Notes under the pieces: model-generated
Seen by the model: only the letters and a program-made list of their open reading frames with translations
The model's database searches: none
What the model was told of the DNA's origin: nothing
Part shown: positions 1 to 64,000 of the stretch, in pieces
Layout of the letters: every line of letters begins with the position of its first letter
Position numbering within the stretch: position 1 is the first letter of the stretch
DNA from: Limnomonas spitsbergensis
Lineage: Eukaryota > Chlorophyta > Chlorophyceae > Chlamydomonadales
Length of the DNA: 64,000 nt
NCBI GenBank assembly: GCA_037349105.1
Contig: JAYJMM010000081.1
Span: 1-64,000 of the forward strand
Reading direction: 5' to 3'
Program-made: the position numbers and the translations under genes

Positions 1-3000
1 CATCGGGGCATCGGCATCGGCATCGGCATCATCGGCATCGCAATCGGCATCGGCATCGGCATCGGCATCGGCATCGGCATCGGCATCGGCATCGCATCGG
101 CATCGGCATCGGCATCGGCATCGGCATCGGCATCGGCATCGGCATCGGCATCGGGCATCCGGCATCGGCATCGGCATCGGCATCGGCATCGGCATCGCAT
201 CGGCATCGGCAATCGGCATCGGCATCGGCATCGGCATCGGCATCGGCATCGCATCGGCATCGGCATCGGCATCGGCAATCGGCATCGGCATCGGCATCCG
301 GCATCGGCATCGGCATCGGCATCGGATCGGCAATCGGCATCGCATCGGCATCGGCATCGGCATCGGCATCGGCATCGGCATCGGCATCGGCATCGGCATC
401 GGCATCGGCATCGGCATCGATGGCATCGGCATCGGCATCGGCATCGGCATTCGGCATCGGCATCGGCGATCCGGCATCGGCATCGGCATCGGCATCGGCA
501 TCGGCATCGGCATCGGCATCGGCATCGGCATCGGCATCGGCATCGGCATCGGCATCGGCATCGGCATCGGCATCGGCATCGGCATCGCATCGGCATCGGC
601 ATCGGCATCGGCATCGGCATCGGCATCGGCATCGCATCGGCATCGGCATCGGCATCGGCATCGGCATCGGCATCGGCATCGGCATCGGCATCGGCATCGG
701 CATCGCATCGGCATCGGCATCGGCATCGGCATCGGCATCGGCATCGGCATCGGCATCGGCATCGGCATCGGCATCGGCATCGGCATCGGCATCGGCATCG
801 GCATCGGCATCGGCATCGCATCGGCATCGGCATCGGCATCGGCATCGGCATCGGCATCGGCATCGGCATCGGCATCGGCATCGGCATCGGCATCGGCAAT
901 CGGCATCGGCATCGGCATCGGCATCGGCATCGGCATCGGCATCGGCATCGGCATCGGCATCGGCATCGGCATCGGCATCGGCATCGGCATCGGCATCGGC
1001 ATCGGCATCGGCATCGGCATCGGCATCGGCATCGGCATCGGCATCGCATCGGCATCGCATCGGCATCGGCATCGGCATCGGCATCGGCATCGGCATCGGC
1101 ATCGGCATCGGCATCGGCATCGGCATCGGCATCGGCATCGGCATCGGCATCGGCATCGGCATCGGCATCGGCATCGGCATCGGCATCGGCATCGGCAATC
1201 GGCATCGGCATCGGCATCGGCATCGGCATCGGCATCGGCATCGGCATCGGCATCGCATCGGCATCGGCATCGGCATCGGCATCGGCATCGGCATCGGCAT
1301 CGGCATCGGCATCGGCATCGGCATCGGCATCGGCATCGGCATCGGCATCGGCATCGGCATCGGCATCGGCATCGGCATCGGCATCGGCATCGGCATCGGC
1401 ATCGGCATCGGCATCGGCATCGGCATCGGCATCGGCATCGGCATCGGCATCGGCATCGGCATCGGCATCGGCATCGGCATCGGCATCGGCATCGGCATCG
1501 GCATCGGCATCGGCATCGGCATCGGCATCGGCATCGGCATCGGCATCGGCATCGGCATCGGCATCGGCATCGGCATCGGCATCGGCATCGGCATCGGCAT
1601 CGGCATCGGCATCGGCATCGGCATCGGCATCGGCATCGCATCGGCATCGGCATCGGCATCGGCATCGGCATCGGCATCGGCATCGGCATCGGCATCGGCA
1701 TCGGCATCGGCATCGGCATCGGCATCGGCATCGGCATCGGCATCGGCATCGGCATCGGCATCGGCATCGGCATCGGCATCGGCATCGGCATCGGCATCGG
1801 CATCGCATCGGCATCGGCATCGGCATCGGCATCGGCATCGGCATCGGCATCGGCATCGGCATCGGCATCGGCATCGCATCGGCATCGGCATCGGCATCGG
1901 CATCGGCATCGGCATCGGCATCGGCATCGGCATCGGCATCGGCATCGGCATCGGCATCGGCATCGGCATCGGCATCGGCATCGGCATCGGCATCGGCATC
2001 GGCATCGGCATCGGCATCGGCATCGCATCGGCATCGGCATCGGCATCGGCATCGGCATCGGCATCGGCATCGGCATCGGCATCGGCATCGGCATCGGCAT
2101 CGGCATCGGCATCGGCATCGGCATCGGCATCGGCATCGGCATCGGCATCGGCATCGGCATCGGCATCGGCATCGGCATCGGCATCGGCATCGGCATCGGC
2201 ATCGGCATCGGCATCGGCATCGGCATCGCATCGGCATCGGCATCGGCATCGGCATCGTGCATCGGCATCGGCATCGGCATCGGCATCGGCATCGGCATCG
2301 GCATCGGCATCGGCATCGGCATCGGCATCGGCATCGGCATCGGCATCGGCATCGGCATCGGCATCGGCATCGGCATCGGCATCGGCATCGGCATCGGCAT
2401 CGGCATCGGCATCGGCATCGGCATCGGCATCGGCATCGGCATCGGCATCGCATCGGCATCGGCATCGGCATCGGCATCGGCATCGGCATCGGATCGGCAT
2501 CGGCATCGGCATCGGCATCGGCATCGGCATCGGCATCGGCATCGGCATCGGCATCGGCAATCGGCATCGGCATCGGCATCGGCATCGCATCGGCATCGGC
2601 AATCGGCATCGGCATCGGCATCGGCATCGGCATCGGCATCGGCATCGGCATCGGCATCGGCATCGGCATCGGCATCGGCATCGGCATCGGCATCGGCATC
2701 GGCATCGGCATCGGCATCGGCATCGGCATCGGCATCGGCATCGCATCGGCATCGGCATCGGCATCGGCATCGGCATCGGCAATCGGCATCGGCATCGGCA
2801 TCGGCATCGGCATCGCATCGGCATCGCATCGGCATCGGCATCGGCATCGGCATCGCATCGGCATCGGCATCGGCATCGGCATCGGCATCGGCATCGGCAT
2901 CGGGCATCGCATCGGCATCGGCATCGGCATCGGCATCGGCATCGGCATCGGCATCGGCATCGGCATCGGCGATCGGCATCGGCATCGGCATCGGCATCGG

Positions 3001-6000
3001 CATCGGCATCGGCATCGGCATCGGCATCGGCATCGGCATCGGCATCGGCATCGGCATCGGCATCGGCATCGGCATCGGCATCGGCATCGGCATCGGCATC
3101 GGCATCGGCATCGGCATCGGCATCGCATCGGCATCGGCATCGGCATCGGCATCGGCATCGGCATCGGCATCGGCATCGGCATCGGCATCGGCATCGGCAT
3201 CGGCATCGGCATCGGCATCGGCATCGGCATCGGCATCGGCATCGGCATCGGCATCGGCATCGGCATCGGCATCGGCATCGGCATCGGCATCGGCATCGGC
3301 ATCGGCATCGGCATCGGCATCGGCATCGGCATCGGCATCGGCATCGGCATCGGCATCGGCATCGGCATCGGCATCGGCATCGGCATCGGCATCGGCATCG
3401 GCATCGGCATCGGCATCGGCATCGGCATCGGCATCGGCATCGGCATCGGCATCGGCATCGGCATCGGCATCGGCATCGGCATCGGCATCGGCATCGGCAT
3501 CGGCATCGGCTCGGCATCGGCATCGGCATCGGCATCGGCATCGGCATCGGCATCGGCATCGGCATCGGCATCGGCATCGGCATCGGCATCGGCATCGGCA
3601 TCGGCATCGGCATCGGCATCGGCATCGGCATCGGCATCGGCATCGGCATCGGCATCGGCATCGGCATCGGCATCGGCATCGGCATCGGCATCGGCATCGG
3701 CATCGGCATCGGCATCGGCATCGGCATCGGCATCGGCATCGGCATCGGCATCGGCATCGGCATCGGCATCGGCATCGGCATCGGCATCGGCATCGGCATC
3801 GGCATCGGCATCGGCATCGGCATCGGCATCGGCATCGGCATCGGCATCGGCATCGGCATCGGCATCGGCATCGGCATCGGCATCGGCATCGGCATCGGCA
3901 TCGGCATCGGCATCGGCATCGGCATCGGCATCGGCATCGGCATCGGCATCGGCATCGGCATCGGCATCGGCATCGGCATCGGCATCGGCATCGGCATCGG
4001 CATCGGCATCGGCATCGGCATCGGCATCGGCATCGGCATCGGCATCGGCATCGGCATCGGCATCGGCATCGGCATCGCATCGGCATCGGCATCGGCATCG
4101 GCATCGGCATCGGCATCGGCATCGGCATCGGCATCGGCATCGGCATCGGCATCGGCATCGGCATCGGCATCGGCATCGGCATCGGCATCGGCATCGGCAT
4201 CGGCATCGGCATCGGCATCGGCATCGCATCGGCATCGGCATCGGCATCGGCATCGGCATCGGCATCGGCATCGGCATCGGCATCGGCATCGGCATCGGCA
4301 TCGGCATCGGCATCGGCATCGGCATCGGCATCGGCATCGGCATCGGCATCGGCATCGGCATCGGCATCGGCATCGGCATCGGCATCGGCATCGGCATCGG
4401 CATCGGCATCGGCATCGGCATCGGCATCGGCATCGGCATCGGCATCGGCATCGGCATCGGCATCGGCATCGGCATCGGCATCGGCATCGGCATCGGCATC
4501 GGCATCGGCATCGGCATCGGCATCGGCATCGGCATCGGCATCGGCATCGGCATCGGCATCGCATCGGCATCGGCATCGGCATCGGCATCGGCATCGGCAT
4601 CGGCATCGGCATCGGCATCGGCATCGGCATCGGCATCGGCATCGGCATCGGCATCGGCATCGGCATCGGCATCGGCATCGGCATCGGCATCGGCATCGGC
4701 ATCGGCATCGGCATCGGCATCGGCATCGGCATCGGCATCGGCATCGGCATCGGCATCGGCATCGGCATCGGCATCGGCATCGGCATCGGCATCGGCATCG
4801 GCATCGGCATCGGCATCGGCATCGGCATCGGCATCGGCATCGGCATCGGCATCGGCATCGGCATCGGCATCGGCATCGGCATCGGCATCGCATCGGCATC
4901 GGCATCGGCATCGGCATCGGCATCGGCATCGGCATCGGCATCGGCATCGGCATCGGCATCGGCATCGGCATCGGCATCGGCATCGGCATCGGCATCGGCA
5001 TCGGCATCGGCATCGGCATCGGCATCGGCATCGGCATCGGCATCGGCATCGGCATCGGCATCGGCATCGGCATCGGCATCGGCATCGGCATCGGCATCGG
5101 CATCGGCATCGCATCGGCATCGCATCGGCATCGGCATCGGCATCGGCATCGGCATCGGCATCGGCATCGGCATCGGCATCGGCATCGGCATCGGCATCGG
5201 CATCGGCATCGGCATCGGCATCGGCATCGGCATCGGCATCGGCATCGGCATCGGCATCGGCATCGGCATCGGCATCGGCATCGGCATCGGCATCGGCATC
5301 GCATCGGCATCGGCATCGGCATCGGCATCGGCATCGGCATCGGCATCGGCATCGGCATCGGCATCGGCATCGGCATCGGCATCGGCATCGGCATCGGCAT
5401 CGGCATCGGCATCGGCATCGGCATCGGCATCGGCATCGGCATCGGCATCGGCATCGGCATCGGCATCGGCATCGGCATCGGCATCGGCATCGGCATCGGC
5501 ATCGGCATCGGCATCGGCATCGGCATCGGCATCGGCATCGGCATCGGCATCGGCATCGGCATCGGCATCGGCATCGCATCGGCATCGGCATCGGCATCGG
5601 CATCGGCATCGGCATCGGCATCGGCATCGGCATCGGCATCGGCATCGGCATCGGCATCGGCATCGGCATCGGCATCGGCATCGGCATCGGCATCGGCATC
5701 GGCATCGGCATCGGCATCGGCATCGGCATCGGCATCGGCATCGGCATCGGCATCGGCATCGGCATCGGCATCGGCATCGGCATCGGCATCGGCATCGGCA
5801 TCGGCATCGGCATCGGCATCGGCATCGGCATCGGCATCGGCATCGGCATCGGCATCGGCATCGGCATCGGCATCGGCATCGGCATCGGCATCGGCATCGG
5901 CATCGGCATCGGCATCGGCATCGGCATCGGCATCGGCATCGGCATCGGCATCGGCATCGGCATCGGCATCGGCATCGGCATCGGCATCGGCATCGGCATC

Positions 6001-9000
6001 GGCATCGGCATCGGCATCGGCATCGGCATCGGCATCGGCATCGGCATCGGCATCGGCATCGGCATCGGCATCGGCATCGGCATCGGCATCGGCATCGGCA
6101 TCGGCATCGGCATCGGCATCGGCATCGGCATCGGCATCGGCATCGGCATCGGCATCGGCATCGGCATCGGCATCGGCATCGGCATCGGCATCGGCATCGG
6201 CATCGGCATCGCATCGGCATCGGCATCGGCATCGGCATCGGCATCGGCATCGGCATCGGCATCGGCATCGGCATCGCATCGGCATCGGCATCGGCATCGG
6301 CATCGGCATCGGCATCGGCATCGGCATCGGCATCGGCATCGGCATCGGCATCGGCATCGGCATCGGCATCGGCATCGGCATCGGCATCGGCATCGGCATC
6401 GGCATCGGCATCGGCATCGGCATCGGCATCGGCATCGGCATCGGCATCGGCATCGGCATCGGCATCGGCATCGGCATCGGCATCGGCATCGCATCGGCAT
6501 CGGCATCGGCATCGGCATCGGCATCGGCATCGGCATCGGCATCGGCATCGGCATCGGCATCGGCATGGCATCGGCATCGGCATCGGCATCGGGCATCGGC
6601 ATCGGGGCATCGGCATCGGGCATCGGCATCGGCATCGGCATCGGCATCGGCATCGGCATCGGCATCGGCATCGGCATCGGCATCGGCATCGGCATCGCAT
6701 CGGCATCGGCATCGGCATCGGCATCGGCATCGGCATCGGCATCGGCATCGGCATCGGCATCGGCATCGGCATCGGCATCGCATCGGCATCGGCATCGCAT
6801 CGGCATCGGCATCGGCATCGGCATCGGCATCGCATCGGCATCGGCATCGGCATCGGCATCGGCATCGGCATCGGCATCGGCATCGGCATCGGCATCGGCA
6901 TCGGCATCGGCATCGGCATCGGCATCGGCATCGCATCAGCATCGGCATCGGCATCGGCATCGCATCGGGCATCGGCATCGCATCGGCATCGGCATCGGCA
7001 TCGGCATCGGCATCGGCATCGGCATCGGCATCGGCATCGGCATCGGCATCGGCATCGGCATCGGCATCGGCATCGGCATCGGCATCGGCATCGGCATCGG
7101 CATCGGCATCGGCATCGGCATCGGCATCGGCATCGGCATCGGCATCGGCATCGGCATCGGCATCGGCATCGGCATCGGCATCGGCATCGGCATCGGCATC
7201 GGCATCGGCATCGGCATCGCATCGGCATCGGCATCGGCATCGGCATCGGCATCGGCATCGGCATCGGCATCGGCATCGGCATCGGCATCGGCATCGGCAT
7301 CGGCATCGGCATCGGCATCGGCATCGGCATCGGCATCGGCATCGGCATCGGCATCGGCATCGGCATCGGCATCGGCATCGGCATCGGCATCGGCATCGGC
7401 ATCGGCATCGGCATCGGCATCGCATCGGCATCGGCATCGGCATCGGCATCGGCATCGGCATCGGCATCGGCATCGGCATCGGCATCGGCATCGGCATCGG
7501 CATCGGCATCGCATCGGCATCGGCATCGGCATCGGCATCGGCATCGCATCGGCATCGGCATCGGCATCGGCATCGGCATCGGCATCGGCATCGGCATCGG
7601 CATCGGCATCGGCATCGGCATCGGCATCGGCATCGGCATCGGCATCGGCATCGGCATCGGCATCGGCATCGCATCGGCATCGGCATCGGCATCGGCATCG
7701 GCATCGGCATCGGCATCGGCATCGGCATCGGCATCGCATCGGCATCGGCATCGGCATCGGCATCGGCATCGGCATCGGCATCGGCATCGGCATCGGCATC
7801 GGCATCGGCATCGGCATCGGCATCGGCATCGGCATCGGCATCGGCATCGGCATCGGCATCGGCATCGGCATCGGCATCGGCATCGGCATCGGCATCGGCA
7901 TCGGCATCGGCATCGGCATCGGCATCGGCATCGGCATCGGCATCGGCATCGGCATCGGCATCGGCATCGGCATCGGCATCGGCATCGGCATCGGCATCGG
8001 CATCGGCATCGGCATCGGCATCGGCATCGGCATCGGCATCGGCATCGGCATCGGCATCGGCATCGGCATCGGCATCGGCATCGGCATCGGCATCGGCATC
8101 GGCATCGGCATCGGCATCGGCATCGGCATCGGCATCGGCATCGGCATCGGCATCGGCATCGGCATCGGCATCGGCATCGGCATCGGCATCGGCATCGGCA
8201 TCGGCATCGGCATCGGCATCGGCATCGGCATCGGCATCGGCATCGGCATCGGCATCGGCATCGGCATCGGCATCGGCATCGGCATCGGCATCGGCATCGG
8301 CATCGGCATCGGCATCGGCATCGGCATCGGCATCGGCATCGGCATCGGCATCGGCATCGGCATCGGCATCGGCATCGGCATCGGCATCGGCATCGGCATC
8401 GGCATCGGCATCGGCATCGGCATCGGCATCGGCATCGGCATCGGCATCGGCATCGGCATCGGCATCGGCATCGGCATCGGCATCGGCATCGGCATCGGCA
8501 TCGGCATCGGCATCGGCATCGGCATCGGCATCGGCATCGGCATCGGCATCGGCATCGGCATCGGCATCGGCATCGGCATCGGCATCGGCATCGGCATCGG
8601 CATCGGCATCGGCATCGGCATCGGCATCGGCATCGGCATCGGCATCGGCATCGGCATCGGCATCGGCATCGGCATCGGCATCGGCATCGGCATCGGCATC
8701 GGCATCGGCATCGGCATCGGCATCGGCATCGGCATCGGCATCGGCATCGGCATCGGCATCGGCATCGGCATCGGCATCGGCATCGGCATCGGCATCGGCA
8801 TCGGCATCGGCATCGGCATCGGCATCGGCATCGGCATCGGCATCGGCATCGGCATCGGCATCGGCATCGGCATCGGCATCGGCATCGGCATCGGCATCGG
8901 CATCGGCATCGGCATCGGCATCGGCATCGGCATCGGCATCGGCATCGGCATCGGCATCGGCATCGGCATCGGCATCGGCATCGGCATCGGCATCGGCATC

Positions 9001-12000
9001 GGCATCGGCATCGGCATCGGCATCGGCATCGGCATCGGCATCGGCATCGGCATCGGCATCGGCATCGGCATCGGCATCGGCATCGGCATCGGCATCGGCA
9101 TCGGCATCGGCATCGGCATCGGCATCGGCATCGGCATCGGCATCGGCATCGGCATCGGCATCGGCATCGGCATCGGCATCGGCATCGGCATCGGCATCGG
9201 CATCGGCATCGGCATCGGCATCGGCATCGGCATCGGCATCGGCATCGGCATCGGCATCGGCATCGGCATCGGCATCGGCATCGGCATCGGCATCGGCATC
9301 GGCATCGGCATCGGCATCGGCATCGGCATCGGCATCGGCATCGGCATCGGCATCGGCATCGGCATCGGCATCGGCATCGGCATCGGCATCGGCATCGGCA
9401 TCGGCATCGGCATCGGCATCGGCATCGGCATCGGCATCGGCATCGGCATCGGCATCGGCATCGGCATCGGCATCGGCATCGGCATCGGCATCGGCATCGG
9501 CATCGGCATCGGCATCGGCATCGGCATCGGCATCGGCATCGGCATCGGCATCGGCATCGGCATCGGCATCGGCATCGGCATCGGCATCGGCATCGGCATC
9601 GGCATCGGCATCGGCATCGGCATCGGCATCGGCATCGGCATCGCATCGGCATCGGCATCGGCATCGGCATCGGCATCGGCATCGGCATCGGCATCGGCAT
9701 CGGCATCGGCATCGGCATCGGCATCGGCATCGGCATCGGCATCGGCATCGGCATCGGCATCGGCATCGGCATCGGCATCGGCATCGGCATCGGCATCGGC
9801 ATCGGCATCGGCATCGGCATCGGCATCGGCATCGGCATCGGCATCGGCATCGGCATCGGCATCGGCATCGGCATCGGCATCGGCATCGGCATCGGCATCG
9901 CATCGGCATCGGCATCGGCATCGGCATCGGCATCGGCATCGGCATCGGCATCGGCATCGGCATCGGCATCGGCATCGGCATCGGCATCGGCATCGGCATC
10001 GGCATCGGCATCGGCATCGGCATCGGCATCGGCATCGGCATCGGCATCGGCATCGGCATCGGCATCGGCATCGGCATCGGCATCGGCATCGGCATCGGCA
10101 TCGGCATCGGCATCGGCATCGGCATCGGCATCGGCATCGGCATCGGCATCGGCATCGGCATCGGCATCGGCATCGGCATCGGCATCGGCATCGGCATCGG
10201 CATCGGCATCGGCATCGGCATCGGCATCGGCATCGGCATCGGCATCGGCATCGGCATCGGCATCGGCATCGGCATCGGCATCGGCATCGGCATCGGCATC
10301 GGCATCGGCATCGGCATCGGCATCGGCATCGGCATCGGCATCGGCATCGGCATCGGCATCGGCATCGGCATCGGCATCGGCATCGGCATCGGCATCGGCA
10401 TCGGCATCGGCATCGGCATCGGCATCGGCATCGGCATCGGCATCGGCATCGGCATCGGCATCGCATCGGCATCGGCATCGGCATCGGCATCGGCATCGGC
10501 ATCGGCATCGGCATCGGCATCGGCATCGGCATCGGCATCGGCATCGGCATCGGCATCGGCATCGGCATCGGCATCGGCATCGGCATCGGCATCGGCATCG
10601 GCATCGGCATCGGCATCGGCATCGGCATCGGCATCGGCATCGGCATCGGCATCGGCATCGGCATCGGCATCGGCATCGGCATCGGCATCGGCATCGGCAT
10701 CGGCATCGGCATCGGCATCGGCATCGGCATCGGCATCGGCATCGGCATCGGCATCGGCATCGGCATCGGCATCGGCATCGGCATCGGCATCGGCATCGGC
10801 ATCGGCATCGGCATCGGCATCGGCATCGGCATCGGCATCGGCATCGGCATCGGCATCGGCATCGGCATCGGCATCGGCATCGGCATCGGCATCGGCATCG
10901 GCATCGGCATCGGCATCGGCATCGGCATCGGCATCGGCATCGGCATCGGCATCGGCATCGGCATCGGCATCGGCATCGGCATCGGCATCGGCATCGGCAT
11001 CGGCATCGGCATCGGCATCGGCATCGGCATCGGCATCGGCATCGGCATCGGCATCGGCATCGGCATCGGCATCGGCATCGGCATCGGCATCGGCATCGGC
11101 ATCGGCATCGGCATCGGCATCGGCATCGGCATCGGCATCGGCATCGGCATCGGCATCGGCATCGGCATCGGCATCGGCATCGGCATCGGCATCGGCATCG
11201 GCATCGGCATCGGCATCGGCATCGGCATCGGCATCGGCATCGGCATCGGCATCGGCATCGGCATCGGCATCGGCATCGGCATCGGCATCGGCATCGGCAT
11301 CGGCATCGGCATCGGCATCGGCATCGGCATCGGCATCGGCATCGGCATCGGCATCGGCATCGGCATCGGCATCGGCATCGGCATCGGCATCGGCATCGGC
11401 ATCGGCATCGGCATCGGCATCGGCATCGGCATCGGCATCGGCATCGGCATCGGCATCGGCATCGGCATCGGCATCGGCATCGGCATCGGCATCGGCATCG
11501 GCATCGGCATCGGCATCGGCATCGGCATCGGCATCGGCATCGGCATCGGCATCGGCATCGGCATCGGCATCGGCATCGGCATCGGCATCGGCATCGGCAT
11601 CGGCATCGGCATCGGCATCGGCATCGGCATCGGCATCGGCATCGGCATCGGCATCGGCATCGGCATCGGCATCGGCATCGGCATCGGCATCGGCATCGGC
11701 ATCGGCATCGGCATCGGCATCGGCATCGGCATCGGCATCGGCATCGGCATCGGCATCGGCATCGGCATCGGCATCGGCATCGGCATCGGCATCGGCATCG
11801 GCATCGGCATCGGCATCGGCATCGGCATCGGCATCGGCATCGGCATCGGCATCGGCATCGGCATCGGCATCGGCATCGGCATCGGCATCGGCATCGGCAT
11901 CGGCATCGGCATCGGCATCGGCATCGGCATCGGCATCGGCATCGGCATCGCATCGGCATCGGCATCGGCATCGGCATCGGCATCGGCATCGGCATCGGCA

Positions 12001-12590
12001 TCGGCATCGGCATCGGCATCGGCATCGGCATCGGCATCGGCATCGGCATCGGCATCGGCATCGGCATCGGCATCGGCATCGGCATCGGCATCGGCATCGG
12101 CATCGGCATCGGCATCGGCATCGGCATCGGCATCGGCATCGGCATCGGCATCGGCATCGGCATCGGCATCGGCATCGGCATCGGCATCGGCATCGGCATC
12201 GGCATCGGCATCGGCATCGGCATCGGCATCGGCATCGGCATCGGCATCGGCATCGGCATCGGCATCGGCATCGGCATCGGCATCGGCATCGGCATCGGCA
12301 TCGGCATCGGCATCGGCATCGGCATCGGCATCGGCATCGGCATCGGCATCGGCATCGGCATCGGCATCGGCATCGGCATCGGCATCGGCATCGGCATCGG
12401 CATCGGCATCGGCATCGGCATCGGCATCGGCATCGGCATCGGCATCGGCATCGGCATCGGCATCGGCATCGGCATCGGCATCGGCATCGGCATCGGCATC
12501 GGCATCGGCATCGGCATCGGCATCCGCATCGGCATCGGCATCGGCATCGGCATCGGCATCGGCATCGGCATCGGCATCGGCATCGGCATC
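1..12590. repeat. CATCGG hexamer satellite, nearly pure domain
   Basis: This is an uninterrupted run of the 6-bp unit CATCGG. Interruptions are almost all single-base slips: dozens of 5-bp units (CATCG, one G lost) and a few gained or changed bases, for example near 418, 2256, 2970, 3510 and 6566. The unit reads His-Arg, Ile-Gly or Ala-Ser forward and Pro-Met, Arg-Cys or Asp-Ala in reverse, with no stop in any frame, so ORFs of thousands of codons here are artefacts. The left end lies outside the window. Function is unknown; satellite or subtelomeric heterochromatin is an inference. Confidence 0.97.
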
Positions 12591-15500
12591 GGGGCATCGG
12601 CATCGGGGCATCGGCATCGGCATCGGCATCGGCATCGGCATCGGCATCGGCATCGGCATCGGCATCGGCATCGGCATCGGCATCGGCATCGGCATCGGCA
12701 TCGGCATCGGCATCGGCATCGGCATCGGCATCGGCATCGGCATCGGCATCCGCATCCGCATCGGCATCAGCATCGGTATCGGTATCGGCATCGGCAACGG
12801 CATTGGCATCGGGGCATCGGCATCGGGGCATCGGCATCAGGGCTTCGGGGCATCGGGGCATCGGGGTATCGGAGCATCGGGGCATCAGGGCATCGGGGCA
12901 TCGGGGCATCGGGGCATCGGGGCATTGGGGCATCGGGGCATCGGGGCATCGGGGCATCGGGGCATCGGGGCATCGGGGCATCGGGGCATTGGGGCATCGG
13001 GGCATCGGGGCTTCGGGGCATCGGGGCATCGGGGCATCGGGGCATCGGGGCATCGGGGCATCGGCATCGGGGCATTGGGGCATCGGGGCATTGGGGCATC
13101 GGGGCATCGGGGCATCGGCATCGGCATCGGCATCGGCATCGGCTTCGGCTTCGGCATCGGCATCGGCAACAGCATCGGCATCGGCATCGGCATCGGCATC
13201 GGCTTGGGCATCAGCATCGGCATCAGCATCGGCATCGGGGCATCGGGGCATCGGGGCATTGGGGCATCGGGGCATCGGGGCATCGGGGCATCGGGGCATC
13301 GGGGCATCGGGGCATCGGGGCATCGGCATCGGGGCATCGGCATCAGGGCATCGGCATCGGCATCGGCATCGGCATCGGGGCATCGGCATCGGCATCGGCA
13401 TCGGCATCGGCATCGGCATCGGCATCGGCATCGGCATCGGCATCGGCATCGGCATCGGCATCGGCATCGGCATCGGCATCGGCATCGGCATCGGCATCGG
13501 CATCGGCATCGGCATCGGCATCGGCATCGGCATCGGCATCGGCATCGGCATCGGCATCGCATCGGCATCGGCATCGGCATCGGCATCGGCATCGGCATCG
13601 GCATCGGCATCGGCATCGGCATCGGCATCGGCATCGGCATCGGCATCGGCATCGGCATCGGCATCGGCATCGGCATCGGCATCGGCATCGGCATCGGCAT
13701 CGGCATCGGCATCGGCATCGGCATCGGCATCGGCATCGGCATCGGCATCGGCATCGGCATCGGCATCGGCATCGGCATCGGCATCGGCATCGGCATCGGC
13801 ATCGGCATCGGCATCGGCATCGGCATCGGCATCGGCATCGGCATCGGCATCGGCATCGGCATCGGCATCGGCATCGGCATCGGCATCGGCATCGGCATCG
13901 GCATCGGCATCGGCATCGGCATCGGCATCGGCATCGGCATCGGCATCGGCATCGGCATCGGCATCGGCATCGGCATCGGCATCGGCATCGGCATCGGCAT
14001 CGGCATCGGCATCGGCATCGGCATGGCATCGGCATCGGCATCGGCATCGGCATCGGCATCGGCATCGGCATCGGCATCGGCATCGGCATCGGCATCGGCA
14101 TCGGCATCGGCATCGGCATCGGCATCGGCATCGGCATCGGCATCGGCATCGGCATCGGCATCGGCATCGGCATCGGCATCGGCATCGGCATCGGCATCGG
14201 CATCGGCATCGGCATCGGCATCGGCATCGGCATCGGCATCGGCATCGGCATCGGCATCGGCATCGGCATCGGCATCGGCATCGGCATCGGCATCGGCATC
14301 GGCATCGGCATCGGCATCGGCATCGGCATCGGCATCGGCATCGGCATCGGCATCGGCATCGGCATCGGCATCGGCATCGGCATCGGCATCGGCATCGGCA
14401 TCGGCATCGGCATCGCATCGGCATCGGCATCGGCATCGGCATCGGCATCGGCATCGGCATCGGCATCGGCATCGGCATCGGCATCGGCATCGGCATCGGC
14501 ATCGGCATCGGCATCGGCATCGGCATCGGCATCGGCATCGGCATCGGCATCGGCATCGGCATCGGCATCGGCATCGGCATCGGCATCGGCATCGGCATCG
14601 GCATCGGCATCGGCATCGGCATCGGCATCGGCATCGGCATCGGCATCGGCATCGGCATCGGCATCGGCATCGGCATCGGCATCGGCATCGGCATCGGCAT
14701 CGGCATCGGCATCGGCATCGGCATCGGCATCGGCATCGGCATCGGCATCGGCATCGGCATCGGCATCGGCATCGGCATCGGCATCGGCATCGGCATCGGC
14801 ATCGGCATCGGCATCGGCATCGGCATCGGCATCGGCATCGGCATCGGCATCGGCATCGGCATCGGCATCGGCATCGGCATCGGCATCGGCATCGGCATCG
14901 GCATCGGCATCGGCATCGGCATCGGCATCGGCATCGGCATCGGCATCGGCATCGGCATCGGCATCGGCATCGGCATCGGCATCGGCATCGGCATCGGCAT
15001 CGGCATCGGCATCGGCATCGGCATCGGCATCGGCATCGGCATCGGCATCGGCATCGGCATCGGCATCGGCATCGGCATCGCATCGGCATCGGCATCGGCA
15101 TCGGCATCGGCATCGGCATCGGCATCGGCATCGGCATCGGCATCGGCATCGGCATCGGCATCGGCATCGGCATCGGCATCGGCATCGGCATCGGCATCGG
15201 CATCGGCATCGGCATCGGCATCGCATCGGCATCGGCATCGGCATCGGCATCGGCATCGGCATCGGCATCGGCATCGGCATCGGCATCGGCATCGGCATCG
15301 GCATCGGCATCGGCATCGGCATCGGCATCGGCATCGGCATCGGCATCGGCATCGGCATCGGCATCGGCATCGGCATCGGCATCGGCATCGGCATCGGCAT
15401 CGGCATCGGCATCGGCATCGGCATCGGCATCGGCATCGGCATCGGCATCGGCATCGGCATCGGCATCGGCATCGGCATCGGCATCGGCATCGGCATCGGC

Positions 15501-18500
15501 ATCGGCATCGGCATCGGCATCGGCATCGGCATCGGCATCGGCATCGGCATCGGCATCGGCATCGGCATCGGCATCGGCATCGGCATCGGCATCGGCATCG
15601 GCATCGGCATCGGCATCGGCATCGGCATCGGCATCGGCATCGGCATCGGCATCGGCATCGGCATCGGCATCGGCATCGGCATCGGCATCGGCATCGGCAT
15701 CGGCATCGGCATCGGCATCGGCATCGGCATCGGCATCGGCATCGGCATCGGCATCGGCATCGGCATCGGCATCGGCATCGGCATCGGCATCGGCATCGGC
15801 ATCGGCATCGGCATCGGCATCGGCATCGGCATCGGCATCGGCATCGGCATCGGCATCGGCATCGGCATCGGCATCGGCATCGGCATCGGCATCGGCATCG
15901 GCATCGGCATCGGCATCGGCATCGGCATCGGCATCGGCATCGGCATCGGCATCGGCATCGGCATCGGCATCGGCATCGGCATCGGCATCGGCATCGGCAT
16001 CGGCATCGGCATCGGCATCGGCATCGGCATCGGCATCGGCATCGGCATCGGCATCGGCATCGGCATCGGCATCGGCATCGGCATCGGCATCGGCATCGGC
16101 ATCGGCATCGGCATCGGCATCGGCATCGGCATCGGCATCGGCATCGGCATCGGCATCGGCATCGGCATCGGCATCGGCATCGGCATCGGCATCGGCATCG
16201 GCATCGGCATCGGCATCGGCATCGGCATCGGCATCGGCATCGGCATCGGCATCGGCATCGGCATCGGCATCGGCATCGGCATCGGCATCGGCATCGGCAT
16301 CGGCATCGGCATCGGCATCGGCATCGGCATCGGCATCGGCATCGGCATCGGCATCGGCATCGGCATCGGCATCGGCATCGGCATCGGCATCGGCATCGGC
16401 ATCGGCATCGGCATCGGCATCGGCATCGGCATCGGGGCATCGGCATCGGGGCATCGGCATCGGGGCATCGGCATCGGCATCGGCATCGGCATCGGCATCG
16501 GCATCGGCATCGGCATCGGCATCGGCATCGGCATCGGCATCGGCATCGGCATCGGCATCGGCATCGGCATCGGCATCGGCATCGGCATCGGTATCGGCAT
16601 CGGCATCGGCATCGGCATCGGCATCCGCATCCGCATCGGCATCAGCATCGGTATCGGTATCGGCATCGGCAACGGCATTGGCATCGGGGCATCGGCATCG
16701 GGGCATCGGCATCAGGGCTTCGGGGCATCGGGGCATCGGGGTATCGGAGCATCGGGGCATCAGGGCATCGGGGCATCGGGGCATCGGGGCATCGGGGCAT
16801 TGGGGCATCGGGGCATCGGGGCATCGGGGCATCGGGGCATCGGGGCATCGGGGCATCGGGGCATTGGGGCATCGGGGCATCGGGGCTTCGGGGCATCGGG
16901 GCATCGGGGCATCGGGGCATCGGGGCATCGGCATCGGGGCATTGGGGCATCGGGGCATTGGGGCATCGGGGCATCGGGGCATCGGCATCGGCATCGGCAT
17001 CGGCATCGGCTTCGGCTTCGGCATCGGCATCGGCAACAGCATCGGCATCGGCATCGGCATCGGCATCGGCTTGGGCATCAGCATCGGCATCAGCATCGGC
17101 ATCGGGGCATCGGGGCATCGGGGCATTGGGGCATCGGGGCATCGGGGCATCGGGGCATCGGGGCATCGGGGCATCGGGGCATCGGGGCATCGGCATCGGG
17201 GCATCGGCATCAGGGCATCGGCATCGGCATCGGCATCGGCATCGGGGCATCGGCATCGGCATCGGCATCGGCATCAGCATCGGCATCGGCATCGGCATCG
17301 GCATCGGCATCGGCATCGGCATCGGCATCGGCATCGGGGCATCAGCATCAGGGCATCGGCATCGGGGCATCGGCATCGGCATCGGCATCGGCATCGGCAT
17401 CGGCATCGGCATCGGCATCGGCATCGGCATCGGCATCGGCATCGGCATCGGCATCGGCATCGGCATCGGCATCGGCATCGGCATCGGCATCGGCATCGGC
17501 ATCGGCATCGGCATCAGCATCGGGGCATCGGCATCGGGGCATCGGCATCGGCATCGGCATCGGCATCGGCATCGGCATCGGCATCGGCATCGGCATCGGC
17601 ATCGGCATCGGCATCGGCATCGGCATCGGCATCGGCATCGGCATTGGCATCGGCATCGGCATCGGCATCGGAATCCGCATCCGCATCGGCATCGGCATTG
17701 GCATCAGCATCGGTATCGGCATCGGCATCGGCAACGGCATTGGCATCGGGTCATCGGCATCGGGGCATCGGCATCTGGGCTTCGGGGCATCGGGGCATCG
17801 GGGTATCGGAGCATCGGGGCATCAGGGCATCGGGGCATCGGGGCATCGGGGCATCGGGGCATTGGGGCATCGGGGCATCGGGGCATCGGGGCATCGGGGC
17901 ATCGGGGCATCGGGGCATCGGGGCATTGGGGCATCGGGGCATCGGGGCTTCGGGGCATCGGGGCATCGGGGCATCGGGGCATCGGGGCATCGGGGCATCG
18001 GCATCGGGGCATCGGGGCATCGGGGCATTGGGGCATCGGGGCATCGGGGCATCGGCATCGGCATCGGCATCGGCATCGGCTTCGGCTTCGGCATCGGCAT
18101 CGGCAACAGCATCGGCATCGACATCGGCATCGGCATCGGCTTGGGCATCAGCATCGGCATCAGCATCGGCATCGGGGCATCGGGGCATCGGGGCATCGGG
18201 GCATCGGGGCATCGGGGCATTGGGGCATCGGAGCATCGGGGCATCGGGGCATCGGGGCATCGGGGCATCGGGGCATCGGCATCGGGGCATCGGCATCAGG
18301 GCATCGGCATCGGCATCGGCATCGGCATCGGCATCGGCATCGGCATCGGCATCGGCATCGGCATCGGCATCGGCATCGGCATCGGCATCGGCATCGGCAT
18401 CGGCATCGGCATCGGCATCGGCATCGGCATCGGCATCGGCATCGGCATCGGCATCGGCATCGGCATCGGCATCGGCATCGGCATCGGCATCGGCATCGGC

Positions 18501-20630
18501 ATCGGCATCGGCATCGGCATCGGCATCGGCATCGGCATCGGCATCGGCATCGGCATCGGCATCGGCATCGGCATCGGCATCGGCATCGGCATCGGCATCG
18601 GCATCGGCATCGGCATCGGCATCGGCATCCGCATCGGCATCGGCATCGGCATCAGCATCGGCATCGGCATCGGCATCGGCATCGGCATCGGCATCGGCAT
18701 CGGCATCGGCATTGGCATCGGCTTCGGCTTCGGCATCGGCATCGGCATCGGCATCGGCATCGGCATCGGCATCGGCATCGGCATTGGCATCGGCATCGGC
18801 ATCGGCATCGGCATCCGCATCCGCATCGGCATTGGCATTGGCATCAGCATCGGTATCGGCATCGGCATCGGCAACGGCATTGGCATCGGGGCATCGGCAT
18901 CGGGGCATCGGCATCAGGGCTTCGGGGCATCGGGGCATCGGGGTATCGGAGCATCGGGGCATTGGGGCATCGGGGCATCGGGGCATCGGCATCGGCATCG
19001 GCATCGGCATCGGCTTCGGCTTCGGCATCGGCATCGGCAACAGCATCGGCATCGGCATCGGCATCGGCATCGGCTTGGGCATCAGCATCGGCATCAGCAT
19101 CGGCATCGGGGCATCGGGGCATCGGGGCATCGGGGCATCGGGGCATCGGGGCATCGGGGCATTGGGGCATCGGGGCATCGGGGCATCGGGGCATCGGGGC
19201 ATCGGGGCATCGGGGCATCGGGGCATCGGCATCGGGGCATCGGCATCAGGGCATCGGCATCGGCATCGGCATCGGCATCGGGGCATCGGCATCGGCATCG
19301 GCATCGGCATCAGCATCGGCATCGGCATCGGCATCGGCATCGGCATCGGCATCGGCATCGGCATCGGCATCGGGGCATCAGCATCAGGGCATCGGCATCG
19401 GGGCATCGGCATCGGCATCGGCATCGGCATCGGCATCGGCATCGGCATCGGCATCGGCATCGGCATCGGCATCGGCATCGGCATCGGCATCGGCATCGGC
19501 ATCGGCATCGGCATCGGCATCGGCATCGGCATCGGCATCGGCATCGGCATCGGCATCGGCATCGGCATCGGCATCGGCATCGGCATCGGCATCGGCATCG
19601 GCATCAGCATCGGCATCGGCATCGGCATCGGCATCGGCATCGGCATCAGCATCAGGGCATCGGCATCGGGGCATCGGCATCGGGGCATCGGCATCGGCAT
19701 CGGCATCGGCATCGGCATCGGCATCGGCATCGGCATCGGCATCGGCATCGGCATCGGCATCGGCATCGGCATCGGCATCGGCATCGGCATCGGCATCGGC
19801 ATCGGCATCGGCATCGGCATCGGCATCGGCATCGGCATCGGCATCGGCATCGGCATCGGCATCGGCATCGGCATCGGCATCGGCATCGGCATCGGCATCG
19901 GCATCGGCATCGGCATCGGCATCGGCATCGGTATCGGCATCGGCATCGGCATTGGCATCGGCATCGGCATCGGCATCGGAATCCGCATCCGCATCGGCAT
20001 CGGCATTGGCATCAGCATCGGTATCGGCATCGGCATCGGCAACGGCATTGGCATCGGGGCATCGGCATCGGGGCATCGGCATCAGGGCTTCGGGGCATCG
20101 GGGCATCGGGGTATCGGAGCATCGGGGCATCAGGGCATCGGGGCATCGGGGCATCGGGGCATCGGGGCATTGGGGCATCGGGGCATCGGGGCATCGGGGC
20201 ATCGGGGCATCGGGGCATCGGGGCATCGGGGCATTGGGGCATCGGGGCATCGGGGCTTCGGGGCATCGGGGCATCGGGGCATCGGGGCATCGGGGCATCG
20301 GGGCATCGGCATCGGGGCATCGGGGCATCGGGGCATTGGGGCATCGGGGCATCGGGGCATCGGCATCGGCATCGGCATCGGCATCGGCATCGGCTTCGGC
20401 TTCGGCATCGGCATCGGCAACAGCATCGGCATCGACATCGGCATCGGCATCGGCTTGGGCATCAGCATCGGCATCAGCATCGGCATCGGGGCATCGGGGC
20501 ATCGGGGCATCGGGGCATCGGGGCATCGGGGCATTGGGGCATCGGGGCATCGGGGCATCGGGGCATCGGGGCATCGGGGCATCGGGGCATCGGGGCATCG
20601 GCATCGGGGCATCGGCATCAGGGCATCGGC
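12591..20630. repeat. Higher-order satellite domain: hexamer runs alternating with five variant blocks
   Basis: The hexamer array continues but is punctuated by blocks in which CATCGG is mixed with CATCGGGG octamers and with marked variants (CATCCG, CATCAG, TATCGG, CAACGG, CATTGG, CTTCGG). Blocks lie at about 12747-13350, 16622-17218, 17670-18303, 18811-19255 and 19978-20628. They share the same order of variants, so they are copies of one ancestral unit separated by hexamer runs of very different length (about 3.3 kb, then 0.4-0.7 kb). Blocks 1 and 2 form one subtype (TATCGG doublet) and blocks 3-5 another. Block 4 lacks about 200 bp of internal octamers. Confidence 0.9.
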
Positions 20631-21174
20631 ATCGGCATCGGCATCGGCATCGGGGCATCAGCATCGGCATCGGCATCGGCATCGGCATCGGCATCGGCAT
20701 CGGCATCGGCATCGGCATCGGCATCGGCATCGGCATCGGCATCGGCATCGGCATCGGCATCGGCATCGGCATCGGCATCGGCATCGGCATCGGCATCGGC
20801 ATCGGCATCGGCATCGGCATCGGCATCGGCATCGGCATCGGCATCGGCATCGGCATCGGCATCGGCATCGGCATCGGCATCGGCATCGGCATCGGCATCG
20901 GCATCGGCATCGGCATCGGCATCGGCATCGGCATCGGCATCGGCATCGGCATCGGCATCGGCATCGGCATCGGCATCGGCATCGGCATCGGCATCGGCAT
21001 CGGCATCGGCATCGGCATCGGCATCGGCATCGGCATCGGCATCGGCATCGGCATCGGCATCGGCATCGGCATCGGCATCGGCATCGGCATCGGCATCCGC
21101 ATCGGCATCGGCATCAGCATCGGCATCAGCATCGGCATCGGCATCGGCATCAGCATCGGCATCGGCATCGGGGC
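20631..21174. repeat. CATCGG hexamer run
   Basis: Near-pure hexamer after the last variant block. From about 21096 it carries CATCCG and CATCAG variants as it passes into the octamer tract. Confidence 0.9.
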
Positions 21175-21535
21175 ATCGGCATCGGGGCATCGGCATCGGG
21201 GCATCGGGGCATCGGGGCATCGGGGCATCGGGGCATCGGGGCATCGGGGCATCGGGGCATCGGGGCATCGGGGCATCGGGGCATCGGGGCATCGGGGCAT
21301 CGGGGCATCGGGGCATCGGGGCATCGGGGCATCGGGGCATCGGGGCATCGGGGCATCGGGGCATCGGGGCATCGGGGCATCGGGGCATCGGGGCATCGGG
21401 GCATCGGGGCATCGGGGCATCGGGGCATCGGGGCATCGGGGCATCGGGGCATCGGGGCATCGGGGCATCGGGGCATCGGGGCATCGGGGCATCGGGGCAT
21501 CGGGGCATCGGGGCATCGGGGCATCGGGGCATCGG
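21175..21535. repeat. CATCGGGG octamer tract
   Basis: About 43 near-perfect tandem copies of CATCGGGG. The plus strand therefore has four-G runs every eight bases with CATC loops, a pattern that meets the usual definition of a G-quadruplex-forming sequence many times over. It is followed by a short hexamer tail that ends the array at about 21608. Confidence 0.93.
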
Positions 21536-21608
21536 CATCGGCATCGGCATCAGCATCGGCATCGGCATCGGCATCGGCATCGGCATCGGCATCGGCATCG
21601 GCATCGGC
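21536..21608. repeat. Terminal hexamer tail of the satellite
   Basis: A last dozen CATCGG units, one of them CATCAG, before the sequence turns abruptly into non-repetitive DNA at about 21609. This is the right boundary of the large satellite. Confidence 0.9.
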
Positions 21609-22079
21609 ACAACAAAGAGGCATTGGCGTCGACCTGAGACGACAATAAACATTGGACATTCATCACACGGGTGAGCTTGATACAGAGCTTGATATTGGTA
21701 GATGAGCAAGGTTTCCCACGGCCATCACTCAGATGCTCACGACCCTGTTTGCCCTAGGATAAACACGACAGGTACGCATCCATGAACAGGACATTAATGG
21801 CCTGCCAAGCTTCATGTTGGAGGCGAGGCTGGAGGAGAGATCACCTGACGCCTACAAATCTTGAGTTTGAACCAGCGACAAAATAAGCAGTGCTTTGGGC
21901 TGCTATACAGCATGGTCCACAAGTGAATAGTGATTAGGTGAATCACCAATTGAACACAACTATCTATTGGCATTGGAAAGCACCTGAAAATACTGACGTT
22001 TCGTGGTTGCACATCCCAAGCTATATTAGTTCCAGCATGCCGCATGACCATAGATCCTGCGCTACAACTTTCTTGGGTT
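21609..22079. other. Unique spacer between two satellite arrays
   Basis: About 470 bp of non-repetitive, fairly AT-balanced sequence. I recognise no gene, RNA or transposon motif in it. It separates the main hexamer array from the octamer island. Confidence 0.6.
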
Positions 22080-23110
22080 GTATCGGGGCATCGGGGCGAC
22101 GGGGCATCTGGGCATCTGGGCATCTGGGCATCTGGGTATCTGGGAATCTTAGCATCTGGGCATCTGGGCATCTGGGCATCTGGGCATCGGGGTATCAGGG
22201 CATGGGGGCATGGGGGCATGGGGGCATCAGGGCATCGGGGCATCAAGGAATCTGGCCATCTGGGCATCTGGGCATCTGGGCATCTGGGCATCTGGGCATC
22301 TCGGCATCTGGGCATGGAAGCATGGGAGCATCGGGGCATCGAGGCACCAAGGCATCGGGGCATCGGGGCATCGGGGCATCGGGGCATCGGGGTATCGGGG
22401 CATCGGGGCATCGGGGCATCGGGGCATCGGGGCATCGGGGCATCGGGGCATCGGGGCATCGGGGCATCTGGGCATCTGGGCATCTGGGCATCGGGGCATC
22501 GGGGCATCGGGGCATCGGGGGATCGGGGCATCTGGGCATGGGGGCGTCGTGGCATCGTGGCATCGGGGCATCAAGGCATCTGGGCATCTGGGCATCTGGG
22601 CATCTGGGCATCTGGGCATCTGGGCATCGGGGCATCGGGGCATCGGGGCATCGGGGCATCTGGGCATCTGGGCATCTGGGCATCTGGGCATCTGGGCATC
22701 TGGGCATCTGGGCATCTGGGCAGCTAGGCAGCTGGGCATGGGGGCATGGGGGTATCGGGGCATCTAGGCATCAAGGCATCGGGGCATCGTTGCATCGGGG
22801 CATCTGGGCATCTGGGCATCGTTGCATCGGGGCATCTGGGCATCTGGGCATCTGAGCATCTGGGCATCTGGGCATCTGGGCATCTGGGCATCTGGGCATC
22901 TGGGCATCTGGGGATCTGGGCATCTGGGCATCTGGGCATCTGGGCGTCGGGGCATCGGGGCATCGGGGCATTGGGGCATCGGGGCATCGGGGCATCGGGG
23001 CATCGGGGCATCGGGGCATCGGGGCATCTGGACATCTGGGCATCTGGTCATCTGGTCATCTGGGCATCGGGGTTGTGGGGCATCGGGGCAACGGGGCATC
23101 GGGGCATGGG
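22080..23110. repeat. Octamer island mixing CATCGGGG and CATCTGGG
   Basis: About 125 octamer units in alternating runs of CATCGGGG and CATCTGGG, with scattered variants such as CATGGGGG, CATCAGGG and CAGCTGGG. It is clearly related to the octamers of the main array, but the CATCTGGG form is private to this island. Runs of one form alternate with runs of the other, as unequal exchange or local gene conversion would give. Open frames of 90-300 codons here on both strands are repeat artefacts. Confidence 0.93.
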
Positions 23111-23530
23111 GGCAACGTGACCCTTACCATTGTCAACGAAGTAATCGGCCACCGCCAGGTGTTGAGGGATTACAGCTGCATGCATGAAGACGATAATGGG
23201 TTACGAAGTTTAGGCCACTGAGCCAGTTTCACAGTTAACTATTATATAGGGTATTGCACGGATACTTGACGTGGACAAACCCTAGTGATGGGTAACTACT
23301 AACGTACAAATCTGGTGTGTCAAGCGCGTGTGCAAAACCCATGACGACTAACTTCCGATACACAAGTGCATTGTCTGGCCTCCCTCGCTCAACATAATGA
23401 CAAAGACATATAGTGTTCTCTGCATTTGGCTGGGTCGCTTGCGAAGTGCGCGTCGCTCCGCCACTGTCGGGATCTAGATTACACTAATAGTGTAATGTAG
23501 ATACAGCGTAACGATCGGTATGGCTAACGC
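23111..23530. other. Unique AT-richer stretch, nothing recognised
   Basis: Non-repetitive sequence between the octamer island and the transposase-like relic. It contains AT-rich patches (for example near 23235-23250) but no open frame or RNA signature that I recognise. It might include the end of the transposon; no terminal inverted repeat was identified. Confidence 0.4.
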
Positions 23531-23589
23531 TTATAACTGGCTATAGACTAAGATAACAACACGCGGCAAGACCGCAACAGGGGCAAGTA

Positions 23590-24390
23590 AAGAACGAAGT
23601 GCCGGTAGTAAGGACAAAGTTTCAACGGGGGCAAGAGGGGAAGCACAGCGATCCCCCCTTACCATGCCCCCTTCGCAGAGTGTAAGAGGAGAGATCCCCC
23701 TGGCTTGAGGAACGGTACCGGTATGATTGGTCAAGTGTGACAGTGAAAGTCGACGTACCTTTTGCTGAAATGAGAAACTTAAGCACACATCGTCGAACAT
23801 CGGATCGTTAGCGGGCAGCACGGTCTTCACCGAGGCTTCTAAAGTGAGGGTTCAGTGGAGTCTCATACTTCTATGGCAGGATCTTGACGTTGCGATGTTC
23901 ATTACGAACGTCGTCAGTTGGCGTCAGGAGCCCAAGTGCCTCGCCGTAAAAATAGTATTTTCAGGGGTTGGCGGGTGAAGGTATAGCGCTTTGCCTGGGG
24001 AACGACTGCGTCCCCGAGGCAGACATCTGGCCCGTCTTGGAGGGACACGTGGCATTCCACATTTTGTGCCAGCCGAACTTTCCATTCTTCTTGATGACCG
24101 TTCCGTCTTTGTGTGTCTTGCCTACGTTCTGTGACTCGTTGAGAAAGAACGAGCTCATGTAGCACAGGAGCTTTCCGAGTTTGGATACCAACGGACACAT
24201 GGGTCTTAACCGCAGATAACGGTTTTCCTCACCCGGGTTATCCCTCAGCTCGCGAAGCAGGTGTCGTCGCATTATGTAAGCATACATCCAAGAGTCTTTT
24301 ATTACAGGGCCAGGCACAGCGAATCGGACCGAGGTGCTGGGTAATCTGATTAACAGGAGTCGCGGGTGAATCACCCCCCTCAACAGCCGC
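23590..24390 (-). pseudogene. Decayed piggyBac-like transposase fragment
   Basis: Two minus-strand open segments in different frames (within 23961-24728 and 23531-23830) read like successive parts of a piggyBac/PGBD transposase. In order they show an R-LPS segment, a GPVI..SWM..IMRRHL segment like the family's G-P-I ... M-x-x-x-RF helix, then R-D-N-P, then L-R-P-M, then an L-N-E-S position where the family usually has L-S-x-D-E, then KNGKFGWHKMW and SKTG (family K-P-x-K-x-G-x-K-x-W ... S-K-T-G-Y). In the next segment G-T-V...R-G-I-S-P...RGD resembles the family's G-T-V-R-x-N-R-K-G-x-P...R-G-E. The first catalytic Asp appears replaced by Asn and at least one frameshift separates the parts, so it is a relic if the assignment is right. 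The alignment was made by eye. Confidence 0.45.
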
Positions 24391-25060
24391 ACCGGTCGGA
24401 ATCGACAGGCCGCGAATCTAGATCTGCATTGGATACGATAAGACAATGCTGCTTGTCGGGTATCCTTGCCTGGCAGCTCGCCACGCAGGGAGCAACCACT
24501 GTCAGGTTCAACATCAACTGACATCCCATATCCAATGCCGAACCGACACGCGATGTCGTCCCGGACGCCAGGTGCTATATGTGACCCTGCACCATGCACC
24601 TTGAGCCAAACACCCACATCCATGCAAGCTGGGCCATGTGCCGTGACTTGCACCAGGCTTGCACTGTGCGCTTGTGCATCGCTTGCACCAGGCTGGCAAT
24701 GTGGGAGATGCATCCCATTTACATGCATGGATCTTGTACAAGGACCTGCTGCCTGGCTTTCACCTGGACAGGTGGACTATATATAGATATGCAGACTGTA
24801 CAAGTCATATTCATGCCCTTATAAATTATAATCCCAGACTGGAAGCTTGCACACACATACCATGCGCAGCCATGCAACCTGAACCCTACACCCTGGTGGC
24901 ACGATATGGTAAGTCAGCATATCATTTTCATATCGATGGAAGGTTGCATACACATACCATGCGCAGCCATGCAAGCTGAACCCTACACCCTGGTGGCTGG
25001 TGCATATTGCCCAACAGGGGGCATGTCTCGGCCGCTTGCACGTGTGTCAAGTAACCGCAA
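24391..25060. other. Unique region with a 48-bp direct duplication
   Basis: No gene recognised. A segment of about 48 bp starting near 24850 (CACATACCATGCGCAGCC...) is repeated almost exactly near 24949, in front of the first candidate exon of the downstream gene. If that gene has a start codon and chloroplast transit peptide exon, it may lie here, but I cannot place it. Confidence 0.4.
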
Positions 25061-25066
25061 GCTCAG

Positions 25067-25249
25067 CCAGTGGTCGTAAAGGAGTGGTCATAACAGGTGA
25101 TGTACATCTGGGGGGGGCTGGTGCTGTCTGGTACATAGGGGTAGGGGGTCTGGTCCTGCAAGCTGCTTCAGCTACATACAAGTCATGTATATCTGGGGGG
25201 GGCTGGTGCTGTCTGGTACATCTGAGCCCTAAAGGAGTGGTCATAACAG
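25067..25249 (+). CDS. Candidate upstream exon of the NYC1/NOL-like gene, in two copies
   Basis: Two copies of one coding edge occur 153 bp apart. Each reads K-G-V-V-I-T followed by the first base of a Gly codon and a donor: one ends at 25096 (then GTGATG), the other at 25249 (then GTGAGA). The phase (one base left over) fits the next exon at 27146, which supplies GT to make the Gly of the T-G-G-S-K-G-L-G dinucleotide-binding loop. Either copy could be the real exon: likely spans are 25067-25096 or about 25227-25249, using the AG before each. Which one is used cannot be told here. Confidence 0.45.
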
Positions 25250-25299
25250 GTGAGATCTACATCCAGATCCAGGGCTGAGGATGCGCCCTCTAGTAAATA

Positions 25300-26125
25300 G
25301 TGTTGATGGATGTAGACTATAGGGGTCATAGCTACAGGCGGTCTGAGACTTCTTGGTTTTCGAAGGTGTTTGACCTGTGCCCCAGCCGTCGCTCCTCGAA
25401 AGCCACTCGTTAGAGAATCCTCTGCCGTTCTCTGGCAGTGTTGTGTCACGTGCGCATCGGTGGCCATTGAAGGGGAAATCCCCAAAGCCACTGTGGTCCC
25501 AGGTCCCAGGTCTTCTAGTCCCAAAGCCATCATGGTCCCAGGTCCCAAACCCAGTCCCAGGTCCCAGGTCTTCTAGCCCTGAAGCCACCATGGTCCCCGG
25601 TCCTAAGGTCCAGAGACCACCTGGATCCAGTGGGCCACCACGGGGCCAATGACAACCATTACTTGTCATAGAGCACACGAGACGCCTTCAGCTGGCCGCT
25701 GGTAAGCTTAGTCCCCATCAACCTAGTGGCTAAGCAGCCCCAGCAGCTGATGGGGACCAAACCTTGAACGAGCTTTGGTCCACAGCTCAGGCTGCATGCA
25801 CCTTGGTGCTTTAACTAGATCTCTGAATAGACATTGTCAAGACAGGGAAAGCAGGGGTCAGACTGAGCATAAATTGGTTCACCAAGTTCTTATTCGAAAA
25901 ACAAGGGCTTTATTAAAAGTTGCAATTTGCGCCATGCCCCTCAAGCCATAAGAAAGAAAGAAAACTACGCCCCTTGGGGGCGAGAGAGTTAAGGAAACAG
26001 CGCAGCCTGGGCCGAAGCCACATCCGCGCCGTTACCGTGATGCTCAAGCCGTACCGGTATGTCGCGATGTACGCATGTAACTGAATCAAACCTCAATAAC
26101 ACTCTACTAGACATCGATGGAGAGG
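25300..26125. other. Intron sequence with short local repeats
   Basis: Probable intron between the candidate upstream exon and the exon at 27146. It holds a local repeat at 25490-25615 built on GGTCCCAGGTCCCAGG and CCAAAGCCA(C/T)CATGGTCC units. The rest is non-repetitive with no recognised feature. Confidence 0.4.
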
Positions 26126-26129
26126 TGGG

Positions 26130-26460
26130 ACCTCAATATGCTTGCCTGGAGCTCCAGGAGCGGCTTGGGTACGAACGTGTTGCACATGGGGGAGGGGAGG
26201 GGGGACCTAACCTGCTGGGCTGACTGCCCCGATCCCATTTACTAGTATGTGAAACACCCTTAACAAAATAGTGCTTGCCTGCTAAACTGGCTACCCCGAC
26301 CCCACTAACTGGTAGCTGCAACATATAACTATAGAAGCACCCTGGAAAAATCAGTGCTTGCCTGCTGGGCTGGCCTTGACCCCGCTTACAAGTAGCTGAA
26401 ACACAGAAGCTCCCTGGACAAATGAGTGCTGGCCTGCTCGAATGGCTGTCCCAACTAAAC
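26130..26460. repeat. Decayed tandem repeat, about 100-bp unit
   Basis: Three to four diverged copies of a unit containing GTGCTTGCCTGCTGGGCTGG, a Pro-rich C stretch and a TAGCTGAAACA-like end. Copies start near 26135, 26270, 26355 and 26425. It lies inside the presumed first visible intron of the NYC1/NOL-like gene. Confidence 0.6.
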
Positions 26461-26499
26461 TTTTATTTCTCTGCCGCCTTCTCGGCTTTGCAAGGGGAG

Positions 26500-27145
26500 G
26501 AGTGTGCTCGGAGGGTACACTCACGTAGGCGTATGCCCTCTGGCTGAGGTACCGTTCATGCAGGCATGTTCACCCCTTGGCTAAAATTGCACGCCCTCAA
26601 AGGTCAAATATGCGCATGTAGGCATGCCCTTAGGTTTGAGTCATGCTTTTGTAGACACAACCTCTAGACTGAAGTTTCCCTTCTGCAAGCTGTCCCCCTC
26701 AGGTGGCAGTATGGGAATGGGCTTTTCCACATCATAAATGTGTAGCTTACCCTTTGCCTGGACTTGTGTGCATGCATTCATTCTCAAGGTGCGTTCATGC
26801 ATACTCCCTCACCCTGAGGTGGCTGTAAGGGATGTGGGATTTGCCATTTCTTCCATGCTTGTCCTCTATCTGCGGCTGCGGCGCGGGCGAGGCCTCGGCC
26901 CATGCCGCACTGTTTCCTTAACCCTCACGTCCCTGCGGGGCGTAGTTTTCTTTATTTATTCTATCTGGCTGAACTTGGGCACATACTTTCAGTCTGAATT
27001 CAAGCTTGTGCATACTCTCTCACCCTAATCAAATGACAGTAAGGGATTGCCGGATTGGGCTTTGCCACTGTTTCCATACCCACCCTCTGACTCAATTGTG
27101 CGCATGATATCAGTCTGAAGTTGCGCTCTTGGGTACTCCCCTCAG
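26500..27145 (+). repeat. Decayed tandem copies of the 5' edge of the exon at 27146
   Basis: Repeats of roughly 110-130 bp carry GCATGC/TGAAGTT-type motifs followed by diverged copies of the splice acceptor and first bases of the next exon (CTCAGGTGGCAGTAAGGGATT). Decayed versions lie at about 26698-26727, 26815-26850 and 27030-27070; the intact one begins at 27141. This is intron growth by duplication across the acceptor. Confidence 0.65.
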
Positions 27146-27240
27146 GTGGCAGTAAGGGATTGGGCTTCGCCATGGCACGGGAGTTCCTCATGGCGGGCGA
27201 TTCAGTGGTCCTCTGTGGGCGGGATGCTGCCAGACTGCAG
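27146..27240 (+). CDS. NYC1-like: NYC1/NOL-like exon 1: nucleotide-binding loop
   Basis: Acceptor CTCAG, donor GTGAGG. It starts with two bases completing the Gly codon and ends in phase 0. It encodes G-S-K-G-L-G-F-A-M-A-R-E-F...V-V-L-C-G-R-D-A-A-R-L-Q, the glycine-rich loop, first helix and second strand of the SDR fold. The R-D after the second strand is typical of NADP-binding members. Confidence 0.85.
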
Positions 27241-30200
27241 GTGAGGAGGGACAAGGGGGCGGTGGACAGATTAAGTCTGGTCCATGTTGGTGGTGGGTCA
27301 GACAGGGATGGGCCAGGGTTCCGTAGCTCATTTGGTAGAGCATCATTCTGCGAAGAATGGGGATCTGGGTTCGAATCCCACTGGAGTCGCCTGAACGATT
27401 GGTAAAACCTCTGTGCGTGAAATGCCGTAGCTGGTCGTGAGGGAAATCGCAAAAGATTACTGAGGCACCGTCGAGCGATTGATCCACCATTGCAATGTCA
27501 CGGGGAAGAATGTGCGTATCCTGTACGGGATGGCTTGTCCTTAGGCATCGCCTATACCTAGGGATTCGTTAAACATCACGAAGGATTGGAAACCATACGT
27601 AGTTCTTACTTGTTACTGGAGGGTCAGATAGGGATGGGCCAAGCAAGGGGGAGGGGGGGGGTATCATGGCGGGGCGATTCAGTAGTCCTCTGTGGGAGGG
27701 ATGCTGTCAGGCTGCAGGCAAAGGAGGGACAAGGGGGGGGAGGGTGGAACAGGGCGTCAAATTTAGTTTGGACATAACCAGTGGAGGGACAGATGAGCAC
27801 ATAGACTTCAGGAACCAAAGACATCTGGACCCACAGCGCCTGACCCACTGACCATGGACTTCAGAGCCCACGTCTCAGCCCACCTTTGATTCCCCCACTG
27901 ACCAACGACCTCAGTGCCCACCACCGAACACACCTCTGAGTCTCCCACTGACCAATGGCCGCTGAGTCCACCTCTGAGCACACCTTTGTGCCCGCCCCTG
28001 AGTCCCCCACTGACCATGGACCTCAGTGCCCACCTCTTGAGCCCACCTCTGTGCCCACCTCTGAGCCCACCTCTGAGCCCACATCTGAGTCCCTGCTGAC
28101 CATTGACCTCAGAACCCATGGACTGATGAGCCACAGGCGCTCGGGCTAACTGATGTGCTGTCCCGTCAGCTATCGACCTGACTGCCTTGCTTGCTTTGGG
28201 TGCACGCAGGCGGCAACACAAGCCCTCGCTAACGAGTTCAGCCAGCCTCATTCTCTGGTGAGCCACGCTGCCCATGTCAACGCAATTTGGTTTTTAGTTC
28301 GCACTTCATTAAACACTGATTTCTTTGCCCCGCACACACGAAAGGTGTGAAAGACAAAACAAAAGGGATCGCTACCCGTTGGGGAGCGATTCCGCCCTGA
28401 GCACGGTAAGTGCACAATCCGGTCGAAGTTCTGATCACACTAAAATAAACAATGTTTGTTTTACCTCTAACACGCCAAAGGTGTGAAAGGCAAAATTAAA
28501 GGGATTGCTCTATCCCGCCCTAAGCACAGTAAGCACAAAAGCGCGTCCAAGAGGTCAATTTGGGTACCAGACTGCAGAGGTGCAGCCTGAACCGTTTGGG
28601 ACCCAAAGAGCACCCTGCACTAGTAAGTACACTAAAACCCTAAACCCTAAACCCTTAACCCTAAACCCTACACTAATACACTCCGGTGAGCATATGGCAA
28701 TGGGGGTAGGGTTACAGGTATAAGGTTAACGGTTTGGGGTTCAGGGTTTGAGTAAAATAAACAATGGTGAGCACCCTGTACTCGGGTGAGCATATGGCAA
28801 AGGGGTTAAGGGTTTAGGGTTTAGGGAAAGTAAACAGAAAACAGTGGTAAGCCTCGCTGCTCATGTTCACGCATTTCGGTTACAATTCAGTTCAAGCGTG
28901 GGTTTTGTACCACTTGACTTTAGGGATGTTCGAGTTCTGAGGACAGCAGGGTGGTGTAAGGTGCATGGCGGTTCATGGCGGTGAAGGATGTATGGCTGCG
29001 CATGGTGGTGTAGGTTGCATGGCTGCACAGAATAGTGTAAGGTGCATGGCTGCGCATGGCGGTGTAGGGTGCAAAGCTGGGCACAATAGTGTAAGATGCA
29101 TGGTGATGTATCGTGCATGGCGCAAATTTTGAACACAGCAGTCCATTCAACATCCAAGCTATTGACATAAGAGGCTATCAGCTGACTGGGTGTCAGGGTT
29201 ACGTGTGTGCCCACCTAGCTTATGAGGGCCTGCCTGAGCCGAACTCGCTTATAATTGCATGCCTGCCTGTTCCTGATGGCCTGCCTGTGTCTGCCAAGCT
29301 TACGAGGGCCTGCCTGCCTGTTCACGAGGCCCTGTCTTTGCCTACCTATTTTGCGGGGGCCTCCCTGCCTGTTAATGATGGCCTGACTGTCTCTACCTAA
29401 TTGTGGGGGGCATGCCTGCCTGCTGAACAGGGCCTGCCTGTGCCCACGTAACTTACGGGGCCTGTCTGCCTGCTGATCAGGGCATGTCTGTTCATGACTG
29501 ACTGCCTGTTCCTGTCCTTATGAACAGGTGGCCTGCCTGCCAGCTGATGTGTCCCGGCCGGCGGACATAGACGCTCTTGCTGCGTTTGCTGCAAGGACGC
29601 TTGGGAACGTGCACCTGTGGATCAACAACGCTGGACAGGTAGGGTTTAGGGTGTAGGGATCAGGGTTTAGGGTAACATGCACCCGTGGATCAACAATGCT
29701 AGACAGGTAGGGTTTAGGGTGTCGGGTGTAGGGATCAGGGTTAAGAGTAATGTGCACCTGTGGATCAACGATGCTGGACAGGTATATGTGCATGAGGTAG
29801 CGTGTGTGTGTGTGCGGGAGCATTGCTCCCAAAGGACCAGTAAGCAGCTGTATGCCAATGTTTACTGGAGACTGTCTGCTTGTTAGTGTAGGGTTTAGGG
29901 TTAAGCTACTGGAGACTATCTGTCTGTTTGCTGGTGTAGGGTTTAGGGTTAAGCTGCTGGAGACTATCTGTCTGTTTGCTAGTGTAGGGTTTAGGGTTTA
30001 GCTGCTGGAGACTATTTGTCTGTTTCCTAGTGTAGGGTTTAGGGTTAAGCTGCTGGAGACTATCTGTCTGTTTGCTGGTGTAGGGTTTAGGGTTAAACTG
30101 CTGAAGACTATCTGTCTGTTTGCTAGTGCAGGGTTTAGGGTTAAGGGTTTAGCTGTTGGAGACTTTATGTCTGAGTGCTAGTATAGGTTGAACCCTGATA

Positions 30201-33200
30201 ATAAATATATTTTTCCGTCTGCTCCCATTGCTCCTGGGCAATCCAGAATCCAGATAGCAGTTGTAGCTATATTGATAGTCCAGGGGAGCATTATTTCGAT
30301 GCAGTGGGCATCTGTTGGCCAAATTTGCTCTTTACTCGGTAACATTTGTTGGAGACTGTCTTTCTGCGTGCGTGTGTGAGTTGTGCCCTAATGATGTACG
30401 TCCGTTGGCCAACGCTCCCATTGCTCCTGCTGTGGATGTAGTGAGCACCTGGAGTTTTATTTTGGTAACTACAGAGCATCACACTTGATGCCTAGGTGAC
30501 TGGGAAACGGCTAAAAATAAGGTGGCCAACAATCAGCTCTGAAACCTAGACCCTGAACCCCCAACCCAGGTTGTCAGCACACCGATCTTAACCCTCGTGG
30601 ACCCTTGCCCCTTAACCCTAAACCCTACATCCTCATCGCATGATCAGTTGAAATGATCAGGTGACCAGCAACCATGTCTTGACCCTCAAGCCAGGTGACC
30701 AGCAAACATGTTTTACCCCCCCCCCCCCCCCTGGACCCTCAAGCCAGTTGACCAGAAAACATGTTTTACCCCCCCCCCCCTGGACCCTCAAGCCAGGTGA
30801 CCAGCAAACATGTTTTACCCCCCCCCCCTGGACCCTCAAGCCAGGTGACCGGCAAACATGTTTTACCCCCCCCCCCTGGACACTCAAGCCAGGTGACCAG
30901 CAAACATGTTTTACCCCCCCCCCTGGACCCTCAAGCCAGGTGACCAGCAAACATGCTTTACCCTCCTCCCCCTGGACCCTCAAGCCAGGTGACCAGCAAA
31001 CATATTTTACCCCCCTCCCCCCTGGACCCTCCACTTAGGTGACCAGCAAGCAGCTGTTGGCGGATGTTCCCTCGGAGGAGATACAATCGGCTGTGGGGGC
31101 TAATGTCATGGGATCACTGCTGGGAAGGTGGGTGACAGGGGGCTGGAATGGCTGCTAGTAAGGTAAAAGCCCTGAACTATCCATCAGGCTCATGTCATGG
31201 TGTCACTGCTGGGAAGGTATATTTATGGGTGGACGGTAGCGGCGCAGGTGTGAATCTGGCCCTGGCTGTGCTGTTTCCTTAACTCTCACTGGGTGAAGTG
31301 ATCGGCTCTCGTGTGATGGGGCTGCTGTTGGGGTAGTAAATTGGTAAGGAAGTCATGGCTCTAGTGTGATGGGGGCAATTCCGGGTAGGGTTACCCTAAC
31401 ACCTGAAACCAAAACTCTAAGCTAGGCTACTGTCGTGGGGTCAATGCTGGGAGGGTTATAAGTGATATAACCTTATATCCTTACATCCTTTTGCACAATC
31501 ACAAAGGAGGGAATTGTAGGGCAGCCATGCATTAGTGAACTGATGCTGCCTGATCCCTGCTGGTGATGAACCCTAACAGGGGTTTAGGGTCACGATCAAG
31601 CATTTCCACTCTTGAAGCCCCCAAAAACCTTCAGGTTTGTGCAGTCCTATGCTCTAACCTTGCTCATCCTCGATGGTAATCATTAAACCCTAAACCCTTA
31701 TTTGGCTGAGAGCCAGACCGCAGACCGTTATATAGCTGTTATGCAGCTGTGTAGCTGAGATACAGCTGAGGTGCAGCTAAGGCGTAGCTGAGGCACCCTC
31801 AAACTGACAATGACACGAACCTAACAAGCAAGGTTTCCACCACGCTGTCAAACAAAGGCCTTCCTCGACCCCAAACGCCTTCCTCGACCCCTTCAGGTTT
31901 ACCCCAAACCCTCAAACCCTTGAACATCATCTGTATCCCGTAACCCCAACCCTCGACCCCGTCTGACCTTCAACCCTGAACTCCAACCCTCAGCCTCTTC
32001 AGCCTTACCCAAACCCTCAGCCCCAACGCTGAGCCTTGTGAGGATAACCTGAACCTTGAACCCCAACCCTCAACCTTGACTGACTTTCAACTCTGAACGT
32101 AAACCCTCAGCCTCTTCAGCCTAACCTAAACCCTAAGCCCCAACGCTCAGTCTCTTGAGCCTAACCTGATGCCCTTAATCCCAACCCTCAACCTCACCTG
32201 ACCTTAGACCCTTCACCCCAACGATAAGTCCCTTGTGTCGAACCTTAAAACCCTGAACCCCAACCCTAAACCCTAACCATGAAACCTGTCAACGCTTGCC
32301 TATCTGCAGCCGAGCGGCGGTTCGTGTGATGAGGCAGCAGCCACCAGCTTCAAGGCAGCAGTACCACATCTTCAACCTCGGCTTCTCGTCGTGGGGGGCC
32401 TCCTTCTCAAAGTGAGGGAGGGAGGGCACTAAAAATGAATGTGCGTGCTATAAAACTCCGACACGGGAGGGTGGGGGCTAGTTTCCGGGTTTTCTTTCTG
32501 AGGCCGGAGGGGACCTACCAGTGCCCGCCTTGTTGATGGGGCACATCCTCCTTCAAGTGAGGGAGGCAGGGTGCTACAAAATGTCCGTGCTTGATACAAA
32601 ACACCCACACAGCATCCTTCTTCGAGTGAGGGAAGAAGCGCGCTAAACACATTTCTTTTTATCTGAGGGAGGAGGGGGCCTACCAGTGCCTACTCTGTGG
32701 GCTTTGCGTATCCTTCTCAAAGTGAGGGAAGTAGTGCGCAAACAATAAATGTATGTGCTTGATACAAAACTACAAAACTGTTAGACAGCCTCCTTCCCAA
32801 AGTTAAGAAAGGAGTGTTCATTTCTGAGGAGGTAGGAGGGGACCTACAAGTGCCTACTATGTTGACGGGGCGCCTCCTTCCCAATGCGAGGGAGAATGTC
32901 CACTCACAAAATGCATGTGCGTGATACACAACTCGTTCTCAGCATCATGCAGACTACGTCTGTGTGTCCTTAACCCTGAAGGCCTGAACCCTAATTGTAA
33001 ACCCTAATACCAACCGCCGCCCCAACTTTCTTCTGCAGGACGGCCGTAACTCACAAAATGACCAAGCGGAGCCTGACCCAGCTCACCCAGTCTTTGGCAG
33101 ATGAGCTGCAGCAAGCAGGTACGCAGGAAGTGTCCTAGGCCCATGCCGCACTGTTTTCTTTCTTTCTTACGCACAAGAGACTTTGGGGTTTTAGGGTAAA

Positions 33201-35990
33201 CAAACGTCATGGTTTTAGGGTGTAGGGTGATGGTTTATGCATAACAGGTACCAGGGTTTAGGGTGCATGACAGGAGTTAGGGTTTAAGGTGTATGCATTA
33301 CAGGCTCCAGGGTGTAGGGTGTATGCATGACAGGCACCAGGGTTTAGAGTTTGAGTTGGAAAATCTATACAAAAACTTACACAGAAATTATCTGATTTCC
33401 GATGAATCGCAATGCCAGACTACTACCTATGGACGGAGTGTCCAATAGTGTATGGTTAATGGTCTACTGACTACTGTGCTTCCGACCACCTATTTTGGAT
33501 TCCGCTGGGCAAGCGTTATGGGGATCACGACGTGGACCAAACCGTAACTCGCCAACCAAGTCATGACCGGCCGGGGGCCCAAGTAGCGGGCATCTTGCCG
33601 CTCCAGTCCCCCAACGCCCACGGGCTGTGAATCGCTGTGATCCTTGAAGTCAGTGCTGAGTATGACTTGCACCGACACACGGTATCAAACTCTCATCATT
33701 ATACTTGTATAGTCGCGCACACAATCGTTCTGTCGTGGAAATGTCTTCAAAACATGCAAAAACATGCAACAATCTTGAGAAAGTGTACAAAGAGTCCGCG
33801 CCTGCCGCACGCTTTATCACAATTTCAGCACAAATTTATTAACTGCGCAAATCACTTTTATAATCGCGAGGCTGTGATGCTGCTGAATTCGCATTTTACG
33901 CACCGACCTACAAACAGATGACCTCTGGACCTCGAAAACCTGAGCCCTGAATGCTGAACCCTGAACCCTGAACCCTGAACCTTGAACTCTGAATACTGAA
34001 CCCTGAACCCTGAAAGCTAAACCCTGAACCCTGAACCCTGAACCCTGAACCCTCTGCCAGGCTTGGGCAGCATCGGCGTACACAATTTGTCTCCAGGCCT
34101 GGTGCTGACTGACCTGCTGCTCAGGTGAGCACTTCTGACAGAGGGGCTGACCGACTTGCAGCGGATGTTGGAGTGCTTCCGCTACAAGTCAGCTACAAGT
34201 CAGCTTTAAGTCAGCAACATCAGGGCGCAAGGCTGGGGTGCTGCCAGGGTTCTGACCGAACTGCAGCGGATGTTAGAGTGCTTCAGCTACAAATCAGCTA
34301 CATAGAGGCGCAAGGCTGGGGGGTCTGGTGCTGACCGAGCTGCAGCTGATATGAGATTGCTTGAGCCACCATTCAGCTACATTACGGCCCATGGCGGGGG
34401 AGGAGAGGGGGTATGGTGCTGAAAGAGCTGCTTGCTGCCTCTCATTCTCATAAGTCTGCTGCCGCTCATGATTTTGCTCCTCCTGCCTCTCCTTATGTTA
34501 CTTCTCCTGCCGGTGCCGCTGGCATTCTATCACCAACGCCTTCGTCAGGAACTGCAGCCCTCTTTCATCGATGTTGCTCATTTTTGTTGCTTCAGCTGAT
34601 GTGGATGCTATTGTTGATTCTGGTTCTGCTGATGTGGATGCTGATGTTGATGATGCAGTTCATGATGCAGTTTATGATGTTGTTGCTGATGCTGTTGCTG
34701 ATGTGGATGCTGATGTTAATGATGCAGTTTATGATGTTGTTGCTGATGTGGCTGCTAATGATGCATTTATGATGTTTGTGCTAATGCTGTTGCTGCTACC
34801 CCATCATGACTATCTGTTGTCCAAGGGATGCCTCCCCGGTTGCTCGGCGCTTCTTCAACACCCTGGCTGATGAGCCAGAGGTGGTGGCAGCAGCACTAGT
34901 ACCCAGAATAAGGGAGATACAGGTGAGGAGGGCGCAGGTGTGGGAGGTGAGAGGGGGGCAGGTGAGGGGGGTGAGAGGGGGGCAGGTGAGGGGGATACAG
35001 GTGAGGGAGGTGAGAGGGGGGCAGGTGAGGGGGGTGAGAGGGGGGCAGGTGAGGGGGACAGGTGAGGGGGGTGAGAGGGGGACAGGTGAGGGGGGTGAGA
35101 GGGGGACAGGTGAGGGGGGTGAGGGGGGGGGGGGGGCAGGTGAGGGGGATACAGGTGATGGAGGTGAGAGGGGGCAGGTGAGGGGGATACATGTGAGGGG
35201 GGTGAGAGGGGGACAGGTGGGTGGGGGGGGGGGGGGGCAGGTGAGGGGGGTACAGGTGAGGGAGGTGAGAGGGGGGCAGGTGAGGGGGATACAGGTGAGG
35301 GGGTGAGAGGGGGGCAGGTGAGGGGGACAGGTGAGGGGGGTGAGAGGGGGACAGGTGAGGGGGGTGAGGGGGGGGGGGGGGGCAGGTGAGGGGGATACAG
35401 GTGATGGAGGTGAGAGGGGGGCAGGTGAGGGGGATACAGGTGAGGGAGGTGAGAGGGGGGCAGGTGAGGGGGGTACATGTGAGGGGGGTGAGAGGGGGGC
35501 AGGTGGGGGGGGGGGGGGGGGGGGGCAGGTGAGGGGGATACAGGTGAGGGAGGTGAGAGGGGGGCAGGTGAGGGGGATATAGGTGAGGGAGGTGAGAGGG
35601 GGACAGGTAAGGGGGATGCAGGTGAGGGGGGTGAGAGGGGGACAGGTAAGGGGGATGCAGGTGAGGGGGGTGAGAGGGGGGCAGGTGAGGGGGTGGGGCA
35701 GGTGAGGGGATACAGGTCAGGTGGGCCAAGGCCAAAGCGCAGTACGGTATGTATCCGAAATAGCCACTGACATGTGTCCCCCTGGCGGATTGTATGCTCA
35801 GGGCACTGGCGGCAGCATCGAATACCTGTCCCCTGCCACAGCGTTTGGCCGGGTGGTGTCGGGCCTGCCGCAGATCCTCAACGGCGGACGTTTCTTCGAC
35901 CGGGAGGGAACACGCGTTGCGGCCGCCGGCGGGCGGTACAAGAGCAATGGCGTGAGGTTGCCGTACGATATCCCAGAAGAGGGCTACTAG
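27146..35990 (+). CDS. NYC1-like: Chlorophyll b reductase-like short-chain dehydrogenase (NYC1/NOL family), 5' end not resolved
   Basis: Join of nine exons: 27146-27240, 28210-28257, 29528-29638, 31039-31127, 32310-32411, 33039-33118, 34061-34124, 34826-34922 and 35802-35990. All have GT-AG borders and compatible phases, giving about 290 residues to a TAG stop. It is a classical Rossmann SDR: G-G-S-K-G-L-G-F-A-M-A-R-E-F near the start, then W-I-N-N-A-G, H-I-F-N, S-P-G-L-V-L-T-D-L-L-L, A-A-L-V-P-R-I-R, and a G-T-G...Y-L-S-P tail. That order and the tail match plant NYC1 (less well NOL), which reduces chlorophyll b to 7-hydroxymethyl chlorophyll a in thylakoids during antenna breakdown. Unusually, the catalytic Y-x-x-x-K reads H-K-M-T-K (His codon 33052-33054). 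The N terminus with any transit peptide or membrane segments is not visible. A divergent non-reductase paralogue is possible. Confidence 0.75.
27295..27641 (+). mobile_element. tRNA-derived SINE-like insertion flanked by 21-bp direct repeats
   Basis: A tRNA-like head (27317-27389) is followed by about 230 bp of unrelated body. The insert is bracketed by a 21-bp direct repeat beginning GGGTCAGA: 27295-27315 and 27621-27641, 20 of 21 bases identical. Head, internal pol III A- and B-box-like motifs (TAGCTCATTTGG, GGTTCGAATCC) and flanking duplication are the usual anatomy of a SINE. The flanks might instead belong to a local duplication that also copied exon 1 (27664-27735), so the target-site reading is an inference. 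No clear A-rich or simple 3' tail was seen. Confidence 0.5.
27317..27389 (+). tRNA. tRNA-like sequence (head of SINE-like element)
   Basis: Seventy-three bases fold as a cloverleaf: acceptor GGTTCCG with TGGAGTC (all pairs Watson-Crick or G-U), D arm GCTC/GAGC, T arm around GGTTCGAATCC with one C-C mismatch. The anticodon stem CATTC/GAATG is perfect only with a 6-base loop TGCGAA. By position the anticodon would be GCG (Arg), but the short loop makes decoding doubtful. The 3' half resembles plant tRNA-Arg. It is more likely a tRNA-derived element or pseudogene than a working tRNA. Confidence 0.45.
27664..27735 (+). pseudogene. Partial copy of NYC1/NOL-like exon 1 inside its own intron
   Basis: About 72 bp repeat the 3' half of exon 1 and the start of its intron (ATGGCGG...GATTCAGTAGTCCTC...CTGCAG, then AGGAGGGACAAGGGGG). 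There is a one-base G insertion near its start and the donor GT has become GC. It is a duplicated exon edge that can no longer be read in frame. Confidence 0.8.
27840..28140. repeat. Imperfect 15-35 bp repeats of a CCCACCTCTGAG motif
   Basis: Variants of GCCCACCTCTGAG(C/T)CC and CCCACTGACCA are repeated about ten times in the intron after exon 1. Open frames here on both strands are low-complexity artefacts. Confidence 0.65.
28210..28257 (+). CDS. NYC1-like: NYC1/NOL-like exon 2
   Basis: A 48-nt exon, phase 0 to phase 0, with acceptor GCACGCAG and donor GTGAGC. It encodes A-A-T-Q-A-L-A-N-E-F-S-Q, aligning with the helix after the second strand (A-V-Q-S-L-K-E-E-F in plant NOL). It is short enough for gene finders to miss, but it is needed to bridge exons 1 and 3. 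Confidence 0.7.
28330..28545 (+). repeat. Tandem duplication of about 130 bp
   Basis: Two diverged copies share AAGGTGTGAAAG, AAAGGGAT(C/T)GCT and CCGCCCT(G/A)AGCAC(G/A)GTAAG. A further copy of the exon 2 donor region (AAGCCTCGCTGCTCATGTTCACGCA) lies at about 28850-28880. Confidence 0.6.
28625..28840. repeat. Interstitial plant-type telomere-like repeats
   Basis: A short run of CCCTAAA units (about 28637-28672, with CCCTTAA variants) is followed by scattered TTTAGGG units in the opposite sense near 28735-28825. This is an internal intronic location, so it is not a chromosome end. Confidence 0.75.
29180..29527 (+). repeat. About 60-bp tandem repeats carrying exon 3 acceptor copies
   Basis: Five to six diverged units contain GGCCTGCCTGCCTGTT and GA(A/T)CAGGGC(C/A)TG, which mimic the real acceptor and start of exon 3 (TGAACAG then GTGGCCTGCCTGCC at 29528). 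Confidence 0.65.
29528..29638 (+). CDS. NYC1-like: NYC1/NOL-like exon 3: N-N-A-G motif
   Basis: 111 nt, phase 0 to 0, donor GTAGGG. It encodes V-A-C-L-P-A-D-V-S then ...L-G-N-V-H-L-W-I-N-N-A-G-Q. A-D-V is the cofactor-contacting Asp-Val of the third strand, and N-N-A-G is the structural Asn motif of SDRs. Confidence 0.9.
29639..29790 (+). repeat. Two duplicated copies of the exon 3 donor edge
   Basis: About 35 bp of exon 3 (GTGCACCTGTGGATCAACAA...CTGGACAG plus GTAGGG) reappears at about 29674-29712 and 29750-29784, linked by TTTAGGG-like filler with a period near 75 bp. Both copies keep a GT donor. Confidence 0.8.
29826..30175 (+). repeat. About 58-bp tandem repeat with telomere-like core
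   Basis: It begins with a decayed copy of the exon 4 start (ACCAGTAAGCAGCTGTATG, 29831-29849). Six to seven copies of a unit reading GGAGACTATCTGTCTGTTTG then (C/T)TAGTGTAGGGTTTAGGGTTAAGC follow. Confidence 0.75.
30655..31038 (+). repeat. Seven tandem copies of the exon 4 acceptor edge with poly-C spacers
   Basis: Each unit has CCCTCAAGCCAGGTGACCAGCA(A) followed by ACATGTTTTA and a run of 7-18 C. AGGTGACCAGCAA is exactly the acceptor AG plus the first bases of exon 4 (GTGACCAGCAAG at 31039). C-run length shrinks from the first to the later units. Confidence 0.9.
31039..31127 (+). CDS. NYC1-like: NYC1/NOL-like exon 4
   Basis: 89 nt, phase 0 to 2, acceptor CACTTAG, donor GTGGGT. It encodes V-T-S-K-Q-L-L-A-D-V-P-S-E-E-I then ...V-G-A-N-V-M-G-S-L-L-G, the helix that in NYC1/NOL reads D-L-I-E-V-V-K-T-N-x-x-G. 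The conserved Asn before the Val/Ile-Gly step is present. Confidence 0.85.
31128..32309 (+). repeat. Intron 4: exon-edge copies then degenerate CCCTAA-like filler
   Basis: Four decayed copies of the exon 4 end (GCTCATGTCATGGTGTCACTGCTGGGAAGG and relatives) lie at about 31185-31220, 31300-31338, 31355-31390 and 31425-31458. The rest (31680-32290) is CCCTAAACC/CCCTCAACC/CCCTGAACC filler derived from telomere-like units. No gene is seen. Confidence 0.65.
32310..32411 (+). CDS. NYC1-like: NYC1/NOL-like exon 5
   Basis: 102 nt, one leading base, two trailing bases, acceptor TATCTGCAG, donor GTGAGG. It encodes R-A-A-V-R-V-M-R-Q-Q then ...Y-H-I-F-N-L-G-F-S-S-W-G-A-S, equivalent to A-M-x-x-M...G-H-I-F-N-x-D-G-A-G-S in NYC1. 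Serines are kept where the catalytic Ser region lies, but the family's D-G-A-G is replaced by G-F-S-S. Confidence 0.85.
32412..32960 (+). repeat. About 100-bp tandem repeats with exon 5 donor copies
   Basis: Five to six diverged units contain CCTTCTCAAAGTGAGGGA (end of exon 5 plus its donor) and a GGAGG(G/A)GACCTACCAGTGCC segment. Donor copies lie near 32548, 32608, 32708, 32788 and 32870. Confidence 0.85.
33039..33118 (+). CDS. NYC1-like: NYC1/NOL-like exon 6: altered active site
   Basis: 80 nt, phase 2 to 1, acceptor TTCTGCAG, donor GTACGC. It encodes T-A-V-T-H-K-M-T-K-R-S-L-T-Q-L-T-Q-S-L-A-D-E-L. The Lys of the SDR Y-x-x-x-K pair is kept (33064-33066). The position four residues earlier is His (CAC), where Tyr would be TAC. 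The downstream helix aligns well with plant NOL (T-K-R-S...L-T-K-S-L...E-L). Confidence 0.85.
33119..33365 (+). repeat. Short GGGTTTAGGGTGTATGCAT(G/T)ACAGG repeats
   Basis: Four to five copies of a 30-40 bp unit, CATGACAGG(T/C)ACCAGGGTTTAGGGTG, follow exon 6. CAGGTAC echoes the exon 6 donor (GCAGGTACGC). Confidence 0.55.
33366..33925. other. Unique AT-richer segment within intron 6
   Basis: About 560 bp that differ in composition from the surrounding repeats and have no internal repetition. Open frames of 60-90 codons exist on both strands but match nothing I recognise. It may be an inserted transposon fragment; no terminal repeats were found. Confidence 0.35.
33930..34055. repeat. CCCTGAA heptamer run
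   Basis: About 14 units of CCCTGAA with variants (CCTTGAA, CTCTGAA, TACTGAA) lie directly before the exon 7 acceptor. They look like drifted CCCTAAA telomere-like units. Confidence 0.85.
34061..34124 (+). CDS. NYC1-like: NYC1/NOL-like exon 7: S-P-G motif
   Basis: 64 nt, phase 1 to 2, acceptor CTCTGCCAG, donor GTGAGC. It encodes G-L-G-S-I-G-V-H-N-L-S-P-G-L-V-L-T-D-L-L-L. H-N-L-S-P-G-x-V-x-T-D-L-L is a signature of the NYC1/NOL family. Confidence 0.9.
34125..34425 (+). repeat. About 90-bp repeats with exon 7 edge copies
   Basis: Diverged copies of GGTGCTGAC(T/C)GACCTGC from exon 7 recur at about 34145-34165, 34247-34268, 34326-34348 and 34411-34430. They are linked by GCTACAA(G/A)TCAGCTACA motifs. 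Confidence 0.7.
34580..34800. repeat. GATGTTGTTGCTGATGTGG-type trinucleotide-biased repeat
   Basis: Irregular repeats of GATG(T/C)(T/A) and GTTGCTGATGTGGATGCT lie in intron 7 just before exon 8. They give low-complexity Asp/Val or Met/Leu open frames with no coding support. Confidence 0.65.
34826..34922 (+). CDS. NYC1-like: NYC1/NOL-like exon 8
   Basis: 97 nt, one leading base, phase 0 end, acceptor TGTCCAAG, donor GTGAGG. It encodes D-A-S-P-V-A-R-R-F-F-N-T-L-A-D-E-P-E-V-V then A-A-A-L-V-P-R-I-R-E-I-Q. The L-A-x-x-P-E-x-V-A...L-V-P-R-I-R string is shared with NYC1 and NOL. Confidence 0.88.
34918..35720 (+). repeat. GGTGAGGGGG-type array seeded by the exon 8 donor
   Basis: Intron 8 is a tandem array of (G)GGATACAGGTGAGGG(A/G)GGTGAGAGGGG units of 20-45 bp with runs of up to 20 G. 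GATACAGGTGAGG is the last seven bases of exon 8 plus the donor, repeated about eight times with dozens of shorter AGGTGAGG copies. The plus strand is extremely G-rich. Confidence 0.92.
35802..35990 (+). CDS. NYC1-like: NYC1/NOL-like exon 9, C terminus and stop
   Basis: 189 nt, phase 0, acceptor TGTATGCTCAG, TAG stop at 35988-35990. It encodes G-T-G-G-S-I-E-Y-L-S-P then ...N-G-G-R-F-F-D-R-E-G and a C-terminal tail P-Y-D-I-P-E-E-G-Y. Joined to exon 8, R-I-R-E-I-Q-G-T-G-G aligns with R-M-R-V-V-K-G-S-G-K of plant NYC1. The frame is also open upstream to 35721, so a retained-intron form is conceivable. Confidence 0.85.
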   Translation, partial: GTGGSIEYLSPATAFGRVVSGLPQILNGGRFFDREGTRVAAAGGRYKSNGVRLPYDIPEEGY

Positions 35991-36009
35991 CTTAGGCTGT
36001 GCTTTAGAC

Positions 36010-36062
36010 GCCGTAATTCATGTTTGTGAAAATAATACGGTCAATTACGGTGTAACATGTAA
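36010..36062 (+). terminator. Putative poly(A) signal region, with CCGTAATT inverted repeat
   Basis: Two TGTAA motifs at 36051-36055 and 36058-36062 lie about 60-70 nt after the stop codon, the usual kind of green-algal poly(A) signal. Just before them CCGTAATT (36011-36018) and AATTACGG (36043-36050) form an 8-bp inverted repeat. Confidence 0.5.
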
Positions 36063-36770
36063 TTGTGCAAAAGTAAGGCCTCTCGCCGTACACGCAATTA
36101 CGGCAATAGGGGTGATGTTTCAGCTCTACCGTTTTCTTTAAATTCACGCTATATGCAGTCGCTATGTTGGCTGCAATGCATGACTAAACTATCTGCCACT
36201 ACCGTAGATTTGATTTGCCTTCCCTCGGGCATCAAGGAAATGTTTCTGCTGATGCCTTGAGGACAAACTGACGACAAACACTCTTAATTTCCGAATTAAA
36301 AGTGGCGTCGACAATCGAAATTAGTAAAGGCATGGATCCCTCAACCCCAAACAATGTTAATTAAAATGGGGGGCAAAGTAACTCTTCGATACAGCTAGAA
36401 CGTCACCCCCTTTGAATTGGGGGATCAAACCAGCCAAACGATCCTTCACCCTTAGTCTATGATGCGCGCCCTAATAGTAGCCAGGCCTTTAGCATGGCCC
36501 AGCGGTGTTTCTTCATTGATACGCGAAACGATCCTCTCTCCCCCCCTGTTTAAGACATCGGCTTCCAAGTTCCTGATCCATACCATAGGATGTTTAAATG
36601 GTGCATACTCGCTGGGCCCTGCTGAACCCTCGGCTGCGAGAGGCTGACAGGTGATGACCAAGCTCATTTCCAGCTACCATGAACACTGGTGGCAGCCTGG
36701 ACAATGGTGCAGCTATTGCACCCTTCTCTGTGAGGTGGCCGAACATGAAACCCGGTGATCGAGATATTGA
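36063..36770. other. 3' spacer, no recognised gene
   Basis: Non-repetitive sequence with open frames of 60-80 codons on both strands near 36452-36833 that match nothing I recognise. They are probably chance frames or transposon debris. Confidence 0.4.
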
Positions 36771-37638
36771 GTCAATGACGTTACACCACTGGGCCATGTT
36801 GCAAAGCTCGGCCGCGTCTGCGTCCAACAACAAGGTCGGAAACTAAAGAGAGAGAGGAAAGAGACCCAATCAAAAACAAAACAATAAGTCATAATCCCGA
36901 ATCCAAGTACCGGAAGCTAAAGACGTCTGGGCCATGCTCAAAAGACTCGGTCGCGTGGGCGTCCCACTGTCAGAAAGGGGGGAAAGGGAGAAAAGAAAAA
37001 CAGGAAATGTGTGTAATGTCATCTTCCAGAGGTGTAATGTCATCTTCCAGAGGGCCCAGAGGTGTAATGTCATTGACTTGCGGTCAACGGATGCCACCAG
37101 CGTCTTACCACGTGATCATTTCCCACCCTCTGGCCGTTTTGTAGCTGATGCTCTTTAACTCTGCATGAGCACCATGATGGAGCCAACGCTGCGAACGAGC
37201 ATGGGGCTCGCTACTTCTTTCGTATATTCCAGCTTATTGATGGAGGTGGAAGTCAATGACATTACACCTCTGGGCCCTGCTCAAAAGGCTCGGCCGCGTG
37301 GGCGCCCAACTGTCTCGCTGGAAGAAAAGAAGCTTGTTGATAAGTTCAAGATGGTTTTGATGAAGCTTTCTCTTCATTTTAAGCAAGAGACTGTGTCCAT
37401 CCACGATTTCCCCCAAAGAGGGCCCACACTTAGACATGATTTTCATTCGACCTAGGCAAAAGCCCCGCATGCATGATTCACAGCGGTCGCCGCGGATGGA
37501 AAGAGCAAGTCAATGACGTTACACCTCTGGGCCATGCTCAAGAATGCTCGGTCGCGTAAGCGCCCAACTGCAGAAAGTGCATGTCAGTAACGTTACACCT
37601 TTGGGCCCGCTCAAAGCTCGGTCGCGTGGGCGCCAGAA
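36771..37638. repeat. Dispersed ~60-bp repeat family between the convergent genes
   Basis: Six copies share GTCAATGACGTTACACCTCT, GGGCC(A/C)TGCTCAA and GCTCGG(T/C)CGCGTGGGCGCCC. Direct copies start near 36771, 36927, 37250, 37507 and 37584; one copy near 37013-37080 is inverted. The inverted copy makes a perfect 28-bp inverted repeat between 37052-37079 and 37250-37277. Read on the minus strand, each full copy supplies a TGTAA motif. Confidence 0.85.
37593..37597 (-). terminator. Candidate poly(A) signal (TGTAA) for TOR
   Basis: This is the first TGTAA on the minus strand downstream of the TOR stop that I found, about 390 nt away, and it is supplied by the ~60-bp repeat. It is a weak inference from motif and position only. 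Confidence 0.3.
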
Positions 37639-37985
37639 AGAGCATGTGACCTCGCATGTTGCCCTTTTGAACACCTTCTTATGTTCTTTTATCTTCCCCG
37701 ACATTCAATCCAGCTCTGATTATGATCAATGCGGTTCTGGGCTCTGCAAAGACCGCCATGCTACCCGTAAAGTGGCCGGACTAGGGTTCTTCCAGTTTCT
37801 GTCCTGAAAAACGCCTTGTTTAGGAAACGGCATAATCGGTGCCGTCAACCCTCTGGTTCAAGGCCTGGCCCAAGGGTTCTACCGAACATATCCGTAAGAG
37901 ACCGGCCGAAGATTCTGCCGAACTCCTCGTTCAGAAATCCAAGCATTCTATGCAGTTTGGACAGAGGTCGTCAGATCTACCAGAT

Positions 37986-38063
37986 CTACCAGAACGGGCA
38001 CCATCCAATGTAGCTTTGACAGAGGTTCTCGTGGCTGAGAGCTTGGCCGATCAAGCGTTGCAC
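37986..38063 (-). CDS. TOR: TOR last exon: FATC C terminus
   Basis: 78 nt including TAG. Acceptor CTGCAG (minus strand), phase 0. It encodes [16 protein letters not shown] then S-Y-I-G-W-C-P-F-W, the invariant end of TOR. The exon is too short to show as an open frame of its own. The two FATC cysteines that form the redox-sensitive disulphide in yeast Tor1 are both present. Confidence 0.95.
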
Positions 38064-41000
38064 CTGCAGCACACCACCAAAGAGGCTCAGGCTTGTTAGC
38101 TTCAGTGTCGGCCTTATTGAGAGGGACTTTCAGTGCTGGGAACACAAGCCATGGAAACAACAAGGCAAAACAAATTAATTATTTGGCGATGGAGTCCTCT
38201 CTGATGGAGTCAGGGGAAGAGGAGCCCATGCCGATATCTAAGCACGCGCGGATGACCTTTTTCAAGCAGGGCCCACAGATTTTGCTTTGTACGTTGAAGT
38301 CAGAGATGGTACTACAGATCTGGCACCTAGCTGCACGTGCCGCACTTATAGCAGTCAGACATGGTAGCCAGGATTTAGGGTTCATAATTAAACCTTGAAC
38401 CCTAACACAGATAAGGAAAAGCTAGGATGGCATGCCGCTAGCCATGCTACTTTGCACATTATTCCGTGACTCCCCCCCCCCCTGATACCCCCCCACACAT
38501 GCCGGCCCGCCAAGTGGTCCACCTAAAGCTCATTCCCTCGCCCACATGCCCCCCCCCCTGGTACCCCTCCCCCACATGCCCCCTTCCCCCCCCCTGGTGC
38601 CCCCTCCCCACCTGTGCTGTCACTGTATCGCTCCCCTCACATAATATACCCCTCCCCCACATGCCCCCCCCCCCCCACCCCCTGGTGCCCCCTCCGCTAC
38701 CATATTACTCCCACCTAATGCACCCCCCCCTGATGCCCGCCACCCCCCGTACCGCCACAATAATGCCCCTCCCTCAGCCCCCCTTGTGCTCGCTCCCCAC
38801 CTGTGCCGCCACCGTATCGCTCTCCTTCGCCGAGGTGACCCCCTCCACAGCGGAGTCCTTGCCCAGCAGCTTGTCGCTCATGCGGTTCATCACCTCCACC
38901 GCTCTCGTGTTGAGCACCTCATTAGCATCCCCTGCAAGGAATCGTCGAAAACAAATAAGGTCATTGGTCATCTTGTCATCAACTGATGCTCCTACAGCTC
39001 ATCACCTCCAGCGCTGTGGAGTGGGCAGCATCTACACAATAAGCACGTGAAGCACACAAATACTTGAATAATAATAACCAAGTGTGGTCTGCAGTGTCAC
39101 CTGTCACCACCACCCACCACCCACACATCAGGCCCTAATCCCTCAACCCTAAAAAGCACTCATCATGCCCTTATCCATGAACCCTAAGCCCTAGAGCCCA
39201 TCGATCATGCCCTATAACCTGAAACCTGAGCCCTAGTGCCCACCCATCAGGCCTTTAAACATGAAACCCGAATAACCCACCCATCATGCCCTAAACTCTA
39301 CGCCCTGAACCTTATAACCCACCCACCAGGCCCTGAATCCTACACCCTGAACCCTATAACCCACCCACCAGGCCCTAAATCCTACACTCTGAGCCCTAGA
39401 ACCCACCCATCAGGCCCTGAATCCTACACCCTGAACCCTATAACCCACCCACCAGGCCCTAAATCCTACACCCTGAGCCCTAGAACCCACCCATCAGGCC
39501 CTGAATCCTACACCCTGAACCCTATAACCCACCCACCAGGCCCTAAACCCTACGCCCTGAACCTTAGAACCCACCCATCATGCCCTCAACCCTACACTGA
39601 ACCCTGAACCCTAGACCCCACCCATGAGGGCCGTGTTCTCCCTAATGGTATCGCGGATGTCCCGCAGCTCCTTCTCGCGGATATCGCGGCGGGGTGGGAG
39701 CGGCAACGAGCCGTCACCTCCATTGCCACCCGCCAGGGGGCCGCTGTCAGCCGGGGCCAGCGTGGCACCTCCTCCTACACATGACACCAAGTTCACACTT
39801 TCAGGTGGGACAGTGGGCTATATTTTACAGTGTGGTAGGCAGAAAGAAGAACCCTGCCCCAAACCTAAAACCCTGAACCAACTGCGGTTCAAATCCCAGT
39901 CCCTATCCCAACCAGTTCAGCCTCAGGCGATCGAAAATCTGCAATTCAGCCATCTCCCTTAGTCAACCGCCCGAACTGATGCGCTTCAACCCTCTCCCAA
40001 CCACCCAAACTGTCGCTCTTAAACCCACTCCCAACCTCCCCCAATCGCCGCTGATCAACTCAGACCCAACCACCCCAACCTCCGCTCATCAACCCACGCC
40101 AAACCACCCCCAACTTCCGCTCGTCAACCCACGCCCAACCAACCCAACTTCCGCTCATCAACCCACGCCAAACCACCCCCAACTTCCGCTCTTCAACCCA
40201 CGCCCAACCAACCCAACCGCTCATCAACCCTCTCCCAACCACCCCAGCCGTCACTCATGATCCCTCTCCCAACCATCCCAACCGCCGTTCATTGATCCCC
40301 TGACAACCACCCCCATGTGCCCTCTCCAACCACTCCAAGTGCCGCCCATCAACCCATGCCCAACTATCTCAGCCACCATTCACCAACCCAAGCCTAAGCA
40401 CTCCCCACCTGCCGTCCATGACCCCTCTCCTTACCATCCCAACCACCGTTCGTGAACCCTCTCACAACCACCCCAACCGCCATTGATAACCCTCGCCCAA
40501 CCACCCCAACCGCAGATCATCAGCCCCTCTCAACCGCCCCAACCGCCACTCGTAAAACCCACCAACCACCCCAACCGCCTCAGCCACCGATCCCACCTGA
40601 TGACTCGTTGTCGGTCTTGATCGCCGCCATGTCGCCCCCGCCCGCAATCGCAGCCCCGGCCGCGTCCGCCGTGTTAAGCAGCCGCCAGTTGATGAGCGGG
40701 TCGTGCACAAAGGCCTCGAGCATGGCCGTGACGCTCTCCTTGTTGGAACGGAGCACGCGCATCACATTCTCCGCGGTGTTGCGAAAATTGCCCTCGATGC
40801 CGCTCACCTCCATCGCCTTCACCATCATGCGCGTCAGGCGGAATGGGATCTGCGCACACACAGCAGGGTCTATTATTAGCAATATTTATTATAAATAAAT
40901 TAAAACCTGCAACTCGAACCCTTTGATCAAGATCCTTGGGTTCAGGGTCAAGTCCCTCAACTTTAAAACGCTGAACCTAAACCCTTATTGTTAATCGTAA

Positions 41001-44000
41001 ACCTCCACCCTGGACACAAACCCTGCCCCCCTAACACATTCCCTACACACCTCCTCCACACTTCCATGCACACCGTTTCTGGGCACCTCACCCCTCCCCT
41101 CCTCTTCTCCATTATCCCACGCCTCCTTCTCTTACCCCCCCCACCCCACTCACCTCCTCCTCCCTGTACACCTCCACTGGGAACTTTGCACCTCCCCTCC
41201 TCCCCATTCACCCTCTCTTAACAATCCACACCTTCATGCCTCAATTGATCTTCTCTGGGGACTTGACACGTTTGGGGCCCTTGACACTGAACCCTACACC
41301 CTTGAACCTAAACCCTACACCCTTGAACCTAAACCCTACAATTATCAATTGATCTCGTATGTTCACACGTCCCCCCTCCTCCTCCCAATTCACCTTCTTT
41401 GGCAACTCCATGATCCACACTCCCCCTCCTCCTGCCAATTCACCTTCTTCAAGAACTTCACACCTCCCCTCCCCCCCCTCCTACTCACCTTTTCCGGGAA
41501 CTTCTCTCGGTTCATGCTGGCCTCAAAGCAATCCCCGAAATCGATGTGGAGCAGCTTCCCCGAGTAGCGGTCCAACATCAGATTGGAGGGATGACGGTCG
41601 CCCAGCCCCAGTATGTAACCCACCTGACGGGCAACAGGGGGGTGGGTGGGGTTCAGGGAGGACAATGCAGTCAATAGGGGGAGGGCAGGTGGGAGGGGTG
41701 GCGATCACCCAGCCCCAGGATGTAACCCACCTGGCAGGCAACAGGGGGGGGGGGAGGGGCAATGCAGCCAAGCGGAGTGGCGGGGCCAGGGTGGTCAGAG
41801 GCTCAGCACAGTCAAGATGGGAAGGGCAGGTGGAGGGGTGACGAGTACCCAGCCTCTGACGGGCAACAGGGGGTGGCGGGGGCTCAATGCAGTCAACAGG
41901 GGAACGACATCTCATTCCCCTCATCAACAGCATACAAAAGCGTTGCATCCATGCAGCTAAGAACAGCTTGTTGCCGCTCGGCCCGGCAACGTGAACCCTT
42001 AAACAAGTCCTGAACCCCGAAAGCGAACCCCAAGCCCCCGATGGAAACGCCTACCATAGACATGAACCCGGAAAGCCAACCCAGAACCCTGATCCCAATG
42101 CATGCCCACTCAATGCACGCTCAGCATTTTAGGAAAATATTGTATGCAATTATGCACGCCCACCCAATGCACGCCCGCAAATCCTGAACCCGGGGAGCCA
42201 ACCCAGAACCCTCAATGGAAACGCCTACCATTGACATGACTGCCGTTGAGCGAGTGTACGTGGTCCTTCTGTCCAGCCAGATCTCGCTGCTTCGGCTCTT
42301 GAGCCACAAAACCTGGATCCGGGGAAAGTGGTCAGGGTTCAAGTTTGGGGGTTAGGCATCAGCCTCAAGTTCAACCCTCTCCAACCCACCTCCACTTCCT
42401 CCTCAACCAACTTCCTCAACCTCCCCCATGCCCGCCTCTTCAACCCTCTTCCACTTCCTCCCCAACTAGCTGCCTCTTCCTCCCCCGTGCCCCCCCCCCT
42501 CCCCCTCTCCCCTCTCTCTCCAACCCCCTAATGCAGGTCCTCCCCCTAAAGGAATCTAACATGTGTTCAGCCCCCCCCCCTTCCCCCTCTCCCCTCTCTC
42601 TCCAACCCCCTAATGCAGGTCCTCCCCCTAAAGGACATCAAGGCATGCGTTCGCCCCCCCCCCCCCTTCTTGGGCCCAGTCCCACCTTATGCAGGTCCTC
42701 CCCGCTGGTGGACTCCAGCGCGTGTTCAAACACCTCCACCTTCTGAATCACCATCAGGTGGTCGTAGTCCGGAGCCAGGCCCAGCATCAAACGATGTTCC
42801 CAGTTGAGGGGGATCTTGCGGGAGTCCCTGCCAGGACAAATAAAAAAGGGTGAAGGGTGAAGGGTGAGAGATCTTGCGAGAGTCCCTGACAGGACAAACA
42901 AAAAAGGGTGAAGGATGAAGGGTAAAGAGTGAGGGGTGAGAGATCTTGCGAGAGTCCCTGACAGGAGAAACAAAAAAGGGAGAAGGGTGAAGGGTGAAGG
43001 GTGAGAGATCTTGCGAGAGTCCCAGACAGGACAAACAAAAAAGGGTGAAGGGTGAGAGATCTTGCGGGAGTCTCTTGACGGCACACAATCACAAAGTGTT
43101 AGGGTTTACATATTACATCTTAAAGGAGTGAGCCCAGCATCAAACGATGTTCCCAGTTGAGGGGGATCGTGAGGGAGTCCCTGGAAGGACACAACACATT
43201 GTGTGTGTGTAGTGTGAAGAGGAAGATATCTTGCGTGAGTCTCTAGCGGTAAAATTACAAAGTGTGAATGTGACATGATTCTATATATAGTTCATTCTTG
43301 CAGTAGGCTCTGCCAGTAGAAGTGCAGTTTTTGTTCTTACAGTCCAGCGGGGCATCACATTTGATGCATGGCACTTGGGCCCGTAACCGGGTACATGCAG
43401 TTAAGGAGGACAATGAGTGAGAGGTTATCACGATTCCCATAAAGCATCGTGCATTATAAATGCGCCCTCCCCTTTTAGCAACTCAAACCCCACACTTTTC
43501 AGCAACTCAAACCCCACACTTTTCAGCAACTCAAACCCCACACTTTTCAGCAACTCAAACCCCACACTTTTCAGCAACTCAAACCCCACACTTTTCAGCA
43601 ACTCAAATCCCACTTTTAACTTCCTGCTGTCCACTCAATTGCACTTTGCTTTCCGGGAACTGTGACAAGACTGTCCCACATGTTTTGGCATTTAGGGTTT
43701 AAGGTTAGGGGTTAAAATGGCCCCAAATATGACACCGTGGCAAAATATACGGCTTACAACACGCCTCTGCTCCCTCACCTCACCATTCACATGTCCTCCC
43801 TCATAAAGGCAAACCCTTCACACTTGTACTTCCCCTTTCTCCCTCATGCCCTCCTCACCCACACTCCCTCTCACATGCCCTCCTCACCCACACTCCCTCT
43901 CACATGCCCTCCTCACCCACACTCCCTCTCACATGCCCTCCTCACCCACACTTCCTCTCACATGCCCTCCTCACCCACACTCCCTCTCACATGCCCATCT

Positions 44001-47000
44001 CACCCTAACTCCCTCTCACATGCCCTCCTCACCCACACTCCCTCTCACATGCCCACCTCACCCACACTCCCTCTCACATGCCCACCTCACCCACACTCCC
44101 TCTCACATGCCCTCCTCACCCACACTCTCTCTCACATGCCCTCCTCACCCACACTCCCTCTCACATGCCCTCCTCACCCACACTCCCTCTCACATGCCCT
44201 CCTCACCCACACTCCCTCTCACATGCCCTCCTCACCCACACTCTCTCTCACATGCCCTCCTCACCCACACTCCCTCTCACCTGCCCTCCTCACCCACACT
44301 CCCTCTCACATGCCCTCCTCACCCACACTCCCTCTCACATGCCCCCCTTACCCACACTCCCTCTCACATGCCCACCTCACCCACACTCCCTCTCACATGC
44401 CCACCTCACCCACACTCCCTCTCACATGCCCTCCTCACCCACACTCCCTCTCACATGCCCTCCTCACCCACACTCCCTCTCACATGCCCTCCTCACCCAC
44501 ACTCCCTATCACATGCCCACCTCACCCACACTCCCTCTCACATGCCCTCCTCACCCACACTCCCTCTCACATGCCCTCCTCACCCACACTCTCTCTCACA
44601 TGCCCTCCTCACCCACACTCTCTCTCACATGCCCTCCTCACCCACACTCCCTCTCACATGCCCACCTCACCCACACTCCCTCTCACATGCCCTCCTCACC
44701 CACACTCCCACTCACATGCCCACCTCACCCACACTCCCTCTCATATGCCCTCCTCACCCACACTCCCTCTCACATGCCCTCCTCACCCACACTCCCTCAC
44801 TCATGCCCTCCTCACCCACACTCTCTCTCACATGCCCACCTCACCCACACTCCCTCTCACATGCCCTCCTCACCCACACTCCCTCTCACATGCCCTCCTC
44901 ACCCACACTCCCTCTCACATGCCCTCCTCACCCACACTCCCTCTCATATGCCCTCCTCACCCACACTCCCTCTCACATGCCCTCCTCACCCACACTCCCT
45001 CTCACATGCCCTCCTCACCCACACTCCCTCTCACATGCCCTCCTCACCCACACTCCCTCTCATATGCCCTCCTCACCCACACTCCCTCTCACATGCCCTC
45101 CTCACCCACACTCCCTCTCACATGCCCTCCTCACCCACACTCCCTCTCACATGCCCTCCTCACCCACACTCCCTCTCACATGCCCTTTTCACCGGCCCTC
45201 CCTCTCTCCCTCCTCACCTGTACTCGCGGATGAGTGCGTGCAACGTGTCACAGTTGGGCACCCATCCGATCAGCCCACTGTTTGGGGACAGCGGGATGAC
45301 CGCATATCGCGCGATGGACAGGTCCCGCTCTGAGGTGGTGCGGTCATTGGCCAGCATGGTGTTCACCAATCCAAAGAGCTGCATCACGCGCTCATCCTGA
45401 CGCAGGTCCTCGTGGCCCTTAGGGAGGGAGGAGGGAGGGGGGAGGGGCGGTTTGGTGGGGGGAAAGGGTGAACAGAGTGTAGGGGGGAGAGGAAGGGGGG
45501 CAGGGTTCAGGGGGGAGAGGAAGGGGGGCAGGGCTCAGGGGGGAGAGGAAGGGGGGCAGGGCTCAGGGAGGAGAGGAAGGGGGGCAGGGCTCAGGGAGGA
45601 GAGGAAGGGGGGCAGGGCTCAGGGGGGAGAGGAAGGGGGGCAGGGCTCAGGGAGGAGAGGAAGGGGGGCAGGGCTCAGGGAGGAGAGGAAGGGGGGCAGG
45701 GCTCAGGGGGGAGAGGAAGGGGGGCAGGGCTCAGGGGGGAGAGGAAGGGGGGCAGGGCTCAGGGAGGAGAGGAAGGGGGGCAGGGCTCAGGGAGGAGAGG
45801 AAGGGGGGCAGGGCTCAGGGGGGGGACTTGTTCTTTCGCAGGTCCTTGTGGCCCTTTAGTGGGGAGGGCAGGTTTTGAGGAAAAGGGTGGACATGTTGTG
45901 AGGGGGAGGAAGGGGGGACAGGCCCCGCTCTTAGGTGGTGCAGTGGTGCGGCCGGCATGGTGTTCACCAGGCCTAGTTAAGAATTTAGAATCAAGGGTTT
46001 AGGGTTTAACCCAGCCGAAGAGCTGCATCACGCGCTCGTCCTGTCGCAGGTCCTCGTGGCCTTAAAGGGGGGAGGGAGAGGGGCGGTTTGGTGGGGGAAA
46101 AGGATGAACATAGTGTGGGGAGGGCAGGGTTCAGAGGAAAGGGTGGTCATGTTTTGGGGAGAGGAAGGCGGACAGGCCCTGCTCTGAGGTTGTGCGGTTG
46201 TGCACCCAGCATTGAGGAAGGCAAACAGGCCCTGCTCTGAGGTTGTGCGGTCGTGCACCCAGCATTGAGGAAGGCGGACAGGCCCTGCTCTGAGGTTGTG
46301 CGGTCGTGCACCCAGCATTGAGGAAGGCGGACAGGCCCTGCTCTGAGGTTGTGCGGTCGTGCACCCAGCATTGAGGAAGGCGGACAGGCCCTGCTCTGAG
46401 GTTATGCGGTCGTGCACCCAGCATTGAGGAAGGCGGACAGGCCCTGCTCTGAGGTTGTGCGGTCGTGCACCCAGCATTGAGGAAGGCGGACAGGCCCTGC
46501 TCTGAGGTTGTGCGGTCGTGCACCCAGCATTGAGGAAGGCGAACAGGCCCTGCTCTGAGGTTGTGCGGTCGTGCACCCAGCATTGTGTCCATCAAGTTCC
46601 ATTTCTTAATGCTCACAGGACCGCCGTTGGCAGGACACTAAGCAGCCACCACTTGAGGCGGATGGCGAACAAACACCCGGCCTGAAGCTGCACAGCACGG
46701 CTGGTGGTACCGGCAGCTAGCACCTTGCTGCAGCAGGTACCTAGCTACACCAGACACCAACTTCTGCCGGCTGTGAAGTTCCTAAATGGTAGCTGAAAGG
46801 TAGCTGAATACTAGCTGAATACTAGCTGAATGGTAGCTAGACGGTAGCTGAAATATGGCTGAATTCTAGCTAAATGGTAGGTGAAACACCCGATATTGCA
46901 AACAGCACAGCACGTACCTTAAAGGAACATGGTAGCTAAATGGTAGCTGAATGGTGGCTGAATGCACTGCACATACCTTGTGCAGGAACATGTATTCTGC

Positions 47001-50000
47001 TGCATGGTAGCTGCATGGCAGCTGCATGTTAGCTGCATGTTAGCTGCATGGCAGCCGAACACTAGCTCAAAGCACCGCACGTACCTTGAGCAGAAACATG
47101 TATTCAGCGCCATTACTGCCGTAGATGGTCAGCTTGCGCGGCCGCTGCTTGGAGCTGATGACTTGCAGCTGAGGTGCGAATGCCGCGATGGTCACCAGAG
47201 GCTCACCGGCCATATAAGTGCCTGGAGCAATCATGTGGTTAGTGCTTAGAGGTTGGGGGTTCAACCTAAACTCTTAACCCCGAGGTGCGAACGCCACAAT
47301 GGTCGCCAGGGCCTCACCGGCAATGTCAGTGATGGTACAAGAAAGGGGGGTACAGGGGCTCACAGGGTGCTGGGTGCAAGGTACAGGGTGTAGGGTGCAA
47401 GGTGCATGGTACAGGGTGTAGGGTGCAGCTGTGCACCCTTGACCTAGTTCCAACTGTACACCCTAAGCCCTAATTCCAGCTGTACAACCTGAGCCCTAGT
47501 TTCAGCTGAACACATTAAGTCCTAGTTTCAGCTGTACACTCTGAGCCCTAGTTTCAGCTATACACCCTCAGTCCTAGTTAAAGCTGTACACCCTACGTCA
47601 TAGTAAAAGCTGTACACCCTAAGCCCTAGTTTAAACTGTACACCATAAGTCATAGTAAACGCTGTACACCCTAAGCCCTTGTTTAAGCTGTACACCTTAA
47701 GCCCTAGTTTCAGCTGTACACCCTAAGCCCTTGTTTCAGCTGTACAATCTAAGCCCTAGTTTCAGCTGTACACTCTGAGCCCTAGTTTCAGCTGTACACC
47801 CTAAACCCTAGGTTCACCTGTACACCCTAAGCTGTGGCGGAAAGCCTTACAAGCTTATCCTCTAAAGTGTTAGGTTTAAAATCCTGAACCCCATCTTAAC
47901 TGCCAGCTTAATGTTCTGAACCCTAATTAAGGCTTTGAACGTGAACCCTAAGTTTACTTTTTAACCCATAAGGCCTAAACCCCAGCATGAGGCTTCCTAG
48001 CCCCAGGCTTATGCCCTACCCCAGATCTCCGCCTTCAACCCTGCCCCCACACCTGGTACTGCCAGCTCCATGCCCTGCGCCCTGACGAGCGCAGGTGCGA
48101 CGTATTGCAGCTCCAGTGTCGTCAGGCTGTGGAGCTGTTTATTAATGCGCTTGAACACATGGTAATAAAGGTCCCAGGCCTGAAAAGGGGTTAAGGGTTT
48201 GGGATTTAGTTAAGGCAGTGAAGGTTAAGGGTTTGGGGTTAAGTAAATGTTTATGATTTAGGGTTAAGGGCTTAGTTAAGGTAGTTAAGGTGATATAGGT
48301 CCCAGGCCTGTAACAGGGGGAAGAGGAGGAGGGTCAGATTGATGAGCTCGCATGCAAGGGAGATATGTGTGAGTGTGAGTGGTGGGGGCCGCTTGCTGAT
48401 GCATTTGAATAAAATGTCCCAGGTCGGAAATAAACGCAATCAGAAAAAAGAAACCGCAGCATGCTTGCCATCCACACCTCTCGAGAAGCCACAAGGGGTT
48501 TGTAGGGTTCAGGGTGTAGAGGTTTAGGGTGTAGGGGTCTAGGGTTTTGAGAAGCCACACGACTTACGGGTTTAGGGAGTTTCAAACAGCCACAACATAC
48601 ACATGGATGCCCCCATGTGAGAGTGGTTCTTTCCACTAAGAGCTAAGGGCATTGTAGTTGCAAGGGTCGCGATAAAAACCAACACCTCCGACCGCAGTGT
48701 GGACCTCTCACACCCAGCCTGTCCACCCCGCCCTGCCCCACCTGGTGCAGTGTGGGTCTCTGTCACCCCAGCCTGTCCACCTCACCCTGCCCCACCTGGT
48801 GCAGTGTGGATCTCTCTCACCCCAGCCTGTCCACCCCGCACTGCCCCACCTGGTGCAGTGTGGATCTCTCTCACACCAGCCTGTCCACCCCACCCTGCCC
48901 CACCTGGTGCAGTGTGGATCTCTTTCACCCCAGCCTGTCCACCCCGCCCTGCCCCACCTGGTGCAGTGTGGATCTCTCTCACACCAGCCTGTCCACCCCG
49001 CCCTGCCCCACCTGGTGCAGTGTGGGTCTCTGTCACACCAGCCTGTCCACCCCACCCTGCCCCACCTGGTGCAGTGTGGATCTCTCTCACCCCAGCCTGT
49101 CCACCCCACCCTGCCCCACCTGGTGCAGTGTGGGTCTCTCTCACACCAACCTGTCAACCCCGCCCTGCCCCACCTGGTGCAGTGTGGATCTCTCTCACAC
49201 CAGCCTGTCCACCCCACCCTGCCCCACCTGGTGCAGTGTGGGTCTCTCACACCCAGCCTGTCCACCCCGCCCTGCCCCACCTGGTGCAGTGTGGGTCTCT
49301 CACACCCAGCCTGTCCACCCCGCCCTGCCCCACCTGGTGCAGTGTGGGTCTCTCACACCCAGCCTGTCCAGCCCGCCCTGCCCCACCTGGTGCAGTGTGG
49401 GTCTCTCACACCCAGCCTGTCCACCCCACCCTGCCCCACCTGGTGCAGTGTGGATCTCTCTCACCCCAGCCTGTCCACCTCACCCTGCCCCACCTGGTGC
49501 AGTGTGGGTCTCTCTTACCCCAACCTGTCCACCCCACCCTGCCCCACCTGGTGCAGTGTGGGTCTCTCTTACCCCAGCCTGTCCACCTCACCCTGCCCCA
49601 CCTGGTGCAGTGTGGGTCTCTCTTACCCCAACCTGTCCACCCCGCCCTGCCCCACCTGGTGCAGTGTGGGTCTCTCTTACCCCAACCTGTCCACCCCGCC
49701 CTGCCCCACCTGGTGCAGTGTGGGTCTCTCTCACACCCAGCCTGTCCAGCCCGCCCTGCCCCACCTGGTGCAGTGTGGGTCTCTCACACCCAGCCTGTCC
49801 AGCCCGCCCTGCCCCACCTGGTGCAGTGTGGGTCTCTCTTACCCCAACCTGTCGACCCCACCCTGTCCCACCTGGTGCAGCTCAGCCTCTTTGTGGCTTG
49901 TCTTGAACTTCTCCAACCAGTCGTACGCCTCTGTGAGCTCCCTGACAATGGATCAGGATACCGATTTTAGATAAATTAAGCCTCAACAGCAACAGCACAG

Positions 50001-53000
50001 GGTACCGATTTAGGCTTAGGGACCCTTAACCCTAAACAGGGTACCAAATTAGGTTTTCAGGTTTCGAAAGCAACACACCAAGATCTATCCATCAGATCCA
50101 TCAGATCCATCCATCAGATTCCCAGATATCGAGAGCAAGCAGCTTGAGCGTTCACTAGTCAACACACAAACAACCCTGTGCCTAACAAACAATGCCAGCA
50201 AGCGCGTTTACTCCTTGAGAGTGGCGGCCCTTTTGCCAGGAGCTTCACGTATACTAGCACACATATATTTACCCTTGAGATAAGGCGCCCCTCCTCTCCA
50301 CAAGAGTAGCTCCCCTCCCTCCCTCCATCCCTCCTTCCCTCTATCCCTCCCTCCCTACCTCCCTCCTCTCCACAAGAGTAACTCCCTCCCTCCCTCCCTC
50401 TATCCCTCCCTCCCTCCCTCTATCCCTCCCTCCTTCCCTCTATCCCTCCCTCCTTCCCTCCCCTCCTCTCCACAAGAGTAACTCCCTCCCTCCCTCCCTC
50501 CTCTCCACAGGAGTTACCCCTCTCCCTCCCTCCCTCCCTCCCTCCCTCCCTCCCTCCCTCCTCTCCATAGGAGTTACCTCCCTCCCTCCCTCCCTTTCTC
50601 CCTCCCTCCTCTCCACAGGAGTTACCCCCCTCCCTCCCCCCCTCCCCCCTCCCTACTCTTCGCAGGAGTTACCCCCCTCCCTCCCTCCCTCCCTTCTCCC
50701 TACTCTTCGCAGGAGTTACCCCCCTCCCTCCCTCCCTCCCTCCCCCCTCCCTACTCTTCGCAGGAGTTACCCCCCTCCCTCCCCCCTCCCTCCCCCCTAC
50801 TCGTCGCAGGAGTTACCCCCCTCCCTCACCCCTCCCTACTCTTCGCAAGAGTTACCCCCCTCCCTCCCCCCTCCCTACTCTTCGCAGGAGTTACCCCCCT
50901 CCCTCCCTCCCTCCCTCCTCCCTACTCTTCGCAGGAGTTACCCCCCTCCCTCCCTCCCTCCCCCCTCCCTACTCTTCGCAGGAGTTACCCCCCTCCCTCC
51001 CTCCCCCCCTCCCTACTCTTCGCAAGAGTTACCCCCCTCCCTCCCTCCCTCCCTCCCCCCCTCCCTACTCTTCGCAGGAGTTACCCCCCTCCCTCCCCCC
51101 CTCCCTACTCTTCGCAGGAGTTACCCCCCTCCCTCCCTCCCTCCCTCCCCCCCTCCCTCCCTCTTCGCAAGAGTTACCCCCCTCCCTCCCTCCCTCCCCC
51201 CTCCCTACTCTTCGCAGGAGTTACCCCCCTCCCTCCCCCCTCCCTCCCCCCTCCCTACTCTTCACAAACTCTACAACTTGCCTGCCGTATGCCTGCACAA
51301 ACGCAATCTCCTTAAGCGTTGTCGGGCCGTTCCTATCCATAATCTCTTGCAGCGGGAGCTAATTTGGGTCAGCTTTTAAAATAAACAAACTCTACAACTT
51401 GCCTGCCGTATGCCTGCACAAACGCAATCTCCTTAAGCGTTGTCGGGCCGTTCTTATCCATCATCTCGTGTAAAGGGAGCAGCGTGTTGAGCATACCCTC
51501 CACGTTGCTCTCCCCAAAGTAGAGCCGACTGGCCTCCTCCAGTCCCTGGAAAAAGTCCGGGGGAGGGGGGGGGTGTTATTTGGGGCTCAGGGGGGGGGAC
51601 TCAGAAAAGGGTTAAGTCAGGAGGAGTGGGGTGGGAATCCAGAATCAGAAGTTAGGTGGGGGTTAAGGGAATCCAGTCTTGAAGCAGGACTGAGTAGCGT
51701 CCCACTTTCCGGTCATGTATATGGACACTGAACACACACAGGGATGGTTATCGTCGGTTGTGCCATTGACCCGTTTGAAGGAGCAATATACCCCCCAAAC
51801 ATCCCCTCTACGAAGGAGCATTCAACGTTTTCTTCATGTTTCCACCCTACACCTCCACATCGATGTGTTGCATTCAAGACAGATAAGAACATCACAAAAG
51901 AAAGTCAAGCCTTTTCGCATGGTCCCAGGGTACAGGGTTGAACCTCAAGGGCTCTCAGAATCCTAAACCAAACCAATCTAAACCAGGTGTCATGCCAGGT
52001 GTCAGGCAAGATATCAAGATCACCTCATCTCATGCCAGATCTCACGCCTGATCTTGAGATCTCCTCAACACATGTCAGATCTCATGCCAGATCTCACGCC
52101 TGATCTTGAGATCTCCTCAACACATGTCAGATCTCATGTCAGATCTCAATATCTCCTCACCTCATGCCAGATCTCGTGCCAGAGGATGGCCATGCGGATC
52201 AGCTCGTGTGACACCAGCTGCGCTTGCTCCACCAGGGCAGCGTTGTGCTGCCGGATCTGTGCCAATGAAATTCAAATTTGAATTCGAAATCGAGACATTA
52301 TTCATGGCAGCAGGAGGAACCGCAAGCACACTACACTGGCACCTCAAAGGCTGCAAACACGGTACATCAAAGCAGAGCTCAGAGCCATGGTAACAAAACA
52401 GCAGCCGGACAATTGCCAGGCGGTGGCTCTCTGGGCAACTGCCCAACCGCTGTCAAACTGCAAAGCTCTGCAGAACTGCCACACAATCGCCACGCGACTG
52501 CAAGACACACACGCCACACCCACCCTCTCCAGCACTGCGTACGCCGCGTTGCGACAGCTCTGGCCTCAAACAAATAAATAAAAAACAAATAAATATATAC
52601 AACCTGGGGCATGGATTAAGGCCCCAAAGACAAATAAATCCATACACCCTAAGGTGTGGATGAAGGCCTCAAAAAACTCCCCACAGGCAACCACCAGGCA
52701 CAACCACCAGGCACCCACGCTCTGCACCCACCTGCTCCAGCACTGCAAGCGCCCGAGTTGCGCCTGCTCCGGCCCAAAACAAATCCCCCCCAAACAACTT
52801 GCCACCGACGACTGCCAGACACTCTACCAAACTCCCAAACAACTAGCCACCAGCTCTGCACCCACCAACTCCCAAACAACTTGCCACACAATCGCCACGC
52901 GACTGTAAGACACACATGCTCTGCACCCACCTGCTCCAGCACCGCGTACGCCGCGTTGCGCCTGCCCGTGCTCTGGCTCTTTGTCGCGACCAGCAGCGGG

Positions 53001-56000
53001 TACATCAAGGCCTGCGGATGGTGCCGCCCAACCTTGACAAGCAGCTGCTGGATCAGCCCGCGGACAGTCCCGTTACTGGCGTGGATCCGCGCAATGATCT
53101 GCGGGATGACCACCAGCCAGGTGTCGATGGACACCAGCTGGAAGCCCTCCTCCAGCGCCTCCTCCACCTCGGGGTACGAGCCGTGGTTGAACCAAAGCGT
53201 GAGCAGGCGAAGGATGTCCTGCAGGTTTAAGGTTTCATACAGGGATAGGGATAGGAATAGGATTGAAGGTTCAGGTTAAATGGAACCCTTAAGTGTTTTT
53301 CTGAAGGCTCTTAGACTCCAAGGGTTCATTGCTCAGGGTCAATGAGACCAGGTGTTCATATCCCCTGGCCTTGTTAAGCCCCCCCCCCCACCCGACCCAC
53401 AGACTGCTTTAACACAATCCCAGGTCCCCCTCCCCCCCCCCCCCCCACACAGACTGCTTTAACACAATCCCAGGTCCCCCTCCCCCCCCCCCCCCCCCCT
53501 CTCCCGCTGATCTGTAGGCTATTAGTGTGGTCCCCCCTAAGGCCGGGCAGCTCCTTAACACAATCCCAGGTCCCCCTCCCCCCCCCCTCCCCCTCTCCCC
53601 CTTTTCCCACAGCCTGCAAGTTCAGACCCCCTATGGCCAGGCAGCTCCTAACACATTCCCAGGTTTTACCCCTCTCCCTCCTCCCCTGACCTGCAGGTTA
53701 TATCCCAATCTCCCCCCTCCTCCCTGACAAACAGACTGCCTAACCACATCCCTAGGTCCCCCCCCCCCCCCCCTGCTGACCTGCAGGTTGCCAGTGCGGT
53801 CCCCTTAGGCCGGGCAGCTCCTTAACACATTCCCAGGCCCCCCTCACCCCCCCCCCCCCCCTCACCCCTATCCTGCAGCCTGCAAGTTCAGACCCTCTAT
53901 GGCCGGCAGCTCATAAACACATTCCCAGTTCAGAACCCCTAAGGCTGGGCAGGACCTCAACATATGCCCAGGTTTTACCCCCCTCCCCCCTCCCCTTGAC
54001 CTGCAGATTATATCCCAATCTCGCCCTTCCTCCCTGGCTGCCTAACACATTCCTAGCTTTTCTTCTCCCCCCCCCTGCTGACCTGCAGATTGCCAGTTCG
54101 GTCCCCGGAGGCCTGACCGAGAGCCACAGAGCGGAAGAAGCCAAATCCCTAGCCCCCCCCCCCCTGCTGACCTGCAGGTTGCCAGTTTGGTCCCCAGAGG
54201 CCTGATCGAGAGCCACAGAGCGAAAAAGCCAAATTCCTAGCCCCCCCCCCCTGCTGACCTGCAGGTTAAATGGAACCCTCAAGTGTTATTCTAAAGGGTC
54301 TTAGACTCCAAGGGTTCAGGTTAAATGAAGCTTTTAAGTGTTCAGGGTTTCAGAGTCCAAGGGAATAGGGTTCAAGGTTCAGGTTAAATGCAACCCTCAA
54401 GTGTTTTTCTGAAGGCTCTAAGGGTCCAAGGGTTCATTGCTCAGGGTCAATGAGACCAGGTGTTCATATCCCCTGGTCTTGTTAAGCCCCCCCCACCCCC
54501 ACCCGACCCACAGACTGCTTTAACACAATCCCAGGTCCCCCTCCCCCCCCTTCCCCCCCCCCTTCCCCCCCTCCCCCTTTTCCCACAGCCTGCAAGTTCA
54601 GACCCCCTATGGCCGGGCAGCTCCTAACACATTCCCAGGTTTTACCCCTCTCCCTCCTCCCCTGACCTGCAGGTTATATCCCAATCTCCCCCCTCCTCCC
54701 TGACAAACAGACTGCCTAACCACATCCCTAGCCCCCCCCACCGCCTGCTGACCTGCAGGTTGCCAGTTTGGTCCCTGGAGGCCTGACCGAGAGCCACAGA
54801 GCGGAAGAAGCCACATTCCTAGCCCCCCCCCCCCCCCCTGCTGACCTGCAGGTTGCCAGTTGGGTCCCCAGAGGCCTGACCGAGAGCCACAGAGCGGAAG
54901 AAGCCAAATTCCTAGCCCCCCCCCCCGCCTGCTGACCTGCAGGTTGCCAGTTCGGTCCCCGGAGGCCTGACCGAGAGCCACAGAGCGGAAGAAGCCACAT
55001 TCCTAGCCCCCCCCTCCCCTGCTGACCTGTAGGTTGCCAGTTCGGTCCCCAGAGGCCTGACCGAGAGCCACAGAGCGGAAGAAGCCACGTACAGCCGGCG
55101 AGACGTGCTGCTGGGCTGAATCTGTATCTTGGATTGTGGTGTAGTGCTGCGAGGGAGGTTGGGAGGATAAGGGGAGGAGGAGAGGGTGAGGAGACGAGAC
55201 AAGGTGCTGCGGGGAAGAGAGAGAGGGTAAGGGGGGGAGAGAGAGAGGAGGACAGGGAAGAGAAGAGCCTCGGTGCTCCTTTGAGGCCGAGAAGAGACTC
55301 GGCGCTCACTGAGGACATGGTGCTCATTGGAGGCAATCATGCGACATGCGCCCGGGGCCCTCCACCAATATTTTAATTTGGGGCCCAGGGCGGTAAATGC
55401 GCAACATTTTTGTTATAAAATCACCGGGATTACCCCAAGATGTGCGTTGGGAGAAGGGCAGGAGGGTGGGGGGGAGCAGGCTGCAAAAATGAGGGTTGAG
55501 GGTTATAAGTATAGGGTTTAGACTGCAAATATAGGGTTTAGACTGCAAATATAGGGTTTAGACTGCAAATGTAGGGTTTACACTGCAAATATAGGGTTTA
55601 GACTGCAAATATAGGGTTTACACTGCAAATATAGGGTTTAGACTGAAAATATAGGGTTTAGACTGCAAATATAGGGTTTAGACTGCAAATATAGGGTTTA
55701 GACTGCAAATATAGGGTTTAGACTGCAAATATAGGGTTTAGACTGCAAATATAGGGTTTAGACTGCAAATATAGGGTTTAGACTGCAAATATAGGGTTTA
55801 GACTGCAAATATAGGGTTCAGACTGCAAATATAGGGTTTAGACTGCAAATATAGGGTGGGGAAGGGGGTCATGTTTGAGTTGGTGAAGATCTCCTCCCTT
55901 CCCTTCTCCTCCTACCTCCGTCCCCTTTTTCTCCCTCCCTCCCTCCCTCCTCCCTTCCCTTCCCTTCTCCTCCTCCCTCTCTCCTCCCTTCCCTTCTCCT

Positions 56001-59000
56001 CCTACCTCTCTCCTCCCTTCCCTTCTCTTCCTCCCCTCCCTATGCTCATCATTTTAAAACCTGCCTAAAAAAATGTGTATCCTCATGTACATCTCCATGT
56101 CCTAACGTGTCCCTCACAGCCTCTCCAATCTTTGTCTTCCCTCTAGGCCCTCAGGGGCCCCTCAGGATTTAGAATTTAGGCTTGGGGTAAAGGGCTCAAG
56201 CTTAAGCCATAAACCCACAGCCACTGGTGCTCCTGCCCTGCCTAACCCACCTAGTCTCCCCCCTACCCACCCTCTCTCCCCATCCCTGCCCCTGACCCCT
56301 CGCTTAATCTGGCCACCTTGTCCCCCTGACAACGCTGCCCCCTGTCCCTGCCCCCTCGTTTCCCCACCACCACCCCACCCCTTTTCGCGTACCGTCATCA
56401 CTGCCACATTGAATAGCGCCCACTGATGCCACGCCTTGGACCAGCTACTGGCCTGCTCCGTCGCCGCTCGCAGGGACGCCATCACCTCCGGCACCGTCCC
56501 CTCCTTATCCAGACTCCCACTCATGGTCCATTGCCACAGACCCAGGCGCAGGTACGCACGGGCGTGCAAGGAGGTGCGGGGTCGGTCCGCCAGCTTGGGG
56601 TTCACCGTCAACCCCGCAGTCAGGAGGCCAGAGGGGTCACCAGAGAGAGGCAGCATGAGACCCGCAGCGGCAGCTGCCGCGGCGGCGGCGCCGTCGCCAC
56701 CGCCGCCCTCCGAGTCCCGCGGCGACTGGACAGCTGCAACGGCCGCCCGCGGCGGCGACGCAGCCGCCGCTGCGGCTGTCGCCGCTGTCGCTGCCGCCGT
56801 CTGCTGCAGCTGCTGTGGCTGCAGCTCCTGGACCACGAGATGCTTGAGCCGTGCATAGGCCTCCTGGTGGTGCCCGCTGATCCAGATGTGCTTCAGGTAG
56901 GCGAGCATTACATTGGGAGCACCGCTGCCGGCTCCGTAACCTGGCTCGCCGGATCTGAGATCTAGCGGATTGTACCTGAGTATGGGCAGAGGCTATATTT
57001 GCTACCAAATGGATGTGAGTGGGGGCGTGTAACACGCTGATACATACTATGGTCGTGTTCAGTTTGCGAAGATATACCCCATACGATATGCTGATTCCGA
57101 TTTGCTCATTTGAACACACTGGTGGGGTTTGGGATTCAGGATAAAGGTTTTGACCAGAACCCCACTTTTTTTAATTCAGGTGCTTCTGTCTCGCGCATGT
57201 AACCACTTCACCCATACGCATACACAGCAACCAAAATCCTCTTCTTTTAGCCACCAAGCCACTTAACCCTAAACCCACGCACGAAGCCCTCCCGGTTGGT
57301 TCCAGCCTCTGATCTCCCCTCTCACCCCGCTGCCCTTGATTCACCCCCCCTCCCCCCTCACGCCCCTCAACCCCCCCCCCCCTCCCCCACATCCCTCCTC
57401 CTCCCACACAGAAACAAATCTGAGCAGCTCAAGAAGCATCCGCTCCGACTGCCCCCCTCCTCACCCCCCTCCTCGGCCCCCTCCCTCTCCCCCCCCTTCA
57501 CCACAAACAAACCTGAGAAGCTTGAATAGCATCAGCTCCGACTGCACCCCCCCTCTCACCCCCCTCCCTCTTCCCCCACTCACTTCCTCCCCTCACTCCC
57601 CTCCCTCTTCCCCCCTTCACCCCCCTCCCTCTGCCCCCCCCCCCCCCTCCCACACAAACATACCTGAGCAGCTTGAGTAGCATCCGCTCTGACTGCCGTC
57701 CACGACCGCTCTTGCGACACAGCGCTGCAAACTTGAGCCAGTTGTCGACGTCCTCATGCATGGGCACCACAAGCTGTCGCACCGTGAACAGGTTCTGCCA
57801 CACCTCCACATTGCGCTGCACGTATTTGAGCCGGTCACGCCAGACCTGCAGACAAGGGGAGGGGAGGGGGGGGGAGCGGGATGAATGTGTGAACAGGTTC
57901 TGCCACACCTCCACATTGCCCTGGACGTATTTGAGTCACGCCAGACCTGCAGAGGAGAGGAGGGGAGGGGGGAGGAGCGGGATGAATGTGTGAACAGGTT
58001 CTGCCACACCTCCACATTGCCCTGGACGTATTTGAGTCACGCCAGACCTGCAGAGGAGAGGAGGGGGGTAATAAATGCGTGCTTGAAATTCATGAAAGGT
58101 GGGAGCAAGAGCAGGGATCAGAGATCAGGGATCAGGGATCAGGGATCAGGGATCAGGGTGCAAGGTTCAGGGATCAGGGATCAGGGGTCATGGATCATGG
58201 ATCATGGGTCATGGATCATGGATCATGGGTCAGGGGTCAGGGATCAGGGATCAGGGGTCAGGGATCAGGGGCCAGGGATCAGGGATCATGGGTCAGGGAT
58301 CATGGATCATGGGTCAGGGGTCAGGGGCCAGGGATCAGGGATCAGGGATCAGGGGCCAGGGATCATGGATCAGGGGTCAAGGATCAGGGGCCAGGGATCA
58401 TGGATCATGGGTCAGGGGTCAGGGATCAGGGATCAGGGGTCAGGGATCAGGGGCCAGGGATCAGGGATCAGGGATCAGGGGCCAGGGAGGTGCAGTATTT
58501 GCATTTTGAGAATCTTCTCTACAAGTGCACAAACACAAATATTTGACTTACAAACATTACCCCACATACACACACGCACACAAGCCCGCCTCCCCCCCCC
58601 ACACACACAACCCCCAACTTCCCCCCACACCCGCACACAAGCCCCCCCCCCCCTCCACACTCGCACCTGTTTAATGAAGTGCGTGCGCGCCTCCCCGTCC
58701 GATTCTGCCGCGCCGCCCCTCCGTCCAATCAGCAACGCCTTCTTATAGTCCAGCACCTCCTCTAGCTCCGTCAGCTGCTGCACGCGCACCTACACCAGAT
58801 ATTGGGTTATAGGGTTTAGGGTTTAGGGTTCAGGGTTAAGGGCTTAGGGTTGGGGGTTTAGGGTCAACCTTTTAATAATATACAGCACCGCCTCTAGCTC
58901 CGTCAGCTGCTGCACCTGCACCTAAACCAGAGATTAGGTGCGGGTGCCCTGTGTTAACAAGCAATTACAAGTTATTACAAGGATGACAAGGATTACAAGG

Positions 59001-62000
59001 ATTACACGGATTACACGGATTACAAGGATTACAAGGATTACATGGATGACAAGGATTACAAGGATTACAAGGATTACATGGATGACAAGGATTACAAGGA
59101 TTACAAGGATTACATGGATGACAAGGATGACAAGGATGACAAGGATGACAAGGATTTGCTTTACAAGCAGACATCCATGTTTACTTGTAAAGCAAATCCT
59201 CTGAACCAGCCAGCTGTTGCACCTGCCTTTCAGCGCCGAGTCCATTGTTCCGTTTGTTTTTTCACTGGGTTCATTAAACAGAGTTCAAAACACCTTGCGT
59301 GGTTCAGTACCTCCTGCGGCTGAAGTACAAGAAGGATTTGTATCCAGCCACAGCTGATGCAATCAAACACATTTCACACATGCTTCACACACACTTCACA
59401 CATATTTCAAGCTTCCAGGTTTCTTGCACCGGGTTCAGAGCACAGATCCTCCTTCCAATACAAACACTACGCAAAGCGCAGCCATCTGTTGCCGACACAC
59501 CTAGATCAGGGCTCAGAGTTCAGTCTAACACCCATTGGCTGTTTGGTATAGGTTTAAGCTTTTCGGCTGTAGGCTGTAAAATTCAGTATGATAAGGGTTT
59601 CCATCTGCAGGGTTTACGGCTAATACTGAACCTAATGGGTTTGTTGTATATGGTTGAGGGTTTAGGCTGAGGGGTTTAGGCTGAGGGGTTTAGGCTGAGG
59701 GGTTTAGGCTGAGGGGTTTAGGCTGAGGGGTTTAGGCTGAGGGGTTTAGGCTGAGGGGTTTAGGCTGAGGGGTTTAGGCTTAGGGTTTTAGGCTGAGGGG
59801 TTTAGGCTGAGGGGTTTAGGCTGAGGGGTTTAGGCTGAGGGGTTTAGGCTGAGGGGTTTAGGCTTAGGGGTTTAGGCTTAGGGGTTTAGGCTGAGGGGTT
59901 TAGGCTGAGGGGTTTAATGCTGAGCCCAATGAGTTTATGGTGCATATTTTAGGCTGTAGGGTTTAGGGTTTAGGCTCAACCCAGAGTGCTATTGCCATAC
60001 GGCCGAAGGTCTAGGGTGTAGGGTGTGTTCAGCTGAAGCCCGCTCATAGTTGTAAGGGTATAGGGTGTACGATGCAGGGTAAAGTAGCTGCCCGCTCATA
60101 GGGCCAAGGGTTTAGGGTATAGGGTCTAAGATCTAGGGTGTAGGGTGCAGGGTCTAGGCTATTGGGTATAGGGTCTAGATTATTGGGTTTAGGGTTTAGG
60201 GTCTAAGGTCTAGTGTGTAGATTGTAGGGCCTATGTTATTGAGTATATTCCTCGCCCAGCGCGCTCCTCCGGACCCTGAAACCCTCTAACGCGTTAGAAT
60301 CTAACGCTGTCGCTTACGACACTCACCTGTATTGGTCTAGATTATTGGGTCTAGGGTCTAGGTTATTGGGTCTCAGGTCTAGGGTGTAGGGTAAAGCTGC
60401 TGCCCGTGCACCATCTCTAAGGTTGGGGATCAGCCCAATGTGTGAATATCACAGGGTGCAGGCTTTAGTTAAAGAGTCTATTCAGCTGCTGCCCACACCC
60501 CATGTCCGCTCTAGTTTAGGGTGTAGGGTATAGGGTTCAGGCTTTAGGGTATAGGGTTCATATATTAGGGTTTGAGGGTACATTCAGCTGCTGCACACAC
60601 ACCATATATGTGTAGGCCCGCTCTAGTTTAGGGTTCATGGTTTAGGGTATAGGGTTCAGGCTTTAGGGATCTAAAGGTCTACTCAGCAGCTGCCCACACA
60701 CCTGGTTTGTGTAGGCCTGCTCTAGTTTAGGGTTTGGGGTTAAAAAAAAAGGGTCCAGGCTTAAGGATTACGGGTCTACTCAGCAGCTGCCCACACACCA
60801 TGTCTGTGTAGGCCCGCTCGTAGCTCTCGCCGACCAGCGCGGCAAAGTCCGTGCACATCAAGTCTCGTGTGCGCTCAATGTTCACCCGAGCGTCATCATA
60901 GTCATCCATCTTCACGTTGAGCGCGGCGCGCAGGAAGGCACCGGCCGCGGTGTGCGTGCGGCTGTCGGGCGAGTCCACCGTCTCGACGTAGGTGGCCATG
61001 TCGTCCCAGTGGCCCATCTGTGAATGGCACGCAATTTATTTTAAATTTTTGGACCGTACGTGGTAGTGGACCGTACGTGGTAATGGACCGTACGTGGTAA
61101 TGGACCGTACGTGGTAATGGACCGTACGTGGTAATGGCTTGGCCGTGAAAGCATTCTTTGTATTTATATCTATTTCCAGGTACCGGTAAGAAGGGACAAC
61201 AAATCATTGCCGGTAGGAGACCGGCCGTGAAACTGTTGAACCACCAGAGTCAAGCAAAACACACGGCACATTTCATGCAAGGGACAGGTGCAAAAAGCAG
61301 ATGGAGCGCTAAACAGATAGTATCTTTTTTTCGTGGTCTTTACAAAGTATGAGGCTAGTATGCCACGTACGAAATACCCTAGAGCCCCCCCCACACACCT
61401 TCTACCAAAAAAAACAAACACACTGCGGCCCAGGTATGAACCCCATACCTGCAAAGTATGGATCCCCACACCTTCCAGACGTGACTCCTCCATACCTGCC
61501 AGGTATGACCCCCCTACCTGCCAAGCGGGCTTGAGCCGGACACACCTGCCAGGTATGAACACCCCTACTTGCCAAGCAGGTATGAACCCTCCATACCTGC
61601 CAGGCAGCGTGCGCCGCGATATGCATATCTTATGCCTATCTCTCGCGGGTATGACCCCCTCCCTACTTACCAACCAGGTATGACACCCCCTCCTACTTGC
61701 CAACCAGGTATGAACCCCCCTACTTGCCAACCAGGTATGAACTCCCCATACCTGCCAGGCAGCATGCGCGGCATTCATGCCCATCTCTTGCAGGAATGAC
61801 CCCCCCCCACTATTTGCCAAGCAAATATGGACCCTCCATACCTGTCAGGCAGCGTGGGCCGCGATATGCCCATCTCTCGCAGGTATGAACCCCCCTACTT
61901 GCCAACCAGGTATGAACCCCCCATACCTGCCAAGCAGCATGCGCGGCATTCATGCCCATCTCTCGCAGGTATGACCCCCCCACACTTGCCAACCAAGTAT

Positions 62001-63972
62001 GAACCCTCCATACCTGCCAGGCAGCGTGCGCCGCAATCATGCCCATCTCTCGCCGCATATGCAGCTCGCTCTTGTGCCACTCGCGGCCGCACAGGCTGCT
62101 CAGCCGCTCCCACTCTGCCAGGGCGGAAAGGCTGCGCATCTGACCCAGTAGGGCCTTGTGACGCTCGTGAGGCAGCAAGCCGTCCGGGGGGCCGGGATCA
62201 TCATCAAGTCTGTAATAGAGGGTGAAGGCACAGAGGGATCAACAGGTTGAATGGGGACCAGCAAGGCCTTATGGCACTCGTGAGGCAGCAGGCCGTCTGG
62301 GGGGCGGGTTTGTCGACCAATCTGTAACATACAGTGAAGTGTGGAGGGTGAAGGGTTCCAGAATGGGTGGGGCTGGTGTGGTAGCTTCTCATACCTGCCT
62401 TCTTTCATGCCCATGTTGTTGTGCTGCTGCCTGAAACCCCAAACCCCGTACCTCTCACCCTTACCTCTCACCCCAAAACCGTTACCTATAACCCCCAAAC
62501 CCTTACCTCTATCCCCAAAACCTGTACGCCGAAACCCTTACCTCTTACCCCCAAACCCTTTACCTCCAACCCCAAGCCCCCAGATCCGTCACCCCACCCA
62601 CCTCTTGGTGTACGCTTCCAAAGCCTCATCCCATCGACACAGCTTCTCATACCAGCCCTCCTTGAGGTCCATATTCAGGTGCTTCTGCGCGAACGTCAGG
62701 ATCCCATCTGCGGCCTCCGGCTGCCTGAGCTGGTTGTTGATGTGGATGAGCGCCTCCACCGCTGTCAGCGGGCTGGTCTGGAACTCGAGCTCCTTGTAGT
62801 GCAGCGCCTTGTAGGGTCGGGAAAAAATGGTCGAAAAAGGGTCGTGCAATGCAGATGTAGTGCAGCGCCTTGTAGTGCAGCGCCTTGTAGGGGTGCACAG
62901 GTCGGAAAAAAGGGTCGTGCAGTGCATATGTTGAATATTAAAAGGCTTATACATAAACTGTAAATGCGTTTAGCTTTTGATCCCTGTCGATGAGTTACGC
63001 CAACGGTGCACGCAGTAAAAAGTGATATGGGCCTGCCATTCCTCCCCCGATTCGAAAACGTGCGCAAGTCAGGGTTCAGGGTTTTGAAAAGTGCTCACTC
63101 GGCAGGCCACCACCACTACCTTGGCAAAGGCGTGGCACTTCTCCGCGAGGGCGCCCAGCGTGCGCGTGTCAAGGGGCAGGCGCTTGTCGTCATGCTCCAT
63201 GAACTCCGCGAGGTTGAGGAGTGCGGTCACGGTCTCGGGAGTGATGGTGGGGCTGGCCAATGCAGCTTCCAGGCTGCAAGGGAGGAGGAGGGGGGCGGGG
63301 GAGGGCGCTAAGGGGTGGGCTGGGGGAGAGGTGGGAGAGGGAGTGATGGTGGGGCTGGTCAATGCAGCCTCCAGGCTGAGAATCAGGGGCAGAGGGGATT
63401 CGCATGAGGATTGAGATAGGATGGAACTGTGCGTCCTGACAGTTGCTGGGAGGGCACATGCCCGCCGCAGCTCTTCAAACAGCGACAAGAGTGATGGTGG
63501 GGCTGGCTAGCGCGTCCAGTATGGCCACGCGAAGGACAGCGTCGGGCATTGGGGTGGGCTGGCTAGCGCGGCCTCGCGGCTACAGGAAGTCAGGAGTGAA
63601 TGAACAGAGAGGATGGAGGAGGCGTGGCAGGAAAGGGGTCTCAGGGTTTAAGGGGGGTGTCAGGGTTTTATCGCAAAGCAAGGCGGGTCCTAAGCTTAGG
63701 GCTTAAGGCTAAGGGTTCAGTCCTACAAATTAAAATTACACAGATTCGCTGGGGACATGCGTGGGGTTCGGGGTCAAGCCCGGAGAAGGCTTTAGTCCTT
63801 AACCCTTTGTAGGGCAAGGGGATTAGTTCAGCTGAGGGTTCAGCCCTGAGCCCTATCACACGGTTCACATGCATCACCTGCGCACGAGCTGCTCCTGAAG
63901 GTGGCCGTCCAGTTCGGACCAGCAGGACACGAAGCCCGGGGCAAACAGCTCCTTGGCCATCGAGGGATGCAC
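37986..63972 (-). CDS. TOR: TOR (target of rapamycin) serine/threonine kinase, C-terminal 1292 residues, 5' partial
   Basis: Join of 23 minus-strand exons, from 63878-63972 down to 37986-38063. They total 3879 nt with a TAG stop at 37986-37988, and every junction phase agrees. Order: FAT solenoid (residues ~1-590 of this part, with W-x-[26 protein letters not shown] and S-L-C-x-K/R-x-W motifs), end of FAT (587-710), FRB (about 711-830), kinase (about 856-1172) with G-L-G-D-R-H-P-S-N (1049-1057) and H-I-D-F-G-D (D1071), a low-complexity linker, and a C-terminal FATC ending G-W-C-P-F-W. This is the PIKK that, with Raptor and LST8, links nutrients to growth. Start codon and HEAT repeats lie beyond 64000. 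The kinase core is close to plant TOR. Confidence 0.95.
38070..38460 (-). other. Intronic open frame with a Cys-x-x-Cys cluster
   Basis: A minus-strand frame at 38179-38385 encodes A-R-C-Q-I-C...K-I-C-G-P-C-L-K-K...A-C-L-D-I-G, spaced like a zinc ribbon or the Cys-rich tail of piggyBac-type transposases. It lies in the last TOR intron and is not needed for the TOR frame. It may be a transposon remnant; assignment uncertain. Confidence 0.25.
38462..38800 (-). repeat. C-rich repeats with copies of the FATC exon donor
   Basis: The end of the neighbouring exon (plus-strand reading CCCCACCTGTGC(C/T)G(C/T)CAC then CGTATCGCTC) is duplicated at about 38608-38636, with shorter CCCCCACATGCCCC units throughout. 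Runs of 8-12 C are frequent. Confidence 0.75.
38801..38931 (-). CDS. TOR: TOR exon: N-terminal part of FATC
   Basis: 131 nt, two leading bases, phase 0 end, donor GTGGGG, acceptor CTTGCAG. It encodes [14 protein letters not shown] then [11 protein letters not shown] then [16 protein letters not shown] is the plant-type TOR sequence before FATC. Confidence 0.93.
39060..39615 (-). repeat. About 42-60 bp tandem repeats built on the linker exon donor
   Basis: Ten or so units read, on the plus strand, CCCACCCA(T/C)CA(G/T)GCCCT followed by AATCCTACACCCTGA and CCCTA(T/G)AA. ACCCACCCAT matches the donor plus exon end at 39616-39626. The filler is CCCTAAA-like. Confidence 0.8.
39622..39774 (-). CDS. 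TOR: TOR exon: linker between kinase and FATC
   Basis: 153 nt, two leading bases and one trailing base. It encodes a Gly/Pro/Ala-rich stretch followed by [19 protein letters not shown]. This is the negative-regulatory-domain position, which is poorly conserved in all TORs; plants have an R-E-K-E-I-L-Q-A-V here. Phases match both neighbours. Confidence 0.85.
39960..40596 (-). repeat. CCCAACCACCCCAACCGCC-type tandem repeats
   Basis: Intron filled with 18-45 bp units of CCCAACCACCCCAACCGCC and CGCTCATCAACCCACGCCC. A cluster at 40100-40215 is two near-identical 58-bp copies. Echoes of the neighbouring exon donor (CCCACCTGATG) are weak here. Confidence 0.8.
40597..40849 (-). CDS. TOR: TOR exon: C-lobe of the kinase
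   Basis: 253 nt, phase 0 to 1, acceptor GTGCGCAG, donor GTGGGA. It encodes [21 protein letters not shown] then ...[26 protein letters not shown], close to plant TOR, then an Ala/Gly-rich tail that starts the variable linker. Confidence 0.97.
40850..41488 (-). repeat. Intron with copies of the DFG-exon donor edge
   Basis: Pyrimidine-rich on the plus strand. The exon end and donor (plus reading CTACTCACCTTTTCCGGGAACTTC) recur as CAATTCACCTTCTT...AACT at about 41386-41410 and 41436-41462, and more weakly near 41150-41185. CCTAAACCCTACACCCTTGAA is repeated at 41290-41340. Confidence 0.75.
41489..41623 (-). CDS. TOR: TOR exon: catalytic and activation loops
   Basis: 135 nt, phase 0 to 0, acceptor CCCGTCAG, donor GTGAGT. 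It carries [18 protein letters not shown] (catalytic Asp, His and Asn) and [10 protein letters not shown] (metal-binding Asp), then M-N-R-E-K-F-P-E-K. All catalytic residues are intact. Confidence 0.98.
41640..41885 (-). repeat. Two decayed copies of the catalytic-loop exon 5' edge
   Basis: GATCACCCAGCCCCAGGATGTAACCCACCTG at 41702-41732 and a shorter version at 41838-41868 repeat the acceptor and first ~25 bases of the exon. They are joined by GGGGCAATGCAGTCAA(G/C) filler of about 120-bp period. Confidence 0.85.
41990..42228 (-). repeat. Duplicated exon edge and AACCC(G/T)GAA filler
   Basis: A copy of the next exon's donor edge (plus reading GATGGAAACGCCTACCAT then AGACATGA) lies at 42040-42065. 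CATGCCCACTCAATGCACGC-like units follow. Confidence 0.75.
42229..42312 (-). CDS. TOR: TOR exon: kinase hinge-to-C-lobe segment
   Basis: 84 nt, phase 0 to 0, acceptor GGATCCAG, donor GTAGGC. It encodes [17 protein letters not shown] then [11 protein letters not shown], matching [11 protein letters not shown] in plant TOR. Confidence 0.96.
42350..42685 (-). repeat. About 80-bp repeats with exon donor copies
   Basis: CCCTAATGCAGGTCCTCCCCCTAAAGGA occurs at 42529-42556 and 42609-42636, copying the plus-strand reading of the next exon's end (CTTATGCAGGTCCTCCCC at 42686). CTCCAACC and poly-C filler separate them. Confidence 0.85.
42686..42827 (-). CDS. TOR: TOR exon: N-lobe/hinge
   Basis: 142 nt, one leading base, phase 0 end, acceptor CTGGCAG, donor GTGGGA. 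It encodes [15 protein letters not shown] then [25 protein letters not shown]-x-L and K-V-E-V-F-E are TOR-invariant. Confidence 0.97.
42828..43215 (-). repeat. Four tandem copies and one long copy of the N-lobe exon 5' edge
   Basis: The plus-strand motif GAGATCTTGCGAGAGTCC(C)TGACAGGA is repeated at about 42868, 42942, 43006 and 43055 with AAAAAAGGGTGAAGGGTGA filler. A longer copy (43128-43185) includes about 50 bp of exon. Each keeps the acceptor-like CTGACAGG/CTGCCAGG. Confidence 0.9.
43216..43735 (-). repeat. Unique intron part, then a 24-bp repeat
   Basis: 43216-43470 is non-repetitive with nothing recognised. 43480-43615 holds six copies of the 24-bp unit TTTTCAGCAACTCAAACCCC plus ACAC. 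Confidence 0.85.
43780..45200 (-). repeat. 27-bp tandem array, about 50 copies
   Basis: The unit is CTCACATGCCCTCCTCACCC plus ACACTCC on the plus strand, with CCC(A/T)CCTCAC variants. Each unit includes CCTCAC, the reverse complement of the GTGAGG donor of the adjoining exon (45212-45217). No frame within 27 bp meets a stop, giving 440-498-codon Ser/Pro/His-rich open frames on the plus strand that are not genes. Confidence 0.95.
45218..45417 (-). CDS. TOR: TOR exon: N-lobe, G-H-E-D-L-R-Q-D
   Basis: 200 nt, phase 0 to 2, acceptor CCCTAAG, donor GTGAGG. It encodes [19 protein letters not shown] then ...[27 protein letters not shown]. The conserved Glu/Asp of the N-lobe helix are intact. Confidence 0.98.
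45420..46060 (-). repeat. 26-bp array and a long decayed copy of the neighbouring exon
   Basis: 45460-45815 holds about 13 copies of GGGGAGAGGAAGGGGGGCAG plus GGCTCA. A partial exon 5' edge copy (CGCAGGTCCTTGTGGCCCTTTA) lies at 45838-45859. At 45930-46062 there is a broken copy that includes GCTCTTAGGTGGTGCAG, GGCATGGTGTTCACCA and AGAGCTGCATCACGCGCTCG from the exon. Confidence 0.9.
46135..46590 (-). repeat. 54-bp tandem array derived from the inside of a TOR exon
   Basis: About eight copies of a unit with GGACAGGCCCTGCTCTGAGG, TTGTGCGGTCGTGCACC and CAGCATTGAGGAAGGC on the plus strand. It corresponds to the inner part of the exon at 45310-45365 (GACAGGTCCCGCTCTGAGG...GTGCGGTCATTGGCCAGCATG). 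Coding sequence from the middle of an exon has therefore been amplified within the intron. Confidence 0.9.
46740..47084 (-). repeat. TAGCTGAA(T/C)GG repeats and exon donor copies
   Basis: Units of 10-14 bp (GGTAGCTGAA, TGCATGGCAGC) surround decayed copies of the exon end. CACGTACCTTAAAGGAACATGGTA (46910-46934) and CACATACCTTGTGCAGGAACATGTATTC (46968-46995) mimic CACGTACCTTGAGCAGAAACATGTATTC at 47077. Confidence 0.85.
47085..47221 (-). CDS. TOR: TOR exon: start of kinase domain
   Basis: 137 nt, two leading bases, phase 0 end, acceptor GCTCCAG, donor GTACGT. It encodes [11 protein letters not shown] then [20 protein letters not shown] then Y-M-F-L-L-K. K-Q-R-P-R-K and G-S-N-G are the glycine-loop region; the last Lys corresponds to the human ATP-contacting Lys2187. 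Confidence 0.98.
47275..47335 (-). repeat. Copy of the kinase-start exon 5' edge
   Basis: GAGGTGCGAACGCCACAATG then GTCGCCAGGGCCTCACCGG on the plus strand repeats about 45 bp from within the exon (47171-47212), with substitutions. It is another exon piece within the flanking intron. Confidence 0.8.
47336..47835 (-). repeat. 26-28 bp repeat, CAGCTGTACACCCTAAGCCC type
   Basis: About 14 units of CAGCTGTACACCCTAAGCCC plus TAGTTT with modest divergence, preceded by GGGTGCAAGGTACAGGGTGT units. The content is telomere-like (CCCTAAGCCCTA). Confidence 0.85.
48053..48179 (-). CDS. TOR: TOR exon: end of FRB and linker to kinase
   Basis: 127 nt, phase 0 to 1, acceptor TTTTCAG, donor GTGTGG. It encodes [16 protein letters not shown] then L-E-L-Q-Y-V-A-P then [14 protein letters not shown] holds residues equal to the human rapamycin contacts W2101, D2102, Y2105 and F2108. 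Confidence 0.97.
48180..48690 (-). repeat. Intron with copies of the FRB exon acceptor edge
   Basis: GGTCCCAGGCCTG recurs at 48297-48311. A longer copy at 48390-48428 (CCGCTTGCTGATGCATTTGA then ATAAAATGTCCCAGGTC) mirrors about 40 bp of exon start. TTAAGGGTTTGGGGTTTAG-type units fill the rest. Confidence 0.75.
48691..49871 (-). repeat. About 52-57 bp tandem array, ~20 copies, each with a splice donor copy
   Basis: On the plus strand the unit reads CCTGCCCCACCTGGTGCAGT then GTGG(G/A)TCTCTC(T)CAC then CCCAGCCTGTCCACCCC. On the minus strand each unit contains CTGCACCAGGTGGGGCAGG, the last nine bases of the upstream exon plus the donor. The exon itself (49872-49941) is the right-hand end of the array. 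The 384-425-codon open frames seen on the plus strand are artefacts. Confidence 0.95.
49872..49941 (-). CDS. TOR: TOR exon: middle of FRB (70 nt)
   Basis: One leading base, phase 0 end, acceptor TTGTCAG, donor GTGGGA. It encodes [16 protein letters not shown] then E-A-E-L-H-Q. The leading base completes the Arg codon begun before the GC-AG intron, giving Y-G-R-E-L-T-E-A like Y-x-x-E-L-K-E-A of plant TOR. Confidence 0.93.
49942..51260 (-). repeat. CCCT-rich arrays in the GC-AG intron
   Basis: 49942-50285 is mostly unique, with short ATCCATCAG units. 50290-51260 is (CCCT)n mixed with a ~55-60 bp unit ending CTACTCTTCGCAGGAGTTAC, repeated about 12 times. On the minus strand this is purine-rich, with GTAACTCCTGCGAAGAG copies. 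Confidence 0.9.
51282..51359 (-). pseudogene. Duplicate of the 3' half of the FRB exon
   Basis: 78 bp repeat the exon at 51403-51480 with three or four changes, including the GC donor (51276-51281). The sequence between copies also repeats the intron start (AACTCTACAACTTGC). It keeps an open frame to the donor but has no clean acceptor, so it is most likely an unused duplicate; alternative use cannot be excluded. Confidence 0.8.
51403..51545 (-). CDS. TOR: TOR exon: FRB, with GC donor
   Basis: 143 nt, phase 0 to 2, acceptor TTTTCCAG. It encodes [19 protein letters not shown] then L-H-E-M-M-D then [12 protein letters not shown]. The intron starts GCAAGT (51397-51402 on the plus strand as ACTTGC), the consensus of GC-AG introns. 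The Ser equal to human S2035 is present. Confidence 0.95.
51560..52019 (-). other. Intron, mostly unique
   Basis: No gene recognised. Open frames of 60-83 codons on the plus strand (51715-51966) are not conserved-looking. Confidence 0.4.
52020..52160 (-). repeat. 52-bp tandem repeats of the FRB-start exon donor edge
   Basis: Two to three copies of GATCTCCTCAACACATGTCA then GATCTCATGCCAGATCTCACG, mirroring the plus-strand reading CTCCTCACCTCATGCCAGATC of the exon end at 52153-52173. Confidence 0.88.
52161..52256 (-). CDS. TOR: TOR exon: start of FRB
   Basis: 96 nt, phase 0 to 0, acceptor TTGGCACAG, donor GTGAGG. It encodes [21 protein letters not shown] then [16 protein letters not shown]-x-W-H-E is the TOR FRB helix. 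Confidence 0.97.
52440..52930 (-). repeat. Two diverged ~200-bp copies of the next exon's donor edge
   Basis: CACCCTCTCCAGCACTGCGTACGCCGCGTTGCG (52517-52550) and CACCCACCTGCTCCAGCACTGCAAGCGC...GTTGCGCCTG (52724-52770) repeat about 45 bp of exon plus donor (52925-52970). The filler repeats AACTTGCCACACAATCGCCACGCGACTG and ACAAATAAATA. Confidence 0.88.
52931..53218 (-). CDS. TOR: TOR exon: last part of FAT
   Basis: 288 nt, phase 0 to 0, acceptor CCTGCAG, donor GTGGGT. It encodes [13 protein letters not shown] then ...[16 protein letters not shown] then [17 protein letters not shown]-x-P-Q-I-I-A-R-I is near-identical in plant and human TOR. Confidence 0.98.
53240..54735 (-). repeat. Long intron with nested repeats: poly-C units and diverged exon-edge copies
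   Basis: Two ~1 kb halves (53270-54270 and 54350-54735) repeat the same order: GGTTAAATG(G/C)AACCC, AGACCAGGTGTTCATATCCC, CACAGACTGCTTTAACACAA and CAGCCTGCAAGTTCAGACCC. Poly-C runs of 9-17 and exon-derived units (CTGACCTGCAGGTTGCCAGT) occur near 53780, 54080, 54170 and 54255. No gene recognised. Confidence 0.85.
54736..55026 (-). repeat. Three near-intact tandem copies of a 66-nt exon piece
   Basis: Copies at about 54757-54822, 54846-54911 and 54942-55007 each repeat the last ~60 bases of the exon at 55027-55110. Each is bordered on the minus strand by CTAG on the 5' side and GTCAGC on the 3' side. Each is 22 codons long, phase 0 to 0 and open, and would add [20 protein letters not shown] if spliced in. 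The gaps between copies are about 25-30 nt of G-rich sequence, very short for introns. Confidence 0.85.
55027..55110 (-). CDS. TOR: TOR exon: FAT, G-F-F-R-S segment
   Basis: 84 nt, phase 0 to 0, acceptor CAGCCCAG, donor GTCAGC. It encodes [18 protein letters not shown] then G-D-R-T-G-N-L-Q. It matches V-P-A-V-Q-G-F-F-R-S-I of human mTOR. The acceptor was chosen to keep phase 0 with the exon at 56393; an upstream AG would break the frame. Confidence 0.85.
55111..55506 (-). other. Intron, purine-rich on plus strand
   Basis: Contains GGGGAGAGAGAGAGGAGG-type low complexity at 55150-55270. Nothing else recognised. Confidence 0.4.
55507..55856 (-). repeat. 20-bp tandem array with telomere-like core
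   Basis: About 17 copies of TATAGGGTTTAGACTGCAAA with single-base variants (CACTGC, GACTGA, GTTCAG). The unit contains one plant-type TTTAGG(G)-like core per period. Confidence 0.95.
55880..56392 (-). repeat. CT-rich low complexity and intron remainder
   Basis: 55885-56045 consists of CCCTCCCTTCCCTTCTCCTCCTAC-like units. 56046-56392 is C-rich intron without clear periodicity. Confidence 0.6.
56393..56975 (-). CDS. TOR: TOR exon: large FAT exon with Ala-rich insertion
   Basis: 583 nt, one leading base, phase 0 end, acceptor CATACTCAG, donor GTACGC. It encodes Y-N-P-L then [10 protein letters not shown] then A-R-L-K-H-L-V. An ~80-residue Gln/Ala/Gly-rich low-complexity insertion follows, then L-R-L-G-L-W-Q-W-T and [25 protein letters not shown]. 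The flanks match plant and human FAT; the insertion sits where TORs vary in length. Confidence 0.95.
56976..57290 (-). other. Intron, unique part
   Basis: Non-repetitive sequence; no recognised feature. Confidence 0.4.
57300..57663 (-). repeat. Two copies of the FAT exon donor edge in C-rich filler
   Basis: CACAGAAACAAATCTGAGCAGCTC then AAGAAGCATCCGCTCCGACTG (57407-57451) and CACAAACAAACCTGAGAAGC then TTGAATAGCATCAGCTCCGACTG (57501-57543) repeat about 35 bp of exon end (57664-57695), joined by CCCCCCTCC-rich sequence. Confidence 0.88.
57664..57845 (-). CDS. TOR: TOR exon: FAT, H-E-D motif
   Basis: 182 nt, phase 0 to 2, acceptor TGTCTGCAG, donor GTATGT. It encodes [17 protein letters not shown] then [26 protein letters not shown]-x-x-x-W-L-K-x-A-x-L-C-x-K-S-G is a TOR FAT signature. 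Confidence 0.97.
57846..58070 (-). repeat. Two ~100-bp tandem copies of the FAT exon 5' edge
   Basis: GTGTGAACAGGTTCTGCCAC then ACCTCCACATTGCCCTGGACGTATTTGAG and CCAGACCTGCAGAGGAGAGG recur at 57888-57960 and 57989-58062. They copy about 65 bp of exon plus acceptor, with a deletion that removes the C-G-G-T bases before GTCACGCC. Confidence 0.93.
58100..58490 (-). repeat. GGATCAG/GGGTCAT short-unit array
   Basis: Fifty or so 7-8 bp units alternate among GGATCAG, GGGTCAG, GGATCAT and GGGCCAG on the plus strand. All frames are open for 130-280 codons because the units lack stops; not coding. Confidence 0.93.
58667..58789 (-). CDS. TOR: TOR exon: FAT, T-E-L-E-E-V segment
   Basis: 123 nt, phase 0 to 0, acceptor GGTGTAG, donor GTGCGA. 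It encodes [19 protein letters not shown] then ...T-H-F-I-K-Q. It matches S-E-L-E-E-V-I-x-Y-K of mTOR, with a short A/E/G-rich insertion. Confidence 0.95.
58877..58928 (-). pseudogene. Copy of the T-E-L-E-E-V exon 5' edge
   Basis: CAGCACCGCCTCTAGCTCCG then TCAGCTGCTGCACCTGCACCTAAACCAGA duplicates about 45 bp of exon start and acceptor (58750-58797) with three or four substitutions. The TTTAGGG-like filler between the copies (58800-58865) is typical of this window. Confidence 0.9.
58965..59160. repeat. 9-bp repeat (ACAAGGATT/ACAAGGATG)
   Basis: About 21 units of ACAAGGATT, ACACGGATT, ACATGGATG and ACAAGGATG in a partial higher order (two or three ATT units then one ATG). It leads into a perfect hairpin. 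Confidence 0.92.
59151..59200. repeat. Perfect 17-bp inverted repeat with 16-nt loop
   Basis: AGGATTTGCTTTACAAG (59151-59167) and its exact reverse complement (59184-59200) flank a 16-base loop. The left arm merges into the 9-bp array. It could be a foldback remnant of a mobile element or a product of array replication. Confidence 0.9.
59201..59645 (-). other. Intron, unique part
   Basis: Non-repetitive intron DNA apart from TTCACACA(T/C) units near 59365-59405. No gene recognised. Confidence 0.4.
59646..59925. repeat. 14-bp array, GGGGTTTAGGCTGA
   Basis: About 19 near-identical copies with a few GGCTTA variants. The unit resembles a doubled, drifted telomere-like motif (TTTAGG). Confidence 0.95.
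59940..60798 (-). repeat. TTTAGGGT(A/G)TAGGG filler and three copies of the FAT exon donor edge
   Basis: Irregular GGGTCTAGG/GGGTGTAGGGT units run to about 60480. Decayed copies of the exon end with donor (CAGCTGCCCACACACC(A/T) then TGT...GTAGGCCCGCTC) lie at about 60480-60515, 60588-60625 and 60674-60724, before the true one at 60785-60820. Confidence 0.85.
60799..61017 (-). CDS. TOR: TOR exon: [11 protein letters not shown] segment
   Basis: 219 nt, phase 0 to 0, acceptor TTCACAG, donor GTGTGT. It encodes [11 protein letters not shown] then G-A-F-L-R-A-A-L then [14 protein letters not shown]. It matches L-G-Q-W-D-S-M-E-E-Y and G-E-S-Y-S-R-A-Y of mTOR. Confidence 0.97.
61040..61140. repeat. 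17-bp array with GGACCGTACGTGGTAAT
   Basis: Five tandem copies. The core CCGTACGTGG contains the palindrome GTAC/CGTACG. It lies in an intron just upstream (in transcription order) of the G-E-S-Y exon. Confidence 0.93.
61430..62013 (-). repeat. 50-100 bp repeats with eight or more copies of a FAT exon donor edge
   Basis: CCATACCTGCCAGGCAGC(G/A)TGCGC then CGC(G)ATATGCCCATCTCTCGCAGG and shorter (C/T)ACCTGCCAGGTATGA units fill the intron. CATACCTGCCAGGCAG is the exon end plus donor of 62014. Several copies keep up to 50 bp of exon. Confidence 0.92.
62014..62209 (-). CDS. TOR: TOR exon: FAT, L-G-Q-M-R-S-L segment
   Basis: 196 nt, one leading base, phase 0 end, acceptor ATTACAG, donor GTATGG. 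It encodes [10 protein letters not shown] then ...[18 protein letters not shown] then ...[11 protein letters not shown]. It matches M-L-G-R-M-R-C-L-E-A-L-G-E-W...A-A-A-A-A-W in mTOR. Confidence 0.97.
62225..62345 (-). pseudogene. About 80-bp copy of the preceding FAT exon's 5' half
   Basis: CAGCAAGGCCTTATGGCACT then CGTGAGGCAGCAGGCCGTCTGGGGGGCGGG repeats exon positions 62146-62195 with substitutions. An acceptor-like CTGTAAC follows. It is the start of the exon, duplicated into the upstream intron. Confidence 0.88.
62400..62601 (-). repeat. CCCCAAACCCTTACCTCT repeats
   Basis: Eight to nine units of about 18 bp (ACCC(C)CAAACC(C)TTACCTCT) fill the intron beside the next exon's donor. Confidence 0.85.
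62602..62807 (-). CDS. TOR: TOR exon: [12 protein letters not shown]
   Basis: 206 nt, phase 0 to 2, acceptor CCTACAAG, donor GTGGGT. It encodes [13 protein letters not shown] then [15 protein letters not shown] then ...[15 protein letters not shown]. It is near-identical in layout to mTOR (A-L-H-Y-K-E-L-E-F ... L-Q-Q-P-E-A-A-x-G-V-L). Confidence 0.98.
62808..62945 (-). repeat. Two or three copies of the A-L-H-Y-K exon 5' edge
   Basis: GTAGTGCAGCGCCTTGTAG recurs at 62856-62874 and 62873-62890. AGGTCGGAAAAAAGGGTCGTGCA(A/G)TGCA(G/T)AT repeats beyond. The copied unit spans acceptor and first 15 exon bases, so the exact acceptor used is ambiguous by one unit. Confidence 0.88.
62946..63119 (-). 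other. Intron, unique
   Basis: Short intron portion; no recognised feature. Confidence 0.4.
63120..63273 (-). CDS. TOR: TOR exon: [13 protein letters not shown]
   Basis: 154 nt, one leading base, phase 0 end, acceptor CTTGCAG, donor GTAGTG. It encodes L-E-A-A-L-A-S-P then ...[19 protein letters not shown] then [24 protein letters not shown] is a hallmark of the mTOR FAT domain. Confidence 0.98.
63274..63600 (-). repeat. Three decayed copies of the L-L-N-L-A-E exon 5' edge
   Basis: GTGATGGTGGGGCTGG(T/C)(C/T)A(A/G)(T/C)GC recurs at 63341-63366 and 63490-63513, and GGGGTGGGCTGGCTAGCGCGG at 63550-63570. They copy the plus-strand reading of the exon start (63240-63273). Confidence 0.88.
63878..63972 (-). 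CDS. TOR: TOR, most upstream exon in the window (FAT)
   Basis: 95 nt, phase 0 to 2, acceptor CTGGCAG, donor GTGATG. It encodes [20 protein letters not shown] then ...H-L-Q-E-Q-L-V-R, matching [14 protein letters not shown] of human mTOR. The preceding exons lie beyond 64000. Confidence 0.95.
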
Positions 63973-64000
63973 CTGCCAGAGATAGGAGGAGGGGGGGAGG

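Follow-up and report, generated by a model that had tools for sequence, protein, structure and literature searches.

Exon-edge copies and decoy splice sites in introns of Limnomonas spitsbergensis: probable filling of old introns by local tandem duplication

Genes and features of the window

The window analysed in this study comprises the first 64 kb of contig C81 of Limnomonas spitsbergensis, the genome of which contains 260,226,709 bases in 124 contigs. Two genes lie on opposite strands, and the homologs of both point to green algae. The first is a NOL/NYC1-like chlorophyll(ide) b reductase gene on the plus strand (27146-35990), which was modelled without its 5' part as nine exons from the SDR glycine-rich motif to the stop (27146-27240, 28210-28257, 29528-29638, 31039-31127, 32310-32411, 33039-33118, 34061-34124, 34826-34922 and 35802-35990). 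Its protein shares 71% identity with a protein of Chlamydomonas sp. UWO 241, and one match in the protein search was named chlorophyll(ide) b reductase; we take this gene to be NOL/NYC1 and refer to it as NOL. The second is a TOR kinase gene on the minus strand (37986-63972) with 23 exons, A to W, in a single frame to the stop, the protein of which is 77% identical to an Edaphochlamys protein over 60% of the query. TOR extends upstream to about 87.5 kb of the contig, where 12 more introns were modelled. Both models have continuous frames and GT-AG introns (one GC-AG) and are consistent with the homologs, from which, together with the reading frame, the splice sites in use were assigned. In NOL intron h|j, a microexon at 35716-35746 was rejected despite flanks that resemble a perfect AGGT intron birth, because the homologs pass straight from exon h to exon j.

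Further repeats surround the genes. The start of the contig is occupied by a 21.6 kb GGCATC hexamer array or satellite (7-21609), and a satellite of about 11 kb with 91-nt units lies upstream of TOR (L015 5909-10000 and L016 1-6983). Among 30,042 intron nucleotides of both genes there are 51 telomere-like heptamers (TTTAGGG/CCCTAAA), as opposed to 31 in 100 kb of other stretches (L004-L013).

Copies of exon edges in the window introns

According to the sequence-only reading that preceded this study, most introns of both genes are filled with repeats containing a part of the neighbouring exon together with its splice site. The 15 places it named (eight donor, six acceptor and one exon-interior) were all found as described using TRF arrays, sequence reading and the copy search, and exon-edge copies with a score of at least 26 for a 40-nt edge are indeed present in the majority of the window introns (24 of 30 introns, 27 of 60 edges). 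Of the 30 edges on either side, 16 donor and 14 acceptor edges reached p ≤ 0.01 in a comparison with 100 dinucleotide shuffles each. The comparison with other introns, which included the upstream part of TOR, likewise agreed with the reading, as 39 of 84 edges matched their own intron, compared to 6 of 3444 pairs of an edge and another intron.

In NOL (plus strand), intron c|d carries two further copies of 33-36 nt of the exon c end with GT on the donor side (29639-29784) and seven junction-spanning copies of the type AG|GTGACCAGCAA on the acceptor side (30678-31038), while intron e|f (32412-32917) contains four donor-edge copies with GT, GT, GC and GT. Intron h|j (34923-35801) is made up largely of repeats that resemble the donor edge ATACAG|GTGAGG and fails the 40-nt edge test. 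The donor side of this intron (34918-35720) and that of TOR intron M|N (48691-49871) had been counted among the clear cases; an exon share is present in both, but it is short, namely 12-14 nt of exon h (edge score 19) and 9 nt of exon M (edge score 18), and the 40-nt test is blind to either. Intron M|N (48694-49871, minus strand) is a 54-nt array with 21 exact repeats with CTGCACCAG|GTGGG, which includes the 9 nt of exon M.

The remaining TOR introns described here are likewise given for the minus strand. On the donor side, intron D|E (61567-62013) contains four copies of 35-40 nt of exon D with GT intact, intron I|J (53492-55026) eight donor-edge copies that include as many as 60 nt of exon I and retain GT in six cases, and intron L|M (51264-51402) a copy with an identity of 0.99 of 59 nt of the exon L end and its GC donor. 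On the acceptor side, two exon B start copies, one of which extends across AG, are found in intron A|B (63339-63519), one copy that comprises AG together with 58 nt of exon D in intron C|D (62265-62339), two that comprise AG together with 60 nt of exon G in intron F|G (57846-58068), six exon Q start copies, five with AG, in intron P|Q (42828-43268), and a copy of the exon S start (45 nt) with AG in intron R|S (41686-41753). Intron O|P (46003-46590) combines a 60-nt copy of the exon P start (46086-46003) with a 53-nt array of eight units; this array (46135-46590) copies the interior of exon P, as had been noted, with a score of 46 against maxima of 26 after shuffling and 20 for the other TOR exons. 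The statement that the exon is copied with its splice site holds for most copies, but the dinucleotide is lost in some (GG and GG in Q|R; TT, AT and TT in K|L).

Intron P|Q also contains a 29-nt array of 47 units (43845-45206), the unit of which has a donor-like GTGAGGAGGG and, as read, no exon sequence. Upstream of the window, a 62-nt TOR exon occurs with its flanks four times in tandem, AG and GT being present in every copy (C81 81882-82271, L014 7882-8271, minus strand); a single copy at most can be used per mRNA, because two would shift the frame.

Occurrence in other genes

The pattern is also present in other genes, at variable intensity. In addition to the 30 window introns, 65 introns of upstream TOR, CCT-eta, CPN60-beta and dynein heavy-chain genes were modelled, and an adjacent exon edge is copied in 59 of these 95 homology-modelled introns. 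The paralog pairs of CCT-eta (L017/L018) and CPN60-beta (L019/L020) were chosen solely via Pfam PF00118; they show copies at 14 of 68 edges and in 14 of 34 introns, while unrelated pairs match in 5 of 2176 cases. Four dynein heavy-chain loci, which are four of the genes in the PF12774 listing, show copies at 16 of 40 edges, spread over 12 of their 20 introns; their selection was only partly blind, as two loci (C75, C92) were chosen after partial repeated matches had been noticed in them. The corresponding dynein control is 24 of 760 other pairs, the dyneins being paralogous and their exons mutually similar. One poor dynein intron (L024 intron 4) was dropped, so that 19 of the 20 dynein introns entered the tests with 95 introns.

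Gene-finder models in nine of ten fixed-coordinate stretches gave copies at 18 of 96 edges and in 14 of 48 introns, compared to 21 of 4512 control pairs, with transposon-like and wrong models included, and 18 of 41 coding segments have a copy nearby. Both counts leave out L015 and L016 and are indicative only, because L007 and other transposon-like as well as low-complexity segments are included. Benchmarked on upstream TOR, the gene finder identified all 12 donors and 9 of the 11 acceptors and also called extra exons, some of them outside the modelled stretches.

The intensity varies widely, from an intron coverage of 0.02 in one CPN60-beta paralog to 0.39 in TOR and NOL, and the predicted introns of the other stretches have a duplication coverage of 0.00-0.18. 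Intron size differs strongly between genes or contigs. A TCP-1 family gene (L021, C22) has gene-finder introns of just 66-235 nt and lies in a locus without a TRF array, and a 6.4 kb array with a 23-nt unit (L009 1-6390) lies directly downstream of a predicted minus-strand gene. A duplication specific to introns, with a coverage of 0.381 compared to 0.066 and 0.081 in intergenic DNA near the window, is not claimed, because the intergenic contrast is inconsistent outside the window region. A report of the pattern in L. spitsbergensis was not found in the titles and abstract openings of the open-access papers searched.

Age of the introns and the question of intron birth

The CCT-eta and CPN60-beta paralogs were modelled along their pairwise alignment, and every intron position has GT-AG in either paralog. 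All 17 modelled intron positions are common to both, with unequal lengths (for example 641 and 255, 1161 and 1941, 901 and 1799 nt), and the four dynein models share an intron at LK|ALFR, each with copies there. Since these positions are shared, the introns concerned predate the gene duplications; the divergence of the two paralog pairs at four-fold sites is 0.69 and 0.32. At six edges a score of 26 was reached in one paralog only, and with scores of 14, 25, 17, 12, 20 and 25 in the other, three of them are clear absences. Four edges have copies in both paralogs, and of these eight copies six are nearer to their own exon, one is a tie and one is nearer to the exon of the other paralog. As 17 of the 68 paralog edges also match the intron of the paralog at the same junction, these matches, together with the tie and the copy closer to the other paralog, suggest that some copies may predate the gene duplications. 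Copy identities range from 0.70 to 1.0 and the paralogs differ; copies of all ages occur side by side, in agreement with the earlier impression that the process looks ongoing. Judged by these comparisons of sequence, they are old introns with a mostly young filling that is turning over.

It had also been suggested that introns may arise in this way as well as grow. Under the Rogers/Hellsten model, exon segments with AGGT would be duplicated in tandem to form them, and the arrays would be remnants of births. We consider this unlikely as a general explanation, and a general birth signature was rejected. Across the 95 introns, the first nucleotides of the intron resemble the start of the next exon no more than those of mismatched pairs do (mean 6.05 of 20 compared to 6.13), and the positions shared between the paralogs and at LK|ALFR are older than the gene duplications. 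The similarity of the intron end to the end of the previous exon does exceed that of mismatched pairs, by a marginal amount (6.77 compared to 6.39, sd 1.90, 95 introns), with TOR 83525/82054 and TOR I|J each reaching 12 of 20, the 99.9th percentile of mismatched pairs, and for 28 of the 95 introns the mature junction reads AG|GT, as the birth model would have it.

The best individual candidate is TOR intron E|F (58790-60798, minus strand), in which a copy of the contiguous exon E end and exon F start is located at 60626-60584 with a score of 61. The joint query gains 27 over either side alone, while the next value among the 95 introns is 10 and 1900 mismatched pairs reach at most 12; moreover, the first 20 nt of the intron match the start of exon F at 15 positions, as opposed to a maximum of 14 among 8930 mismatched pairs. 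However, the acceptor side does not carry the exon E end expected after such a birth (4 of 20 match). A general origin of the copies from cDNA was rejected, as matches resembling spliced junctions occur in 6 of 95 introns, compared to 6 of 760 control pairs, and are clearly two-sided in E|F only. For E|F itself, tandem duplication in an intronless ancestor would be the best explanation, with a copy of a spliced transcript as the alternative. That this intron was born by tandem duplication of a continuous exon, and that the same process floods old introns with strong decoys, is a reading we put forward tentatively and regard as possible rather than probable.

Duplication profile across exon borders

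TRF arrays occupy 0.373 of 66,951 intron nucleotides, with a median period of 19.5 nt (quartiles 11-38.5) and some units near or above 100 nt. Local duplication in TOR is nearly all on the same strand (direct 0.376 and inverted 0.001 of windows). In the 95 introns, coverage is 0.299 (0.242-0.370) within introns and 0.240 (0.177-0.295) in junction-spanning windows, and it declines in exon windows starting 0-50 nt into the exon from 0.229 over 0.185, 0.148, 0.107 and 0.054 to 0.033, and to 0.028 by 60 nt. It climbs again to 0.087 at 80 nt and 0.106 at 100 nt, as would be expected if the windows touch the far edge of short exons. Donor and acceptor coverage are unequal across the gene sets (0.448 and 0.232 in TOR and NOL, 0.132 and 0.190 in the others).

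The copies were further described in a set of 76 introns (TOR, NOL, CCT-eta and CPN60-beta, without the dyneins), in which a copy contains at least 10 nt of exon. The 159 copies are distributed over 68 of 152 edges and affect 55 of the 76 introns; 146 of the copies cross the junction. In the controls, a match was obtained for 6 of 1520 pairs of an edge and another intron, and for 1 of 152 edges when the intron was reverse-complemented.

Such a large share of copied edges could mean that the junctions are targeted, with transcription- or splicing-linked breaks or AGGT microhomology directing the duplication, and the sequence-only reading had likewise assigned the AG|GT junction a special role. 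This role was not borne out, and targeting was rejected on the coverage profile, which has no peak at junctions: the ratio of junction to intron coverage is 0.80 over the 95 introns and also 0.80 in the window genes (bootstrap 0.55-1.14). A crude blind model derived from intronic TRF periods, which are biased to small units, predicts a comparable drop, with ratios from 0.66 down to 0.13 at depths of 12-75 nt. The shallow exon ratios of 0.77, 0.62 and 0.50 (0-20 nt) somewhat exceed its prediction of about 0.46, 0.36 and 0.28 (interpolated at depth plus window length), so that a modest extra tendency at junctions is possible, but directed duplication as the explanation of the pattern appears quite improbable. 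We conclude that, as far as these profiles indicate, junctions are probably not noticeably targeted and a duplicated splice site would cost little.

Decoy splice sites

The numerous decoy splice sites anticipated earlier were confirmed by the count over the 76 introns. The splice dinucleotide is intact in 119 of the 146 spanning copies (GT in 53 of 70 donors, AG in 66 of 76 acceptors), and this retention is about equal to the neutral expectation from overall identity (0.76 for GT and 0.82 for AG). Scored with a matrix built from this set of 76 introns, donors reach 5.38 as intact decoys and 6.14 as real sites, and acceptors 6.04 and 6.80, respectively; background GT and AG score -1.20 and -2.53. 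The decoy equals or exceeds the real site in strength for 39 of 53 donors and 31 of 66 acceptors. A frame preference of the decoys was not found, as 14 of the 53 donors and 20 of the 66 acceptors are separated from the real site by a length divisible by 3.

The strength of the decoys, together with the four TOR exon copies that each have AG and GT, would fit a selection of the copies as useful redundant splice sites or alternative exons. We hold this to be very improbable, since the near-neutral retention of GT and AG and the missing frame preference indicate that decoys are neither purged nor kept in frame, and the copies turn over between paralogs. An artefact of long-read assembly, for which near-identical copies such as that in L|M (0.99) might be cited, is practically dismissed, as 129 of the 159 copies are less than 95% identical and the longest array at the named places measures about 1.2 kb, compared to a PacBio read L50 of 32.9 kb at 63x with Illumina polishing according to the genome report (PMC11228838).

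Proposed mechanism

The pattern is probably explained by border-blind tandem duplication combined with purifying selection, which together would fill introns with exon-edge copies that decay near-neutrally. Introns would be hot spots of local same-strand tandem duplication that is blind to exon borders. Duplications wholly within exons would be eliminated by selection, whereas those inside introns or across a junction would be nearly neutral, because the exon-proximal splice site still yields the right mRNA. In this manner, exon edges and their splice sites would enter the introns, multiply with the rest of the sequence and decay at an about neutral rate. The mutational step may be replication slippage, unequal exchange or fill-in repair of staggered breaks. 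Because the decoys differ little in sequence from the real sites, we infer that the splice site is chosen by position, for example by exon definition. Of the earlier tandem-duplication interpretation, the growth of introns by duplicated segments that often span the splice junction is thus retained, while the role of the AG|GT junction and the general origin of introns are not.

Comparison with known systems and significance

Cases of intron gain by tandem duplication have been described for ATP2A1 (Hellsten et al., 2011) and for potato RdRp (both according to PMC4974935), in the latter of which the duplicate is an intron-exon structure. As in these cases, tandem duplication transports exon sequence and splice sites in L. 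spitsbergensis. In contrast to them, the copies of the alga are located within introns whose positions are shared and do not give rise to new exon boundaries, with the possible exception of TOR E|F, and many edges are copied per gene. Intronic minisatellites are head-to-tail arrays of short units of varying identity within introns. The introns of the alga resemble them in this respect, but their units often take in coding exon edges with intact-looking splice sites (59 of 95 introns). Repair of staggered breaks and patch repair in plants are expected to leave short local duplications on the same strand, and the copies described here are similar in pattern. The four TOR exon copies with AG and GT are also reminiscent, in their arrangement, of tandem exon duplication and mutually exclusive exons, the latter of which use more than one copy in mRNA.

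The genome offers natural tests of splice-site choice, with many near-identical donors and acceptors beside the real ones, and as such decoys adjoin the real sites, the core site sequence alone cannot account for the choice. The cell must somehow bypass many strong false splice sites. Since full-length transcripts of L. spitsbergensis have already been published (PMC11228838), the question of splice choice is directly testable. Furthermore, intron growth, which would be blind and nearly neutral here, becomes separable from intron birth, and a measured baseline is available for judging candidate births such as TOR E|F. If the birth of this intron by tandem duplication were true, intron birth, intron growth and a splice-site choice by position only could be watched in one organism.
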